This document shows, one piece after another, positions 1 through 64,000 of a stretch of DNA of 64,000 nucleotides (positions within the stretch are counted from its first letter, which is position 1; every line of letters starts with the position of its first letter). The translations under genes and the position numbers were made by a program. The stretch lies in the NCBI GenBank assembly GCA_037783545.1, contig JBBELK010000994.1, forward strand, positions 1 through 64,000, written 5' to 3'. The DNA comes from Henricia sp. BOLD:AAB3569 (taxonomy: Eukaryota > Echinodermata > Asteroidea > Spinulosida > Echinasteridae). The notes under the pieces were generated by a model. It did not search any database. It saw only the letters and a list, made by a program, of their open reading frames with translations, and was not told the origin of the DNA.

Positions 1-2870
1 GGAATATATACAGTTTGGAGCATGCAAAAATTTGAAGTTGGTTGGAAAATTCCTTGATTTCCAAAATTTGCCGGCATTTGGGACACACTTTGACCTAATT
101 CCCGTCACAATCTGGGGTGAGTCAACGGCCGTACAAATGTACACCAGCGCGGCGCAGAGGGTGTCCCACACAGCCACGGTTAGGGGAATAACCACGTAGC
201 CGAGCTCAGTTTTCCCTAAAACTCTGAAATCGTTCTCCGTCAACGTAATTTCCCAGCCGGAAAATCTTGTCAATTTTGCATGACAAGTGCGGAATATATA
301 CAGTTTGGAGCATGCACAAATTGTGAAGTTGGTTGGAAAATTCCTTGATTTCCAAATTTGCCGACATTTGGGACACACTTTGACCTAATTCCCGTCACAA
401 TCTGGGGTGAGTCAACGGCCGTACAAATGTACACCAGCGCGGCGCAGGGGTGTCCCAACAGCCACGGTTAGGGGAATAACCACGTAGCCGAGCTCCGTTT
501 TCCCTAAACTCTGAAATTTCTCCGTCATTTCCCAGCGAAAATCTGTCAATTTTTGCATGACAAGTGCGGAATATATACAGTTTGGAGCATGCAAAATTTG
601 AAGTTGGTTGGAAAAAATCACTTGATTTCCAAATTTGCCGGCATTTGGGACACACTTTGACCTAATTCCCGTCACAATCTGGGGTGAGTCAACGGCCGTA
701 CAAAATGTACACCAGCGCGGCGCAGGGTGTCCCAACAGCCACGGTTAGGGGAATAACCACGTAGCCGAGCTCCGTTTTCCCTAAACTCTGAAATTTCTCC
801 GTCATTTCCACGCGAAAATCTGTCAATTTTGCATGACAAGTGCGGAATATATACAGTTTGGAGCATGCAAAAGTTGAAGTTGGTTAGAAAATTCCTTGAT
901 TTCCAAATTTGCCGGCATTTGGGACACACTTTGACCTAATTCCCGTCACAACGGGGTGAGTCAACGGCCGTACAAATGTACACCAGCGCAGGCGCAGGGT
1001 GTCCCCAACAGCCACGGTTAGGGGAATAACCACGTAGCCGAGCTCCGTTTTCCCTAAACTCTGAAATTTCTCCGTCATTTCCTAGCGAAAATCTGTCAAT
1101 TTTGCATGACAAAGTGCGGAAATATATACAGTTTGGAGCATGCAAAATTTGAAGTTGGTTGGAAAATTCCTTGATTTCCAAATTTGCCGGCATTTGGGAC
1201 ACACTTTGACCTAATTCCCGTCACAATCTGGGGGTGAGTCAACGGGCCGTACAAATGTACACCAGCGCGGCGCAGGGTGTCCCAACAGCCACGGTTAGGG
1301 GAATAACCACGTAGCCGAGCTCCGTTTTCCCTAAACTCTGAAATTTCTCGTCATTTCCCAGCGAAAATCTGTCAATTTTGCATGACAAGTGCGGAATATA
1401 TACAGTTTGGAGCATGCAAAATTTGAAGTTGGTTGGAAAATTCCTTGATTTCCAAATTTGCCGGCATTTGGGACACACTTTGACCTAATTCCCGTCACAA
1501 TCTGGGGTGAGTCAACGGCCGTACAAATGTACACCAGCGCGGCGCAGGGTGTCCCAAACAGCCACGGTTAGGGGAATAACCACGTAGCCGAGCTCCGTTT
1601 TCCCTAAACTCTGAAATTTCTCCGTCATTTCCCAGCGAAAATCTGTCAATTTTGCCATGACAAGTGCGGAATATATACAGTTTGGAGCATGCAAAATTTG
1701 AAGTTGGTTGGAAAATTCCTTGATTTCCAAATTTGCCGGCATTTGGGACACACTTTGACCTAATTCCCGTCACAATCTGGGGTGAGTTAACGGCCGTACA
1801 AATGTACACCAGCGCGGCGCAGGGTGTCCCAACAGCCACGGTTAGGGGAATAACCACGTAGCCGAGCTTCCGTTTTCCCTAAACTCTGAAATTTCTCCGT
1901 CATTTCCCAGCGAAAATCTGTCAATTTTGCATGACAAGTGCGGAAATATATACAGTTTGGAGCATGCAAAATTTGAAGTTGGTTGGAAAATTCCTTGATT
2001 TCCAAATTTGCCGGCATTTGGGACACACTTTGACCTAATTCCCGTCACAATCTGGGTGTGAGTCAACGGCCGTACAAATGTACACCAGCGCGGCGCAGGG
2101 TGTCCCGCAACAGCCACGGTTAGGGGAATAACCACGTAGCCGAGCTCCGTTTTCCCTAAGACTCTGAAATTTCTCCGTCATTTCCCAGCGAAAATCTGTC
2201 AATTTTGGCATGACAAGTGCGGAATATATACAGTTTGGAGCATGCAAAATTTGAAAGTTGGTTGGAGAAATTCCTTGATTTCACAAATTTGCCGGCATTT
2301 GGGACACACTTTGACCTAATTCCCGTCACAATCTGGGGTGAGTCAACGGCCGTACAAATGTACACCAGCGCGGCGCAGGGTGTCCCAACAGCCACGGTTA
2401 GGGGAATAACCACGTAGCAGAGCTCCGTTTTCCCTAAACTCTGAAATTTCTCCGTCATTCTCCAGCGAAAATCTGTCAATTTTGCATGACAAGTGCGGAA
2501 GATATACAGTTTGGAGCATGCAAAATTTGAAGTTGGTTGGGAAAATTCCTTGATTTCCAAATTTGCCGACATTTGGGACACACTTTGACCTAATTCCCGT
2601 CACAATCTGGGGTGAAGTCAACGGCCGTACAAATGTATGTACACCAGCGCGGCGCAGGGTGTCCCAACAGCCACGGTTAGGGGAATAACCACGTAGCCGA
2701 GCTCTGTTTTCCCTAAACTCTGAAATTTCTCCGTCATTTCCTAGCGAAAATCTGTCAATTTTGCATGACAAGTGCGGAAGATATACAGTTTGGAGCATGC
2801 AAAATTTGAAGTTGGTTGGAAAATTCCTTGATTTCCAAATTTGCCGGCATTTGGGAAACACTTTGACCTA
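1..2870. repeat. 273-bp satellite array, noisy left part
   Basis: About ten head-to-tail copies of the satellite that continues to 12266. Copies here differ from the clean consensus mostly by single-base insertions, many in short homopolymers (for example an extra a near 45-52 and an extra t near 552-556). There are also a few deletions (the tct of caatctgggg is missing near 950) and one 4-base duplication near 2634-2640. Clean copies further right differ mainly by substitutions. An excess of insertions confined to one end suggests uncorrected long-read error at a contig end rather than old divergence. I see no gene, promoter or mobile element here. Confidence 0.9.
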
Positions 2871-5800
2871 ATTCCCGTCACAATCTGGGGTGAGTCAACG
2901 GCCGTACAAATGTACACCAGCGCGGCGCAGGGTGTCCCAACAGCCACGGTTAGGGGAATAACCACGTAGCCGAGCTCCGTTTTCCCTAAACTCTGAAATT
3001 TCTCCGTCATTTCCCAGCGAAAATCTGTCAATTTTGCATGACAAGTGCGGAATATATACAGTTTGGAGCATGCAAAATTTGAAGTTGGTTGGAAAATTCC
3101 TTGATTTCCAAATTTGCCGGCATTTGGGACACACTTTGACCTAATTCCCGTCACAATCTGGGGTGAGTCAACGGCCGTACAAATGTACACCAGCGCGGCG
3201 CAGGGTGTCCCAACAGCCACGGTTAGTGGAATAACCACGTAGCCGAGCTCCGTTTTCCCTAAACTCTGAAATTTCTCCGTCATTTCCCAGCGAAAATCTG
3301 TCAATTTTGCATGACAAGTGCGGAATATATACAGTTTGGAGCATGCAAAATTTGAAGTTGGTTGGAAAATTCCTTGATTTCCAAATTTGCCGGCATTTGG
3401 GACACACTTTGACCTAATTCCCGTCACAATCTGGGGTGAGTCAACGGCCGTACAAATGTACACCAGCGCGGCGCAGGGTGTCCCAACGGCCACGGTTAGG
3501 GGAATAACCACGTAGCCGAGCTCCGTTTTCCCTAAACTCTGAAATTTCTCCGTCATTTCCCAGCGAAAATCTGTCAATTTTGCATGACAAGTGCGGAATA
3601 TATACAGTTTGGAGCATGCAAAATTTGAAGTTGGTTGGAAAATTCCTTGATTTCCAAATTTGCCGGCATTTGGGACACACTTTGACCTAATTCCCGTCAC
3701 AATCTGGGGTGAGTCAACGGCCGTACAAATGTACACCAGCGCGGCGCAGGGTGTCCCAACAGCCACGGTTAGGGGAATAACCACGTAGCCGAGCTCCGTT
3801 TTCCCTAAACTCTGAAATTTCTCCGTCATTTCCCAGCGAAAATCTGTCAATTTTGCATGACAAGTGCGGAATATATACAGTTTGGAGCATGCAAAATTTG
3901 AAGTTGGTTGGAAAATTCCTTGATTTCCAAATTTGCCGGCATTTGGGACACACTTTGACCTAATTCCCGTCACAATCTGGGGTGAGTCAACGGCCGTACA
4001 AATGTACACCAGCGCGGCGCAGGGTGTCCCAACAGCCACGGTTAGGGGAATAACCACGTAGCCGAGCTCCGTTTTCCCTAAACTCTGAAATTTCTCCGTC
4101 ATTTCCCAGCGAAAATCTGTCAATTTTGCATGACAAGTGCGGAATATATACAGTTTGGAGCATGCAAAATTTGAAGTTGGTTGGAAAATTCCTTGATTTC
4201 CAAATTTGCCGGCATTTGGGACACACTTTGACCTAATTCCCGTCACAATCTGGGGTGAGTCAACGGCCGTACAAATGTACACCAGCGCGGCGCAGGGTGT
4301 CCCAACAGCCACGGTTAGGGGAATAACCACGTAGCCGAGCTCCGTTTTCCCTAAACTCTGAAATTTCTCCGTCATTTCCCAGCGAAAATCTGTCAATTTT
4401 GCATGACAAGTGCGGAATATATACAGTTTGGAGCATGCAAAATTTGAAGTTGGTTGGAAAATTCCTTGATTTACAAATTTGCCGGCATTTGGGACACACT
4501 TTGACCTAATTCCCGTCACAATCTGGGGTGAGTCAACGGCCGTACAAATGTACACCAGCGCGGCGCAGGGTGTCCCAACAGCCACGGTTAGGGGAATAAC
4601 CACGTAGCCGAGCTCCGTTTTCCCTAAACTCTGAAATTTCTCCGTCATTTCCCAGCGAAAATCTGTCAATTTTGCATGACAAGTGCGGAATATATACAGT
4701 TTGGAGCATGCAAAATTTGAAGTTGGTTGGAAAATTCCTTGATTTCCAAATTTGCCGGCATTTGGGACACACTTTGACCTAATTCCCGTCACAATCTGGG
4801 GTGAGTCAACGGCCGTACAAATGTACACCAGCGCGGCGCAGGGTGTCCCAACAGCCACGGTTAGGGGAATAACCACGTAGCCGAGCTCCGTTTTCCCTAA
4901 ACTCTGAAATTTCTCCGTCATTTCCCAGCGAAAATCTGTCAATTTTGCATGACAAGTGCGGAATATATACAGTTTGGAGCATGCAAAATTTGAAGTTGGT
5001 TGGAAAATTCCTTGATTTCCAAATTTGCCGGCATTTGGGACACACTTTGACCTAATTCCCGTCACAATCTGGGGTGAATCAACGGCCGTACAAATGTACA
5101 CCAGCGCGGCGCAGGGTGTCCCAACAGCCACGGTTAGGGGAATAACCACGTAGCCGAGCTCCGTTTTCCCTAAACTCTGAAATTTCTCCGTCATTTCCCA
5201 GCGAAAATCTGTCAATTTTGCATGACAAGTGCGGAATATATACAGTTTGGAGCATGCAAAATTTGAAGTTGGTTGGAAAATTCCTTGATTTCCAAATTTG
5301 CCGGCATTTGGGACACACTTTGACCTAATTCCCGTCACAATCTGGGGTGAGTCAACGGCCGTACAAATGTACACCAGCGCGGCGCAGGGTGTCCCAACAG
5401 CCACGGTTAGGGGAATAACCACGTAGCCGAGCTCCGTTTTCCCTAAACTCTGAAATTTCTCCGTCATTTCCCAGCGAAAATCTGTCAATTTTGCATGACA
5501 AGTGCGGAATATATACAGTTTGGAGCATGCAAAATTTGAAGTTGGTTGGAAAATTCCTTGATTTCCAAATTTGCCGGCATTTGGGACACACTTTGACCTA
5601 ATTCCCGTCACAATCTGGGGTGAGTCAACGGCCGTACAAATGTACACCATCGCGGCGCAGGGTGTCCCAACAGCCACGGTTAGGGGAATAACCACGTAGC
5701 CGAGCTCCGTTTTCCCTAAACTCTGAAATTTCTCCGTCATTTCCCAGCGAAAATCTGTCAATTTTGCATGACAAGTGCGGAATATATACAGTTTGGAGCA

Positions 5801-8800
5801 TGCAAAATTTGAAGTTGGTTGGAAAATTACTTGATTTCCAAATTTGCCGGCATTTGGGACACACTTTGACCTAATTCCCGTCACAATCTGGGGTGAGTCA
5901 ACGGCCGTACAAATGTACACCAGCGCGGCGCAGGGTGTCCCAACAGCCACGGTTAGGGGAATAACCACGTAGCCGAACTCCGTTTTCCCTAAACTCTGAA
6001 ATTTCTCCGTCATTTCCCAGCGAAAATCTGTCAATTTTGCATGACAAGTGCGGAATATATACAGTTTGGAGCATGCAAAATTTGAAGTTGGTTGGAAAAT
6101 TCCTTGATTTCCAAATTTGCCGGCATTTGGGACACACTTTGACCTAATTCCCGTCACAATCTGGGGTGAGTCAACGGCCGTACAAATGTACACCAGCGCA
6201 GCGCAGGGTGTCCCAACAGCCACGGTTAGGGGAATAACCACGTAGCCGAGCTCCGTTTTCCCTAAACTCTGAAATTTCTCCGTCATTTCCCAGCGAAAAT
6301 CTGTCAATTTTGCATGACAAGTGCGGAATATATACAGTTTGGAGCATGCAAAATTTGAAGTTGGTTGGAAAATTCCTTGATTTCCAAATTTGCCGGCATT
6401 TGGGACACACTTTGACCTAATTCCCGTCACAATCTGGGGTGAGTCAACGGCCGTACAAATGTACACCAGCGCGGCGCAGGGTGTCCCAACAGCCACGGTT
6501 AGGGGAATAACCACGTAGCCGAGCTCCGTTTTCCCTAAACTCTGAAATTTCTCCGTCATTTCCCAGCGAAAATCTGTCAATTTTGCATGACAAGTGCGGA
6601 ATATATACAGTTTGGAGCATGCAAAATTTGAAGTTGGTTGGAAAATTCCTTGATTTCCAAATTTGCCGGCATTTGGGACACACTTTGACCTAATTCCCGT
6701 CACAATCTGGGGTGAATCAACGGCCGTACAAATGTACACCAGCGCGGTGCAGGGTGTCCCAACAGCCACGGTTAGGGGAATAACCACGTAGCCGAGCTCC
6801 GTTTTCCCTAAACTCTGAAATTTCTCCGTCATTTCCCAGCGAAAATCTGTCAATTTTGCATGACAAGTGCGGAATATATACAGTTTGGAGCATGCAAAAT
6901 TTGAAGTTGGTTGGAAAATTCCTTGATTTCCAAATTTGCCGGCATTTGGGACACACTTTGACCTAATTCCCGTCACAATCTGGGGTGAGTCAACGGCCGT
7001 ACAAATGTACACCAGCGCGGCGCAGGGTGTCCCAACAGCCACGGTTAGGGGAATAACCACTTAGCCGAGCTCCGTTTTCCCTAAACTCTGAAATTTCTCC
7101 GTCATTTCCCAGCGAAAATCTGTCAATTTTGCATGACAAGTGCGGAATATATACAGTTTGGAGCATGCAAAATTTGAAGTTGGTTGGAAAATTCCTTGAT
7201 TTACAAATTTGCCGGCATTTGGGACACACTTTGACCTAATTCCCGTCACAATCTGGGGTGAGTCAACGGCCGTACAAATGTACACCAGCGCGGCGCAGGG
7301 TGTCCCAACAGCCACGGTTAGGGGAATAACCACGTAGCCGAGCTCCGTTTTCCCTAAACTCTGAAATTTCTCCGTCATTTCCCAGCGAAAATCGGTCAAT
7401 TTTGCATGACAAGTGCGGAATATATACAGTTTGGAGCATGCAAAATTTGAAGTTGGTTGGAAAATTCCTTGATTTCCAAATTTGCCGGCATTTGGGACAC
7501 ACTTTGACCTAATTCCCGTCACAATCTGGGGTGAATCAACGGCCGTACAAATGTACACCAGCGCGGTGCAGGGTGTCCCAACAGCCACGGTTAGGGGAAT
7601 AACCACGTAGCCGAGCTCCGTTTTCCCTAAACTCTGAAATTTCTCCGTCATTTCCCAGCGAAAATCTGTCAATTTTGCATGACAAGTGCGGAATATATAC
7701 AGTTTGGAGCATGCAAAATTTGAAGTTGGTTGGAAAATTCCTTGATTTCCAAATTTGCCGGCATTTGGGACACACTTTGACCTAATTCCCGTCACAATCT
7801 GGGGTGAGTCAACGGCCGTACAAATGTACACCAGCGCGGCGCAGGGTGTCCCAACAGCCACGGTTAGGGGAATAACCACGTAGCCGAGCTCCGTTTTCCC
7901 TAAACTCTGAAATTTCTCCGTCATTTCCCAGCGAAAATCTGTCAATTTTGCATGACAAGTGCGGAATATATACAGTTTGGAGCATGCAAAATTTGAAGTT
8001 GGTTGGAAAATTCCTTGATTTACAAATTTGCCGGCATTTGGGACACACTTTGACCTAATTCCCGTCACAATCTGGGGTGAGTCAACGGCCGTACAAATGT
8101 ACACCAGCGCGGCGCAGGGTGTCCCAACAGCCACGGTTAGGGGAATAACCACGTAGCCGAGCTCCGTTTTCCCTAAACTCTGAAATTTCTCCGTCATTTC
8201 CCAGCGAAAATCTGTCAATTTTGCATGACAAGTGCGGAATATATACAGTTTGGAGCATGCAAAATTTGAAGTTGGTTGGAAAATTCCTTGATTTCCAAAT
8301 TTGCCGGCATTTGGGACACTTTTGACCTAATTCCCGTCACAATCTGGGGTGAGTCAACGGCCGTACAAATGTACACCAGCGCGGCGCAGGGTGTCCCAAC
8401 AGCCACGGTTAGGGGAATAACCACGTAGCCGAGCTCCGTTTTCCCTAAACTCTGAAATTTCTCCGTCATTTCCCAGCGAAAATCTGTCAATTTTGCATGA
8501 CAAGTGCGGAATATATACAGTTTGGAGCATGCAAAATTTGAAGTTGGTTGGAAAATTCCTTGATTTCCAAATTTGCCGGCATTTGGGACACACTTTGACC
8601 TAATTCCCGTCACAATCTGGGGTGAATCAACGGCCGTACAAATGTACACCAGCGCGGCGCAGGGTGTCCCAACAGCCACGGTTAGGGGAATAACCACGTA
8701 GCCGAGCTCCGTTTTCCCTAAACTCTGAAATTTCTCCGTCATTTCCCAGCGAAAATCTGTCAATTTTGCATGACAAGTGCGGAATATATACAGTTTGGAG

Positions 8801-11800
8801 CATGCAAAATTTGAAGTTGGTTGGAAAAATCCTTGATTTCCAAATTTGCCGGCATTTGGGACACACTTTGACCTAATTCCCGTCACAATCTGGGGTGAGT
8901 CAACGGCCGTACAAATGTACACCAGCGCGGCGCAGGGTGTCCCAACAGCCACGGTTAGGGGAATAACCACGTAGCCGAGCTCCGTTTTCCCTAAACTCTG
9001 AAATTTCTCCGTCATTTCCCAGCGAAAATCTGTCAATTTTGCATGACAAGTGCGGAATATATACAGTTTGGAGCATGCAAAATTTGAAGTTGGTTGGAAA
9101 ATTCCTTGATTTCCAAATTTGCCGGCATTTGGGACACACTTTGACCTAATTCCCGTCACAATCTGGGGTGAGTCAACGGCCGTACAAATGTACACCAGCG
9201 CGGCGCAGGGTGTCCCAACAGCCACGGTTAGGGGAATAACCACGTAGCCGAGCTCCGTTTTCCCTAAACTCTGAAATTTCTCCGTCATTTCCCAGCGAAA
9301 ATCTGTCAATTTTGCATGACAAGTGCGGAATATATACAGTTTGGAGCATGCAAAATTTGAAGTTGGTTGGAAAATTACTTGATTTCCAAATTTGCCGGCA
9401 TTTGGGACACACTTTGACCTAATTCCCGTCACAATCTGGGGTGAGTCAACGGCCGTACAAATGTACACCAGCGCGGCGCAGGGTGTCCCAACAGCCACGG
9501 TTAGGGGAATAACCACGTAGCCGAACTCCGTTTTCCCTAAACTCTGAAATTTCTCCGTCATTTCCCAGCGAAAATCTGTCAATTTTGCATGACAAGTGCG
9601 GAATATATACAGTTTGGAGCATGCAAAATTTGAAGTTGGTTGGAAAATTCCTTGATTTCCAAATTTGCCGGCATTTGGGACACACTTTGACCTAATTCCC
9701 GTCACAATCTGGGGTGAGTCAACGGCCGTACAAATGTACACCAGCGCAGCGCAGGGTGTCCCAACAGCCACGGTTAGGGGAATAACCACGTAGCCGAGCT
9801 CCGTTTTCCCTAAACTCTGAAATTTCTCCGTCATTTCCCAGCGAAAATCTGTCAATTTTGCATGACAAGTGCGGAATATATACAGTTTGGAGCATGCAAA
9901 ATTTGAAGTTGGTTGGAAAATTCCTTGATTTCCAAATTTGCCGGCATTTGGGACACACTTTGACCTAATTCCCATCACAATCTGGGGTGAGTCAACGGCC
10001 GTACAAATGTACACCAGCGCGGCGCAGGGTGTCCCAACAGCCACGGTTAGGGGAATAACCACGTAGCCGAGCTCCGTTTTCCCTAAACTCTGAAATTTCT
10101 CCGTCATTTCCCAGCGAAAATCTGTCAATTTTGCATGACAAGTGCGGAATATATACAGTTTGGAGCATGCAAAATTTGAAGTTGGTTGGAAAATTCCTTG
10201 ATTTCCAAATTTGCCGGCATTTGGGACACACTTTGACCTAATTCCCGTCACAATCTGGGGTGAATCAACGGCCGTACAAATGTACACCAGCGCGGTGCAG
10301 GGTGTCCCAACAGCCACGGTTAGGGGAATAACCACGTAGCCGAGCTCCGTTTTCCCTAAACTCTGAAATTTCTCCGTCATTTCCCAGCGAAAATCTGTCA
10401 ATTTTGCATGACAAGTGCGGAATATATACAGTTTGGAGCATGCAAAATTTGAAGTTGGTTGGAAAATTCCTTGATTTCCAAATTTGCCGGCATTTGGGAC
10501 ACACTTTGACCTAATTCCCGTCACAATCTGGGGTGAGTCAACGGCCGTACAAATGTACACCAGCGCGGCGCAGGGTGTCCCAACAGCCACGGTTAGGGGA
10601 ATAACCACGTAGCCGAGCTCCGTTTTCCCTAAACTCTGAAATTTCTCCGTCATTTCCCAGCGAAAATCTGTCAATTTTGCATGACAAGTGCGGAATATAT
10701 ACAGTTTGGAGCATGCAAAATTTGAAGTTGGTTGGAAAATTCCTTGATTTCCAAATTTGCCGGCATTTGGGACACACTTTGACCTAATTCCCGTCACAAT
10801 CTGGGGTGAGTCAACGGCCGTACAAATGTACACCAGCGCAGCGCAGGGTGTCCCAACAGCCACGGTTAGGGGAATAACCACGTAGCCGAGCTCCGTTTTC
10901 CCTAAACTCTGAAATTTCTCCGTCATTTCCCAGCGAAAATCTGTCAATTTTGCATGACAAGTGCGGAATATATACAGTTTGGAGCATGCAAAATTTGAAG
11001 TTGGTTGGAAAATTACTTGATTTCCAAATTTGCCGGCATTTGGGACACACTTTGACCTAATTCCCGTCACAATCTGGGGTGAGTCAACGGCCGTACAAAT
11101 GTACACCAGCGCGGCGCAGGGTGTCCCAACAGCCACGGTTAGGGGAATAACCACGTAGCCGAGCTCCGTTTTCCCTAAACTCTGAAATTTCTCCGTCATT
11201 TCCCAGCGAAAATCTGTCAATTTTGCATGACAAGTGCGGAATATATACAGTTTGGAGCATGCAAAATTTGAAGTTGGTTGGAAAATTCCTTGATTTCCAA
11301 ATTTGCCGGCATTTGGGACACACTTTGACCTAATTCCCGTCACAATCTGGGGTGAGTCAACGGCCGTACAAATGTACACCAGCGCGGCGCAGGGTGTCCC
11401 AACAGCCACGGTTAGGGGAATAACCACGTAGCCGAGCTCCGTTTTCCCTAAACTCTGAAATTTCTCCGTCATTTCCCAGCGAAAATCTGTCAATTTTGCA
11501 TGACAAGTGCGGAATATATACAGTTTGGAGCATGCAAAATTTGAAGTTGGTTGGAAAATTCCTTGATTTCCAAATTTGCCGGCATTTGGGACACACTTTG
11601 ACCTAATTCCCGTCACAATCTGGGGTGAGTCAACGGCCGTACAAATGTACACCAGCGCGGCGCAGGGTGTCCCAACAGCCACGGTTAGGGGAATAACCAC
11701 GTAGCCGAGCTCCGTTTTCCCTAAACTCTGAAATTTCTCCGTCATTTCCCAGCGAAAATCTGTCAATTTTGCATGACAAGTGCGGAATATATACAGTTTG

Positions 11801-12266
11801 GAGCATGCAAAATTTGAAGTTGGTTGGAAAATTACTTGATTTCCAAATTTGCCGGCATTTGGGACACACTTTGACCTAATTCCCGTCACAATCTGGGGTG
11901 AGTCAACGGCCGTACAAATGTACACCAGCGCAGCGCAGGGTGTCCCAACAGCCACGGTTAGGGGAATAACCACGTAGCCGAGCTCCGTTTTCCCTAAACT
12001 CTGAAATTTCTCCGTCATTTCCCAGCGAAAATCTGTCAATTTTGCATGACAAGTGCGGAATATATACAGTTTGGAGCATGCAAAATTTGAAGTTGTTTGG
12101 AAAATTCCTTGATTTCCAAATTTGCCGGCATTTGGGACACACTTTGACCTAATTCCCGTCACAATCTGGGGTGAGTCAACGGCCGTACAAATGTACACCA
12201 GCGCGGCGCAGGGTGTCCCAACAGCCACGGTTAGGGGAATAACCACGTAGCCGAGCTCCGTTTTCC
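2871..12266. repeat. 273-bp satellite array, homogeneous part
   Basis: About 34 near-identical head-to-tail copies of a 273-bp unit containing the short inverted motif gtacaaatgtac, gcatgc and atatatac. Copies differ by a handful of recurrent substitutions: gtgagtc/gtgaatc, attccttg/attacttg, gcgcggcg/gcgcagcg, ccgagctc/ccgaactc and tttccaaat/tttacaaat. The one length change I noted is a single-base deletion near 8319. The markers reappear in the same order: the five-copy series beginning at 5625 returns at 9173, 3548 bp later. The array has therefore grown by block duplication. Since 273 is divisible by 3, the minus strand stays open for up to 4320 bp (2741-7060), but I do not call a gene. 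I do not recognise the satellite family. Confidence 0.95.
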
Positions 12267-12272
12267 TTAACT
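12261..12272. other. Junction between satellite and tRNA-Gln array
   Basis: The satellite reads ...cgttttcc up to 12266, and from 12267 the sequence is ttaacttctag, the core of a tRNA-array spacer. Both parents have a tttt run just before the break and taa just after it. A short-homology or end-joining fusion is plausible. No target-site duplication or filler is visible. Confidence 0.8.
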
Positions 12273-12676
12273 TCTAGATTTGATATATTCCAGTTACAAC
12301 TGCTTGGTGCGCAAAAGCATGACTGGTCCCATGGTGTAACGGTTAGCACTCGAGACTCTGAATCTCGCGATCCGAGTTCAAATCTCGGTGGGACCTTGTA
12401 CGATTCTCAATTTTGTGTGAGTGGTTTACTGAAATGTTTTCGGTTAACTTCTAAATTTTATATATTCCAACTACAACTGCTTAGTGGTCATAAGTATGAC
12501 TGGTCCCATGGTGTAACGGTTATCACTCGAGACTCTGAATCTCGCGATCCGAGTTCAAATCTCGGTCGGACCTTGTATGGGTCAGTCTTTTGTGCAGGTT
12601 CTTTACTGTAATGTCTTTTATTAACTTCTACATTTTATATATTCTAGCTACAAGGGGTTGATCAAATAGTATGACT

Positions 12677-12763
12677 GGTCGCATGGTGTAATGGTTAGCA
12701 CTCGAGACTTTGAATCTCGCGATCCGAATTCAAATATCGGTGGTTCAAATCTCGGTGGGACCT
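12677..12763 (+). pseudogene. tRNA-Gln(TTG) with duplicated T arm
   Basis: 87 nt instead of 72. The T-loop/T-stem segment is present twice: an imperfect gaattcaaatatcggtgg is followed by ttcaaatctcggtgggacc. The acceptor also has the ggtcgca mismatch. The extra 15 nt should disturb the T arm. The same lesion is at 14281-14367, which sits in a duplicated block. Confidence 0.8.
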
Positions 12764-14280
12764 TGTATGGGTCAGGCTTTTGTGCAGGTTCTTTACAGCA
12801 ATGTATTTTATTAATTCTACTTTTTATATATTCTAGCTACAAGGGGTTGATGAAATAGTATGGCTGGTCGCATGGTGTAATGGTTAGCACTCGAGACTTT
12901 GAATCTCGCGATCCGAGTTCAAATCTGGGTGGGACCTTGTGCTATTTTAACCTGTGTGTGAGCGGTTTACTTCAATCTTTTCGGTTAACTTCTAGATTTG
13001 ATATATTCCAGTTACAACTGCTTGGTGTGCAAAAGCATGACTGGTCCCATGGTGTAATGGTTAGCACTCGAGACTTTGAATCTCGCGATCCGAGTTCAAA
13101 TCTGGGTGGGACCTTGTACGATTTTAACCTTTGTGTGAGCGGTTTACTCCAATCTTTTCGGTTAACTTCTAGATTTGATATATTCCAGTTACAACTGCTT
13201 GGTGTGCAAAAGCATGACTGGTCCCATGGTGTAACGGTTAGCACTCGAGACTCTGAATCTCGCGATCCGAGTTCAAATCTCGGTGGGACCTTGTACGATT
13301 TTAACCTTTGTGTGAGCGGTTTACTCCAATCTTTTCGGTTAACTTCTAGATTTGATATATTCCAGTTACAAATGCTTGTTGTGCAAATGCATGACTGGTC
13401 CCATAGCGTAACGGTTAGCACTCGAGACTCTGAATCTCGCGATCCGAGTTTAAATCTCGGTGGGACCTAATTGTACGATTCTCAATTTTGTGTGAGTGGT
13501 TTAATGAAATGTTTTCGGTTAACTTCTAAATTTTATATATTCTAACTACAACTGCTTAGTGGTCATAAGTATGACTGGTCCCGTGGTGTAACGGTTAGCA
13601 CTCGAGACTCTGAATCTCGCGATCCGAGTTCAAATCTCGGTGGGACCTTGTATGGGTCAGTCTTTTGTGCAGGTTCTTTACTGTAATGTCTTTTATTAAC
13701 TTCTACATTTTATATATTCTAGCTACAAGGGGTTGATCAAATAGTATGACTGGTCGCATGGTGTAATGGTTAGCACTCGAGACTTTGAATCTCGCGATCC
13801 GAGTTCAAATCTGGGTCGGACCTTGTACTATTTTAACCTTTGTGTGAGCGGTTTACTCCAATCTTTTCGGTTAACTTCTAGATTTGATATATTCCAGTTA
13901 TAACTGCTTGGTGTGCAAGAGCATGACTGGTCCCATGGTGTAACGGTTAGCACTCGAGACTCTGAATCTCGCGATCCGAGTTCAAATCTCGGTGGGACCT
14001 TGTACGATTTAAACCTTTGTGTGAGCGGTTTACTCCAATCTTTTCGGTTAACTTCTAGATTTGATATATTCCAGTTACAACTGCTTGGTGCGCAAAAGCA
14101 TGACTGGTCCCATGGTGTAACGGTTAGCACTCGAGACTCTGAATCTCGCGATCCGAGTTCAAATCTCGGTGGGACCTTGTATGGGTCAGTCTTTTGTGCA
14201 GGTTCTTTACTGTAATGTCTTTTATTAACTTCTACATTTTATATATTCTAGCTACAAGGGGTTGATCAAATAGTATGACT

Positions 14281-14367
14281 GGTCGCATGGTGTAATGGTT
14301 AGCACTCGAGACTTTGAATCTCGCGATCCGAATTCAAATATCGGTGGTTCAAATCTCGGTGGGACCT
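14281..14367 (+). pseudogene. tRNA-Gln(TTG) with duplicated T arm, second copy
   Basis: Same 15-nt T-arm duplication as at 12677, 1604 bp away. Copying as part of a multi-gene block is simpler than two independent events. Confidence 0.8.
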
Positions 14368-14824
14368 TGTATGGGTCAGGCTTTTGTGCAGGTTCTTTAC
14401 AGCAATGTATTTTATTAACTTCTACTTTTTATATATTCTAGCTACAAGGGGTTGATGAAATAGTATGACTGGTCGCATGGTGTAATGGTTAGCACTCGAG
14501 ACTTTGAATCTCGCGATCCGAGTTCAAATCTGGGTGGGACCTTGTGCTATTTTAACCTTTGTGTGAGCGGTTTACTTCAATCTTTTCGGTTAACTTCTAG
14601 ATTTGATATATTCCAGTTACAACTGCTTGGTGTGCAAAAGCATGACTGGTCCCATGGTGTAATGGTTAGCACTCGAGACTTTGAATCTCGCGATCCGAGT
14701 TCAAATCTGGGTGGGACCTTGTACGATTTTAACCTTTGTGTGAGCGGTTTACTCCAATCTTTTCGGTTAACTTCTAGATTTGATATATTCCAGTTACAAC
14801 TGCTTGTTGTGCAAAAGCATGACT

Positions 14825-14896
14825 GGTACCATAGCGTAACGGTTAGCACTCGAGACTCTGAATCTCGCGTTCCGAGTTTAAATCTCGGTGGGACCT
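14825..14896 (+). tRNA. Degenerate tRNA-Gln(CTG)
   Basis: Several changes fall in one copy: ggtaccat in the acceptor (C4 to A), atagcgtaac across box A, cgttccg before the T stem, and gtttaaatc in box B. The anticodon loop CTCTGAA is intact. Weak or no Pol III transcription is expected. Confidence 0.7.
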
Positions 14897-15528
14897 TGTA
14901 CGATTCTCAATTTTGTGTGAGTGGTTTAATGAAATGTTTTCGGTTAACTTCTAAATTTTATATATTCTAACTACAACTGCTTGGTGGTCATAAGTATGAC
15001 TGGTCCCGTGGTGTAACGGTTAGCACTCGAGACTCTGAATCTCGCGATCCGAGTTCAAATCTCGGTGGGACCTTGTATGGGTCAGTCTTTTGTGCAGGTT
15101 CTTTACTGTAATGTCTTTTATTAACTTCTACATTTTATATATTCTAGCCACAAGGGGTTGATCAAATAGTATGACTGGTCGCATGGTGTAATGGTTAGCA
15201 CTCGAGACTTTGAATCTCGCGATCCGAGTTCAAATCTGGGTGGGACCTTGTACGATTTTAACCTTTGTGTGAGCGGTTTACTCCAATCTTTTCGGTTAAC
15301 TTCTAGATTTGATATATTCCAGTTACAACTGCTTGGTGTGCAAAAGCATGACTGGTCCCATGGTGTAACGGTTAGCACTCGAGACTCTGAATCTCGCGAT
15401 CCGAGTTCAAATCTCGGTGGGACCTTGTATGGGTCAGGCTTTTGTGCAGGTTCTTTACTGCAATGTATTTTATTAACTTCTACATTTTATATATTCTAGC
15501 TACAAGGGGTTGATGAAATAGTATGACT

Positions 15529-15948
15529 GGTCGCATGGTGTAATGGTTAGCACTCGAGACTTTGAATCTCGCGCTGAGTTCAAATCTGGGTGGGACCTTG
15601 TACTATTTTAACCTTTGTGTGAGCGGTTTACTCCAATCTTTTCGGTTAATTTCTAGATTTGATATATTCCAGTTACAACTGCTTGGTGTGCAAAAGCATG
15701 ACTGGTCCCATGGTGTAACGGTTAGCACTCTAGACTCTGAATCTAGCGATACGAGTTCAAATCTCGATGGGACCTTGTATGGGTCAGTCTTTTGTGCAGG
15801 TTCTTTACTGCAATGTCTTTTATTAACTTCTACATTTTATATATTTTAGCTACAAGGGGTTGATGAAATAGTATGACTGGTCGCATGGTGTAATGGTCAG
15901 CACTCGAGACTTTGAATCTCGCGCTGAGTTCAAATCTGAGTGGGACCT
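15529..15948 (+). repeat. 350-bp duplication with damaged TTG gene
   Basis: The pair 15529 (TTG) + 15704 (CTG) is repeated at 15879 + 16054, exactly 350 bp on. Both TTG copies (15529-15598 and 15879-15948) are 70 nt: gcgatccgag has become gcgctgag, removing part of the variable loop and T stem. Both are probably non-functional. Both CTG partners have the compensated anticodon stem described separately. Confidence 0.85.
15704..15775 (+). tRNA. tRNA-Gln(CTG) with compensated anticodon stem
   Basis: The anticodon stem is CTAGA/TCTAG instead of CGAGA/TCTCG. Positions 28 and 42 have both changed (G-C to T-A), so pairing is kept. The copy also has gatacgag before the T loop and ctcgatgg after it, which weakens the T stem. 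The second copy at 16054 has an intact T stem. Confidence 0.85.
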
Positions 15949-16053
15949 TGTACTATTTTAACCTTTGTGTGAGCGGTTTACTCCAATCTTTTCGGTTAAT
16001 TTCTAGATTTGATATATTCCAGTTACAACTGCTTGGTGTGCAAAAGCATGACT

Positions 16054-16125
16054 GGTCCCATGGTGTAACGGTTAGCACTCTAGACTCTGAATCTAGCGAT
16101 CCGAGTTCAAATCTCGGTGGGACCT
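16054..16125 (+). tRNA. tRNA-Gln(CTG) with compensated anticodon stem, intact
   Basis: Same T28-A42 replacement as at 15704, here with a normal T arm (ccgag/ctcgg) and acceptor, so the whole cloverleaf pairs. T4 terminators lie within the following cagtcttttgtg. Likely functional. Confidence 0.88.
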
Positions 16126-16227
16126 TGTATGGGTCAGTCTTTTGTGCAGGTTCTTTACTGCAATGTCTTTTATTAACTTCTACATTTTATATATTTTAGC
16201 AACTGCTTGGTGGTCATAGGCATGACT

Positions 16228-16314
16228 GGTCCCATGGTGTAACGGTTAGCACTCGAGACTTTGAATCTCGCGATCCGAGTTCAAATCTCGGTGGGTCAAA
16301 TCTCGGTGGGACCT
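16228..16314 (+). pseudogene. tRNA-Gln(TTG) with independent T-arm duplication
   Basis: 87 nt. caaatctcggtggg is followed by a second tcaaatctcggtgggacc, so the 3' half of the T arm is doubled. The breakpoints differ from those at 12677 and 14281. The upstream flank is of the ggtcat type, normally found before CTG genes, so the locus is recombinant. Confidence 0.75.
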
Positions 16315-17110
16315 TGTATGGGTCAGGCTTTTGTGCAGGTTCTTTACTGCAATGTATTTTATTAACTTCTACATTTTATACATTCTAGCTACAAGGGGTT
16401 GATGAAATAGTATGACTGGTCGCATGGTGTAATGGTTAGCACTCGAGACTTTGAATCTCGCGATCCGAGTTCAAATCTGGGTGGGAACTTGTACTATTTT
16501 AACCTTTGTGTGAGCGGTTTACTCCAATCTGTTCGGTTAACTTCTAGATTTGATATATTCCAGTTACAACTGCTTGGTGTGCAAAAGCATGACTGGTCCC
16601 ATTGTGTAACGGTTAGCACTCGAGACTCTGAATCTCGCGATCCGAGTTCAAATATCGGTGGGACCTTGTACGATTCTCGATTTTGTGTGAGTGGTTTACT
16701 GAAATGTTTTCGGTTAACTTCTAAATTTTATATATTCGAGCTACAACTGCATGGTGTGCAAAAGCATGACTGGTCCCATGGTGTAACGGTTAGCACTCGA
16801 GACTCTGAATCTCGCGATCCGAGTTCAAATCTCGGTGGGACCTTGTATGGGTCAGGCTTTTGTGCAGGTTCTTTACGGCAATGTCTTTTATTAACTTCTA
16901 CATTTTATATATTCTAGCTACAAGGGGTTGATGAAATAGTATGACTTGTCGCCTGGTGTAATGGTTAGCACTCGAGACTTTGAATCTCGCGATCCGAGTT
17001 CAAATCTGGGTGATACCTTGTACTATTTTAACCTTTGTGCGAGCGGTTTACCCCAATCTTTTAATTTCTAGATTTGATATATTCCAGTTATAACTGCTTG
17101 GTGTGCAAAA

Positions 17111-17717
17111 ATGTACTTTCTTAGGAAGCAGTAAGCGTGTCGCATACTTGGGGCACAGGTGAACTGGTGCATTGAATAACGATTGTAGCAATGCAGTATA
17201 AAGATGCATGCTTGAGCGCATTGGTCACTCAGGTTTTTTGCACGCCACAGACAGGACGTACTAAATTTTAATTTAGTTTTATGTCAGTCTTTTCAGATTT
17301 CTCGACAATTCATTCTAGAGAAAAAGGTCTGTGAGTAGCTGAGCTGAGGTAAGTGAGCCGGAGGGTTAAGCGGTCCTCCCGCTGTGCGATTTTTGCCGCG
17401 AGTTGGGTGTGATTGGCTAAGATTGTGTGTAGAGCCTATAGGCCGTCTCCGATAATCGTGCCAATGCGTAGGAGGTTCGTGGTAGGGATCGCACAGTGGA
17501 GGGTCTGCTTTAGTCTCCCAACTGACGCCTAACGCCTCCACGAAAGTCGACGTCCAAGTCCTGTCCTACTGCGGTAAAGCCGAATTCCCAATCAAGTATA
17601 AAGTGTATTTTTACTGTTTTCTTCCACAGGTGCGCAGCGATGGTGCGCAGCGACGGCGCGTACAGGCGCGTTAGAAAATGATTTATTCGCGTTTAAGCGC
17701 AGCTTATCAGAGAATAA
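17111..17717. mobile_element. 607-bp single-copy insert, possible LTR fragment
   Basis: The spacer gtgtgcaaaa|gcatgac is split after 17110 and resumes at 17718; only aa at 17716-17717 could be a duplicated target. The interior matches neither repeat and is richer in GC. TATAAAG at 17197-17203 is followed about 28 bp later by TCACTCAG at 17225, the spacing of a Pol II TATA box and initiator. The insert begins atgtact, so it has the TG of an LTR 5' end. A candidate LTR 3' end is ccaca at 17624-17628, followed by a doubled ggtgcgcagcga at 17629-17653 that might hold a primer-binding site. Alternatively tttttactgttttcttccacag is a splice-acceptor-like tract. No coding domain is visible; an 82-residue minus-strand frame (17293-17541) resembles nothing I know. 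Confidence 0.4.
17197..17232 (+). promoter_or_regulatory. Candidate Pol II core promoter in the insert
   Basis: TATAAAG at 17197-17203 and TCACTCAG at 17225-17232, about 28 bp apart, match a TATA-plus-initiator layout. It is the only such arrangement I see outside the tRNA units. The assignment rests on motif and spacing only. Confidence 0.35.
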
Positions 17718-17725
17718 GCATGACT

Positions 17726-20700
17726 GGTCCCATGGTGTAACGGTTAGCACTCGAGACTCTGAATCTCGCGATCCGAGTTCGAATCACGGTGGAACCTTGT
17801 ATTGGTCATGCTTTTGTGCAGGTTCTTTACTGCAATGTCTTCTTTTATTAACTTTTACATTTTATATATTCTAGCTACAAGGGGTTGATGAAATAGTATG
17901 ACTGGTGCCATGGTGTAACGATTAGCACTCGAGACTCTGAATCTCGCGATCCGAGTTCAAATCTCGGTGGGACCTTGTACGATTCTCAATTTTGTGTGAG
18001 TGGTTTACTGAAATGTTTTCGGTTAACTTCTAAATTTTATATATTCCAGCTACAACTGCTTGGAGATCATAAGTGTGACTGGTCCCGTGGTGTAACGGTT
18101 AGCACTCGAGACTCTTAATCTCGCGATCCGAGTTCAAATCTCGGTGGGACCTTGTATGGGTCGGGCTTTTGTGCAGGTTCTTTACTGCAATGTATTTTAT
18201 TAACTTCTACATTTTATATATTCTAGCTACAAGGGGTTGATGAAATAGTATGACTGGTCGCATGGTGTAATGGTTAGCACTCGAGACTTTGAATCTCGAG
18301 ATCCGAGTTAAAATCTGGGTGGGACCTTGTACTAATTTAACCTTTGTGTGAGCGGTTTACTCCAATCTTTTCGGTTAATTTCTAGATTTGATATATTCCA
18401 GTTACAACTGCTTGGTGTGCAAAAGCATGACTGGTCCCATGGTGTAACGGTTAGCACTCGAGACTCTGAATCTCGCAATCCGAGTTCAAATCTCGGTGGG
18501 ACCTTGTACGATTCTCAATTTTGTGTCAGTGGTTTACTGAAATGTTTTCGGTTAACTTTTAAATTTTATACATTCCAGCTACAACTGCTTGGTGGTCATA
18601 AGTATGACTGGTCCCGTGGTGTAACGGTTAGCACTCGAGACTCTGAATCTCGCCATCCGAGTTTAAATCTTGGTGGGACCTTGTGCGATTCTCAATTTTG
18701 TGTGAGTGGTTTACTGAAATTTTTTCGGTTAACTTCTAAATTTTATATATTCCAGCTACAACTGCTTGGTGGTCATAGGTATGACTGGTCCCGTGGTGTA
18801 ACGGTTAGCACTCGAGACTCTGAATCTCGCGATCCGAGTTCAAATCTCGGTAGGACCTTGTATGGGTCAGTCCTTTGTGCAGGTTCTTTACTGCAATGTA
18901 TTTTATTAACTTCTACATTTTATATATTCTAGCTACAAGGGGATGATGAAATGGTATGACTGGTCCCATGGTGTAATGGTTAGCACTCGAGACTTTGAAT
19001 CTCGCGATCCGAGTTCAAATCTCGGTGGGACCTTGTACTATTTTAACCTTTGTGTGAGTGGTTTACTGAAATGTTTTTGGTTAACTTTTAGATTTGATAT
19101 ATTCTAGTTACAACTGCTTGGTGGTCATAGGTATGACTGGTCCCGTGGTGTAACGGTTAGCACTCGAGACTCTGAATCTCGCGATCCGAGTTCAAATCTC
19201 GGTGGGACCTTGTATGGGTCAGTCCTTTGTGCAGGTTCTTTACTGCAATGTCTTTTAATAACTTCTACATTTTATATATTCTAGCTACAAGGGGTTGATG
19301 AAATGGTATGACTGGTCCCATGGTGTAATGGTTAGGACTAGAGACTTTGAATCTCGCGATCCGAGTTCAAATCTCGGTGGGACCTTGTACTATTTTAACC
19401 TTTGTGTGAGTGGTATACTGAAATGTTTTCGGTTAACTTCTAGATTTGATATAGTTACAACTGCTTGGTGTGCAAAAGCATGACTGGTCCCATGGTGTAA
19501 CTGTTAGCACTCGAGACTCTGAATCTCGCGATCCGAGTTCAAATCTCGGTGGGACCTTGTATGTGTCAGTCTTTTGTGCAGGTTCTTTACTGCAATGTCT
19601 TTTATTAACTTCTACATTTTATATATTCTAGCTACAAGGGGTTGATCAAATGGTATGACTGGTCCCATGGTGTAATGGTTAGCACTCGAGACTTTGAATC
19701 TCGCGATCCGAGTTCAAATCTCGGTGGGACCTTGTACCTTTGTGTGAGCGGTTTACTCCAATTTTTTCGGTTAACTTCTAGATTTGATATATTCCAGTTA
19801 CAACTGCTTGGTGTGCAAAAGCATGACTGGTCCCATGGTGTAACGGTTAGCACTCGAGACTCTGAATCTCGCAATCCGAGTTCAAATCTCGGTGGGACCT
19901 TGTACGATTCTCAATTTTGTGTGAGTGGTTTACTGAAATGTTTTCGGTTAACTTCTAAATTTTATATATTCCAGCTACAACTGCTTGGTGGTCATAGGTA
20001 TGACTGGTCCCGTGGGGTAACGGTTATCACTCGAGACTCTGAATCTCGCGATCCGAGTTCAAATCTCGGTGGCACCTTGTATGGGTCAGTCCTTTGTGCA
20101 GGTTCTTTACTGCAATGTCTTTTATTAACTTCTACATTTTATATATTCTAGCAACAAGGGGTTGATGAGATGGTATTTCTGGTCCCATGGTGTAATGGTT
20201 AGCACTCGAGACTTTGAATCTCGCGATCCGAGTTCAAATCTCGGTGGGACCTTGGACTATTTTAACCTTTGTGTGAGTGGTATACTGAAATGTTTTCGGT
20301 TAACTTCTAGATTTGATATATTCTAGTTACAACTGCTTGGTGTGCAAAAGCATGACTGGTCCTATGGTGTAACGGTTAGCACTCGAGACTCTGAATTTCG
20401 CGATCCGAGTTCAAATCTCGGTGGGACCTTGTATGTGTCAGGTTCTTTACTGCAATGTCTTTTATTAACTTCTACATTTTATATATTCTAGCTACAAGGG
20501 GTTGATGAAATGGTATGACTGGTCCCATGGTGTAATGGTTAGCACTCGAGACTTTGAATCTCGCGATCCGAGTTCAAATCTCGGTGGGACCTTGTACCTT
20601 TGTGTGAGCGGTTTACTCCAATTTTTTCGGTTAACTTCTAGATTTGATATATTCCAGTTACAACTGCTTGGTGTGCAAAAGCATGACTGGTCCCATGGTG

Positions 20701-22159
20701 TAACGGTTAGCACTCGAGACTCTGAATCTCGCAATCCGAGTTCCAATCTCGGTGGGACCTTGGACTATTTTAACCTTTGTGTGAGTGGTATACTGAAATG
20801 TTTTCGGTTAACTTCTAGATTTGATAAATTCCAGTTACAACTGCTTGGTGTGCAAAAGCATGACTGGTCCCATGGTGTAACGGTTAGCACTCGAGACTCT
20901 GAATCTCGCAATCCGAGTTCAAATCTCGGTGGGACCTTGTACGATTCTGAATTTTGTGTGAGTGGTTTACTGAAATGTTTTCGGTTAACTTCTAAATTTT
21001 ATATATTCCAGCTACAACTGCTTGGTGGTCATAGGTATGAATTGTCCCGTGGTGTAACGGTTATTACTCGAGACTCTGAATCTCGCGATCCGAGTTCAAA
21101 TCTCGGTGGGACCTTGTATGGGTCAGTCCTTTGTGCAGTTTCTTTACTGCAATGTCTTTTATTAACTTCTACATTTTATATATTCTAGCTACAAGGGGTT
21201 GATGAGATGGTATTTCTGGTCCCATGGTGTAATGGTTAGCACTCGAGACTTTGAATCTCGCGATCCGAGTTCAAATCTCGGTGGGACCTTGGACTATTTT
21301 AACCTTTGTGTGAGTGGTATACTGAAATGTTTTCGGTTAACTTCTAGATTTGATATATTCTAGTTACAACTGCTTGGTGTGCAAAAGCATGACTGGTCCC
21401 ATGGTGTAACGGTTAGCACTCGAGACTCTGAATCTCGCGATCCGAGTTCAAATCTCGGTGGGACCTTGTATGGGTCAGTCTTTTGTGCAGGTTCTTTACT
21501 GCAATGTCTTTTATTAACTTCTACATTTTATATATTCTAGCTACAAGGGGTTGATGAAATGGTATGACTGGTCCCATGGTGTAATGGTTAGCACTCGAGA
21601 CTTTGAATCTCGCGATCCGAGTTCAAATCTCGGTGGGACCTTGTACCTTTGTGTGAGCGGTTTACTCCAATTTTTTCGGTTAACTTCTACATTTTATATA
21701 TTCTAGCTACAAGGGGTTGATGAAATAGTATGACTGGTCGCATGGTGTAATGGTTAGCACTCGAGACTTTGAATCTCGCGATCCGAGTTCAAATCTCGGT
21801 GGGACCTTGGACTATTTTAACCTTTGTGTGAGTGGTATACTGAAATGTTTTCGGTTAACTTCTAGATTTGATATATTCTAGTTACAACTGCTTGGTGTGC
21901 AAAAGCATGACTGGTCCCATGGTGTAACGGTTAGCACTCGAGACTCTGAATCTTGCGATCCGAGTTCAAATCTCGGTGGGACCTTGTATGGGTCAGTCTT
22001 TTGTGCAGGTTCTTTACTGCAATGTCTTTTATTAACTTCTACATTTTATATATTCTAGCTACAAGGGGTTGATGAAATGGTATGACTGGTCCCATGGTGT
22101 AATGGTTAGCACTGGAGACTTTGAATCTCGCGATCCGAGTTCAAATCTCGGTGGGACCT
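17726..22159 (+). tRNA. tRNA-Gln array, block 2 (26 loci)
   Basis: CTG genes start at 17726, 17904, 18433, 18610, 18787, 19139, 19486, 19829, 20006, 20358, 20689, 20866, 21043, 21395, 21913. TTG genes start at 18256, 18962, 19314, 19661, 20181, 20521, 21218, 21570, 21736, 22088. 18081 has anticodon CTT. From 18962 on most TTG copies have intact acceptor and T stems, unlike block 1. Oddities: 17726 has gaatcacggtggaacc; 18256 has ggtcgca plus ctggg; 18610 has gtttaaatcttgg; 19314 has ggttaggactagag; 20006 has tggggtaacggttatc; 21043 has lost G1 (attgtcccg). The CTG loci 20866 and 20689 differ mainly in box B (gttcaaatc, gttccaatc). Confidence 0.93.
18081..18152 (+). tRNA. Gln-type tRNA with lysine anticodon CTT
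   Basis: The body is an ordinary array tRNA-Gln: acceptor GGTCCCG/TGGGACC with a G7.T66 wobble, box A, box B, stem CGAGA/TCTCG and T arm all intact. The anticodon loop reads CTCTTAA, so positions 18114-18116 are CTT, which reads AAG (Lys), instead of CTG. It is a single G36-to-T change. If transcribed and still charged with Gln it would misread Lys codons, but eukaryotic GlnRS relies on the anticodon, so charging may be poor. It could also be a neutral dying copy or a base-call error. Confidence 0.85.
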
Positions 22160-22264
22160 TGTACTATTTTAACCTTTGTGTGAGTGGTTTACTGAAATGT
22201 TTTCGGTTAACTTTTAGATTTGATATATTCTAGTTACAACTGCTTGGTGTGCAAAAGCATGACT

Positions 22265-22356
22265 GGTCCCATGGTGTAACGGTTAGCACTCGAGACTCTG
22301 AATCCCGCGATCCTAGTTCGAATCTCGCGATCCGAGTTCAAATCTCGGTGGGACCT
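22265..22356 (+). pseudogene. tRNA-Gln(CTG) with 20-nt internal duplication
   Basis: 92 nt. After the anticodon loop the sequence gaatcccgcgatcctagttc is followed by a second gaatctcgcgatccgagttc, so the 3' anticodon stem, variable loop and part of the T arm are doubled. Boxes A and B both survive but lie 20 bp further apart, which Pol III can tolerate. The product would not fold normally. The same structure is at 23677-23768. Confidence 0.8.
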
Positions 22357-23676
22357 TGTACGATTCTCAATTTTGTGTGAGTGGTTTACTGAAATGTATT
22401 CGGTTAACTTCTAAATTTTATATATTCCAGCTACAACTGCTTGGTGGTCATAAGTATGACTGGCCCCGTGGTGTAACGGTTAGCACTTGAAACTCTGAAT
22501 CTCGCGATCCGAGTTCAAATCTCGGTGGGACCTTGTATGGGTCAGTCTTTTGTGCAGGTTCTTTACTGCAATGTCTTTTATTAACTTCTACATTTCATAT
22601 ATTCTAGCTACAAGGGGTTGATGAAATGGTATGACTGGTCCCATGGTGTAATGGTTAGCACTCGAGACTTTGAATCTCGCGATCCGAGTTCAAATCTCGG
22701 TGGGACCTTGTACCTTTGTGTGAGCGGTTTACTCCAAATTTTTCGTTTAACTTCTAGATTTGATATATTCCAGTTACAACTACTTGGTGTGCAAAAGCAT
22801 GACTGGTCCCATGGTGTAACGGTTAGCACTCGACACTCTGAATCTCGCAATCCGAGTTCAAATCTTGGTGGGACCTTGTGCGATTCTCAATTTTGTGTGA
22901 GTGGTTTACTGAAATGTTTTCGGTTAACTTCTAAATTTTATATATTCCAGCTACAACTGCTTGGTGGTCATAGGTATGACTGGTCCTGTGGTGTAACGGT
23001 TAGCACTCGAGACTCTGAATCTCGCGATCCGAGTTCAAATCTCATTGGGACCTTGTATGGGTCAGTCCTTTGTGCAGGTTCTTTACTGCAATGTCTTTTA
23101 TTAACTTCTACATTTTATATATTCTAGCTACAAGGGGTTGATGAAATAGTATGACTGGTCGCATGGTGTAATGGTTAGCACTCGAGACTTTGAATCTCGC
23201 GATCCGAGTTCAAATCTCGTTGGGACCTTGTGCTATTTTAACCTTTGTGTGAGTGGTTTACTGAAATGTTTTCGGTTAACTTTTAGATTTGATATATTCT
23301 AGTTACAACTGCTTGGTGCGCAAAAGAATGACTGGTCCCATGGTGTAACGGTTAGCACTCGAGACTCTGAATCTCGCGATCCGAGTTCAAATCTCGGTCG
23401 GACCTTGTATGGGTCAGGCTTTTGTGCAGGTTCTTTACTGCAATGTCTTTTATTAACTTCTACATTTTATATATTCTAGCTACAAGGGGTTGATGAAATG
23501 GTATGACTGGTCCCATGGTGTAATGGTTAGCACTCGAGACTTTGAATCTCGCGATCCGAGTTCAAATTTCGGTGGGACCTTGTACCTTTGTGTGAGCGGT
23601 TTACTCAAATGTTTTCGGTTAACTTCTAGATTTGATATATTCCAGTTACAACTGCTTGGTGTGCAAAAGCATGACT

Positions 23677-23768
23677 GGTCCCATGGTGTAACGGTTAGCA
23701 CTCGAGACTCTGAATCCCGCGATCCTAGTTCGAATCTCGCGATCCGAGTTCAAATCTCGGTGGGACCT
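23677..23768 (+). pseudogene. tRNA-Gln(CTG) with 20-nt internal duplication, second copy
   Basis: Same duplication and the same private changes (cccgcgatcctagttcg) as at 22265, so it is a copy of that locus 1412 bp away. The upstream genes differ in order, which points to conversion or exchange rather than one simple block duplication. Confidence 0.8.
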
Positions 23769-24568
23769 TGTACGATTCTCAATTTTGTGTGAGTGGTTTA
23801 CTGAAATGTATTCGGTTAACTTCTAAATTTTATATATTCCAGCTACAACTGCTTGGTGGTCATAGGTATGACTGGTCACATGGTGTAACGGTTAGCACTC
23901 GAGACTCTGAATCTCGCGATCCGAGTTCAAATCTCGGTGCGACCTTGTATGGGTCAGTCTTTTGTGCAGGTTCTTTACTGCAATGTCTTTTATTAACTTC
24001 TACATTTCATATATTCTAGCTACAAGGGGTTGATGAAATGGTATGACTGGTCCCATGGTGTAATGGTTAGCACTCGAGACTTTGAATCTCGCGATCCGAG
24101 TTCAAATCTCGGTGGGACCTTGTACCTTTGTGTGAACGGTTTACTCCAATTTTTTCGGTTAACTTCTAGATTTGATATATTCCAGTTACAACTGCTTGGT
24201 GTGCAAAAGCATGACTGGTCCCATGGTGTAACGGTTAGCACTCGACACTCTGAATCTCGCAATCCGAGTTCAAATCTCGGTGGGACCTTGTATGGGTCAG
24301 TCGTTTGTGCAGGTTCTTTACTGCATTGTCTTTTATTAACTTCTACATTTTATATATTCTAGCTACAAGGGGTTGATGTAATGGTATGACTGGTCCCATG
24401 GTGTAACGGTTAGCACTCGAGACTCTGAATCTCGCAATCCGAGTTCAAATCTCGGTGGGACCTTGTACGATTCTCTATTTTGTGTGAGTGGTTTACTGAA
24501 ATGTTTTCGGTTAACTTCTAAATTTTATATATTCCAGCTACAACTGCTTAATGGTCATAAATATGATT

Positions 24569-27500
24569 GGTCCCGTGGTGTAACGGTTAGCACTCGAGAC
24601 TCTGAATCTCGCGATCCGAGTTAAAATCTCGGTGGGATCTTGTACTATTTTAACCTTTGTGTGAGCGGTTTACTCCAATCTTTTCGGTTAACTTCTAGAT
24701 TTGATATATTCCAGTTACAACTGCTTGGTGTGCAAAAGCATGACTGGTCCCATGGTGTAACGGTTAACACTCGAGACTCTGAATCTCGCAATCCGAGTTC
24801 AAATCTCGGTGGGACCTTGTACGATTCTCAATTTTGTGTGAGTGGTTTACTAAAATGTTTTCGGTTAACTTCTAAATGTTATATATTCCAGCTACAACTG
24901 CTTGGTGGTCATAAGTATGACTGGTCCCGTGGTGTAACGGTTAGCACTCGAGACTCTGAATCTCGCGATCCGAGTTCAAATCTCGGTGGGATCTTGTACT
25001 ATTTTAACCTTTGTGTGAGCGGTTTACTCCAATCTTTTCGGTTAACTTCTAGATTTGATATATTCCAGTGACAACTGCTTGGTGTGCGAAAGCATGACTG
25101 GTCCCATGGTGTAACGGTTAGCACTCGAGACTCTGAATCTCGCGATCCGAGTTCACATCTCGGTGGGACCTTGTATGGGTCAGTTATTTGTGCAGGTTCT
25201 TTACTGCAATGTCTTTTATTAACTTCTACATTTTATATATTCTAGCTACAAGGGGTTGATGAAATGGTATGACTGGTCCCATGGTGTAATGGTTAGCACT
25301 CGAGACTTTGAATCTCGCAATCCGAGTTCAAATCTCGGTGGGACCTTGTACGATTCTCAATTTTGTGTGAGTGGTTTACTAAAATGTTTTCGGTTAACTT
25401 CTAAATGTTATATATTCCAGCTACAACTGCTTGGTGGTCATAAGTATGACTGGTCCCGTGGTGTAACGGTTAGCACTCGAGACTCTGAATCTCGCGATCC
25501 GAGTTCAAATCTCGGTGGGATCTTGTACTATTTTAACCTTTGTGTGAGCGGTTTACTCCAATCTTTTCGGTTAACTTCTAGATTTGATATATTCCAGTGA
25601 CAACTGCTTGGTGTGCGAAAGCATGACTGGTCCCATGGTGTAACGGTTAGCACTCGAGACTCTGAATCTCGCGATCCGAGTTCAAATCTCGGTGGGACCT
25701 TGTATGGGTCAGTCCTTTGTGCAGGTTCTTTACTGCAATGTCTTTTATTAACTTCTACATTTTATATATTCTAGCTACAAGGGGTTGATGAGATGGTATG
25801 TCTGGTCCCATGGTGTAATGGTTAGCACTCGAGACTTTGAATCTCGCGATCCGAGTTTAAATCTCGGTGGGACCTTGGACTATTTTAACCTTTGTGTGAG
25901 TGGTATACTGAAATGTTTTCGGTTAACTTCTAGATTTGATATATTCTAGTTACAACTGCTTGGTGTGCAAAATCATGACTGGTCCCATGGTGTAACGGTT
26001 AGCACTCGAGTCTCTGAATCTCGCGATCCGAGTTCACATCTCGGTGGGACCTTGTATGGGTCAGTTATTTGTGCAGGTTCTTTACTGCAATGTCTTTTAT
26101 TAACTTCTACATTTTATATATTCTAGCTACAAGGGGTTGATGAAATGGTATGACTGGTCCCATGGTGTAATGGTTAGCACTCGAGACTTTGAATCTCCCG
26201 ATCCGAGTTCAAATCTCGGTGGGACCTTGTACGATTTTAAATTTTGTGTGAGTGGTTTACTGAAATGTTTTCGGTTATCTTCTAAATTTTATATATTCCA
26301 GCTACAACTGCTTGGTGGTCATAAGTATGACTGGTCCCGTGGTGTAACGGTTAGCACTCGAGACTCTGAATCTCGCAATCTGAGTTCAAATCTCGGTGGG
26401 ACCTTGTACGAATCTCTATTTTGTGTGAGTGGTTTACTGAAATGTTTTCGGTTAACTTCTAAATTTTATATATTCCAGCTACAACTGCTTAATGGTCATA
26501 AGTATGATTGGTCCCGTGGTGTAACGGTTAGCACTCGAGACTCTGAATCTCGCGATCCGAGTTAAAATCTCGGTGGGATCTTGTACTATTTTAACCTTTG
26601 TGTGAGCTGTTTACTCCAATCTTTTCGGTTAACTTCTAGATTTGATATATTCCAGTTACAACTGCTTGGTGTGCAAAAGCATGACTGGTCCCATGGTGTA
26701 ACGGTTAACACTCGAGACTCTGAATTTTGCAATCCGAGTTCAAATCTCGGTGGGATCTTGTACGATTCTCAATTTTGTGTGAGTGGTTTACTAAAATGTT
26801 TTCGGTTAACTTCTAAATGTTATATATTCCAGCTACAACTGCTTGGTGGTCATAAGTATGACTGGTCCCGTGGTGTAACGGTTAGCACTCGAGACTCTGA
26901 ATCTCGCGATCCGAGTTCAAATCTCGGTGGGATCTTGTACTATTTTAACCTTTGTGTGAGCGGTTTACTCCAATCTTTTCGGTTAACTTCTAGATTTGAT
27001 ATATTCCAGTGACAACTGCTTGGTGTGCGAAAGCATGACTGGTCCCATGGTGTAACAGTTAGCACTCGAGACTCTGAATCTCGCGATCCGAGTTCAAATC
27101 TCGGTGGGACCTTGTATGGGTCAGTCTTTTGTGCAGGTTCTTTACTGCAATGTCATTTATTAACTTCTACATTTTATATATTCTAGCTACAAGGGGTTGA
27201 TGAAATGGTATGACTGGTCCCATGGTGTAATGGTTAGCACTCGAGACTTTGAATCTCGCGATCCGAGTTCAAATCTCGGTGGGACCTTGTACCTTTGTGT
27301 GAGCCATTTACTCCAATCTTTTCGGTTAACTTCTAGATTTGATATATTCCAGTTACAACTGCTTGGTGTGCAAAAGCATGACTGGTCCCATGGTGTAACG
27401 GTTAGCACTCGACACTCTGAATCTCGCAATCCGAGTTCAAATCTTGGTGGGACCTTGTGCGATTCTCAATTTTGTGTGAGTGGTTTACTGAAATGTTTTC

Positions 27501-30444
27501 GGTTAACTTCTAAATTTTATATATTCCAGCTACAACTGCTTGGTGGTCATAGGTATGACTGGTCCCGTGGTGTAACGGTTAGCACTCGAGACTCTGAATC
27601 TCGCGATCCGAGTTCAAATCTCGGTGGGACCTTGTATGGGTCAGTCCTTTGTGCAGGTTCTTTACTGCAATGTCTTTTATTAACTTCTACATTTTATATA
27701 TTCTAGCTACAAGGGGTTGATGAGATGGTATGTCTGGTCCCATGGTGTAATGGTTAGCACTCGAGACTTTGAATCTCGCGATCCGAGTTTAAATCTCGGT
27801 GGGACCTTGGACTATTTTAACCTTTGTGTGAGTGGTATACTGAAATGTTTTCGGTTAACTTCTAGATTTGATATATTCTAGTTACAACTGCTTGGTGTGC
27901 AAAAGCATGACTGGTCCCATGGTGTAACGGTTAGCACTCGAGACTCTGAATCTCGCGATCCGAGTTCACATCTCGGTGGGACCTTGTATGGGTCAGTCTT
28001 TTGTGCAGGTTCTTTACTGCAATGTCTTTTATTAACTTCTACATTTTATATATTCTAGCTACAAGGGGTTGATGAAATGGTATGACTGGTCCCATGGTGT
28101 AATTGTTAGCACTCGAGACTTTGAATCTCCCGATCCGAGTTCAAATCTCGGTGGGACCTTGTACGATTTTAAATTTTGTGAGAGTGGTTTACTGAAATGT
28201 TTTCGGTTAACTTCTAAATTTTATATATTCCAGCTACAACTGCTTGGTGATCATAAGTATGACTGGTCCCGTGGTGTAACGGTTAGCACTCGAGACTCTG
28301 AATCTCGCAATCTGAGTTCAAATCTCGGTGGGACCTTGTACGATTCTCTATTTTGTGTGAGTGGTTTACTGAAATGTTTTCGGTTAACTTCTAAATTTTA
28401 TATATTCCAGCTACAACTGCTTAATGGTCATAAATATGATTGGTCCCGTGGTGTAACGGTTAGCACTCGAGACTCTGAATCTCGCGATCCGAGTTAAAAT
28501 CTCGGTGGGATCTTGTACTATTTTAACCTTTGTGTGAGCGGTTTACTCCAATCTTTTCGGTTAACTTCTAGATTTGATATATTCCAGTTACAACTGCTTG
28601 GTGTGCAAAAGCATGACTGGTCCCATGGTGTAACGGTTAACACTCGAGACTCTGAATCTCGCAATCCGAGTTCAAATCTCGGTGGGACCTTGTACGATTC
28701 TCAATTTTGTGTGAGTGGTTTACTAAAATGTTTTCGGTTAACTTCTAAATGTTATATATTCCAGCTACAACTGCTTGGTGGTCATAAGTATGACTGGTCC
28801 CGTGGTGTAACGGTTAGCACTCGAGACTCTGAATCTCGCGATCCGAGTTCAAATCTCGGTGGGATCTTGTACTATTTTAACCTTTGTGTGAGCGGTTTAC
28901 TCCAATCTTTTCGGTTAACTTCTAGATTTGATATATTCCAGTGACAACTGCTTGGTGTGCGAAAGCATGACTGGTCCCATGGTGTAACGGTTAGCACTCG
29001 AGACTCTGAATCTCGCGATCCGAGTTCAAATCTCGGTGGGACCTTGTATGGGTCAGGTTCTTTACTGCAATGTCTTTTATTAACTTCTACATTTTATATA
29101 TTCTAGCTACAAGGGGTTGATGAGATGGTATGTCTGGTCCCATGGTGTAATGGTTAGCACTCGAGACTTTGAATCTCGCGATCCGAGTTTAAATCTCGGT
29201 GGGACCTTGGACTATTTTAACCTTTGTGTGAGTGGTATGCTGAAATGTTTTCGGTTAACTTCTAGATTTGATATATTCTAGTTACAACTGCTTGGTGTGC
29301 AAAAGCATGACTGGTCCCATGGTGTAACGGTTAGCACTCGAGACTCTGAATCTCGCGATCCGAGTTCACATCTCGGTGGGACCTTGTATGGGTCAGTTAT
29401 TTGTGCAGGTTCTTTAATGCAATGTCTTTTATTAACTTCTACATTTTATATATTCTAGCTACAAGGGGTTGATGAAATGGTATGACTGGTCCCATGGTGT
29501 AATGGTTAGCACTCGAGACTTTGAATCTCCCGATCCGAGTTCAAATCTCGGTGGGACCTTGTACGATTTTAAATTTTGTGTGAGTGGTTTACTGAAATGT
29601 TTTCGGTTAACTTCTAAATTTTATATATTCCAGCTACAACTGCTTGGTGGTCATAAGTATGACTGGTCCCGTGGTGTAACGGTTAGCACTCGAGACTCTG
29701 AATCTCGCAATCTGAGTTCAAATCTCGGTGGGACCTTGTACGATTCTCTATTTTGTGTGAGTGGTTTACTGAAATGTTTTCGGTTAACTTCTAAATTTTA
29801 TATATTCCAGCTACAACTGCTTAATGGTCATAAGTATGATTGGTCCCGTGGTGTAACGGTTAGCACTCGAGACTCTGAATCTCGCGATCCGAGTTAAAAT
29901 CTCGGTGGGATCTTGTACTATTTTAACCTTTGTGTGAGCGGTTTACTCCAATCTTTTCGGTTAACTTTTAGATTTGATATATTCCAGTTACAACTGCTTG
30001 GTGTGCAAAAGCATGACTGGTCCCATGGTGTAACGGTTAACACTCGAGACTCTGAATCTCGCAATCCGAGTTCAAATCTCGGTGGGACCTTGTACGATTC
30101 TCAATTTTGTGTGAGTGGTTTACTAAAATGTTTTCGGTTAACTTCTAAATGTTATATATTCCAGCTACAACTGCTTGGTGGTCATAAGTATGACTGGTCC
30201 CGTGGTGTAACGGTTAGCACTCGAGACTCTGAATCTCGCGATCCGAGTTCAAATCTCGGTGGGATCTTGTACTATTTTAACCTTTGTGTGAGCGGTTTAC
30301 TCCAATCTTTTCGGTTAACTTCTAGATTTGATATATTCCAGTGACAACTGCTTGGTGTGCGAAAGCATGACTGGTCCCATGGTGTAACAGTTAGCACTCG
30401 AGACTCTGAATCTCGCGATCCGAGTTCAAATCTCGGTGGGACCT
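24569..30444 (+). repeat. Higher-order repeat with gttaaaatc / gggatct genes
   Basis: A run of CTG genes with shared private marks is repeated at 24569-25171, 26333-27112, 28265-29044 and 29665-30444. The marks are gttaaaatc in box B, ggttaacac in the D arm, aaatgttatatatt in a spacer, ccagtgacaactgc before the last gene and gggatct at the 3' end. The last three runs keep the same order: 26333 to 28265 is 1932 bp, 28265 to 29665 is 1400 bp, and 27041 to 30373 is 3332 bp. Here several CTG genes follow one another without a TTG gene. Confidence 0.75.
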
Positions 30445-32204
30445 TGTATGGGTCAGTCTTTTGTGCAGGTTCTTTACTGCAATGTCATTTATTAACTTCT
30501 ACATTTTATATATTCTAGCTACAAGGGGTTGATGAAATGGTATGACTGGTCCCATGGTGTAATGGTTAGCACTCGAGACTTTGAATCTCGCGATCCGAGT
30601 TCAAATCTCGGTGGGACCTTGTACCTTTGTGTGAGCGATTTACTCCAATCTTTTCGGTTAACTTCTAGATTTGATATATTCCAGTTACAACTGCTTGGTG
30701 TGCAAAAGCATGACTGGTCCCATGGTGTAACGGTTAGCACTCGACACTCTGAATCTCGCAATCCGAGTTCAAATCTTGGTGGGACCTTGTGCGATTCTCA
30801 ATTTTGTGTGAGTGGTTTACTGAAATGTTTTCGGTTAACTTCTAAATTTTATATATTCCAGCTACAACTGCTTGGTGGTCATAGGTATGACTGGTCCCGT
30901 GGTGTAACGGTTATAGCACTCGAGACTCTGAATCTCGCGATCCGAGTTCAAATCTCGGTGGGACCTTTTATGGGTCAGTCCTTTGTGCAGGTTCTTTACT
31001 GCAATGTCTTTTATTAACTTCTACATTTTATATATTCTAGCTACAAGGGGTTGATGAAATGGTATGACTGGTCCCATGGTGTAATGGTTAGCACTCGAGA
31101 CTTTGAATCTCGCGATCCGAGTTCAAATCTCGGTGGGACCTTGTACCTTTGTGTGAGCGGTTTACTCCAATTTTTTTCGGTTAACTTCTAGATTTGATAT
31201 ATTCCAGTTACAACTGCTTGGTGTGGAAAAGCATGACTGGTCCCATGGTGTAACGGTTAGCACTCGAGACTCTGAATCTCGCAATTCGAGTTCAAATCTC
31301 GGTGGGACCTTGTACGATTCTCAATTTTGTGTGAGTGGTTTACTAAAATGTTTTCGGTTAACTTCTAAATTTTATATATTCCAGCTACAACTGCTTGGTG
31401 GTCATAGGTAGGCCTATGACTGGTCCCGTGGTGTAACGGTTAGCACTCGAGACTCTGAATCTCGCGATCCGAGTTCAAATCTCGGTGGGATCTTGTACTA
31501 TTTTAACCTTTGTGTGAGCGATTTACTCCAATCTTTTTGGTTAACTTCTAGATTTGATATATTCCAGTTACAACTGCTTGGTGTGCAAAAGCATGACTGG
31601 TCCCATGGTGTAACGGTTAGCACTCGAGACTCTGAATCTCGCGATCCGAGTTCAAATCTCGGTGGGACCTTGTATGGGTCAGTCTTTTGTGCAGGTTCTT
31701 TACTGCAATGTCTTTTATTAACTTCTACATTTTATATATTCTAGCTACAAGGGGTTGATGAAATGGTATGACTGGTCCCATGGTGTAATGGTTAGCACTC
31801 GAGACTTTGAATCTCGCGATCCGAGTTCAAATCTCGGTGGGACCTTTTATGGGTCAGTCCTTTGTGCAGGTTCTTTACTGCAATTTATTTTATTAACTTC
31901 TACATTTTATATATTCTAGCTACAAGGGGTTGATGAAATGGTATGACTGGTCCCATGGTGTAATGGTTAGCACTCGAGACTTTGAATCTCGCGATCCGAG
32001 TTCAAATCTCGGTGGGACCTTGTACTATTTTAACCTTTGTGTGAGTGGTTTACTGAAATGTTTTCGGTTAACTTTTAGATTTGATAAATTCTAGTTACCC
32101 GGTACAACTGCTTGGTGCGCAAAAGCATGACTGGTCCCATGGTGTAACGGTTAGCACTCGAGACTCTGAATCTCGCGATCCGAGTTCAAATCTCGGTGGG
32201 ACCT
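27216..32204 (+). tRNA. tRNA-Gln array, block 4 (29 loci)
   Basis: CTG genes start at 27384, 27561, 27913, 28265, 28442, 28619, 28796, 28973, 29313, 29665, 29842, 30019, 30196, 30373, 30716, 30893, 31239, 31422, 31599, 32133. TTG genes start at 27216, 27736, 28088, 29136, 29488, 30548, 31070, 31774, 31949. 27384 and 30716 belong to the CGACA mismatch class; 28088 and 29488 have ctcccg. 30893-30966 has a 2-nt insertion in the D loop (ggttatagcac). 31422 follows a palindromic insertion taggccta in its flank. 32133 follows a 7-bp insertion (ttacccggtaca). Confidence 0.93.
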
Positions 32205-32820
32205 TGTATGGGTCAGGCTTTTGTGCAGGTTCTTTACTGCAATGTCTTTTATTAACTTCTACATTTTATATATTCTAGCTACAAGGGGTTGATGAAATGG
32301 TATGACTGGTCCCATGGTGTAATGGTTAGCACTCGAGACTTTGAATCTCGCGATCCGAGTTCAAATATCGGTGGGACCTTGTACCTTTGTGTGAGCGGTT
32401 TACTCCAATTTTTTCGGTTAACTTCTAGATTTGATATATTCCAGTTACAACTGCTTGGTGTGCAAAAGCATGACTGGTCCCATGGTGTAACGGTTAGCAC
32501 TCGAGACTCTGAATCTCGCAATCCGAGTTCAAATCTCGGTGGAACCTTGTACGATTCTCAATTTTGTGTGAGTGGTTTACTGAAATGTTTTCGGTTAACT
32601 TTTAGATTTGATATATTCTAGTTACAACTGCTTGGTGTGCAAAAGCATGACTGGTCCCATGGTGTAACGGTTAGCACTCGAGACTCTGAATCTCGCGATC
32701 CGAGTTCAAATCTCGGTGGGACCTTGTACGATTCTCAATTTTGTGTGAGTGGTTTACTGAAATGTTATCGGTTAACTTCTAAATTTTATATATTCCAGCT
32801 ACAACTGCTTGGTGGTCATA

Positions 32821-32848
32821 AGTATGACTGGTGCGCAAAAGCATGACT
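32821..32848 (+). other. Recombinant spacer with aborted gene start
   Basis: A ggtcataagtatgactggt flank is joined, where the gene should begin, to gcgcaaaagcatgact, the flank of another family. Both parents contain ggt at the joint. This is a fossil of unequal exchange at a few bases of homology, and it leaves one CTG gene (32849) with two stacked leaders. Confidence 0.75.
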
Positions 32849-34428
32849 GGTCCCATGGTGTAACGGTTAGCACTCGAGACTCTGAATCTCGCGATCCGAG
32901 TTCAAATCTCGGTGGGATCTTGTACTATTTTAACCTTTGTGTGAGCGGTTTACTCCAATCTTTTCGGTTAACTTCTAGATTTGATATATTCCAGTTACAA
33001 CTGCTTGGTGTGCAAAAGCATGACTGGTCCCATGGTGTAACGGTTAGCACTCGAGACTCTGAATCTCGCGATCCGAGTTCAAATCTCGGTGGGACCTTGT
33101 ATGGGTCAGGCTTTTGTGCAGGTTCTTTACTGCAATGTCTTTTATTAACTTCTACATTTTATATATTCTAGCTACAAGGGGTTGATGAAATGGTATGACT
33201 GGTCCCATGGTGTAATGGTTAGCACTCGAGACTTTGAATCTCGCGATCCGAGTTCAAATCTCGGTGGGACCTTGTACCTTTGTGTGAGCGATTTACTCCA
33301 ATCTTTTCGGTTAACTTCTAGATTTGATATATTCCAGTTACAACTGCTTGGTGTGCAAAAGCATGACTGGTCCCATGGTGTAACGGTTAGCACTCGACAC
33401 TCTGAATCTCGCAATCCGAGTTCAAATCTTGGTGGGACCTTGTGCGATTCTCAATTTTGTGTGAGTGGTTTACTGAAATGTTTTCGGTTAACTTCTAAAT
33501 TTTATATATTCCAGCTACAACTGCTTGCTGGTCATAGGTATGACTGGTCCCGTGGTGTAACGGTTAGCACTCGAGACTCTGAATCTCGCGATCCGAGTTC
33601 AAATCTCGGTGGGACCTTTTATGGGTCAGTCCTTTGTGCAGGTTCTTTACTGCAATTTATTTTATTAACTTCTACATTTTATATATTCTAGCTACAAGGG
33701 GTTGATGAAATGGTATGACTGGTCCCATGGTGTAACGGTTAGCACTCGAGACTTTGAATCTCGCGGTCCGAGTTCAAATCTCGGTGGGACCTTGTACTAT
33801 TTTAACCTTTGTGTGAGTGGTTTACTGAAATGTTTTCGGTTAACTTTTAGATTTGATATATTCTAGTTACAACTGCTTGGTGTGCAAAAGCATGACTGGT
33901 CCCATGGTGTAACGGTTAGCACTCGAGACTCTGAATCTCGCGATCTGAGTTCAAATCTCGGTGGGACCTTGTACGATTTTAACCTTTGTGTGAGCGGTTT
34001 ACTCCAATATTTTTGGTTAACTTCTGTATTTGATATATTCCAGTTACAACTGCTTGGTGTGCAAAAGCATGACGGGTCCCATGGTGTAACGGTTAGCACT
34101 CGAGACTCTGAATCTCGCAATCCGAGTTCAAATCTCGGTGGGACCTTGTACGATTCTCAATTTTGTGTGAGTGGTTTACTGAAATGTTATCGGTTAACTT
34201 CTAAATTTTATATATTCCAGCTACAACTGCTTGGTGGTCATAAGTATGACTGGTCCCGTGGTGTAACGGTTAGCACTCGAGACTCTGAATCTCGCGATCC
34301 GAGTTCAAATCTCGGTGGGATCTTGTACTATTTTAACCTTTGTGTGAGCGGTTTACTCCAATCTTTTCGGTTAACTTCTAGATTTGATATATTCCAGTTA
34401 CAACTGCTTGGTGTGCAAAAGCATGACT

Positions 34429-34492
34429 GGTGTAACGGTTAGCACTCGAGACTCTGAATCTCGCGTTCCGAGTTCAAATCTCGGTGGGACCT
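34429..34492 (+). pseudogene. tRNA-Gln(CTG) with 8-nt 5' deletion
   Basis: The gene reads gactggtgtaacgg where the norm is gactggtcccatggtgtaacgg. Eight bases of the 5' acceptor strand are gone, so the acceptor cannot form, though box A, box B and the anticodon remain. The deletion lies between the two ggt repeats of the gene start. Confidence 0.85.
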
Positions 34493-34576
34493 TGTATGGG
34501 TCAGTCTTTTGTGCAGGTTCTTTACTGCAATGTCTTTTATTAACTTCTACATTTTATATATTCTAGCTACAAGGGG

Positions 34577-34636
34577 TAATGGTTAGCACTCGAGACTTTG
34601 AATCTCGCGATCCGAGTTCAAATCTCGGTGGGACCT
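34577..34636 (+). pseudogene. 5'-truncated tRNA-Gln(TTG)
   Basis: ctacaagggg is joined directly to taatggttagc. The last ~20 bp of spacer and the first 12 bases of the gene are missing, and box A is partly lost. The rest, including anticodon TTG and the T arm, is normal. Confidence 0.85.
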
Positions 34637-36151
34637 TGTACCTTTGTGTGAGCGGTTTACTCAAATTTTTTTTCGGTTAACTTCTAGATTTGATATATTC
34701 CAGTTACAACTACTTGGTGTGCAAAAGCATGACTGGTACCATGGTGTAACGGTTAACACTCGACACTCTGAATCTCGCAGTCCGAGTTCAAATCTTGGTG
34801 GGACCTTGTGCGATTCTCAATTTTGTGTGAGTGGTTTACTGAAATGTTTTCGGTTAACTTCTAAATTTTATATATTCCAGCTACAACTGCTTGGTGGTCA
34901 TAGGTATGACTGGTCCCGTGGTGTAACGGTTAGCACTCGAGACTCTGAATCTCGCGATCCGAGTTAAAATCTCAGTGGGACCTTGTATGGGTCAGTCCTT
35001 TGTGCAGGTTCTTTACTGCAATGTCTTTTATTAACTTCTACATTTTATATATTCTAGCTACAAGGGGTTGATGAAAAGATATGACTGGTCCCATGGTGTA
35101 ATGGTTAGCACTCGGGACTTTGAATCTCTTGATCCGAGTTCAAATCTCGGTGGGACCTTGTATTATTTTAACCTTTGTGTGAGTGGTTTACTGAAATGTT
35201 TTCGGTTAACTTTTAGATTTGATATATTCTAGTTACCCGGTACAACTGCTTGGTGCGCAAAAGCATGACTGGTCCCATGGTGTAACGGTTAGCACTCGAG
35301 ACTCTGAATCTCGCGATCCGAGTTCAAATCTCGGTGGGACCTTGTATGGGTCAGGCTTTTGTGCAGGTTCTTTACTGCAATGTCTTTTATTAACTTCTAC
35401 ATTTTATATATTCTAGCTACAAGGGGTTGATGAAATGGTATGACTGGTCCCATGGTGTAATGGTTAGCACTCGAGACTTTGAATGTCGCGATCCGAGTTC
35501 AAATCTCGGTGGGACCTTGTACCTTTGTGTGAGCGGTTTACTCCAATTTTTTTTCGGTTAACTTCTAGATTTGATATATTCCAGTTACAACTACTTGGTG
35601 TGCAAAAGCATGACTGGTCCCATGGTGTAACGGTTAGCACTCGACACTCTGAATCTCGCAGTCCGAGTTCAAATCTTGGTGGGACCTTGTGCGATTCTCA
35701 ATTTTGTGTGAGTGGTTTACTGAAATGTTTTCGGTTAACTTCTAAATTTTATATATTCCAGCTGCAACTGCTTGGTGGTCATAGCTATGACTGGTCCCGT
35801 GGTGTAACGGTTAGCACTCGAGACTCTGAATCTCGCGATCCGAGTTCAAATCTCAGTGGGACCTTGTATGGGTCAGTCCTTTGTGCAGGTTCTTTACTGT
35901 AATGTCTTTTATTAACTTCTACATTTTATATATTCTAGCTACAAGGGGTTGATGAAAAGATATGACTGGTCCCATGGTGTAATGGTTAGCACTCGGGACT
36001 TTGAATCTCTTGATCCGAGTTCAAATCTCGGTGGGACCTTGTATTATTTTAACCTTTGTGTGAGTGGTTTACTGAAATGTTTTCGGTTAACTTTTAGATT
36101 TGATATATTCTAGTTACCCGGTACAACTGCTTGGTGCGCAAAAGCATGACT

Positions 36152-36385
36152 GGTCCCATGGTGTAACGGTTAGCACTCGAGACTCTGAATCTCGCGAATC
36201 GCGTTCAAATCTCGGTGGGACCTTGTACCTTTGTGTGAGCGGTGTAATGGTTAGCACTCGAGACTTTGAATCTCGCGATCCGAGTTCAAATCTCGGTGGG
36301 ACCTTGTACCTTTGTGTGAGCGGTGTAATGGTTAGCACTCGAGACTTTGAATCTCGCGATCCGAGTTCAAATCTCGGTGGGACCT
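36152..36385 (+). repeat. Compressed 81-bp tandem of truncated tRNA genes
   Basis: After 36152-36223 come two 5'-truncated TTG genes at 36241-36304 and 36322-36385, only 81 bp apart. Each is followed by ttgtacctttgtgtgagc and starts at ggtgtaatgg, so the spacer has recombined into the gene at agcggt/atggtg. Neither has its 5' acceptor strand or an upstream TATA-like element. It is the densest packing in the window. Confidence 0.85.
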
Positions 36386-36833
36386 TGTACCTTTGTGTGA
36401 GCGGTTTACTCCAATTTTTTCGGTTAACTTCTAGATTTGATATATTCCAGTTACAACTGCTTGGTGTGCAAAAGCATGACTGGTCCCATGGTGTAACGGT
36501 TAGCACTCGAGACTCTGAATCTCGCAATTCGAGTTCAAATCTCGGTGGAACCTTGTACGATTCTCAATTTTGTGTGAGTGGTTTACTGAAATGTTTTTGG
36601 TTAACTTCTAAATTTTATATATTCCAGCTACAACTGCTTGGTGGTCATAGGTATGACTGGTCCCGTGGTGTAACGGTTAGCACTCGAGACTCTGAATCTC
36701 GCGATCCGAGTTCAAATCTCGGTGGGACCTTGTATGGGTCAGTCTTTTGTGCAGGTTCTTTACTGCAATGTCTTTTATTAACTTCTACATTTTATATATT
36801 CTAGCTACAAGGGGTTGATGAAATGGTATGACT

Positions 36834-36905
36834 GGTCCCATGGTGTAATGGTTAGCACTCGAGACTTTGAATCTCGCGATCCGAGTTCAAATCTCGGTGG
36901 GACCT
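36834..36905 (+). tRNA. Representative intact tRNA-Gln(TTG)
   Basis: Reference copy for the TTG class. The acceptor GGTCCCA/TGGGACC has seven perfect pairs with discriminator T. Box A is TGGTGTAATGG. The stem CGAGA/TCTCG encloses loop CTTTGAA with anticodon TTG (reads CAA), and T arm CCGAG-TTCAAAT-CTCGG contains box B. No intron and no CCA. First gene of a complete 520-bp module ending before 37354. Its flank (ggggttgatgaaatggtatgact) is the one nearly always found before TTG genes. Confidence 0.95.
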
Positions 36906-36934
36906 TGTACCTTTGTGTGAGCGGTTTACTCCAA

Positions 36935-36940
36935 TTTTTT
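36935..36940 (+). terminator. T6 terminator after the TTG gene
   Basis: The spacer after TTG genes in this module has lost the early tattttaa found in related spacers and keeps only TTT near the gene (tacctttg). The first run of four or more T is this T6, 30 bp past the gene end. The trailer would be longer than for the other two genes of the module. Confidence 0.6.
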
Positions 36941-36960
36941 CGGTTAACTTCTAGATTTGA

Positions 36961-36966
36961 TATATT
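36961..36966 (+). promoter_or_regulatory. TATA-like element before CTG gene 37002
   Basis: TATATT at -41 to -36 from the gene, within ttgatatattccagttacaa. The equivalent element is kept in all three spacer families at nearly the same distance. That fits an upstream Pol III (TFIIIB) site assisting the internal boxes. Confidence 0.5.
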
Positions 36967-37001
36967 CCAGTTACAACTGCTTGGTGTGCAAAAGCATGAC
37001 T

Positions 37002-37073
37002 GGTCCCATGGTGTAACGGTTAGCACTCGAGACTCTGAATCTCGCAATCCGAGTTCAAATCTCGGTGGAACCT
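37002..37073 (+). tRNA. Representative tRNA-Gln(CTG), second gene of module
   Basis: Anticodon CTG (reads CAG). It differs from the TTG gene in the anticodon and in two class marks: gcaatccg instead of gcgatccg in the variable loop, and in this copy ggtggaacc, which puts a C5.A68 mismatch in the acceptor. Flank type is gtgtgcaaaagcatgact. In other modules this slot holds the CGACA mismatch class. Confidence 0.92.
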
Positions 37074-37087
37074 TGTACGATTCTCAA

Positions 37088-37091
37088 TTTT
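37088..37091 (+). terminator. T4 terminator after CTG gene 37002
   Basis: TTTT in tctcaattttgtg, 15 bp past the gene end. It is typical of this spacer family and short enough for a normal 3' trailer. Confidence 0.65.
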
Positions 37092-37135
37092 GTGTGAGTG
37101 GTTTACTGAAATGTTTTTGGTTAACTTCTAAATTT

Positions 37136-37143
37136 TATATATT
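37136..37143 (+). promoter_or_regulatory. TATA-like element before CTG gene 37179
   Basis: TATATATT at -43 to -36, followed by ccagctacaactgcttgg. Same position as in the other spacer families despite differing neighbouring sequence. Confidence 0.5.
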
Positions 37144-37178
37144 CCAGCTACAACTGCTTGGTGGTCATAGGTATGACT

Positions 37179-37250
37179 GGTCCCGTGGTGTAACGGTTAG
37201 CACTCGAGACTCTGAATCTCGCGATCCGAGTTCAAATCTCGGTGGGACCT
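37179..37250 (+). tRNA. Representative tRNA-Gln(CTG), third gene of module
   Basis: Anticodon CTG. The acceptor begins GGTCCCG, giving a G7.T66 wobble that marks this slot throughout the array. All other stems pair. Flank type is ggtcataggtatgact. Its 3' end runs straight into TTTT (37250-37253). Confidence 0.95.
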
Positions 37251-37253
37251 TTT
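37250..37253 (+). terminator. T4 overlapping the tRNA 3' end
   Basis: gggacctttt replaces the usual gggaccttgt, so the T run starts at the discriminator base. In the same spacer the usual T4 (cagtcttttg) is broken to cagtcctttg. The new run may replace the lost one. Confidence 0.55.
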
Positions 37254-37312
37254 ATGGGTCAGTCCTTTGTGCAGGTTCTTTACTGCAATGTATTTTATTA
37301 ACTTCTACATTT

Positions 37313-37320
37313 TATATATT
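37313..37320 (+). promoter_or_regulatory. TATA-like element before TTG gene 37354
   Basis: TATATATT at -41 to -34, followed by ctagctacaaggggttgatg. Third spacer family, same placement. Confidence 0.5.
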
Positions 37321-37353
37321 CTAGCTACAAGGGGTTGATGAAATGGTATGACT

Positions 37354-40300
37354 GGTCCCATGGTGTAATGGTTAGCACTCGAGACTTTGAATCTCGCGAT
37401 CCGAGTTCAAATCTCGGTGGGACCTTGTACCTTTGTGTGAGCGGTTTACTCCAATTTTTTCGGTTAACTTCTAGATTTGATATATTCCAGTTACAACTGC
37501 TTGGTGTGCAAAAGCATGACTGGTCCCATGGTGTAACGGTTAGCACTCGAGACTCTGAATCTCGCGATCCGAGTTCAAATCTCGGTGGGACCTTGTAAGG
37601 GTCAGGTTCTTTACTGCAATGTCTTTTTATTAACTTCTACATTTTATATATTCTAGCTACAAGGGGTTGATGAAATGATATGACTGGTCCCATGGTGTAA
37701 TGGTTAGCACTCGGGACTTTGAATCTCTTGATCCGAGTTCAAATCTCGGTGGGACCTTGTACTATTTTAACCTTTGTGTGAGTGGTTTACTGAAATGTTT
37801 TCGGTTAACTTTTAGATTTGATATATTCTAGTTACAACTGCTTGGTGCGCAAAAGCATGACTGGTCCCATGGTGTAACGGTTAGCACTCGAGACTCTGAA
37901 TCTCGCGATCCGAGTTCAAATCTCGGTGGGACCTTTTATGGGTCAGGCTTTTGTGCAGGTTCTTTACTGCAATGTCTTTTATTAACTTCTACATTTTATA
38001 TATTCTAGCTACAAGGGGTTGATGAAATGGTATGACTGGTCCCATGGTGTAATGGTTAGCACTCGAGACTTTGAATCTCGCGATCCGAGTTCAAATCTCG
38101 GTGGGACCTTGTACGATTCTCAATTTTGTGTGAGTGGTTTACTGAAATGTTTTCGGTTAACTTCTAAATTTTATATATTCCAGCTACAACTGCTTGGTGG
38201 TCATAGGTATGACTGGTCCCGTGGTGTAACGGTTAGCACTCGAGACTCTGAATCTCACGATCCGAGTTCAAATCTCGGTGGGATCTTGTTCTATTTTAAC
38301 CTTTGTGTGAGCGATTTACTCCAATCTTTTCGGTTAACTTCTAGATTTGATATATTCCAGTTACAACTGCTTGGTGTGCAAAAGCATGACTGGTCCCATG
38401 GTGTAACGGTTAGCACTCGAGACTCTGAATCTCGCGATCCGAGTTCAAATCTCGGTGGGACCTTGTATGGGTCAGTCTTTTGTGCAGGTTCTTTACTGCA
38501 ATGTCTTTTATTAACTTCTACATTTTATATATTCTAGCTACAAGGGGTTGATGAAATGGTATGACTGGTCCCATGGTGTAATGGTTAGCAGTCGAGACTT
38601 TGAATCTCGCGATCCGAGTTCAAATCTCGGTGGGACCTTGTACCTTTGTGTGAGCGATTTACTCCAATCTTTTCGGTTAACTTCTAGATTTGATATATTC
38701 CAGTTACAACTGCTTGGTGTGCAAAAGCATGACTGGTCCCATGGTGTAACGGTTAGCACTCGACACTCTGAATCTCGCAATCCGAGTTCAAATCTTGGTG
38801 GGACCTTGTGCGATTCTCAATTTTGTGTGAGTGGTTTACTGAAATGTTTTCGGTTAACTTCTAAATTGTATATATTCCAGCTACAACTGCTTGGTGGTCA
38901 TAGGTATGACTGGTCCCGTGGTGTAACGGTTAGCACTCGAGACTCTGAATCTCGCGATCCGAGTTCAAATCTCGGTGGGACCTTTTATGGGTCAGTCTTT
39001 TGTGCAGGTTCTTTACTGCAATTTATTTTATTAACTTCTACATTTTATATATTCTAGCTACAAGGGGTTGATGAAATGGTATGACTGGTCCCATGGTGTA
39101 ATGGTTAGCACTCGAGACTTTGAATCTCGCGGTCCGAGTTCAAATCTCGGTGGGACCTTGTACTATTTTAACCTTTGTGTGAGTGGTTTACTGAAATGTT
39201 TTCGGTTAACTTTTAGATTTGATATATTATAGTTACAACTGCTTGGTGGGCAAAAGCATGACTGGTCCCATGGTGTAACGGTTAGCACTCGAGACTCTGA
39301 ATCTCGCGATCCGAGTTCAAATCTCGGTGGGACCGTGTACGATTTTAACCTTTGTGTGAGCGGTTTACTCCAATATTTTCGGTTAACTTCTAGATTTGAT
39401 ATATTCCAGTTACAACTGCTTGGTGTGCAAAAGCATGACTGGTCCCATGGTGTAACGGTTAGCACTCGAGACTCTGAATCTCGCAATCCGAGTTCAAATC
39501 TCGGTGGAACCTTGTACGATTCTCAATTTTGTGTGAGTGGTTTACTGAAATGTTTTTGGTTAACTTCTAGATTTGATATATTCCAGTTACAACTGCTTGG
39601 TGTGCAAAAGCATGACTGGTCCCATGGTGTAACGGTTAGCACTCGACACTCTGAATCTCGCAATCCGAGTTCAAATCTTGGTGGGACCTTGTGCGATTCT
39701 CAATTTTGTGTGAGTGGTTTACTGAAATGTTTTCGGTTAACTTCTAAATTTTATATATTCCAGCTACAACTGCTTGGTGGTCATAGGTATGACTGGTCCC
39801 GTGGTGTAACGGTTAGCACTCGAGACTCTGAATCTCGCGATCCGAGTTCAAATCTCGGTGGGACCTTTTATGGGTCAGTCCTTTGTGCAGGTTCTTTACT
39901 GCAATTTATTTTATTAACTTCTACATTTTATATATTCTAGCTACAAGGGGTTGATGAAATGGTATGACTGGTCCCATGGTGTAATGGTTAGCACTCGAGA
40001 CTTTGAATCTCGCGGTCCGAGTTCAAATCTCAGTGGGACCTTGTACTATTTTAACCTTTGTGTGAGTGGTTTACTGAAATGTTTTCGGTTAACTTTTAGA
40101 TTTGATATATTATAGTTACAACTGCTTGGTGTGCAAAAGCATGACTGGTCCCATGGTGTAACGGTTAGCACTCGAGACTCTGAATCTCGCGATCCGAGTT
40201 CAAATCTCGGTGGGACCTTGTACGATTTTAACCTTTGTGTGAGCGGTTTACTCCAATATTTTCGGTTAACTTCTAGATTTGATATATTCCAGTTACAACT

Positions 40301-42317
40301 GCTTGGTGTGCAAAAGCATGACTGGTCCCATGGTGTAACGGTTAGCACTCGAGACTCTGAATCTCGCAATCCGAGTTCAAATCTCGGTGGAACCTTGTAC
40401 GATTCTCAATTTTGTGTGAGTGGTTTACTGAAATGTTTTTGGTTAACTTCTAAATTTTATATATTCCAGCTACAACTGCTTGGTGGTCATAGGTATGACT
40501 GGTCCCGTGGTGTAACGGTTAGCACTCGAGACTCTGAATCTCGCGATCCGAGTTCAAATCTCGGTGGGACCTTGTATGGGTCAGTCTTTTGTGCAGGTTC
40601 TTTACTGCAATGTCTTTTATTAACTTCTACATTTTATATATTCTAGCTACAAGGGGTTGATGAAATGGTATGACTGGTCCCATGGTGTAATGGTTAGCAC
40701 TCGAGACTTTGAATCTCGCGATCCGAGTTCAAATCTCGGTGGGACCTTGTACCTTTGTGTGAGCGATTTACTCCAATCTTTTCGGTTAACTTCTAGATTT
40801 GATATATTCCAGTTACAACTGTTTGGTGTGCAAAAGCATGACTGGTCCCATGGTGTAACGGTTAGCACTCGACACTCTGAATCTCGCAATCCGAGTTCAA
40901 ATCTTGGTGTGACCTTGTGCGATTCTCAATTTTGTGTGAGTGGTTTACTGAAATGTTTTCGGTTAACTTCTAAATTTTATATATTCCAGCTACAACTGCT
41001 TGGTGGTCATAGGTATGACTGGTCCCGTGGTGTAACGGTTAGCACTCGAGACTCTGAATCTCGCGATCCGAGTTCAAATCTCGGTGGGACCTTTTATGGG
41101 TCAGTCCTTTGTGCAGGTTCTTTACTGCAATGTATTTTATTAACTTCTACATTTTATATATTCTAGCTACAAGGGGTTGATGAAATGGTATGACTGGTCC
41201 CATGGTGTAATGGTTAACACTCGAGACTTTGAATCTCGCGATCCGAGTTCAAATCTCGGTGGGACCTTGTACCTTTGTGTGAGCGGTTTACTCCAATTTT
41301 TTCGGTTAACTTCTAGATTTGATATATTCCAGTTACAACTGCTTGGTGTGCAAAAGCATGACTGGTCCCATGGTGTAACGGTTAGCACTCGAGACTCTGA
41401 ATCTCGCGATCCGAGTTCAAATATCGGTGGGACCTTGTATGGGTCAGGCTTTTGTGCAGGTTCTTTACTGCAATGTCTTTTTATTAACTTTTACATTTTA
41501 TATATTCTAGCTACAAGGGGTTGATGAAATGATATGACTGGTCCCATGGTGTAATGGTTAGCACTCGGGACTCTGAATCTCTTGATCCGAGTTCAAATCT
41601 CGGTGGGACCTTGTACTATTTTAACCTTTGTGTGAGTGGTTTACTGAAATGTTTTCGGTTAACTTTTAGATTTGATATATTCTAGTTACAACTGCTTGGT
41701 GCGCAAAAGCATGACTGGTCCCATGGTGTAACGGTTAGCACTCGACACTCTGAATCTCGCGATCCGAGTTCAAATCTCGGTGGGACCTTGTATGGGTCAG
41801 GCTTTTGTGCAGGTTCTTTACTGCAATGTCTTTTATTAACTTCTACATTTTATATATTCTAGCTACAAGGGGTTGATGAAATGGTATGACTGGTCCCATG
41901 GTGTAATGGTTAGCACTCGAGACTTTGAATCTCGCGATCCGAGTTCAAATCTCGGTGGGACCTTGTACGATTCTCAATTTTGTGTGAGTGGTTTACTGAA
42001 ATGTTTTCGGTTAACTTCTAAATTTTATATATTCCAGCTACAACTGCTTGGTGGTCATAGGTATGACTGGTCCCGTGGTGTAACGGTTAGCACTCGAGAC
42101 TCTGAATCTCACGATCCGAGTTCAAATCTCGGTGGGATCTTGTTCTATTTTAACCTTTGTGTGAGCGATTTACTCCAATCTTTTCGGTTAACTTCTAGAT
42201 TTGATATATTCCAGTTACAACTGCTTGGTGTGCAAAAGCATGACTGGTCCCATGGTGTAACGGTTAGCACTCGAGACTCTGAATCTCGCGATCCGAGTTC
42301 AAATCTCGGTGGGACCT
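37354..42317 (+). tRNA. tRNA-Gln array, block 6 (29 loci)
   Basis: CTG genes start at 37522, 37863, 38215, 38392, 38735, 38912, 39264, 39441, 39618, 39795, 40147, 40324, 40501, 40844, 41021, 41364, 41540, 41717, 42069, 42246. TTG genes start at 37354, 37686, 38038, 38567, 39087, 39970, 40676, 41196, 41892. CGACA class: 38735, 39618, 40844, 41717. 37686 (TTG) and 41540 (CTG) share the CGGGA/TCTCT stem, so 41540 looks like a TTG-slot gene with a CTG anticodon. 38215 and 42069 have ctcacg, breaking the last anticodon-stem pair. 39087 and 39970 have gcggtcc. Confidence 0.93.
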
Positions 42318-45300
42318 TGTATGGGTCAGTCTTTTGTGCAGGTTCTTTACTGCAATGTCTTTTATTAACTTCTACATTTTATATATTCTAGCTACAAGGG
42401 GTTGATGAAATGGTATGACTGGTCCCATGGTGTAATGGTTAGCACTCGAGACTTTGAATCTCGCGATCCGAGTTCAAATCTCGGTGGGACCTTGTACCTT
42501 TGTGTGAGCGATTTACTCCAATCTTTTCGGTTAACTTCTAGATTTGATATATTCCAGTTACAACTGCTTGGTGTGCAAAAGCATGACTGGTCCCATGGTG
42601 TAACGGTTAGCACTCGACACTCTGAATCTCGCAATCCGAGTTCAAATCTTGGTGGGACCTTGTGCGATTCTCAATTTTGTGTGAGTGGTTTACTGAAATG
42701 TTTTCGGTTAACTTCTAAATTTTATATATTCCAGCTACAACTGCTTGGTGGTCATAGGTATGACTGGTCCCGTGGTGTAACGGTTAGCACTCGAGACTCT
42801 GAATCTCGCGATCCGAGTTCAAATCTCGGTGGGACCTTTTATGGGTCAGTCCTTTGTGCAGGTTCTTTACTGCAATTTATTTTATTAACTTCTACATTTT
42901 ATATATTCTAGCTACAAGGGGTTGATGAAATGGTATGACTGGTCCCATGGTGTAATGGTTAGCACTCGAGACTTTGAATCTCGCGGTCCGAGTTCAAATC
43001 TCGGTGGGACCTTGTACTATTTTAACCTTTGTGTGAGTGGTTTACTGAAATGTTTTCGGTTAACTTTTAGATTTGATATATTCTAGTTACAACTGCTTGG
43101 TGTTCAAAAGCATGACTGGTCCCATGGTGTAACGGTTAGCACTCGAGACTCTGAATCTCGCGATCCGAGTTCAAATCTCGGTGGGACCTTGTACGATTTT
43201 AACCTTTGTGTGAGCGGTTTACTCCAATATTTTCGGTTAACTTCTATATTTGATATATTCCAGTTACAACTGCTTGGTGTGCAAAAGCATGACGGGTCCC
43301 ATGGTGTAACGGTTAGCACTCGAGACTCTGAATCTCGCAATCCGAGTTCAAATCTCGGTGGGACCTTGTACGATTCTCAATTTTGTGTGAGTGGTTTACT
43401 GAAATGTTATCGGTTAACTTCTAAATTTTATATATTCCAGCTACAACTGCTTGGTGGTCATAAGTATGACTGGTCCCATGGTGTAACGGTTAGCACTCGA
43501 GACTCTGAATCTCGCGATCCGAGTTCAAATCTCGGTGGGATCTTGTATGGGTCAGTCTTTTGTGCAGGTTCTTTACTGCAATGTCTTTTATTAACTTCTA
43601 CATTTTATATACTCTAGCTACAAGGGGTTGATGAAATGGTATGACTGGTCCCATGGTGTAATGGTTAGCACTCGAGACTTTGAATCTCGCGATCCGAGTT
43701 CAAATCTCGGTGGGACCTTGTATGGGTCAGTCTTTTGTGCAGGTTCTTTACTGCAATGTCTTTTATTAACTTCTACATTTTATATATTCTAGCTACAAGG
43801 GGTTGATGAAATGGTATGACTGGTCCCATGGTGTAATGGTTAGCACTCGAGACTTTGAATCTCGCGATCCGAGTTCAAATCTCGGTGGGACCTTGTACCT
43901 TTGTGTGAGCGGTTTACTCCAATTTTTTTTCGGTTAACTTCTAGATTTGATATATTCCAGTTACAACTACTTGGTGTGCAAAAGCATGACTGGTCCCATG
44001 GTGTAACGGTTAGCACTCGACACTCTGAATCTCGCGATCCGAGTTCAAATCTCGGTGGGACCTTGTATGGGTCAGGCTTTTGTGCAGGTTCTTTACTGCA
44101 ATGTCTTTTATTAACTTCTACATTTTATATATTCTAGCTACAAGGGGTTGATGAAATGGTATGACTGGTCCCATGGTGTAATGGTTAGCACTCGAGACTT
44201 TGAATCTCGCGATCCGAGTTCAAATCTCGGTGGGACCTTGTACGATTCTCAATTTTGTGTGAGTGGTTTACTGAAATGTTTTCGGTTAACTTCTAAATTT
44301 TATATATTCCAGCTACAACTGCTTGGTGGTCATAGGTATGACTGGTCCCGTGGTGTAACGGTTAGCACTCGAGACTCTGAATCTCACGATCCGAGTTCAA
44401 ATCTCGGTGGGATCTTGTTCTATTTTAACCTTTGTGTGAGCGATTTACTCCAATCTTTTCGGTTAACTTCTAGATTTGATATATTCCAGTTACAACTGCT
44501 TGGTGTGCAAAAGCATGACTGGTCCCATGGTGTAACGGTTAGCACTCGAGACTCTGAATCTCGCGATCCGAGTTCAAATCTCGGTGGGACCTTGTATGGG
44601 TCAGTCTTTTGTGCAGGTTCTTTACTGCAATGTCTTTTATTAACTTCTACATTTTATATATTCTAGCTACAAGGGGTTGATGAAATGGTATGACTGGTCC
44701 CATGGTGTAATGGTTAGCACTCGAGACTTTGAATCTCGCGATCCGAGTTCAAATCTCGGTGGGACCTTGTACCTTTGTGTGAGCGATTTACTCCAATCTT
44801 TTCGGTTAACTTCTAGATTTGATATATTCCAGTTACAACTGGTTGGTGTGCAAAAGCATGACTGGTCCCATGGTGTAACGGTTAGCACTCGACACTCTGA
44901 ATCTCGCAATCCGAGTTCAAATCTTGGTGGGACCTTGTGCGATTCTCAATTTTGTGTGAGTGGTTTACTGAAATGTTTTCGGTTAACTTCTAAATTTTAT
45001 ATATTCCAGCTACAACTGCTTGGTGGTCATAGGTATGACTGGTCCCGTGGTGTAACGGTTAGCACTCGAGACTCTGAATCTCGCGATCCGAGTTCAAATC
45101 TCGGTGGGACCTTTTATGGGTCAGTCCTTTGTGCAGGTTCTTTACTGCAATTTATTTTATTAACTTCTACATTTTATATATTCTAGCTACAAGGGGTTGA
45201 TGAAATGGTATGACTGGTCCCATGGTGTAATGGTTAGCACTCGAGACTTTGAATCTCGCGGTCCGAGTTCAAATCTCGGTGGGACCTCGTACTATTTTAA

Positions 45301-48300
45301 CCTTTGTGTGAGTGGTTTACTGAAATGTTTTCGGTTAACTTTTAGATTTGATATATTCTAGTTACAACTGCTTGGTGTTCAAAAGCATGACTGGTCCCAT
45401 GGTGTAACGGTTAGCACTCGAGACTCTGAATCTCGCGATCCGAGTTCAAATCTCGGTGGGACCTTGTACGATTTTAACCTTTGTGTGAGCGGTTTACTCC
45501 AATATTTTCGGTTAACTTCTATATTTGATATATTCCAGTTACAACTGCTTGGTGTGCAAAAGCATGACGGGTCCCATGGTGTAACGGTTAGCACTCGAGA
45601 CTCTGAATCTCGCAATCCGAGTTCAAATCTCGGTGGGACCTTGTACGATTCTCAATTTTGTGTGAGTGGTTTACTGAAATGTTATCGGTTAACTTCTAAA
45701 TTTTATATATTCCAGCTACAACTGCTTGGTGGTCATAAGTATGACTGGTCCCATGGTGTAACGGTTAGCACTCGAGACTCTGAATCTCGCGATCCGAGTT
45801 CAAATCTCGGTGGGATCTTGTATGGGTCAGTCTTTTGTGCAGGTTCTTTACTGCAATGTCTTTTATTAACTTCTACATTTTATATACTCTAGCTACAAGG
45901 GGTTGATGAAATGGTATGACTGGTCCCATGGTGTAATGGTTAGCACTCGAGACTTTGAATCTCGCGATCCGAGTTCAAATCTCGGTGGGACCTTGTATGG
46001 GTCAGTCTTTTGTGCAGGTTCTTTACTGCAATGTCTTTTATTAACTTCTACATTTTATATATTCTAGCTACAAGGGGTTGATGAAATGGTATGACTGGTC
46101 CCATGGTGTAATGGTTAGCACTCGAGACTTTGAATCTCGCGATCCGAGTTCAAATCTCGGTGGGACCTTGTACCTTTGTGTGAGCGGTTTACTCCAATTT
46201 TTTTCCGGTTAACTTCTAGATTTGATATATTCCAGTTACAACTACTTGGTGTGCAAAAGCATGACTGGTCCCATGGTGTAACGGTTAGCACTCGACACTC
46301 TGAATCTCGCAGTCCGAGTTCAAATATCGGTGGGACCTTGTATGGGTCAGGCTTTTGTGCAGGTTCTTTACTGCAATGTCTTTTTATTAACTTTTACATT
46401 TTATATATTCTAGCTACAAGGGGTTGATGAAATGATATGACTGGTCCCATGGTGTAATGGTTAGCACTCGGGACTCTGAATCTCTTGATCCGAGTTCAAA
46501 TCTCGGTGGGACCTTGTACTATTTTAACCTTTGTGTGAGTGGTTTACTGAAATGTTTTCGGTTAACTTTTAGATTTGATATATTCTAGTTACAACTGCTT
46601 GGTGCGCAAAAGCATGACTGGTCCCATGGTGTAACGGTTAGCACTCGAGACTCTGAATCTCGCGATCCGAGTTCAAATCTCGGTGGGACCTTGTATGGGT
46701 CAGGCTTTTGTGCAGGTTCTTTACTGCAATGTCTTTTATTAACTTCTACATTTTATATATTCTAGCTACAAGGGGTTGATGAAATGGTATGACTGGTCCC
46801 ATGGTGTAATGGTTAGCACTCGAGACTTTGAATCTCGCGATCCGAGTTCAAATCTCGGTGGGACCTTGTACCTTTGTGTGAGCGATTTACTCCAATCTTT
46901 TCGGTTAACTTCTAGATTTGATATATTCCAGTTACAACTGGTTGGTGTGCAAAAGCATGACTGGTCCCATGGTGTAACGGTTAGCACTCGACACTCTGAA
47001 TCTCGCAATCCGAGTTCAAATCTTGGTGGGACCTTGTGCGATTCTCAATTTTGTGTGAGTGGTTTACTGAAATGTTTTCGGTTAACTTCTAAATTTTATA
47101 TATTCCAGCTACAACTGCTTGGTGGTCATAGGTATGACTGGTCCCGTGGTGTAACGGTTAGCACTCGAGACTCTGAATCTCGCGATCCGAGTTCAAATCT
47201 CGGTGGGACCTTTTATGGGTCAGTCCTTTGTGCAGGTTCTTTACTGCAATTTATTTTATTAACTTCTACATTTTATATATTCTAGCTACAAGGGGTTGAT
47301 GAAATGGTATGACTGGTCCCATGGTGTAATGGTTAGCACTCGAGACTTTGAATCTCGCGGTCCGAGTTCAAATCTCGGTGGGACCTTGTACTATTTTAAC
47401 CTTTGTGTGAGTGGTTTACTGAAATGTTTTCGGTTAACTTTTAGATTTGATATATTCTAGTTACAACTGCTTGGTGTTCAAAAGCATGACTGGTCCCATG
47501 GTGTAACGGTTAGCACTCGAGACTCTGAATCTCGCGATCCGAGTTCAAATCTCGGTGGGACCTTGTACGATTTTAACCTTTGTGTGAGCGGTTTACTCCA
47601 ATATTTTCGGTTAACTTCTATATTTGATATATTCCAGTTACAACTGCTTGGTGTGCAAAAGCATGACGGGTCCCATGGTGTAACGGTTAGCACTCGAGAC
47701 TCTGAATCTCGCAATCCGAGTTCAAATCTCGGTGGGACCTTGTACGATTGTCAATTTTGTGTGAGTGGTTTACTGAAATGTTATCGGTTAACTTCTAAAT
47801 TTTATATATTCCAGCTACAACTGCTTGGTGGTCATAAGTATGACTGGTCCCATGGTGTAACGGTTAGCACTCGAGACTCTGAATCTCGCGATCCGAGTTC
47901 AAATCTCGGTGGGATCTTGTATGGGTCAGTCTTTTGTGCAGGTTCTTTACTGCAATGTCTTTTATTAACTTCTACATTTTATATACTCTAGCTACAAGGG
48001 GTTGATGAAATGGTATGACTGGTCCCATGGTGTAATGGTTAGCACTCGAGACTTTGAATCTCGCGATCCGAGTTCAAATCTCGGTGGGACCTTGTATGGG
48101 TCAGTCTTTTGTGCAGGTTCTTTACTGCAATGTCTTTTATTAACTTCTACATTTTATATATTCTAGCTACAAGGGGTTGATGAAATGGTATGACTGGTCG
48201 CATGGTGTAATGGTTAGCACTCGAGACTTTGAATCTCGCGATCCGAGTTCAAATCTCGGTGGGACCTTGTACCTTTGTGTGAGCGGTTTACTCCAATTTT

Positions 48301-48437
48301 TTTTCGGTTAACTTCTAGATTTGATATATTCCAGTTACAACTACTTGGTGTGCAAAAGCATGACTGGTCCCATGGTGTAACGGTTAGCACTCGACACTCT
48401 GAATCTCGCAGTCCGAGTTCAAATCTCGGTGGGACCT
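41717..48437 (+). repeat. 2275-bp higher-order repeat, about three copies
   Basis: The 13-gene block 41717-43991 is repeated at 43992-46266, every gene start shifted by 2275 bp (42421/44696, 43118/45393, 43822/46097). A third copy follows at a 2099-bp step (44696/46795, 45393/47492, 46267/48366), i.e. with about one gene unit less. Shared marks are tgttcaaaagcatgac before one CTG gene, gacgggtccc before the next, and tatactctag in a third spacer. A further partial copy of the marks is at 50471-50825. Confidence 0.85.
42421..47211 (+). tRNA. tRNA-Gln array, block 7 (28 loci)
   Basis: CTG genes start at 42589, 42766, 43118, 43295, 43472, 43992, 44344, 44521, 44864, 45041, 45393, 45570, 45747, 46267, 46443, 46620, 46963, 47140. 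TTG genes start at 42421, 42941, 43647, 43822, 44167, 44696, 45216, 45922, 46097, 46795. CGACA class: 42589, 43992, 44864, 46267, 46963. TTG pairs stand side by side at 43647/43822 and 45922/46097. 43295 and 45570 follow gacg instead of gact. 44344 has ctcacg. 46443 is a CTG gene in a TTG-type flank with stem CGGGA/TCTCT, like 41540. Confidence 0.93.
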
Positions 48438-51400
48438 TGTACTATTTTAACCTTTGTGTGAGTGGTTTACTGAAATGTTTTCGGTTAACTTTTAGATTTG
48501 ATATATTCTAGTTACAACTGCTTGGTGCGCAAAAGCATGACTGGTCCCATGGTGTAACGGTTAGCACTCGAGACTCTGAATCTCGCGATCCGAGTTCAAA
48601 TCTCGGTGGGACCTTGTATGGGTCAGGCTTTTGTGCAGGTTCTTTACTGCAATGTCTTTTATTAACTTCTACATTTTATATATTCTAGCTACAAGGGGTT
48701 GATGAAATGGTATGACTGGTCCCATGGTGTAATGGTTAGCACTCGAGACTTTGAATCTCGCGATCCGAGTTCAAATCTCGGTGGGACCTTGTACGATTCT
48801 CAATTTTGTGTGAGTGGTTTACTGAAATGTTTTTGGTTAACTTCTAAATTTTATATATTCCAGCTACAACTGCTTGGTGGTCATAGGTATGACTGGTCCC
48901 GTGGTGTAACGGTTAGCACTCGAGACTCTGAATCTCACGATCCGAGTTCAAATCTCGGTGGGATCTTGTTCTATTTTAACCTTTGTGTGAGCGATTTACT
49001 CCAATCTTTTCGGTTAACTTCTAGATTTGATATATTCCAGTTACAACTGCTTGGTGTGCAAAAGCATGACTGGTCCCATGGTGTAACGGTTAGCACTCGA
49101 GACTCTGAATCTCGCGATCCGAGTTCAAATCTCGGTGGGACCTTGTATGGGTCAGTCTTTTGTGCAGGTTCTTTACTGCAATGTCTTTTATTAACTTCTA
49201 CATTTTATATATTCTAGCTACAAGGGGTTGATGAAATGGTATGACTGGTCCCATGGTGTAATGGTTAGCACTCGAGACTTTGAATCTCGCGATCCGAGTT
49301 CAAATCTCGGTGGGACCTTGTACCTTTGTGTGAGCGATTTACTCCAATCTTTTCGGTTAACTTCTAGATTTGATATATTCCAGTTACAACTGCTTGGTGT
49401 GCAAAAGCATGACTGGTCCCATGGTGTAACGGTTAGCACTCGACACTCTGAATCTCGCAATCCGAGTTCAAATCTTGGTGGGACCTTGTGCGATTCTCAA
49501 TTTTGTGTGAGTGGTTTACTGAAATGTTTTCGGTTAACTTCTAAATTTTATATATTCCAGCTACAACTGCTTGGTGGTCATAGGTATGACTGGTCCCGTG
49601 GTGTAACGGTTAGCACTCGAGACTCTGAATCTCGCGATCCGAGTTCAAATCTCGGTGGGACCTTTTATGGGTCAGTCCTTTGTGCAGGTTCTTTACTGCA
49701 ATTTATTTTATTAACTTCTACATTTTATATATTCTAGCTACAAGGGGTTGATGAAATGGTATGACTGGTCCCATGGTGTAATGGTTAGCACTCGAGACTC
49801 TGAATCTCGCGATCCGAGTTCAAATCTCGGTGGGACCTTTTATGGGTCAGTCCTTTGTGCAGGTTCTTTACTGCAATTTATTTTATTAACTTCTACATTT
49901 TATATATTCTAGCTACAAGGGGTTGATGAAATGGTATGACTGGTCCCATGGTGTAACGGTTAGCACTCGACACTCTGAATCTCGCAATCCGAGTTCAAAT
50001 CTTGGTGGGACCTTGTGCGATTCTCAATTTTGTGTGAGTGGTTTACTGAAATGTTTTCGGTTAACTTCTAAATTTTATATATTCCAGCTACAACTGCTTG
50101 GTGGTCATAGGTATGACTGGTCCCGTGGTGTAACGGTTAGCACTCGAGACTCTGAATCTCGCGATCCGAGTTCAAATCTCGGTGGGACCTTTTATGGGTC
50201 AGTCCTTTGTGCAGGTTCTTTACTGCAATTTATTTTATTAACTTCTACATTTTATATATTCTAGCTACAAGGGGTTGATGAAATGGTATGACTGGTCCCA
50301 TGGTGTAATGGTTAGCACTCGAGACTTTGAATCTCGCGGTCCGAGTTCAAATCTCGGTGGGACCTTGTACTATTTTAACCTTTGTGTAAGTGGTTTACTG
50401 AAATGTTTTCGGTTAACTTTTAGATTTGATATATTCTAGTTACAACTGCTTGGTGTTCAAAAGCATGACTGGTCCCATGGTGTAACGGTTAGCACTCGAG
50501 ACTCTGAATCTCGCGATCCGAGTTGAAATCTCGGTGGGACCTTGTACGATTTTAACCTTTGTGTGAGCGGTTTACTCCAATATTTTCGGTTAACTTCTAT
50601 ATTTGATATATTCCAGTTACAACTGCTTGGTGTGCAAAAGCATGACGGGTCCCATGGTGTAACGGTTAGCACTCGAGACTCTGAATCTCGCAATCCGAGT
50701 TCAAATCTCGGTGGGACCTTGTACGATTCTCAATTTTGTGTGAGTGGTTTACTGAAATGTTATCGGTTAACTTCTAAATTTTATATATTCCAGCTACAAC
50801 TGCTTGGTGGTCATAAGTATGACTGGTCCCATGGTGTAACGGTTAGCACTCGAGACTCTGAATCTCGCGATCCGAGTTCAAATCTCGGTGGGATCTTGTA
50901 TGGGTCAGTCTTTTGTGCAGGTTCTTTACTGCAATGTCTTTTATTAACTTCTACATTTTATATACTCTAGCTACAAGGGGTTGATGAAATGGTATGACTG
51001 GTCCCATGGTGTAATGGTTAGCACTCGAGACTTTGAATCTCGCGATCCGAGTTCAAATCTCGGTGGGACCTTGTATGGGTCAGTCTTTTGTGCAGGTTCT
51101 TTACTGCAATGTCTTTTATTAACTTCTACATTTTATATATTCTAGCTACAAGGGGTTGATGAAATGGTATGACTGGTCCCATGGTGTAATGGTTAGCACT
51201 CGAGACTTTGAATCTCGCGATCCGAGTTCAAATCTCGGTGGGACCTTGTACCTTTGTGTGAGCGGTTTACTCCAATTTTTTTTCGGTTAACTTCTAGATT
51301 TGATATATTCCAGTTACAACTACTTGGTGTGCAAAAGCATGACTGGTCCCATGGTGTAACGGTTAGCACTCGACACTCTGAATCTCGCAGTCCGAGTTCA

Positions 51401-52120
51401 AATCTTGGTGGGACCTTGTGCGATTCTCAATTTTGTGTGAGTGGTTTACTGAAATGTTTTCGGTTAACTTCTAAATTTTATATATTCCAGCTACAACTGC
51501 TTGGTGGTCATAGGTATGACTGGTCCCGTGGTGTAACGGTTAGCACTCGAGACTCTGAATCTCGCGATCCGAGTTCAAATCTCAGTGGGACCTTGTATGG
51601 GTCAGTCCTTTGTGCAGGTTCTTTACTGCAATGTCTTTTATTAACTTCTACATTTTATATATTCTAGTTACAAGGGGTTGATGAAAAGATATGACTGGTC
51701 CCATGGTGTAATGGTTAGCACTCGGGACTTTGAATCTCTTGATCCGAGTTCAAATCTCGGTGAGACCTTGTATTATTTTAACCTTTGTGTGAGTGGTTTA
51801 CTTAAATGTTTTCGGTTAACTTTTAGATTTGATATATTCTAGTTACCCGGTACAACTGCTTGGTGCGCAAAAGCATGACTGGTCCCATGGTGTAACGGTT
51901 AGCACTCGAGACTCTGAATCTCGCAATCCGAGTTCAAATCTCGGTGGGACCTTGTACCTTTGTGTGAGCGGTTTACTCCAATTTTTTCGGTTAACTTCTA
52001 GATTTGATATATTCCAGTTACAACTGCTTGGTGTGCAAAAGCATGACTGGTCCCATGGTGTAACGGTGAGCACTCGAGACTCTGAATCTCGCAATCCGAG
52101 TTCAATTCTCGGTGGAACCT
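47315..52120 (+). tRNA. tRNA-Gln array, block 8 (28 loci)
   Basis: CTG genes start at 47492, 47669, 47846, 48366, 48543, 48895, 49072, 49415, 49592, 49767, 49942, 50119, 50471, 50648, 50825, 51345, 51522, 51881, 52049. TTG genes start at 47315, 48021, 48196, 48718, 49247, 50294, 51000, 51175, 51697. CGACA class: 48366, 49415, 49942, 51345. 49767 and 49942 are CTG genes in TTG-type flanks. 48196 keeps the old ggtcgca acceptor mismatch. 50471 has gttgaaatc and 52049 has cggtgagc plus gttcaattc. 51881 follows the ttacccggtaca insertion. Confidence 0.93.
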
Positions 52121-52225
52121 TGTACGATTCTCAATTTTGTGTGAGTGGTTTACTGAAATGTTTTCGGTTAACTTCTAAATTTTATATATTCCAGCTACAA
52201 CTGCTTGGTGGTCATAGGTATGACT

Positions 52226-55200
52226 GGTCCCGTGGTGTAACGGTTAGCACTCGAGACTCTGAATCTCGCGATCCGAGTTCAAATCTCGGTGGGACCTTGT
52301 ATGGGTCAGTCTTTTGTGCAGGTTCTTTACTGCAATGTCTTTTATTAACTTCTACATTTTATATATTCTAGCTACAAGGGGTTGATGAAATGGTATGACT
52401 GTTCCCATGGTGTAATGGTTAGCACTCGAGACTTTGAATCTCGCGATCCGAGTTCAAATCTCGGTGGGACATTGTACCTTTGTGTGAGCGGTTTACTCCA
52501 AATTTTGTTCGGTTAACTTCTAGATTTGATATATTCCAGTTACAACTACTTGGTGTGCAAAAGCATGACTGGTCCCATGGTGTAACGGTTAGCACTCGAC
52601 ACTCTGAATCTCGCAGTCCGAGTTCAAATCTTGGTGGGACCTTGTGCGATTCTCAATTTTGTGTGAGTGGTTTACTGAAATGTTTTCGGTTAACTTCTAA
52701 ATTTTATATATTCCAGCTACAACTGCTTGGTGGTCATAAGTATGACTGGTCCCGTGGTGTAACGGTTAGCACTCGAGACTCTGAATCTCGCGATCCGAGT
52801 TAAAATCTCGGTGGGATCTTGTACTATTTTAACCTTTGTGTGAGCGGTTTACTCCAATCTTTTCGGTTAACTTCTAGATTTGATATATTCCAGTTACAAC
52901 TGCTTGGTGTGCAAAAGCATGACTGGTCCCATGGTGTAACGGTTAGCACTCGAGACTCTGAATCTCGCGATCCGAGTTCAAATCTCGGTGGGACCTTGTA
53001 TGGGTCAGTCTTTTGTGCAGGTTCTTTACTGCAATGTCTTTTATTAACTTCTACATTTTATATATTCTAGCTACAAGGGGTTGATGAAATGGTATGACTG
53101 GTCCCATGGTGTAATGGTTAGCACTCGAGACTTTGAATCTCGCGATCCGAGTTCAAATCTCGGTGGGACCTTGTACCTTTGTGTGAGCGGTTTACTCCAA
53201 TTTTTTTTCGGTTAACTTCTAGATTTGATATATTCCAGTTACAACTACTTGGTGTGCAAAAGCATGACTGGTCCCATGGTGTAACGGTTAGCACTCGACA
53301 CTCTGAATCTCGCAGTCCGAGTTCAAATCTTGGTGGGACCTTGTGCGATTCTCAATTTTGTGTGAGTGGTTTACTGAAATGTTTTCGGTTAACTTCTAAA
53401 TTTTATATATTCCAGCTACAACTGCTTGGTGATCATAGGTATGACTGGTCCCGTGGTGTAACGGTTAGCACTCGAGACTCTGAATCTCGCGATCCGAGTT
53501 CAAATCTCAGTGGGACCTTGTATGGGTCAGTCCTTTGTGCAGGTTCTTTACTGCAATGTCTTTTATTAACTTCTACATTTTATATATTCTAGCTACAAGG
53601 GGTTGATGAAAAGATATGACTGGTCCCATGGTGTAATGGTTAGCACTCGGGACTTTGAATCTCTTGATCCGAGTTCAAATCTCGGTGGGACCTTGTATTA
53701 TTTTAACCTTTGTGTGAGTGGTTTACTGAAATGTTTTCGGTTAACTTTTAGATTTGATATATTCTAGTTACCCGGTACAACTGCTTGGTGCGCAAAAGCA
53801 TGACTGGTCCCATGGTGTAACGGTTAGGACTCTGAATCTCGCGATCCGAGTTCAAATCTCGGTGGGACCTTGTATGGGTCAGGCTTTTGTGCAGGTTCTT
53901 TACTGCAATGTCTTTTATTAACTTCTACATTTTATATATTCTAGCTACAAGGGGTTGATGAAATGGTATGACTGGTCCCATGGTGTAATGGTTAGCACTC
54001 GAGACTTTGAATCTCGCGATCCGAGTTCAAATCTCGGTGGGACCTTGTACCTTTGTGTGAGCGGTTTACTCCAATTTTTTCGGTTAACTTCTAGATTTGA
54101 TATATTCCAGTTACAACTGCTTGGTGTGCAAAAGCATGACTGGTCCCATGGTGTAACGGTTAGCACTCGAGACTCTGAATCTCGCAATCCGAGTTCAAAT
54201 CTCGGTGGGACCTTGTATGGGTCAGTCTTTTGTGCAGGTTCTTTACTGCAATGTCTTTTATTAACTTCTACATTTTATATATTCTAGCTACAAGGGGTTG
54301 ATGAAATGGTATGACTGGTCCCATGGTGTAATGGTTAGCACTCGAGACTTTGAATCTCGCGATCCGAGTTCAAATCTCGGTGGGACCTTGTACCTTTGTG
54401 TGAGCGATTTACTCCAATCTTTTCGGTTAACTTCTAGATTTGATATATTCCAGTTACAACTGCTTGGTGTGCAAAAGCATGACTGGTCCCATGGTGTAAC
54501 GGTTAGCACTCGACACTCTGAATCTCGCAATCCGAGTTCAAATCTTGGTGGGACCTTGTGCGGTTCTCAATTTTGTGTGAGTGGTTTACTGAAATGTTTT
54601 CGGTTAACTTCTAAATTTTATATATTCCAGCTACAACTGCTTGGTGGTCATAGGTATGACTGGTCCCGTGGTGTAACGGTTAGCACTCGAGACTCTGAAT
54701 CTCGCGATCCGAGTTCAAATCTCGGTGGGACCTTGTACGATTTTAACCTTTGTGTGAGCGGTTTACTCCAATATTTTCGGTTAACTTATATATTTGATAT
54801 ATTCCAGTTACAACTGCTTGGTGTGCAAAAGCATGACGGGTCCCATGGTGTAACGGTTAGCACTCGAGACTCTGAATCTCGCAATCCGAGTTCAAATCTC
54901 GGTGGGACCTTGTACGATTCTCAATTTTGTGTGAGTGGTTTACTGAAATGTTATCGGTTAACTTCTAAATTTTATATATTCCAGCTACAACTGCTTGGTG
55001 GTCATAAGTATGACTGGTCCCGTGGTGTAACGGTTAGCACTCGAGACTCTGAATCTCGCGATCCGAGTTCAAATCTCGGTGGGACCTTGTATGGGTCAGT
55101 CTTTTGTGCAGGTTCTTTACTGCAATGTCTTTTATTAACTTCTACATTTTATATATTCTAGCTACAAGGGGTTGATGAAAGGGTATGACTGGTCCCATGG

Positions 55201-57184
55201 TGTAATGGTTAGCACTCGAGACTTTGAATCTCGCGATCCGAGTTCAAATCTCGGTGGGACCTTGTACCTTTGTGTGAGCGATTTACTCCAATCTTTTCGG
55301 TTAACTTCTAGATTTGATATATTCCAGTTACAACTGCTTGGTGTGCAAAAGCATGACTGGTCCCATGGTGTAACGGTTAGCACTCGACACTCTGAATCTC
55401 GCAATCCGAGTTCAAATCTTGGTGGGACCTTGTGCGATTCTCAATTTTGTGTGAGTGGTTTACTGAAATGTTTTCGGTTAACTTCTAAATTTTATATATT
55501 CCAGCTACAACTGCTTGGTGGTCATAGGTATGACTGGTCCCGTGGTGTAACGGTTAGCACTCGAGACTCTGAATCTCGCGATCCGAGTTCAAATCTCGGT
55601 GGGACCTTTTATGGGTCAGTCCTTTGTGCAGGTTCTTTACTGCAATGTATTTTATTAACTTCTACATTTTATATATTCTAGCTACAAGGGGTTGATGAAA
55701 TGGTATGACTGGTCCCATGGTGTAATGGTTAGCACTCGAGACTTTGAATCTCGCGATCCGAGTTCAAATCTCGGTGGGACCTTGTACCTTTGTGTGAGCG
55801 GTTTACTCCAATTTTTTCGGTTAACTTCTAGATTTGATATATTCCAGTTACAACTGCTTGGTGCGGAAAAGCATGACTGGTCCCATGGTGTAACGGTTAG
55901 CACTCGAGACTCTGAATCTCGCAATCCGAGTTCAAATCTCGGTGGGACCTTGTACGATTCTCAATTTTGTGTGAGTGGTTTACTGAAATGTTTTCGGTTA
56001 ACTTCTAAATTTTATATATTCCAGCTACAACTGCTTGGTGGTCATAGGTATGACTGGTCCCGTGGTGTAACGGTTAGCACTCGAGACTCTGAATCTCGCG
56101 ATCCGAGTTCAAATCTCGGTGGGATCTTGTACTATTTTAACCTATGTGTGAGCGATTTACTCCAATCTTTTTGGTTAACTTCTAGATTTGATATATTCCA
56201 GTTACAACTGCTTGGTGTGCAAAAGCATGACTGGTCCCATGGTGTAACGGATTAGCACTCGAGACTCTGAATCTCGCGATCCGAGTTCAAATCTCGGTGG
56301 GACCTTGTATGGGTCAGTCTTTTGTGCAGGTTCTTTACTGCAATGTCTTTTATTAACTTCTACATTTTATATATTCTAGCTACAAGGGGTTGATGAAATG
56401 GTATGACTGGTCCCATGGTGTAATGGTTAGCACTCGAGACTTTGAATCTCGCGATCCGAGTTCAAATCTCGGTGGGACCTTTTATGGGTCAGTCCTTTGT
56501 GCAGGTTCTTTACTGCAATTTATTTTATTAACTTCTACATTTTATATATTCTAGCTACAAGGGGTTGATGAAATGGTATGACTCGTCCCATGGTGTAATG
56601 GTTAGCACTCGAGACTTTGAATCTCGCGATCCGAGTTCAAATCTCGGTGTGACCTTGTACTATTTTAACCTTTGTGTGAGTGGTTTACTGAAATGTTTTC
56701 GGTTAACTTTTAGATTTGATATATTCTAGTTACAACTGCTTGGTGTGCAAAAGGATGACTGGTCCCATGGTGTAACGGTTAGCACTCGACACTCTGAATC
56801 TCGCAATCCGAGTTCAAATCTCGGTGGGACCTTGTGCGATTCTCAATTTTGTGTGAGTGGTTTACTGAAATGTTTTCGGTTAACTTCTAAATTTTATATA
56901 TTCCAGCTACAACTGCTTGGTGGTCATAGGTATGACTGGTCCCGTGGTGTAACGGTTAGCACTCGAGACTCTGAATCTCGCGATCCGAGTTCAAATCTCG
57001 GTGGGACCTTGTATGTGTCAGTCTTTTGTGCAGGTTCTTTACTGCAATGTCTTTTATTAACTTCTACATTTTATATATTCTAGCTACAAGGGGTTGATGA
57101 AATGGTATGACTGGTCCCATGGTGTAATGGTTAGCACTCGAGACTTTGAATCTCGCGATCCGAGTTCAAATCTCGGTGGGACCT
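52226..57184 (+). tRNA. tRNA-Gln array, block 9 (29 loci)
   Basis: CTG genes start at 52226, 52571, 52748, 52925, 53270, 53447, 53806 (deleted), 54142, 54485, 54662, 54839, 55016, 55359, 55536, 55879, 56056, 56233, 56761, 56938. TTG genes start at 52401, 53100, 53622, 53974, 54317, 55191, 55711, 56409, 56584, 57113. CGACA class: 52571, 53270, 54485, 55359, 56761. 52401 begins gttccca (G2 lost); 56584 begins cgtccca (G1 lost). 56233-56305 has one extra base in the D loop (cggattagc). 53622 has stem CGGGA/TCTCT. Confidence 0.93.
53806..53870 (+). pseudogene. tRNA-Gln(CTG) with 7-nt deletion
   Basis: ggttaggactctg stands where the norm is ggttagcactcgagactctg. Seven bases, spanning the end of the D arm and most of the 5' anticodon stem, are missing (65 nt in all). 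The anticodon stem cannot form. Acceptor, box B and anticodon remain. Confidence 0.85.
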
Positions 57185-57280
57185 TGCACCTTTGTGTGAG
57201 CGATTTACTCCAATCTTTTCGGTTAACTTCTAGATTTGATATATTCCAGTTACAACTGCTTGGTGTGCAAAAGCATGACT

Positions 57281-60200
57281 GGTCCCATGGTGTAACGGTT
57301 AGCACTCGACACTCTGAATCTCGCAATCCGAGTTCAAATCTTGGTGGGACCTTGTGCGATTCTCAATTTTGTGTGAGTGGTTTACTGAAATGTTTTCGGT
57401 TAACTTCTAAATTTTATATATTCCAGCTACAACTGCTTGGTGGTCATAGGTATGACTGGTCCCGTGGTGTAACGGTTAGCACTCGAGACTCTGAATCTCG
57501 CGATCCGAGTTCAAATCTCGGTGGGACCTTGTACGATTTTAACCTTTGTGTGAGCGGTTTACTCCAATATTTTCGGTTAACTTCTATATTTGATATATTC
57601 CAGTTACAACTGCTTGGTGTGCAAAAGCATGACGGGTCCCATGGTGTAACGGTTAGCACTCGAGACTCTGAATCTCGCGATCCGAGTTCAAATCTCGGTG
57701 GGACCTTGTATGGGTCAGTCTTTTGTGCAGGTTCTTTACTGCAATGTCTTTTATTAACTTCTACATTTTATATATTCTAGCTACAAGGGGTTGATGAAAT
57801 GGTATGACTGGTCCCATGGTGTAATGGTTAGCACTCGAGACTTTGAATCTCGCGATCCGAGTTCAAATCTCGGTGGGACCTTGTACCTTTGTGTGAGCGA
57901 TTTACTCCAATCTTTTCGGTTAACTTCTAGATTTGATATATTCCAGTTACAACTGCTTGGTGTGCAAAAGCATGACTGGTCCCATGGTGTAACGGTTAGC
58001 ACTCGACACTCTGAATCTCGCAATCCGAGTTCAAATCTTGGTGGGACCTTGTGCGATTCTCAATTTTGTGTGAGTGGTTTACTGAAATGTTTTCGGTTAA
58101 CTTCTAAATTTTATATATTCCAGCTACAACTGCTTGGTGGTCATAGGTATGACTGGTCCCGTGGTGTAACGGTTAGCACTCGAGACTCTGAATCTCGCGA
58201 TCCGAGTTCAAATCTCGGTGGGACCTTGTACGATTTTAACCTTTGTGTGAGCGGTTTACTCCAATATTTTCGGTTAACTTCTATATTTGATATATTCCTG
58301 TTACAACTGCTTGGTGTGCAAAAGCATGACGGGTCCCATGGTGTAACGGTTAGCACTCGAGACTCTGAATCTCGCAATCCGAGTTTAAATCTCGGTGGGA
58401 CCTTGTACGATTCTCAATTTTGTGTGAGTGGTTTACTGAAATGTTATCGGTTAACTTCTAAATTTTATATATTCCAGCTACAACTGCTTGGTGGTCATAA
58501 GTATGACTGGTCCCGTGGTGTAACGGTTAGCACTCGAGACTCTGAATCTCGCGATCCGAGTTCAAATCTCGGTGGGATCTTGTACTATTTTAACCTTTGT
58601 GTGAGCGGTTTACTCCAATCTTTTCGGTTAACTTCTAGATTTGATATATTCCAGTTACAACTGCTAGGTGTGCAAAAGCATGACTGGTCCCATGGTGTAA
58701 CGGTTAGCACTCGAGACTCTGAATCTCGCGATCCGAGTTCAAATCTCGGTGGGACCTTGTATGGGTCAGTCTTTTGTGCAGGTTCTTTACTGCAATGTCT
58801 TTTATTAACTTCTACATTTTATATATTCTAGCTACAAGGGGTTGATGAAATGGTATGACTGGTCCCATGGTGTAATGGTTAGCACTCGAGACTTTGAATC
58901 TCGCGATCCGAGTTCAAATCTCGGTTGAACCTTGTACGATTCTCAATTTTGTGTGAGTGGTTTACTGAAATGTTTTCGGTTAACTTCTAAATTTTATATA
59001 TTCCAGCTACAACTGCTTGGTGGTCATAGTTATGACTGGTCCCGTGGTGTAACGGTTAGCACTCGAGACTCTGAATCTCGCGATCCGAGTTCAAATCTCG
59101 GTGGGACCTTGTATGGGTCAGTCTTTTGTGCAGGTTCTTTACTGCAATGTCTTTTATTAACTTCTACATTTTATATATTCTAGCTACAAGGGGTTGATGA
59201 AAGGGTATGACTGGTCCCATGGTGTAATGGTTAGCACTCGAGACTTTGAATCTCGCGATCCGAGTTCAAATCTCGGTGGGACCTTGTACCTTTGTGTGAG
59301 CGATTTACTCCAATCTTTTCGGTTAACTTCTAGATTTGATATATTCCAGTTACAACTGCTTGGTGTGCAAAAGCATGACTGGTCCCATGGTGTAACGGTT
59401 AGCACTCGACACTCTGAATCTCGCAATCCGAGTTCAAATCTCGGTGGGACCTTGTGCGATTCTCAATTTTGTGTGAGTGGTTTACTGAAATGTTTTCGGT
59501 TAACTTCTAAATTTTATATATTCCAGCTACAACTGCTTGGTGGTCATAGGTATGACTGGTCCCGTGGTGTAACGGTTAGCACTCGAGACTCTGAATCTCG
59601 CGATCCGAGTTCAAATCTCGGTGGGATCTTGTACTATTTTAACCTATGTGTGAGCGATTTACTCCAATCTTTTTGGTTAACTTCTAGATTTGATATATTC
59701 CAGTTACAACTGCTTGGTGTGCAAAAGCATGACTGGTCCCATGGTGTAACGGTTAGCACTCGAGACTCTGAATCTCGCGATCCGAGTTCAAATCTCGGTG
59801 GGACCTTGTATGGGTCAGTCTTTTGTGCAGGTTCTTCACTGCAATGTCTTTTATTAACTTCTACATTTTATATATTCTAGCTACAAGGGGTTGATGAAAT
59901 GGTATGACTGGTCCCATGGTGTAATGGTTAGCACTCGAGACTTTGAATCTCGCGATCCGAGTTCAAATCTCGGTGGGACCTTTTATGGGTCAGTCCCTTG
60001 TGCAGGTTCTTAACTGCAATTTATTTTATTAACTTCTACATTTTATATATTCTAGCTACAAGGGGTTGATGAAATGGTATGACTGGTCCCATGGTGTAAT
60101 GGTTAGCACTCGAGACTTTGAATCTCGCGATCCGAGTTCAAATCTCGGTGGGACCTTGTACTATTTTAACCTTTGTGTGAGTGGTTTACTGAAATGTTTT

Positions 60201-62086
60201 CGGTTAACTTTTAGATTTGATATATTCTAGTTACAACTGCTTGGTGTGCAAAAGCATGACTGGTCCCATGGTGTAACGGTTAGCACTCGACACTCTGAAT
60301 CTCGCAATCCGAGTTCAAATCTTGGTGGGACCTTGTGCGATTCTCAATTTTGTGTGAGTGGTTTACTGAAATGTTTTCGGTTAACTTCTAAATTTTATAT
60401 ATTCCAGCTACAACTGCTTGGTGGTCATAGGTATGACTGGTCCCGTGGTGTAACGGTTAGCACTCGAGACTCTGAATCTCGCGATCCGAGTTCAAATCTC
60501 GGTGGGATCTTGTACTATTTTAACCTATGTGTGAGCGATTTACTCCAATCTTTTTGGTTAACTTCTAGATTTGATATATTCCAGTTACAACTGCTTGGTG
60601 TGCAAAAGCATGACTGGTCCCATGGTGTAACGGTTAGCACTCGAGACTCTGAATCTCGCGATCCGAGTTCAAATCTCGGTGGGACCTTGTATGGGTCAGT
60701 CTTTTGTGCAGGTTCTTCACTGCAATGTCTTTTATTAACTTCTACATTTTATATATTCTAGCTACAAGGGGTTGATGAAATGGTATGACTGGTCCCATGG
60801 TGTAATGGTTAGCACTCGAGACTTTGAATCTCGCGATCCGAGTTCAAATCTCGGTGGGACCTTTTATGGGTCAGTCCCTTGTGCAGGTTCTTAACTGCAA
60901 TTTATTTTATTAACTTCTACATTTTATATATTCTAGCTACAAGGGGTTGATGAAATGGTATGACTGGTCCCATGGTGTAATGGTTAGCACTCGAGACTTT
61001 GAATCTCGCGATCCGAGTTCAAATCTCGGTGGGACCTTGTACTATTTTAACCTTTGTGTGAGTGGTTTACTGAAATGTTTTCGGTTAACTTTTAGATTTG
61101 ATATATTCTAGTTACAACTGCTTGGTGTGCAAAAGCATGACTGGTCCCATGGTGTAACGGTTAGCACTCGACACTCTGAATCTCGCAATCCGAGTTCAAA
61201 TCTTGGTGGGACCTTGTGCGATTCTCAATTTTGTGTGAGTGGTTTACTGAAATGTTTTCGGTTAACTTCTAAATTTTATATATTCCAGCTACAACTGCTT
61301 GGTGGTCATAGGTATGTCTGGTCCCGTGGTGTAACGGTTAGCACTCGAGACTCTGAATCTCGCGATCCGAGTTCAAATCTCAGTGGGACCTTGTATGGGT
61401 CAGTCCTTTGTGCAGGTTCTTTACTGCAATGTCTTTTATTAACTTCTACATTTTATATATTCTAGCTACAAGGGGTTGATGAAATGTTATGACTGGTCCC
61501 ATGGTGTAATGGTTAGCACTCGGGACTTTGAATCTCTTGATCCGAGTTCAAATCTCGGTGGGACCTTGTACTATTTTAACCTTTGTGTGAGTGGTTTACT
61601 GAAATGTTTTCGGTTAACTTTTAGATTTGATATATTCTAGTTACAACTGCTTGGTGCGCAAAAGCATGACTGGTCCCATGGTGTAACGGTTAGCACTCGA
61701 GACTCTGAATCTCGCGATCCGAGTTCAAATCTCGGTGGGACCTTGTATGGGTCAGGCTTTTGTGCAGGTTCTTTACTGCAATGTCTTTTATTAACTTCTA
61801 CATTTTATATATTCTAGCTACAAGGGGTTGATGAAATGGTATGACTGGTCCCATGGTGTAATGGTTAGCACTCGAGACTTTGAATCTCGCGATCCGAGTT
61901 CAAATCTCGGTGGGACCTTGTACCTTTGTGTGAGCGGTTTACTCCAATTTTTTCGGTTAACTTCTAGATTTGATATATTCCAGTTACAACTGCTTGGTGT
62001 GCAAAAGCATGACTGGTCCCATGGTGTAACGGTTAGCACTCGAGACTCTGAATCTTGCAATCCGAGTTCAAATCTCGGTGGAACTT
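57281..62086 (+). tRNA. tRNA-Gln array, block 10 (28 loci)
   Basis: CTG genes start at 57281, 57458, 57635, 57978, 58155, 58332, 58509, 58686, 59038, 59381, 59558, 59735, 60262, 60439, 60616, 61143, 61320, 61672, 62015. TTG genes start at 57810, 58861, 59213, 59910, 60085, 60791, 60966, 61495, 61847. CGACA class: 57281, 57978, 59381, 60262, 61143. TTG pairs stand at 59910/60085 and 60791/60966. 58861 ends ggttgaacc; 62015 has gaatcttgcaatcc and ends ggaactt. Confidence 0.93.
59381..61391 (+). repeat. 881-bp five-gene higher-order repeat
   Basis: Genes 59381, 59558, 59735, 59910 and 60085 recur at 60262, 60439, 60616, 60791 and 60966, then 61143 and 61320 begin a third copy; every step is 881 bp. 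The first two copies share rare spacer marks (ggttcttcactg, cagtcccttgtg, ggttcttaactg). An 881-bp step also separates 34735/35616 and 35087/35968, a different set of genes. Confidence 0.88.
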
Positions 62087-62191
62087 TGTACGATTCTCAA
62101 TTTTGTGTGAGTGGTTTACTGAAATGTTTTCGGTTAACTTCTAAATTTTATATATTCCAGCTACAACTGCTTGGTGGTCATAGGTATGACT

Positions 62192-64000
62192 GGTCCCGTG
62201 GTGTAACGGTTAGCACTCGAGACTCTGAATCTCGCGATCCGAGTTCAAATCTCGGTGGGACCTTGTATGGGTCAGTCTTTTGTGCAGGTTCTTTACTGCA
62301 ATGTCTTTTATTAACTTCTACATTTTATATATTCTAGCTACAAGGGGTTGATGAAATGGTATGACTGGTCCCATGGTGTAATGGTTAGCACTCGAGACTT
62401 TGAATCTCGCGATCCGAGTTCAAATCTCGGTGGGACCTTGTACTATTTTAACCTTTGTGTGAGTGGTTTACTGAAATGTTTTCGGTTAACTTTTAGATTT
62501 GATATATTCTAGTTACAACTGCTTGGTGTGCAAAAGCATGACTGGTCCCTTGGTGTGACGGTTAGCACTCGAGACTCTGAATCTCGCGATCCGAGTTCAA
62601 ATCTCGGTGGGACCTTGTATGGGTCAGGCTTTTGTGCAGGTTCTTTACTGCAATGTCTTTTATTAACTTCTACATTTTATATATTCTAGCTACAAGGGGT
62701 TGATGAAAGGGTATCACTGGTCCCATGGTGTAATGGTTAGCACTCGAGACTTTGAATCTCGCGATCCGAGTTCAAATCTCGGTGGGACCTTGTACTATTT
62801 TAACCTTTGTGTGAGTGGTTTACTGAAATGTTTTCGGTTAACTTTTAGATTTGATATATTCTAGTTACAACTGCTTGGTGTGCAAAAGCATGACTGGTCC
62901 CTTGGTGTAACGGTTAGCACTCGAGACTCTGAATCTCGCGATCCGAGTTCAAATCTCGGTGGGACCTTGTATGGGTCAGGCCTTTGTGCAGGTTCTTTAC
63001 TGCAATGTCTTTTATTAACTTCTACATTTTATATATTCTAGCTACAAGGGGTTGATGAAAGGGTATGACTGGTCCCATGGTGTAATGGTTAGCACTCGAG
63101 ACTTTGAATCTCGCGATCCGAGTCCAAATCTCGGTGGGACATTGTACCTTTGTGTGAGCGGTTTACTCCATTTCTTTCGGTTAACTTCTAGATTTGATAT
63201 ATTCCAGTTACAACTGCTTGGTGTGCAAAAGCATGACTGGTCCCATGGTGTAACGGTTAGCACTCGAGACTCTGAATCTCGCAATCCGAGTTCAAATCTC
63301 GGTGGGACCTTCTATGGGTCAGTCCTTTGTGCAGGTTCTTTACTGCAATGTGTTTTATTAACTTCTACATTTTATATATTCTAGCTACAAGGGGTTGATA
63401 AAATGGTATGACTGGTCCCATGGTGTAATGGTTAGCACTCGAGACTTTGAATCTCGCGATCCGAGTTCAAATCTCGGTGGGACCTTGTACTATTTTAACC
63501 TTTGTGTGAGTGGTTTACTGAAATGTTTTCGGTTAACTTTTAGATTTGATATATTCTAGTTACAACTGCTTGGTGTGCAAAAGCATGACTGGTCCCTTGG
63601 TGTGACGGTTAGCACTCGAGACTCTGAATCTCGCGATCCGAGTTCAAATCTCGGTGGGACCTTGTATGGGTCAGGCTTTTGTGCAGGTTCTTTACTGCAA
63701 TGTCTTTTATTAACTTCTACATTTTATATATTCTAGCTACAAGGGGTTGATGAAAGGGTATCACTGGTCCCATGGTGTAATGGTTAGCACTCGAGACTTT
63801 GAATCTCGCGATCCGAGTTCAAATCTCGGTGGGACCTTGTACTATTTTAACCTTTGTGTGAGTGGTTTACTGAAATGTTTTCGGTTAACTTTTAGATTTG
63901 ATATATTCTAGTTACAACTGCTTGGTGTGCAAAAGCATGACTGGTCCCTTGGTGTAACGGTTAGCACTCGAGACTCTGAATCTCGCGATCCGAGTTCAAA
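62192..64000 (+). tRNA. tRNA-Gln array, block 11 (11 loci, runs off the window)
   Basis: CTG genes start at 62192, 62544, 62896, 63239, 63591 and 63943 (cut after 58 nt by the window end). TTG genes start at 62367, 62719, 63071, 63414, 63766. CTG copies 62544, 62896, 63591 and 63943 begin ggtccct, a T7.T66 mismatch at the base of the acceptor; 62544 and 63591 also have tggtgtgacgg in box A. The pattern CTG-TTG alternates here instead of the three-gene order, with a 1047-bp step (62544/63591, 62719/63766, 62896/63943). The array continues beyond 64000. Confidence 0.93.

What the first reader, a model, noticed from the sequence alone, without database searches (positions are those of the whole stretch)
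12325..64000. About 293 tRNA-Gln genes in one uninterrupted head-to-tail array
I read 293 loci of one tRNA family, all on the + strand, about 175 bp apart, still running at the window edge. That alone rivals the whole tRNA gene set of many eukaryotes. Most copies keep both internal boxes, a pairing cloverleaf and a T-run, so many could be transcribed. Possible meanings: supply for CAG/CAA-rich proteins, a source of tRNA fragments, a Pol III-bound chromatin block beside satellite DNA, or a selfish repeat that happens to be a tRNA gene.
Basis: partly seen in the sequence, partly recalled or inferred. Interest (0 to 1): 0.9.

Follow-up and report, generated by a model that had tools for sequence, protein, structure and literature searches.

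The report
Giant tRNA-Gln gene array in starfish
A genome that is most probably a starfish's carries a tandem run of over 900 tRNA-Gln genes next to a very abundant satellite DNA, and its copies now mutate as freely as the DNA between them, some having become complete stop-codon-reading tRNA genes, so it is a natural test of what happens when an essential gene turns into satellite-like DNA.

Summary
Confirmed, and larger than reported. The window holds 293 tRNA-Gln genes, all on +. The array runs on along the same contig to 172.4 kb: 909 genes in 160 kb. Further copies are spread over at least 59 kb of contig C93. The genome is 740.7 Mb; its COX1 points to a sea star.

The unit is about 177 bp, with three diverged spacer lineages, probably from a small cluster of one TTG and two CTG genes. 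Lineages keep the tRNA body almost unchanged while spacers differ widely, yet new mutations hit gene and spacer alike. Duplicated blocks have spread otherwise perfect amber (CTA) and ochre (TTA) suppressor versions. The array abuts a 273-bp satellite with 108,763 exact 52-mer matches genome-wide. Lys and Lys/Tyr arrays also exist.

Best reading: a functional tRNA cluster amplified into satellite-like DNA, most copies dispensable and probably silent. A stage-specific working supply is the main rival. Tandem tRNA arrays are known; size, satellite setting and amplified suppressors are unusual. Expression is untested.

The parts
1..12270 (.). 273-bp satellite, about 45 monomers in the window; the last 10 kb of contig C93 are the same satellite; 108,763 exact matches of a 52-mer from it genome-wide
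12260..12324 (+). junction of satellite and array, with the upstream part of the first unit kept
   Evidence: sequence; TRF rows meet at 12260-12270
12325..64000 (+). tRNA-Gln array, 293 gene starts in the window; continues to about 172.4 kb of contig C994 (909 starts)
12325..12396 (+). first complete tRNA-Gln (CTG) gene; its 71-nt body is identical to the CTG consensus used as query
12866..12937 (+). example of the TTG isoacceptor form (T at positions 16 and 34), preceded by a type-A spacer, as is usual (95 of 102 genes after spacer A in the window are TTG)
12444..12476 (+). example (with one change) of the conserved upstream block, unit columns 120-152, about -58 to -26: TTAACTTCTAnATTTnATATATTCnAGnTACAA. 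Consensus differences in these 33 sites: A-B 4, A-C 2, B-C 3; in the 48 downstream sites: 21, 17, 9
15704..16125 (+). two genes, at 15704 and 16054, with CTAGA/TCTAG anticodon stem (G28-C42 changed to T-A on both sides)
17107..17705 (.). insertion of about 600 bp, single copy in the window; shares a repeat with sequence beside the C84 tRNA-Gln genes; no Rfam match
18081..18152 (+). copy with Lys anticodon CTT in an otherwise intact tRNA-Gln body
36160..36405 (+). three tandem copies of a shortened 81-bp unit
39000..51000 (+). region rich in higher-order repeats (offsets 2099, 2275, 4374 bp)

Best explanation
This is a tRNA gene that has become satellite DNA. A small working cluster of tRNA-Gln genes (one TTG, two CTG, 175-177 bp apart, with diverged spacers but conserved bodies and upstream blocks) was amplified by unequal exchange and block duplication to about a thousand copies beside an abundant 273-bp satellite. 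Since then single copies have been dispensable: mutations accumulate in gene and spacer alike and are spread by duplication of blocks of several units, including otherwise perfect amber and ochre suppressor anticodons. Most of the array probably does not feed translation and is probably silent in most cells. Shown: size, lineages, linkage, mutation patterns, higher-order repeats, satellite contact. Inferred: founder cluster, unequal exchange, silence.
For: Three spacer lineages with a preferred cyclic order A>TTG gene>B>CTG>C>CTG>A (534 of 899 junctions). Positions 7, 16 and 34 are tied to the upstream spacer (Cramer V 0.88-0.92) and 45 to the downstream one (0.77). Between lineages the gene consensus differs at only 4 positions (7, 16, 34, 45), all of kinds I class as tolerated, while spacers differ at 16-32 of 105 sites; rare variants (1-2 copies) are as dense in the gene (1.84-1.85 per site) as in the spacer (1.48); Fisher p 6e-6, 3e-4 and 5e-3 for A-B, A-C and B-C (window alone). 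Disruptive share of gene variants: singletons 77/98 = 0.79, equal to 0.79 of all possible changes; 52/69, 31/45 and 9/19 for 2-4, 5-14 and 15+ copies; 0/4 for the lineage differences. Suppressors: 7 CTA (5 perfect) and 14 TTA (11 perfect); all 16 perfect ones keep an upstream block and a T-run in the printed flanks (the strict TATATATTC test fails in the five amber ones, whose type-B block reads GATATATTC). Exact suppressor cores: 21 genome-wide, 20 on C994, 1 on C93. Self-match offsets of 1385 to 5748 bp and more. Share of copies with intact stems and Gln anticodon is lowest in the two end bins (0.40 and 0.45, against 0.51-0.75 inside), as in satellites.
Against: No expression or chromatin data. 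Half of the copies (455 of 909) are still strictly canonical, Rfam scores are high, and 671 of 909 have a T-run within 30 nt, 817 of 909 keep ATGACT before the gene. Widely spread variants are less disruptive than singletons (Fisher p 0.03), which weak selection could also give. In the window alone the anticodon loop looked protected (1 rare event, 8.3 expected; scan-corrected p 0.11); over 903 units this weakened but did not vanish for rare variants (6 seen, 12.4 expected, nominal p 0.04) and vanished for variants in 3 or more copies (8 seen, 8.8 expected). Recombination inside the gene could homogenise it and mimic past purifying selection, although the linkage of positions 7, 16 and 34 argues against free exchange. 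The B-C contrast is weak (p 0.06 and 0.11 for commoner variants).
Confidence: 0.6

Rival explanations
1. A working supply array: the copies are transcribed in bulk, perhaps only in oocytes or early embryos, as proposed for repetitive maternal tRNA genes of zebrafish.
For: 455 of 909 copies strictly canonical; conserved upstream block and terminators; few dispersed tRNA-Gln genes found by the patterns used (three intact CTG on C84; one TTG on C577 and two on C329); all of the 100 listed of 381 exact Lys-TTT cores lie in arrays on C109 and C837 (the other 281 places were not shown); zebrafish paper, passages on maternal isodecoders in repetitive regions (PMC11417395).
Against: No per-copy constraint seen; amplified amber and ochre suppressors; half of the copies fail the strict canonical test.
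Confidence: 0.22
2. A structural element: Pol III factors bound to the array, or the array DNA itself, form a boundary or part of the pericentromere beside the 273-bp satellite.
For: Direct contact with a satellite that makes up at least about 4% of the assembly if each 52-mer match stands for one monomer; the last copy seen on C93, same strand, lies within 14 kb of the same satellite (the DNA between was not read); nucleosome-sized unit. That fission yeast tRNA genes act as pericentromeric barriers is recalled, not looked up.
Against: Centromere identity not tested; the Lys arrays were not examined for satellite contact; A-box and B-box sites vary about as much as the rest of the gene (1.09 and 1.22 rare events per site against 1.30, window).
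Confidence: 0.1
3. The array is a source of tRNA fragments or other small RNA.
For: Many nearly identical copies with promoter-like parts.
Against: Nothing specific; no RNA data available.
Confidence: 0.04
4. Assembly artefact: expanded or mis-joined copies.
For: The mitochondrial genome appears as a contig with three COX1 copies 16,221 bp apart, so assembly errors occur; copy number cannot be checked by depth here.
Against: In the whole 160 kb the longest exact internal repeat is 2,358 bp; 98 distinct 71-mers among 292 genes in the window; graded spacer lineages; and a stretch on C93 that shares derived variants (2 of 56 matches of one variant; 1 of 21 suppressor cores).
Confidence: 0.04

Closest known systems
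Very long complex tandem repeats of tRNA genes in the nematode Nippostrongylus brasiliensis (PMC5765664; passages, and parts 1 and 2 of 3 of its Results and discussion)
   Same: Tandem single-isotype nuclear tRNA arrays: close to 150 copies of a roughly 200-bp tRNA-Trp unit; 90 copies of tRNA-Ser with an 80-bp spacer.
   Different: Here 909 copies on one contig plus more on a second, tRNA-Gln with two isoacceptors in three spacer lineages, higher-order repeats, amplified suppressor anticodons, contact with an abundant satellite, and an echinoderm host.
tRNA gene arrays of Entamoeba (PMC2652664; abstract and the section on function)
   Same: Tandem arrays of tRNA genes; function unresolved; many copies suspected inactive.
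   Different: In Entamoeba almost all tRNA genes are in arrays, with units of up to 5 genes, most copies uniform within an isolate, and no clear pseudogenes.
Arabidopsis SYY (Ser-Tyr-Tyr) cluster on chromosome 1 (PMC12308677; abstract and one results section)
   Same: Tandem tRNA cluster meeting heterochromatin, with intact and pseudogene copies; silenced in most tissues, active in root cap cells.
   Different: 54 clustered Tyr copies against about a thousand Gln genes; other isotypes; a plant with DNA methylation over the cluster.
Zebrafish repetitive tRNA genes on chromosome 4 (PMC11417395; passages)
   Same: Very large clustered tRNA gene families in a repeat-rich chromosome arm.
   Different: Thousands of genes of many isotypes; expression of maternal isodecoders from repetitive regions was measured there.
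Human tRNA variable number tandem repeat at 1q23.3 (PMC4041453; abstract)
   Same: Tandem, copy-number-variable tRNA-bearing unit; tRNA genes conserved while most of the unit is not.
   Different: 7.3-kb units, 9-43 copies per allele, CTCF site.
Ordinary satellite DNA with higher-order repeats (general knowledge)
   Same: Tandem, nucleosome-length unit, higher-order repeats, block duplication, decayed ends.
   Different: The unit is a complete tRNA gene whose founders appear to have been under selection.

Membership tests
Functional tRNA-Gln gene | Cloverleaf with Gln anticodon, A-box and B-box | tested here: met
   Met by about half of the copies: 162 of 292 full copies in the window, 455 of 909 in the contig; 291 over the Rfam cut-off in the window.
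Functional tRNA-Gln gene | Transcribed by Pol III and aminoacylated | not testable with these tools
   No RNA, ChIP or charging data.
Functional tRNA-Gln gene | Current purifying selection on each copy | tested here: not met
   Rare variants as dense in gene as in spacer; singletons as disruptive as random changes. The anticodon loop is a possible weak exception (nominal p 0.04).
Tandem single-isotype tRNA array (as in N. brasiliensis) | Head-to-tail units of one tRNA gene plus a spacer, tens to hundreds of copies | tested here: met
Satellite DNA | Long tandem array with higher-order repeats | tested here: met
Satellite DNA | Heterochromatic location | not testable with these tools
   Only contact with an abundant satellite was shown.
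tRNA-derived SINE | Dispersed insertions with a 3' tail and target-site duplications | tested here: not met
   Units are head to tail; of 919 exact-core matches 641 lie on this contig; the 21 and 56 variant matches, listed in full, lie only on C93 and C994. Target-site duplications and tails were not searched for.
Entamoeba-type tRNA arrays | Most tRNA isotypes of the genome in array units | tested here: inconclusive
   Lys and Lys/Tyr arrays exist, but only 63 of 135,043 first-look tRNA candidates were scored.
Centromeric or pericentromeric DNA | CENP-A or heterochromatin marks | not testable with these tools
   The satellite is abundant, but no other satellite was counted, so it is not shown to be the commonest.

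The most novel reading that the evidence does not exclude
The array is transcribed at some stage, such as oogenesis, and its intact genes with UUA and CUA anticodons make natural nonsense-suppressor tRNA-Gln, so that this sea star reads UAA and UAG codons as glutamine at a low rate. It would be an animal with amplified genomic suppressor tRNAs.
Probability: 0.1. Interest if true: 0.88.

Novelty: new variant of a known kind. Interest (0 to 1): 0.66.

Why it matters
It catches an essential gene family after its conversion into satellite-like DNA. Because the unit is a gene whose function can be read from sequence, one can ask when selection acted (before amplification) and when it stopped (after), which ordinary satellites do not allow. 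The amplified amber and ochre suppressor copies make a direct test possible: either the array is silent, or an animal tolerates many suppressor tRNA genes. It also warns that tRNA gene counts from long-read assemblies can be raised greatly by arrays and should not be read as supply.

Tried and rejected
Nematode origin: suspected from the N. brasiliensis parallel and a satellite motif (recalled); the SL1 search found nothing (but its controls rang nowhere) and COX1 then pointed to sea stars, so rejected. Anticodon-loop protection as a sign of expression: suggestive in the window, weaker with 903 units (rare variants 6 against 12.4 expected, nominal p 0.04; variants in 3 or more copies 8 against 8.8; all 14 against 21.1, p 0.07); not used as support. 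CpG-methylation decay: no excess of CpG transitions among rare variants. Rare variants are transversion-rich (ts 74, tv 136) against ts 25, tv 27 in the satellite; part may be sequencing error or misalignment, so the contrast was repeated on commoner variants: at least 3 copies, p 2e-4, 3e-4, 0.06 for A-B, A-C, B-C; at least 2 copies in 265 of 291 clean units, p 6e-4, 8e-4, 0.11; at least 3 copies in 903 units, p 4e-4, 0.011, 0.02. MFE folding does not give the cloverleaf (-29.3 and -32.4 kcal/mol, against -22.5 for the cloverleaf); noted, not used. Lys/Tyr arrays: gene against spacer variation in 13 and 12 units from the top-scoring loci was uninformative. Exact 27-base pattern scans of GTDB and IMG/VR contigs and blastn of parts of the window (12219-13300 against phages, 11500-13300 against plasmids): no match. 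Rfam on the insert: none. The ten paper searches were used before the host was known, so none asked about sea stars; absence from print is not claimed. Passages of three more papers were seen and are not relied on (PMC2888827, PMC9679248, PMC8450103).

Rows dropped before counts: one unit of 779 bp (291 of 292 units kept); units outside 120-215 bp (903 of 908 kept); one edge-cut gene (292 of 293).
Full report
OBSERVATION. The array is real. In the window 293 tRNA-Gln starts lie on the + strand from 12325 to the edge, with no minus-strand match. ARAGORN genes and Rfam 291, 270 of those 291 with at least 50 bits. Of 292 full copies 187 have anticodon CTG and 101 TTG; 162 have every stem paired, both internal boxes and a Gln anticodon. 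The run is broken only by an insertion of about 600 bp near 17.1-17.7 kb. To the left is a 273-bp satellite.

EXTENT AND HOST. The window is the start of contig C994 (421,861 bp) of a 740.7-Mb assembly in 2104 contigs. Reading on to 264 kb, the array reaches a start at 172,327: 909 starts in 160 kb, all +. Beyond it no tRNA gene was called in the two 10-kb stretches scanned, L020 and L028, and two open frames tested there match rhodopsin-type receptors. Variant forms are on C93 at 2,663,743 and up to 2,685,544. C93 ends at 2,709,417, and its last 10 kb are the same satellite on the same strand. So C93 and C994 may be the two sides of one locus split by the satellite. Because that satellite is so common (56,059 + 52,704 exact 52-mer matches; about 29.7 Mb or 4% of the assembly if each stands for one monomer), this is plausible, not shown. 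A 447-residue stretch of COX1 translated with code 9 is 97% identical to Meridiastra gunnii, 96% to several other sea stars and 94% to sea urchins, so the host is most probably a sea star; the tRNA order next to COX1 fits asteroid mitochondria as I recall them.

ANATOMY. Spacers form three lineages, A, B and C (102, 119 and 70 units in the window; 345, 328 and 230 in the contig). In the contig 273 of 343 genes after spacer A are TTG, 317 of 326 after B and 224 of 230 after C are CTG. The commonest order is A>B>C>A (534 of 899 junctions). A block about 26-58 bp upstream (TTAACTTCTAnATTTnATATATTCnAGnTACAA) and the last six bases before the gene (ATGACT) differ little between lineages, while much of the rest of the spacer differs. 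Blocks of several units are duplicated, with self-match offsets such as 1385, 2623, 2959 and 5748 bp; the longest exact internal repeat in 160 kb is 2,358 bp, which speaks against a gross assembly duplication. The share of copies with intact stems and Gln anticodon is lowest in the two end bins.

SELECTION THEN AND NOW. Between lineages the gene consensus differs at four positions only: 7 (A-U to G-U pair), 16 (D loop), 34 (wobble base, both Gln) and 45 (variable loop), all of kinds I class as tolerated. Positions 7, 16 and 34 are tied to the upstream spacer (Cramer V about 0.9), so the gene is not freely shuffled among lineages. The spacers differ at 16-32 of 105 sites. Within lineages, rare variants are as dense in the gene as in the spacer (1.84-1.85 against 1.48 per site), a contrast with Fisher p of 6e-6, 3e-4 and 5e-3 for A-B, A-C and B-C. 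The B-C pair is the weakest and is not significant in two stricter versions. Singletons are disruptive in 77 of 98 cases, equal to the 0.79 of all possible changes; the share falls to 9 of 19 for variants in 15 or more copies and is 0 of 4 for the lineage differences. The simplest account is that the lineages diverged while the genes still mattered, as a small cluster, and that selection on single copies stopped after amplification. A small cluster of three intact CTG genes, two of them identical to the array consensus over 71 nt, exists on C84. It shows the kind of founder meant, not the founder itself: its flanks look different.

SUPPRESSOR COPIES. Seven genes carry anticodon CTA (amber) and fourteen TTA (ochre). 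Five and eleven of these are otherwise perfect, with an upstream block and a T-run in place. Their spacings include 1385 bp, one of the block offsets, and 2789 bp, the difference between offsets 5748 and 2959. Exact suppressor cores number 21 in the genome: 20 on C994 and 1 on C93. In a strongly expressed array such genes should be harmful. Their spread therefore suggests that at least these stretches are silent, or that the animal tolerates low-level read-through. This is inference; no RNA data were available.

CONTEXT IN THE GENOME. Other tRNA arrays exist: Lys-TTT on C837 with a unit of about 583 bp, and divergent Lys/Tyr pairs on C109 with about 593 bp. The exact Lys core occurs 381 times, the first 100 listed only on those two contigs. 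Dispersed tRNA-Gln genes also exist: one canonical TTG on C577 and two on C329. Amplified tRNA genes are thus not peculiar to this locus, which leaves room for the supply rival.

KNOWN RELATIVES. The closest described case seen is N. brasiliensis, with about 150 tRNA-Trp and 90 tRNA-Ser units (PMC5765664). Entamoeba arrays (PMC2652664), the Arabidopsis SYY cluster, silent in most tissues (PMC12308677), zebrafish repetitive tRNA genes (PMC11417395) and a human tRNA repeat (PMC4041453) are of the same kind. [quoted passage not shown] it was not tested here. So the array is a new variant of a known kind, remarkable for size, satellite setting and suppressor copies.

LIMITS. No reads, no RNA, no chromatin data, no relatives of this genome in the tools. 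The statistical tests treat variants as independent events, and shared ancestry and recombination weaken that. Classing changes as tolerated or disruptive is my own rule (pairing kept, or a named variable position).

Noticed in passing
L039-L042 (contigs C955 and C2104): The mitochondrial genome is held as a 16,221-bp contig and also as a 48,576-bp contig with three COX1 copies 16,221 bp apart, most likely an assembly concatemer.
   Followed up: no
L001-L008 (contigs C109 and C837): Lys-TTT and divergent Lys/Tyr tRNA arrays. In 13 C109 units the Lys gene had 9 variable sites of 73 but the Tyr gene 1 of 85; the sample is small and biased to top scores.
   Followed up: partly
window 17107-17705 and L029-L031: The insertion in the array shares a short repeat with several places beside the C84 tRNA-Gln genes, 69-94% identity.
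   Followed up: no
   Followed up: no
window 12325-12396 and similar: The anticodon stem (CGAGA/TCTCG) resembles the T arm, so energy folding prefers a non-cloverleaf; the resemblance may also explain the 20-bp tandem duplications at 22300 and 23712.
   Followed up: partly
C994 200-233 kb (L022-L025): Two single-frame ORFs in the flank match rhodopsin-type receptors and two more look alike.
   Followed up: partly
window 15704 and 16054: Two genes carry a double change in the anticodon stem (G28-C42 to T-A), an intermediate between the array stem and the common animal stem as recalled.
   Followed up: partly
window 1-12270: The 273-bp satellite is far more homogeneous (mean pairwise difference 1.2%) than the tRNA array lineages (3-6%).
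   Followed up: no
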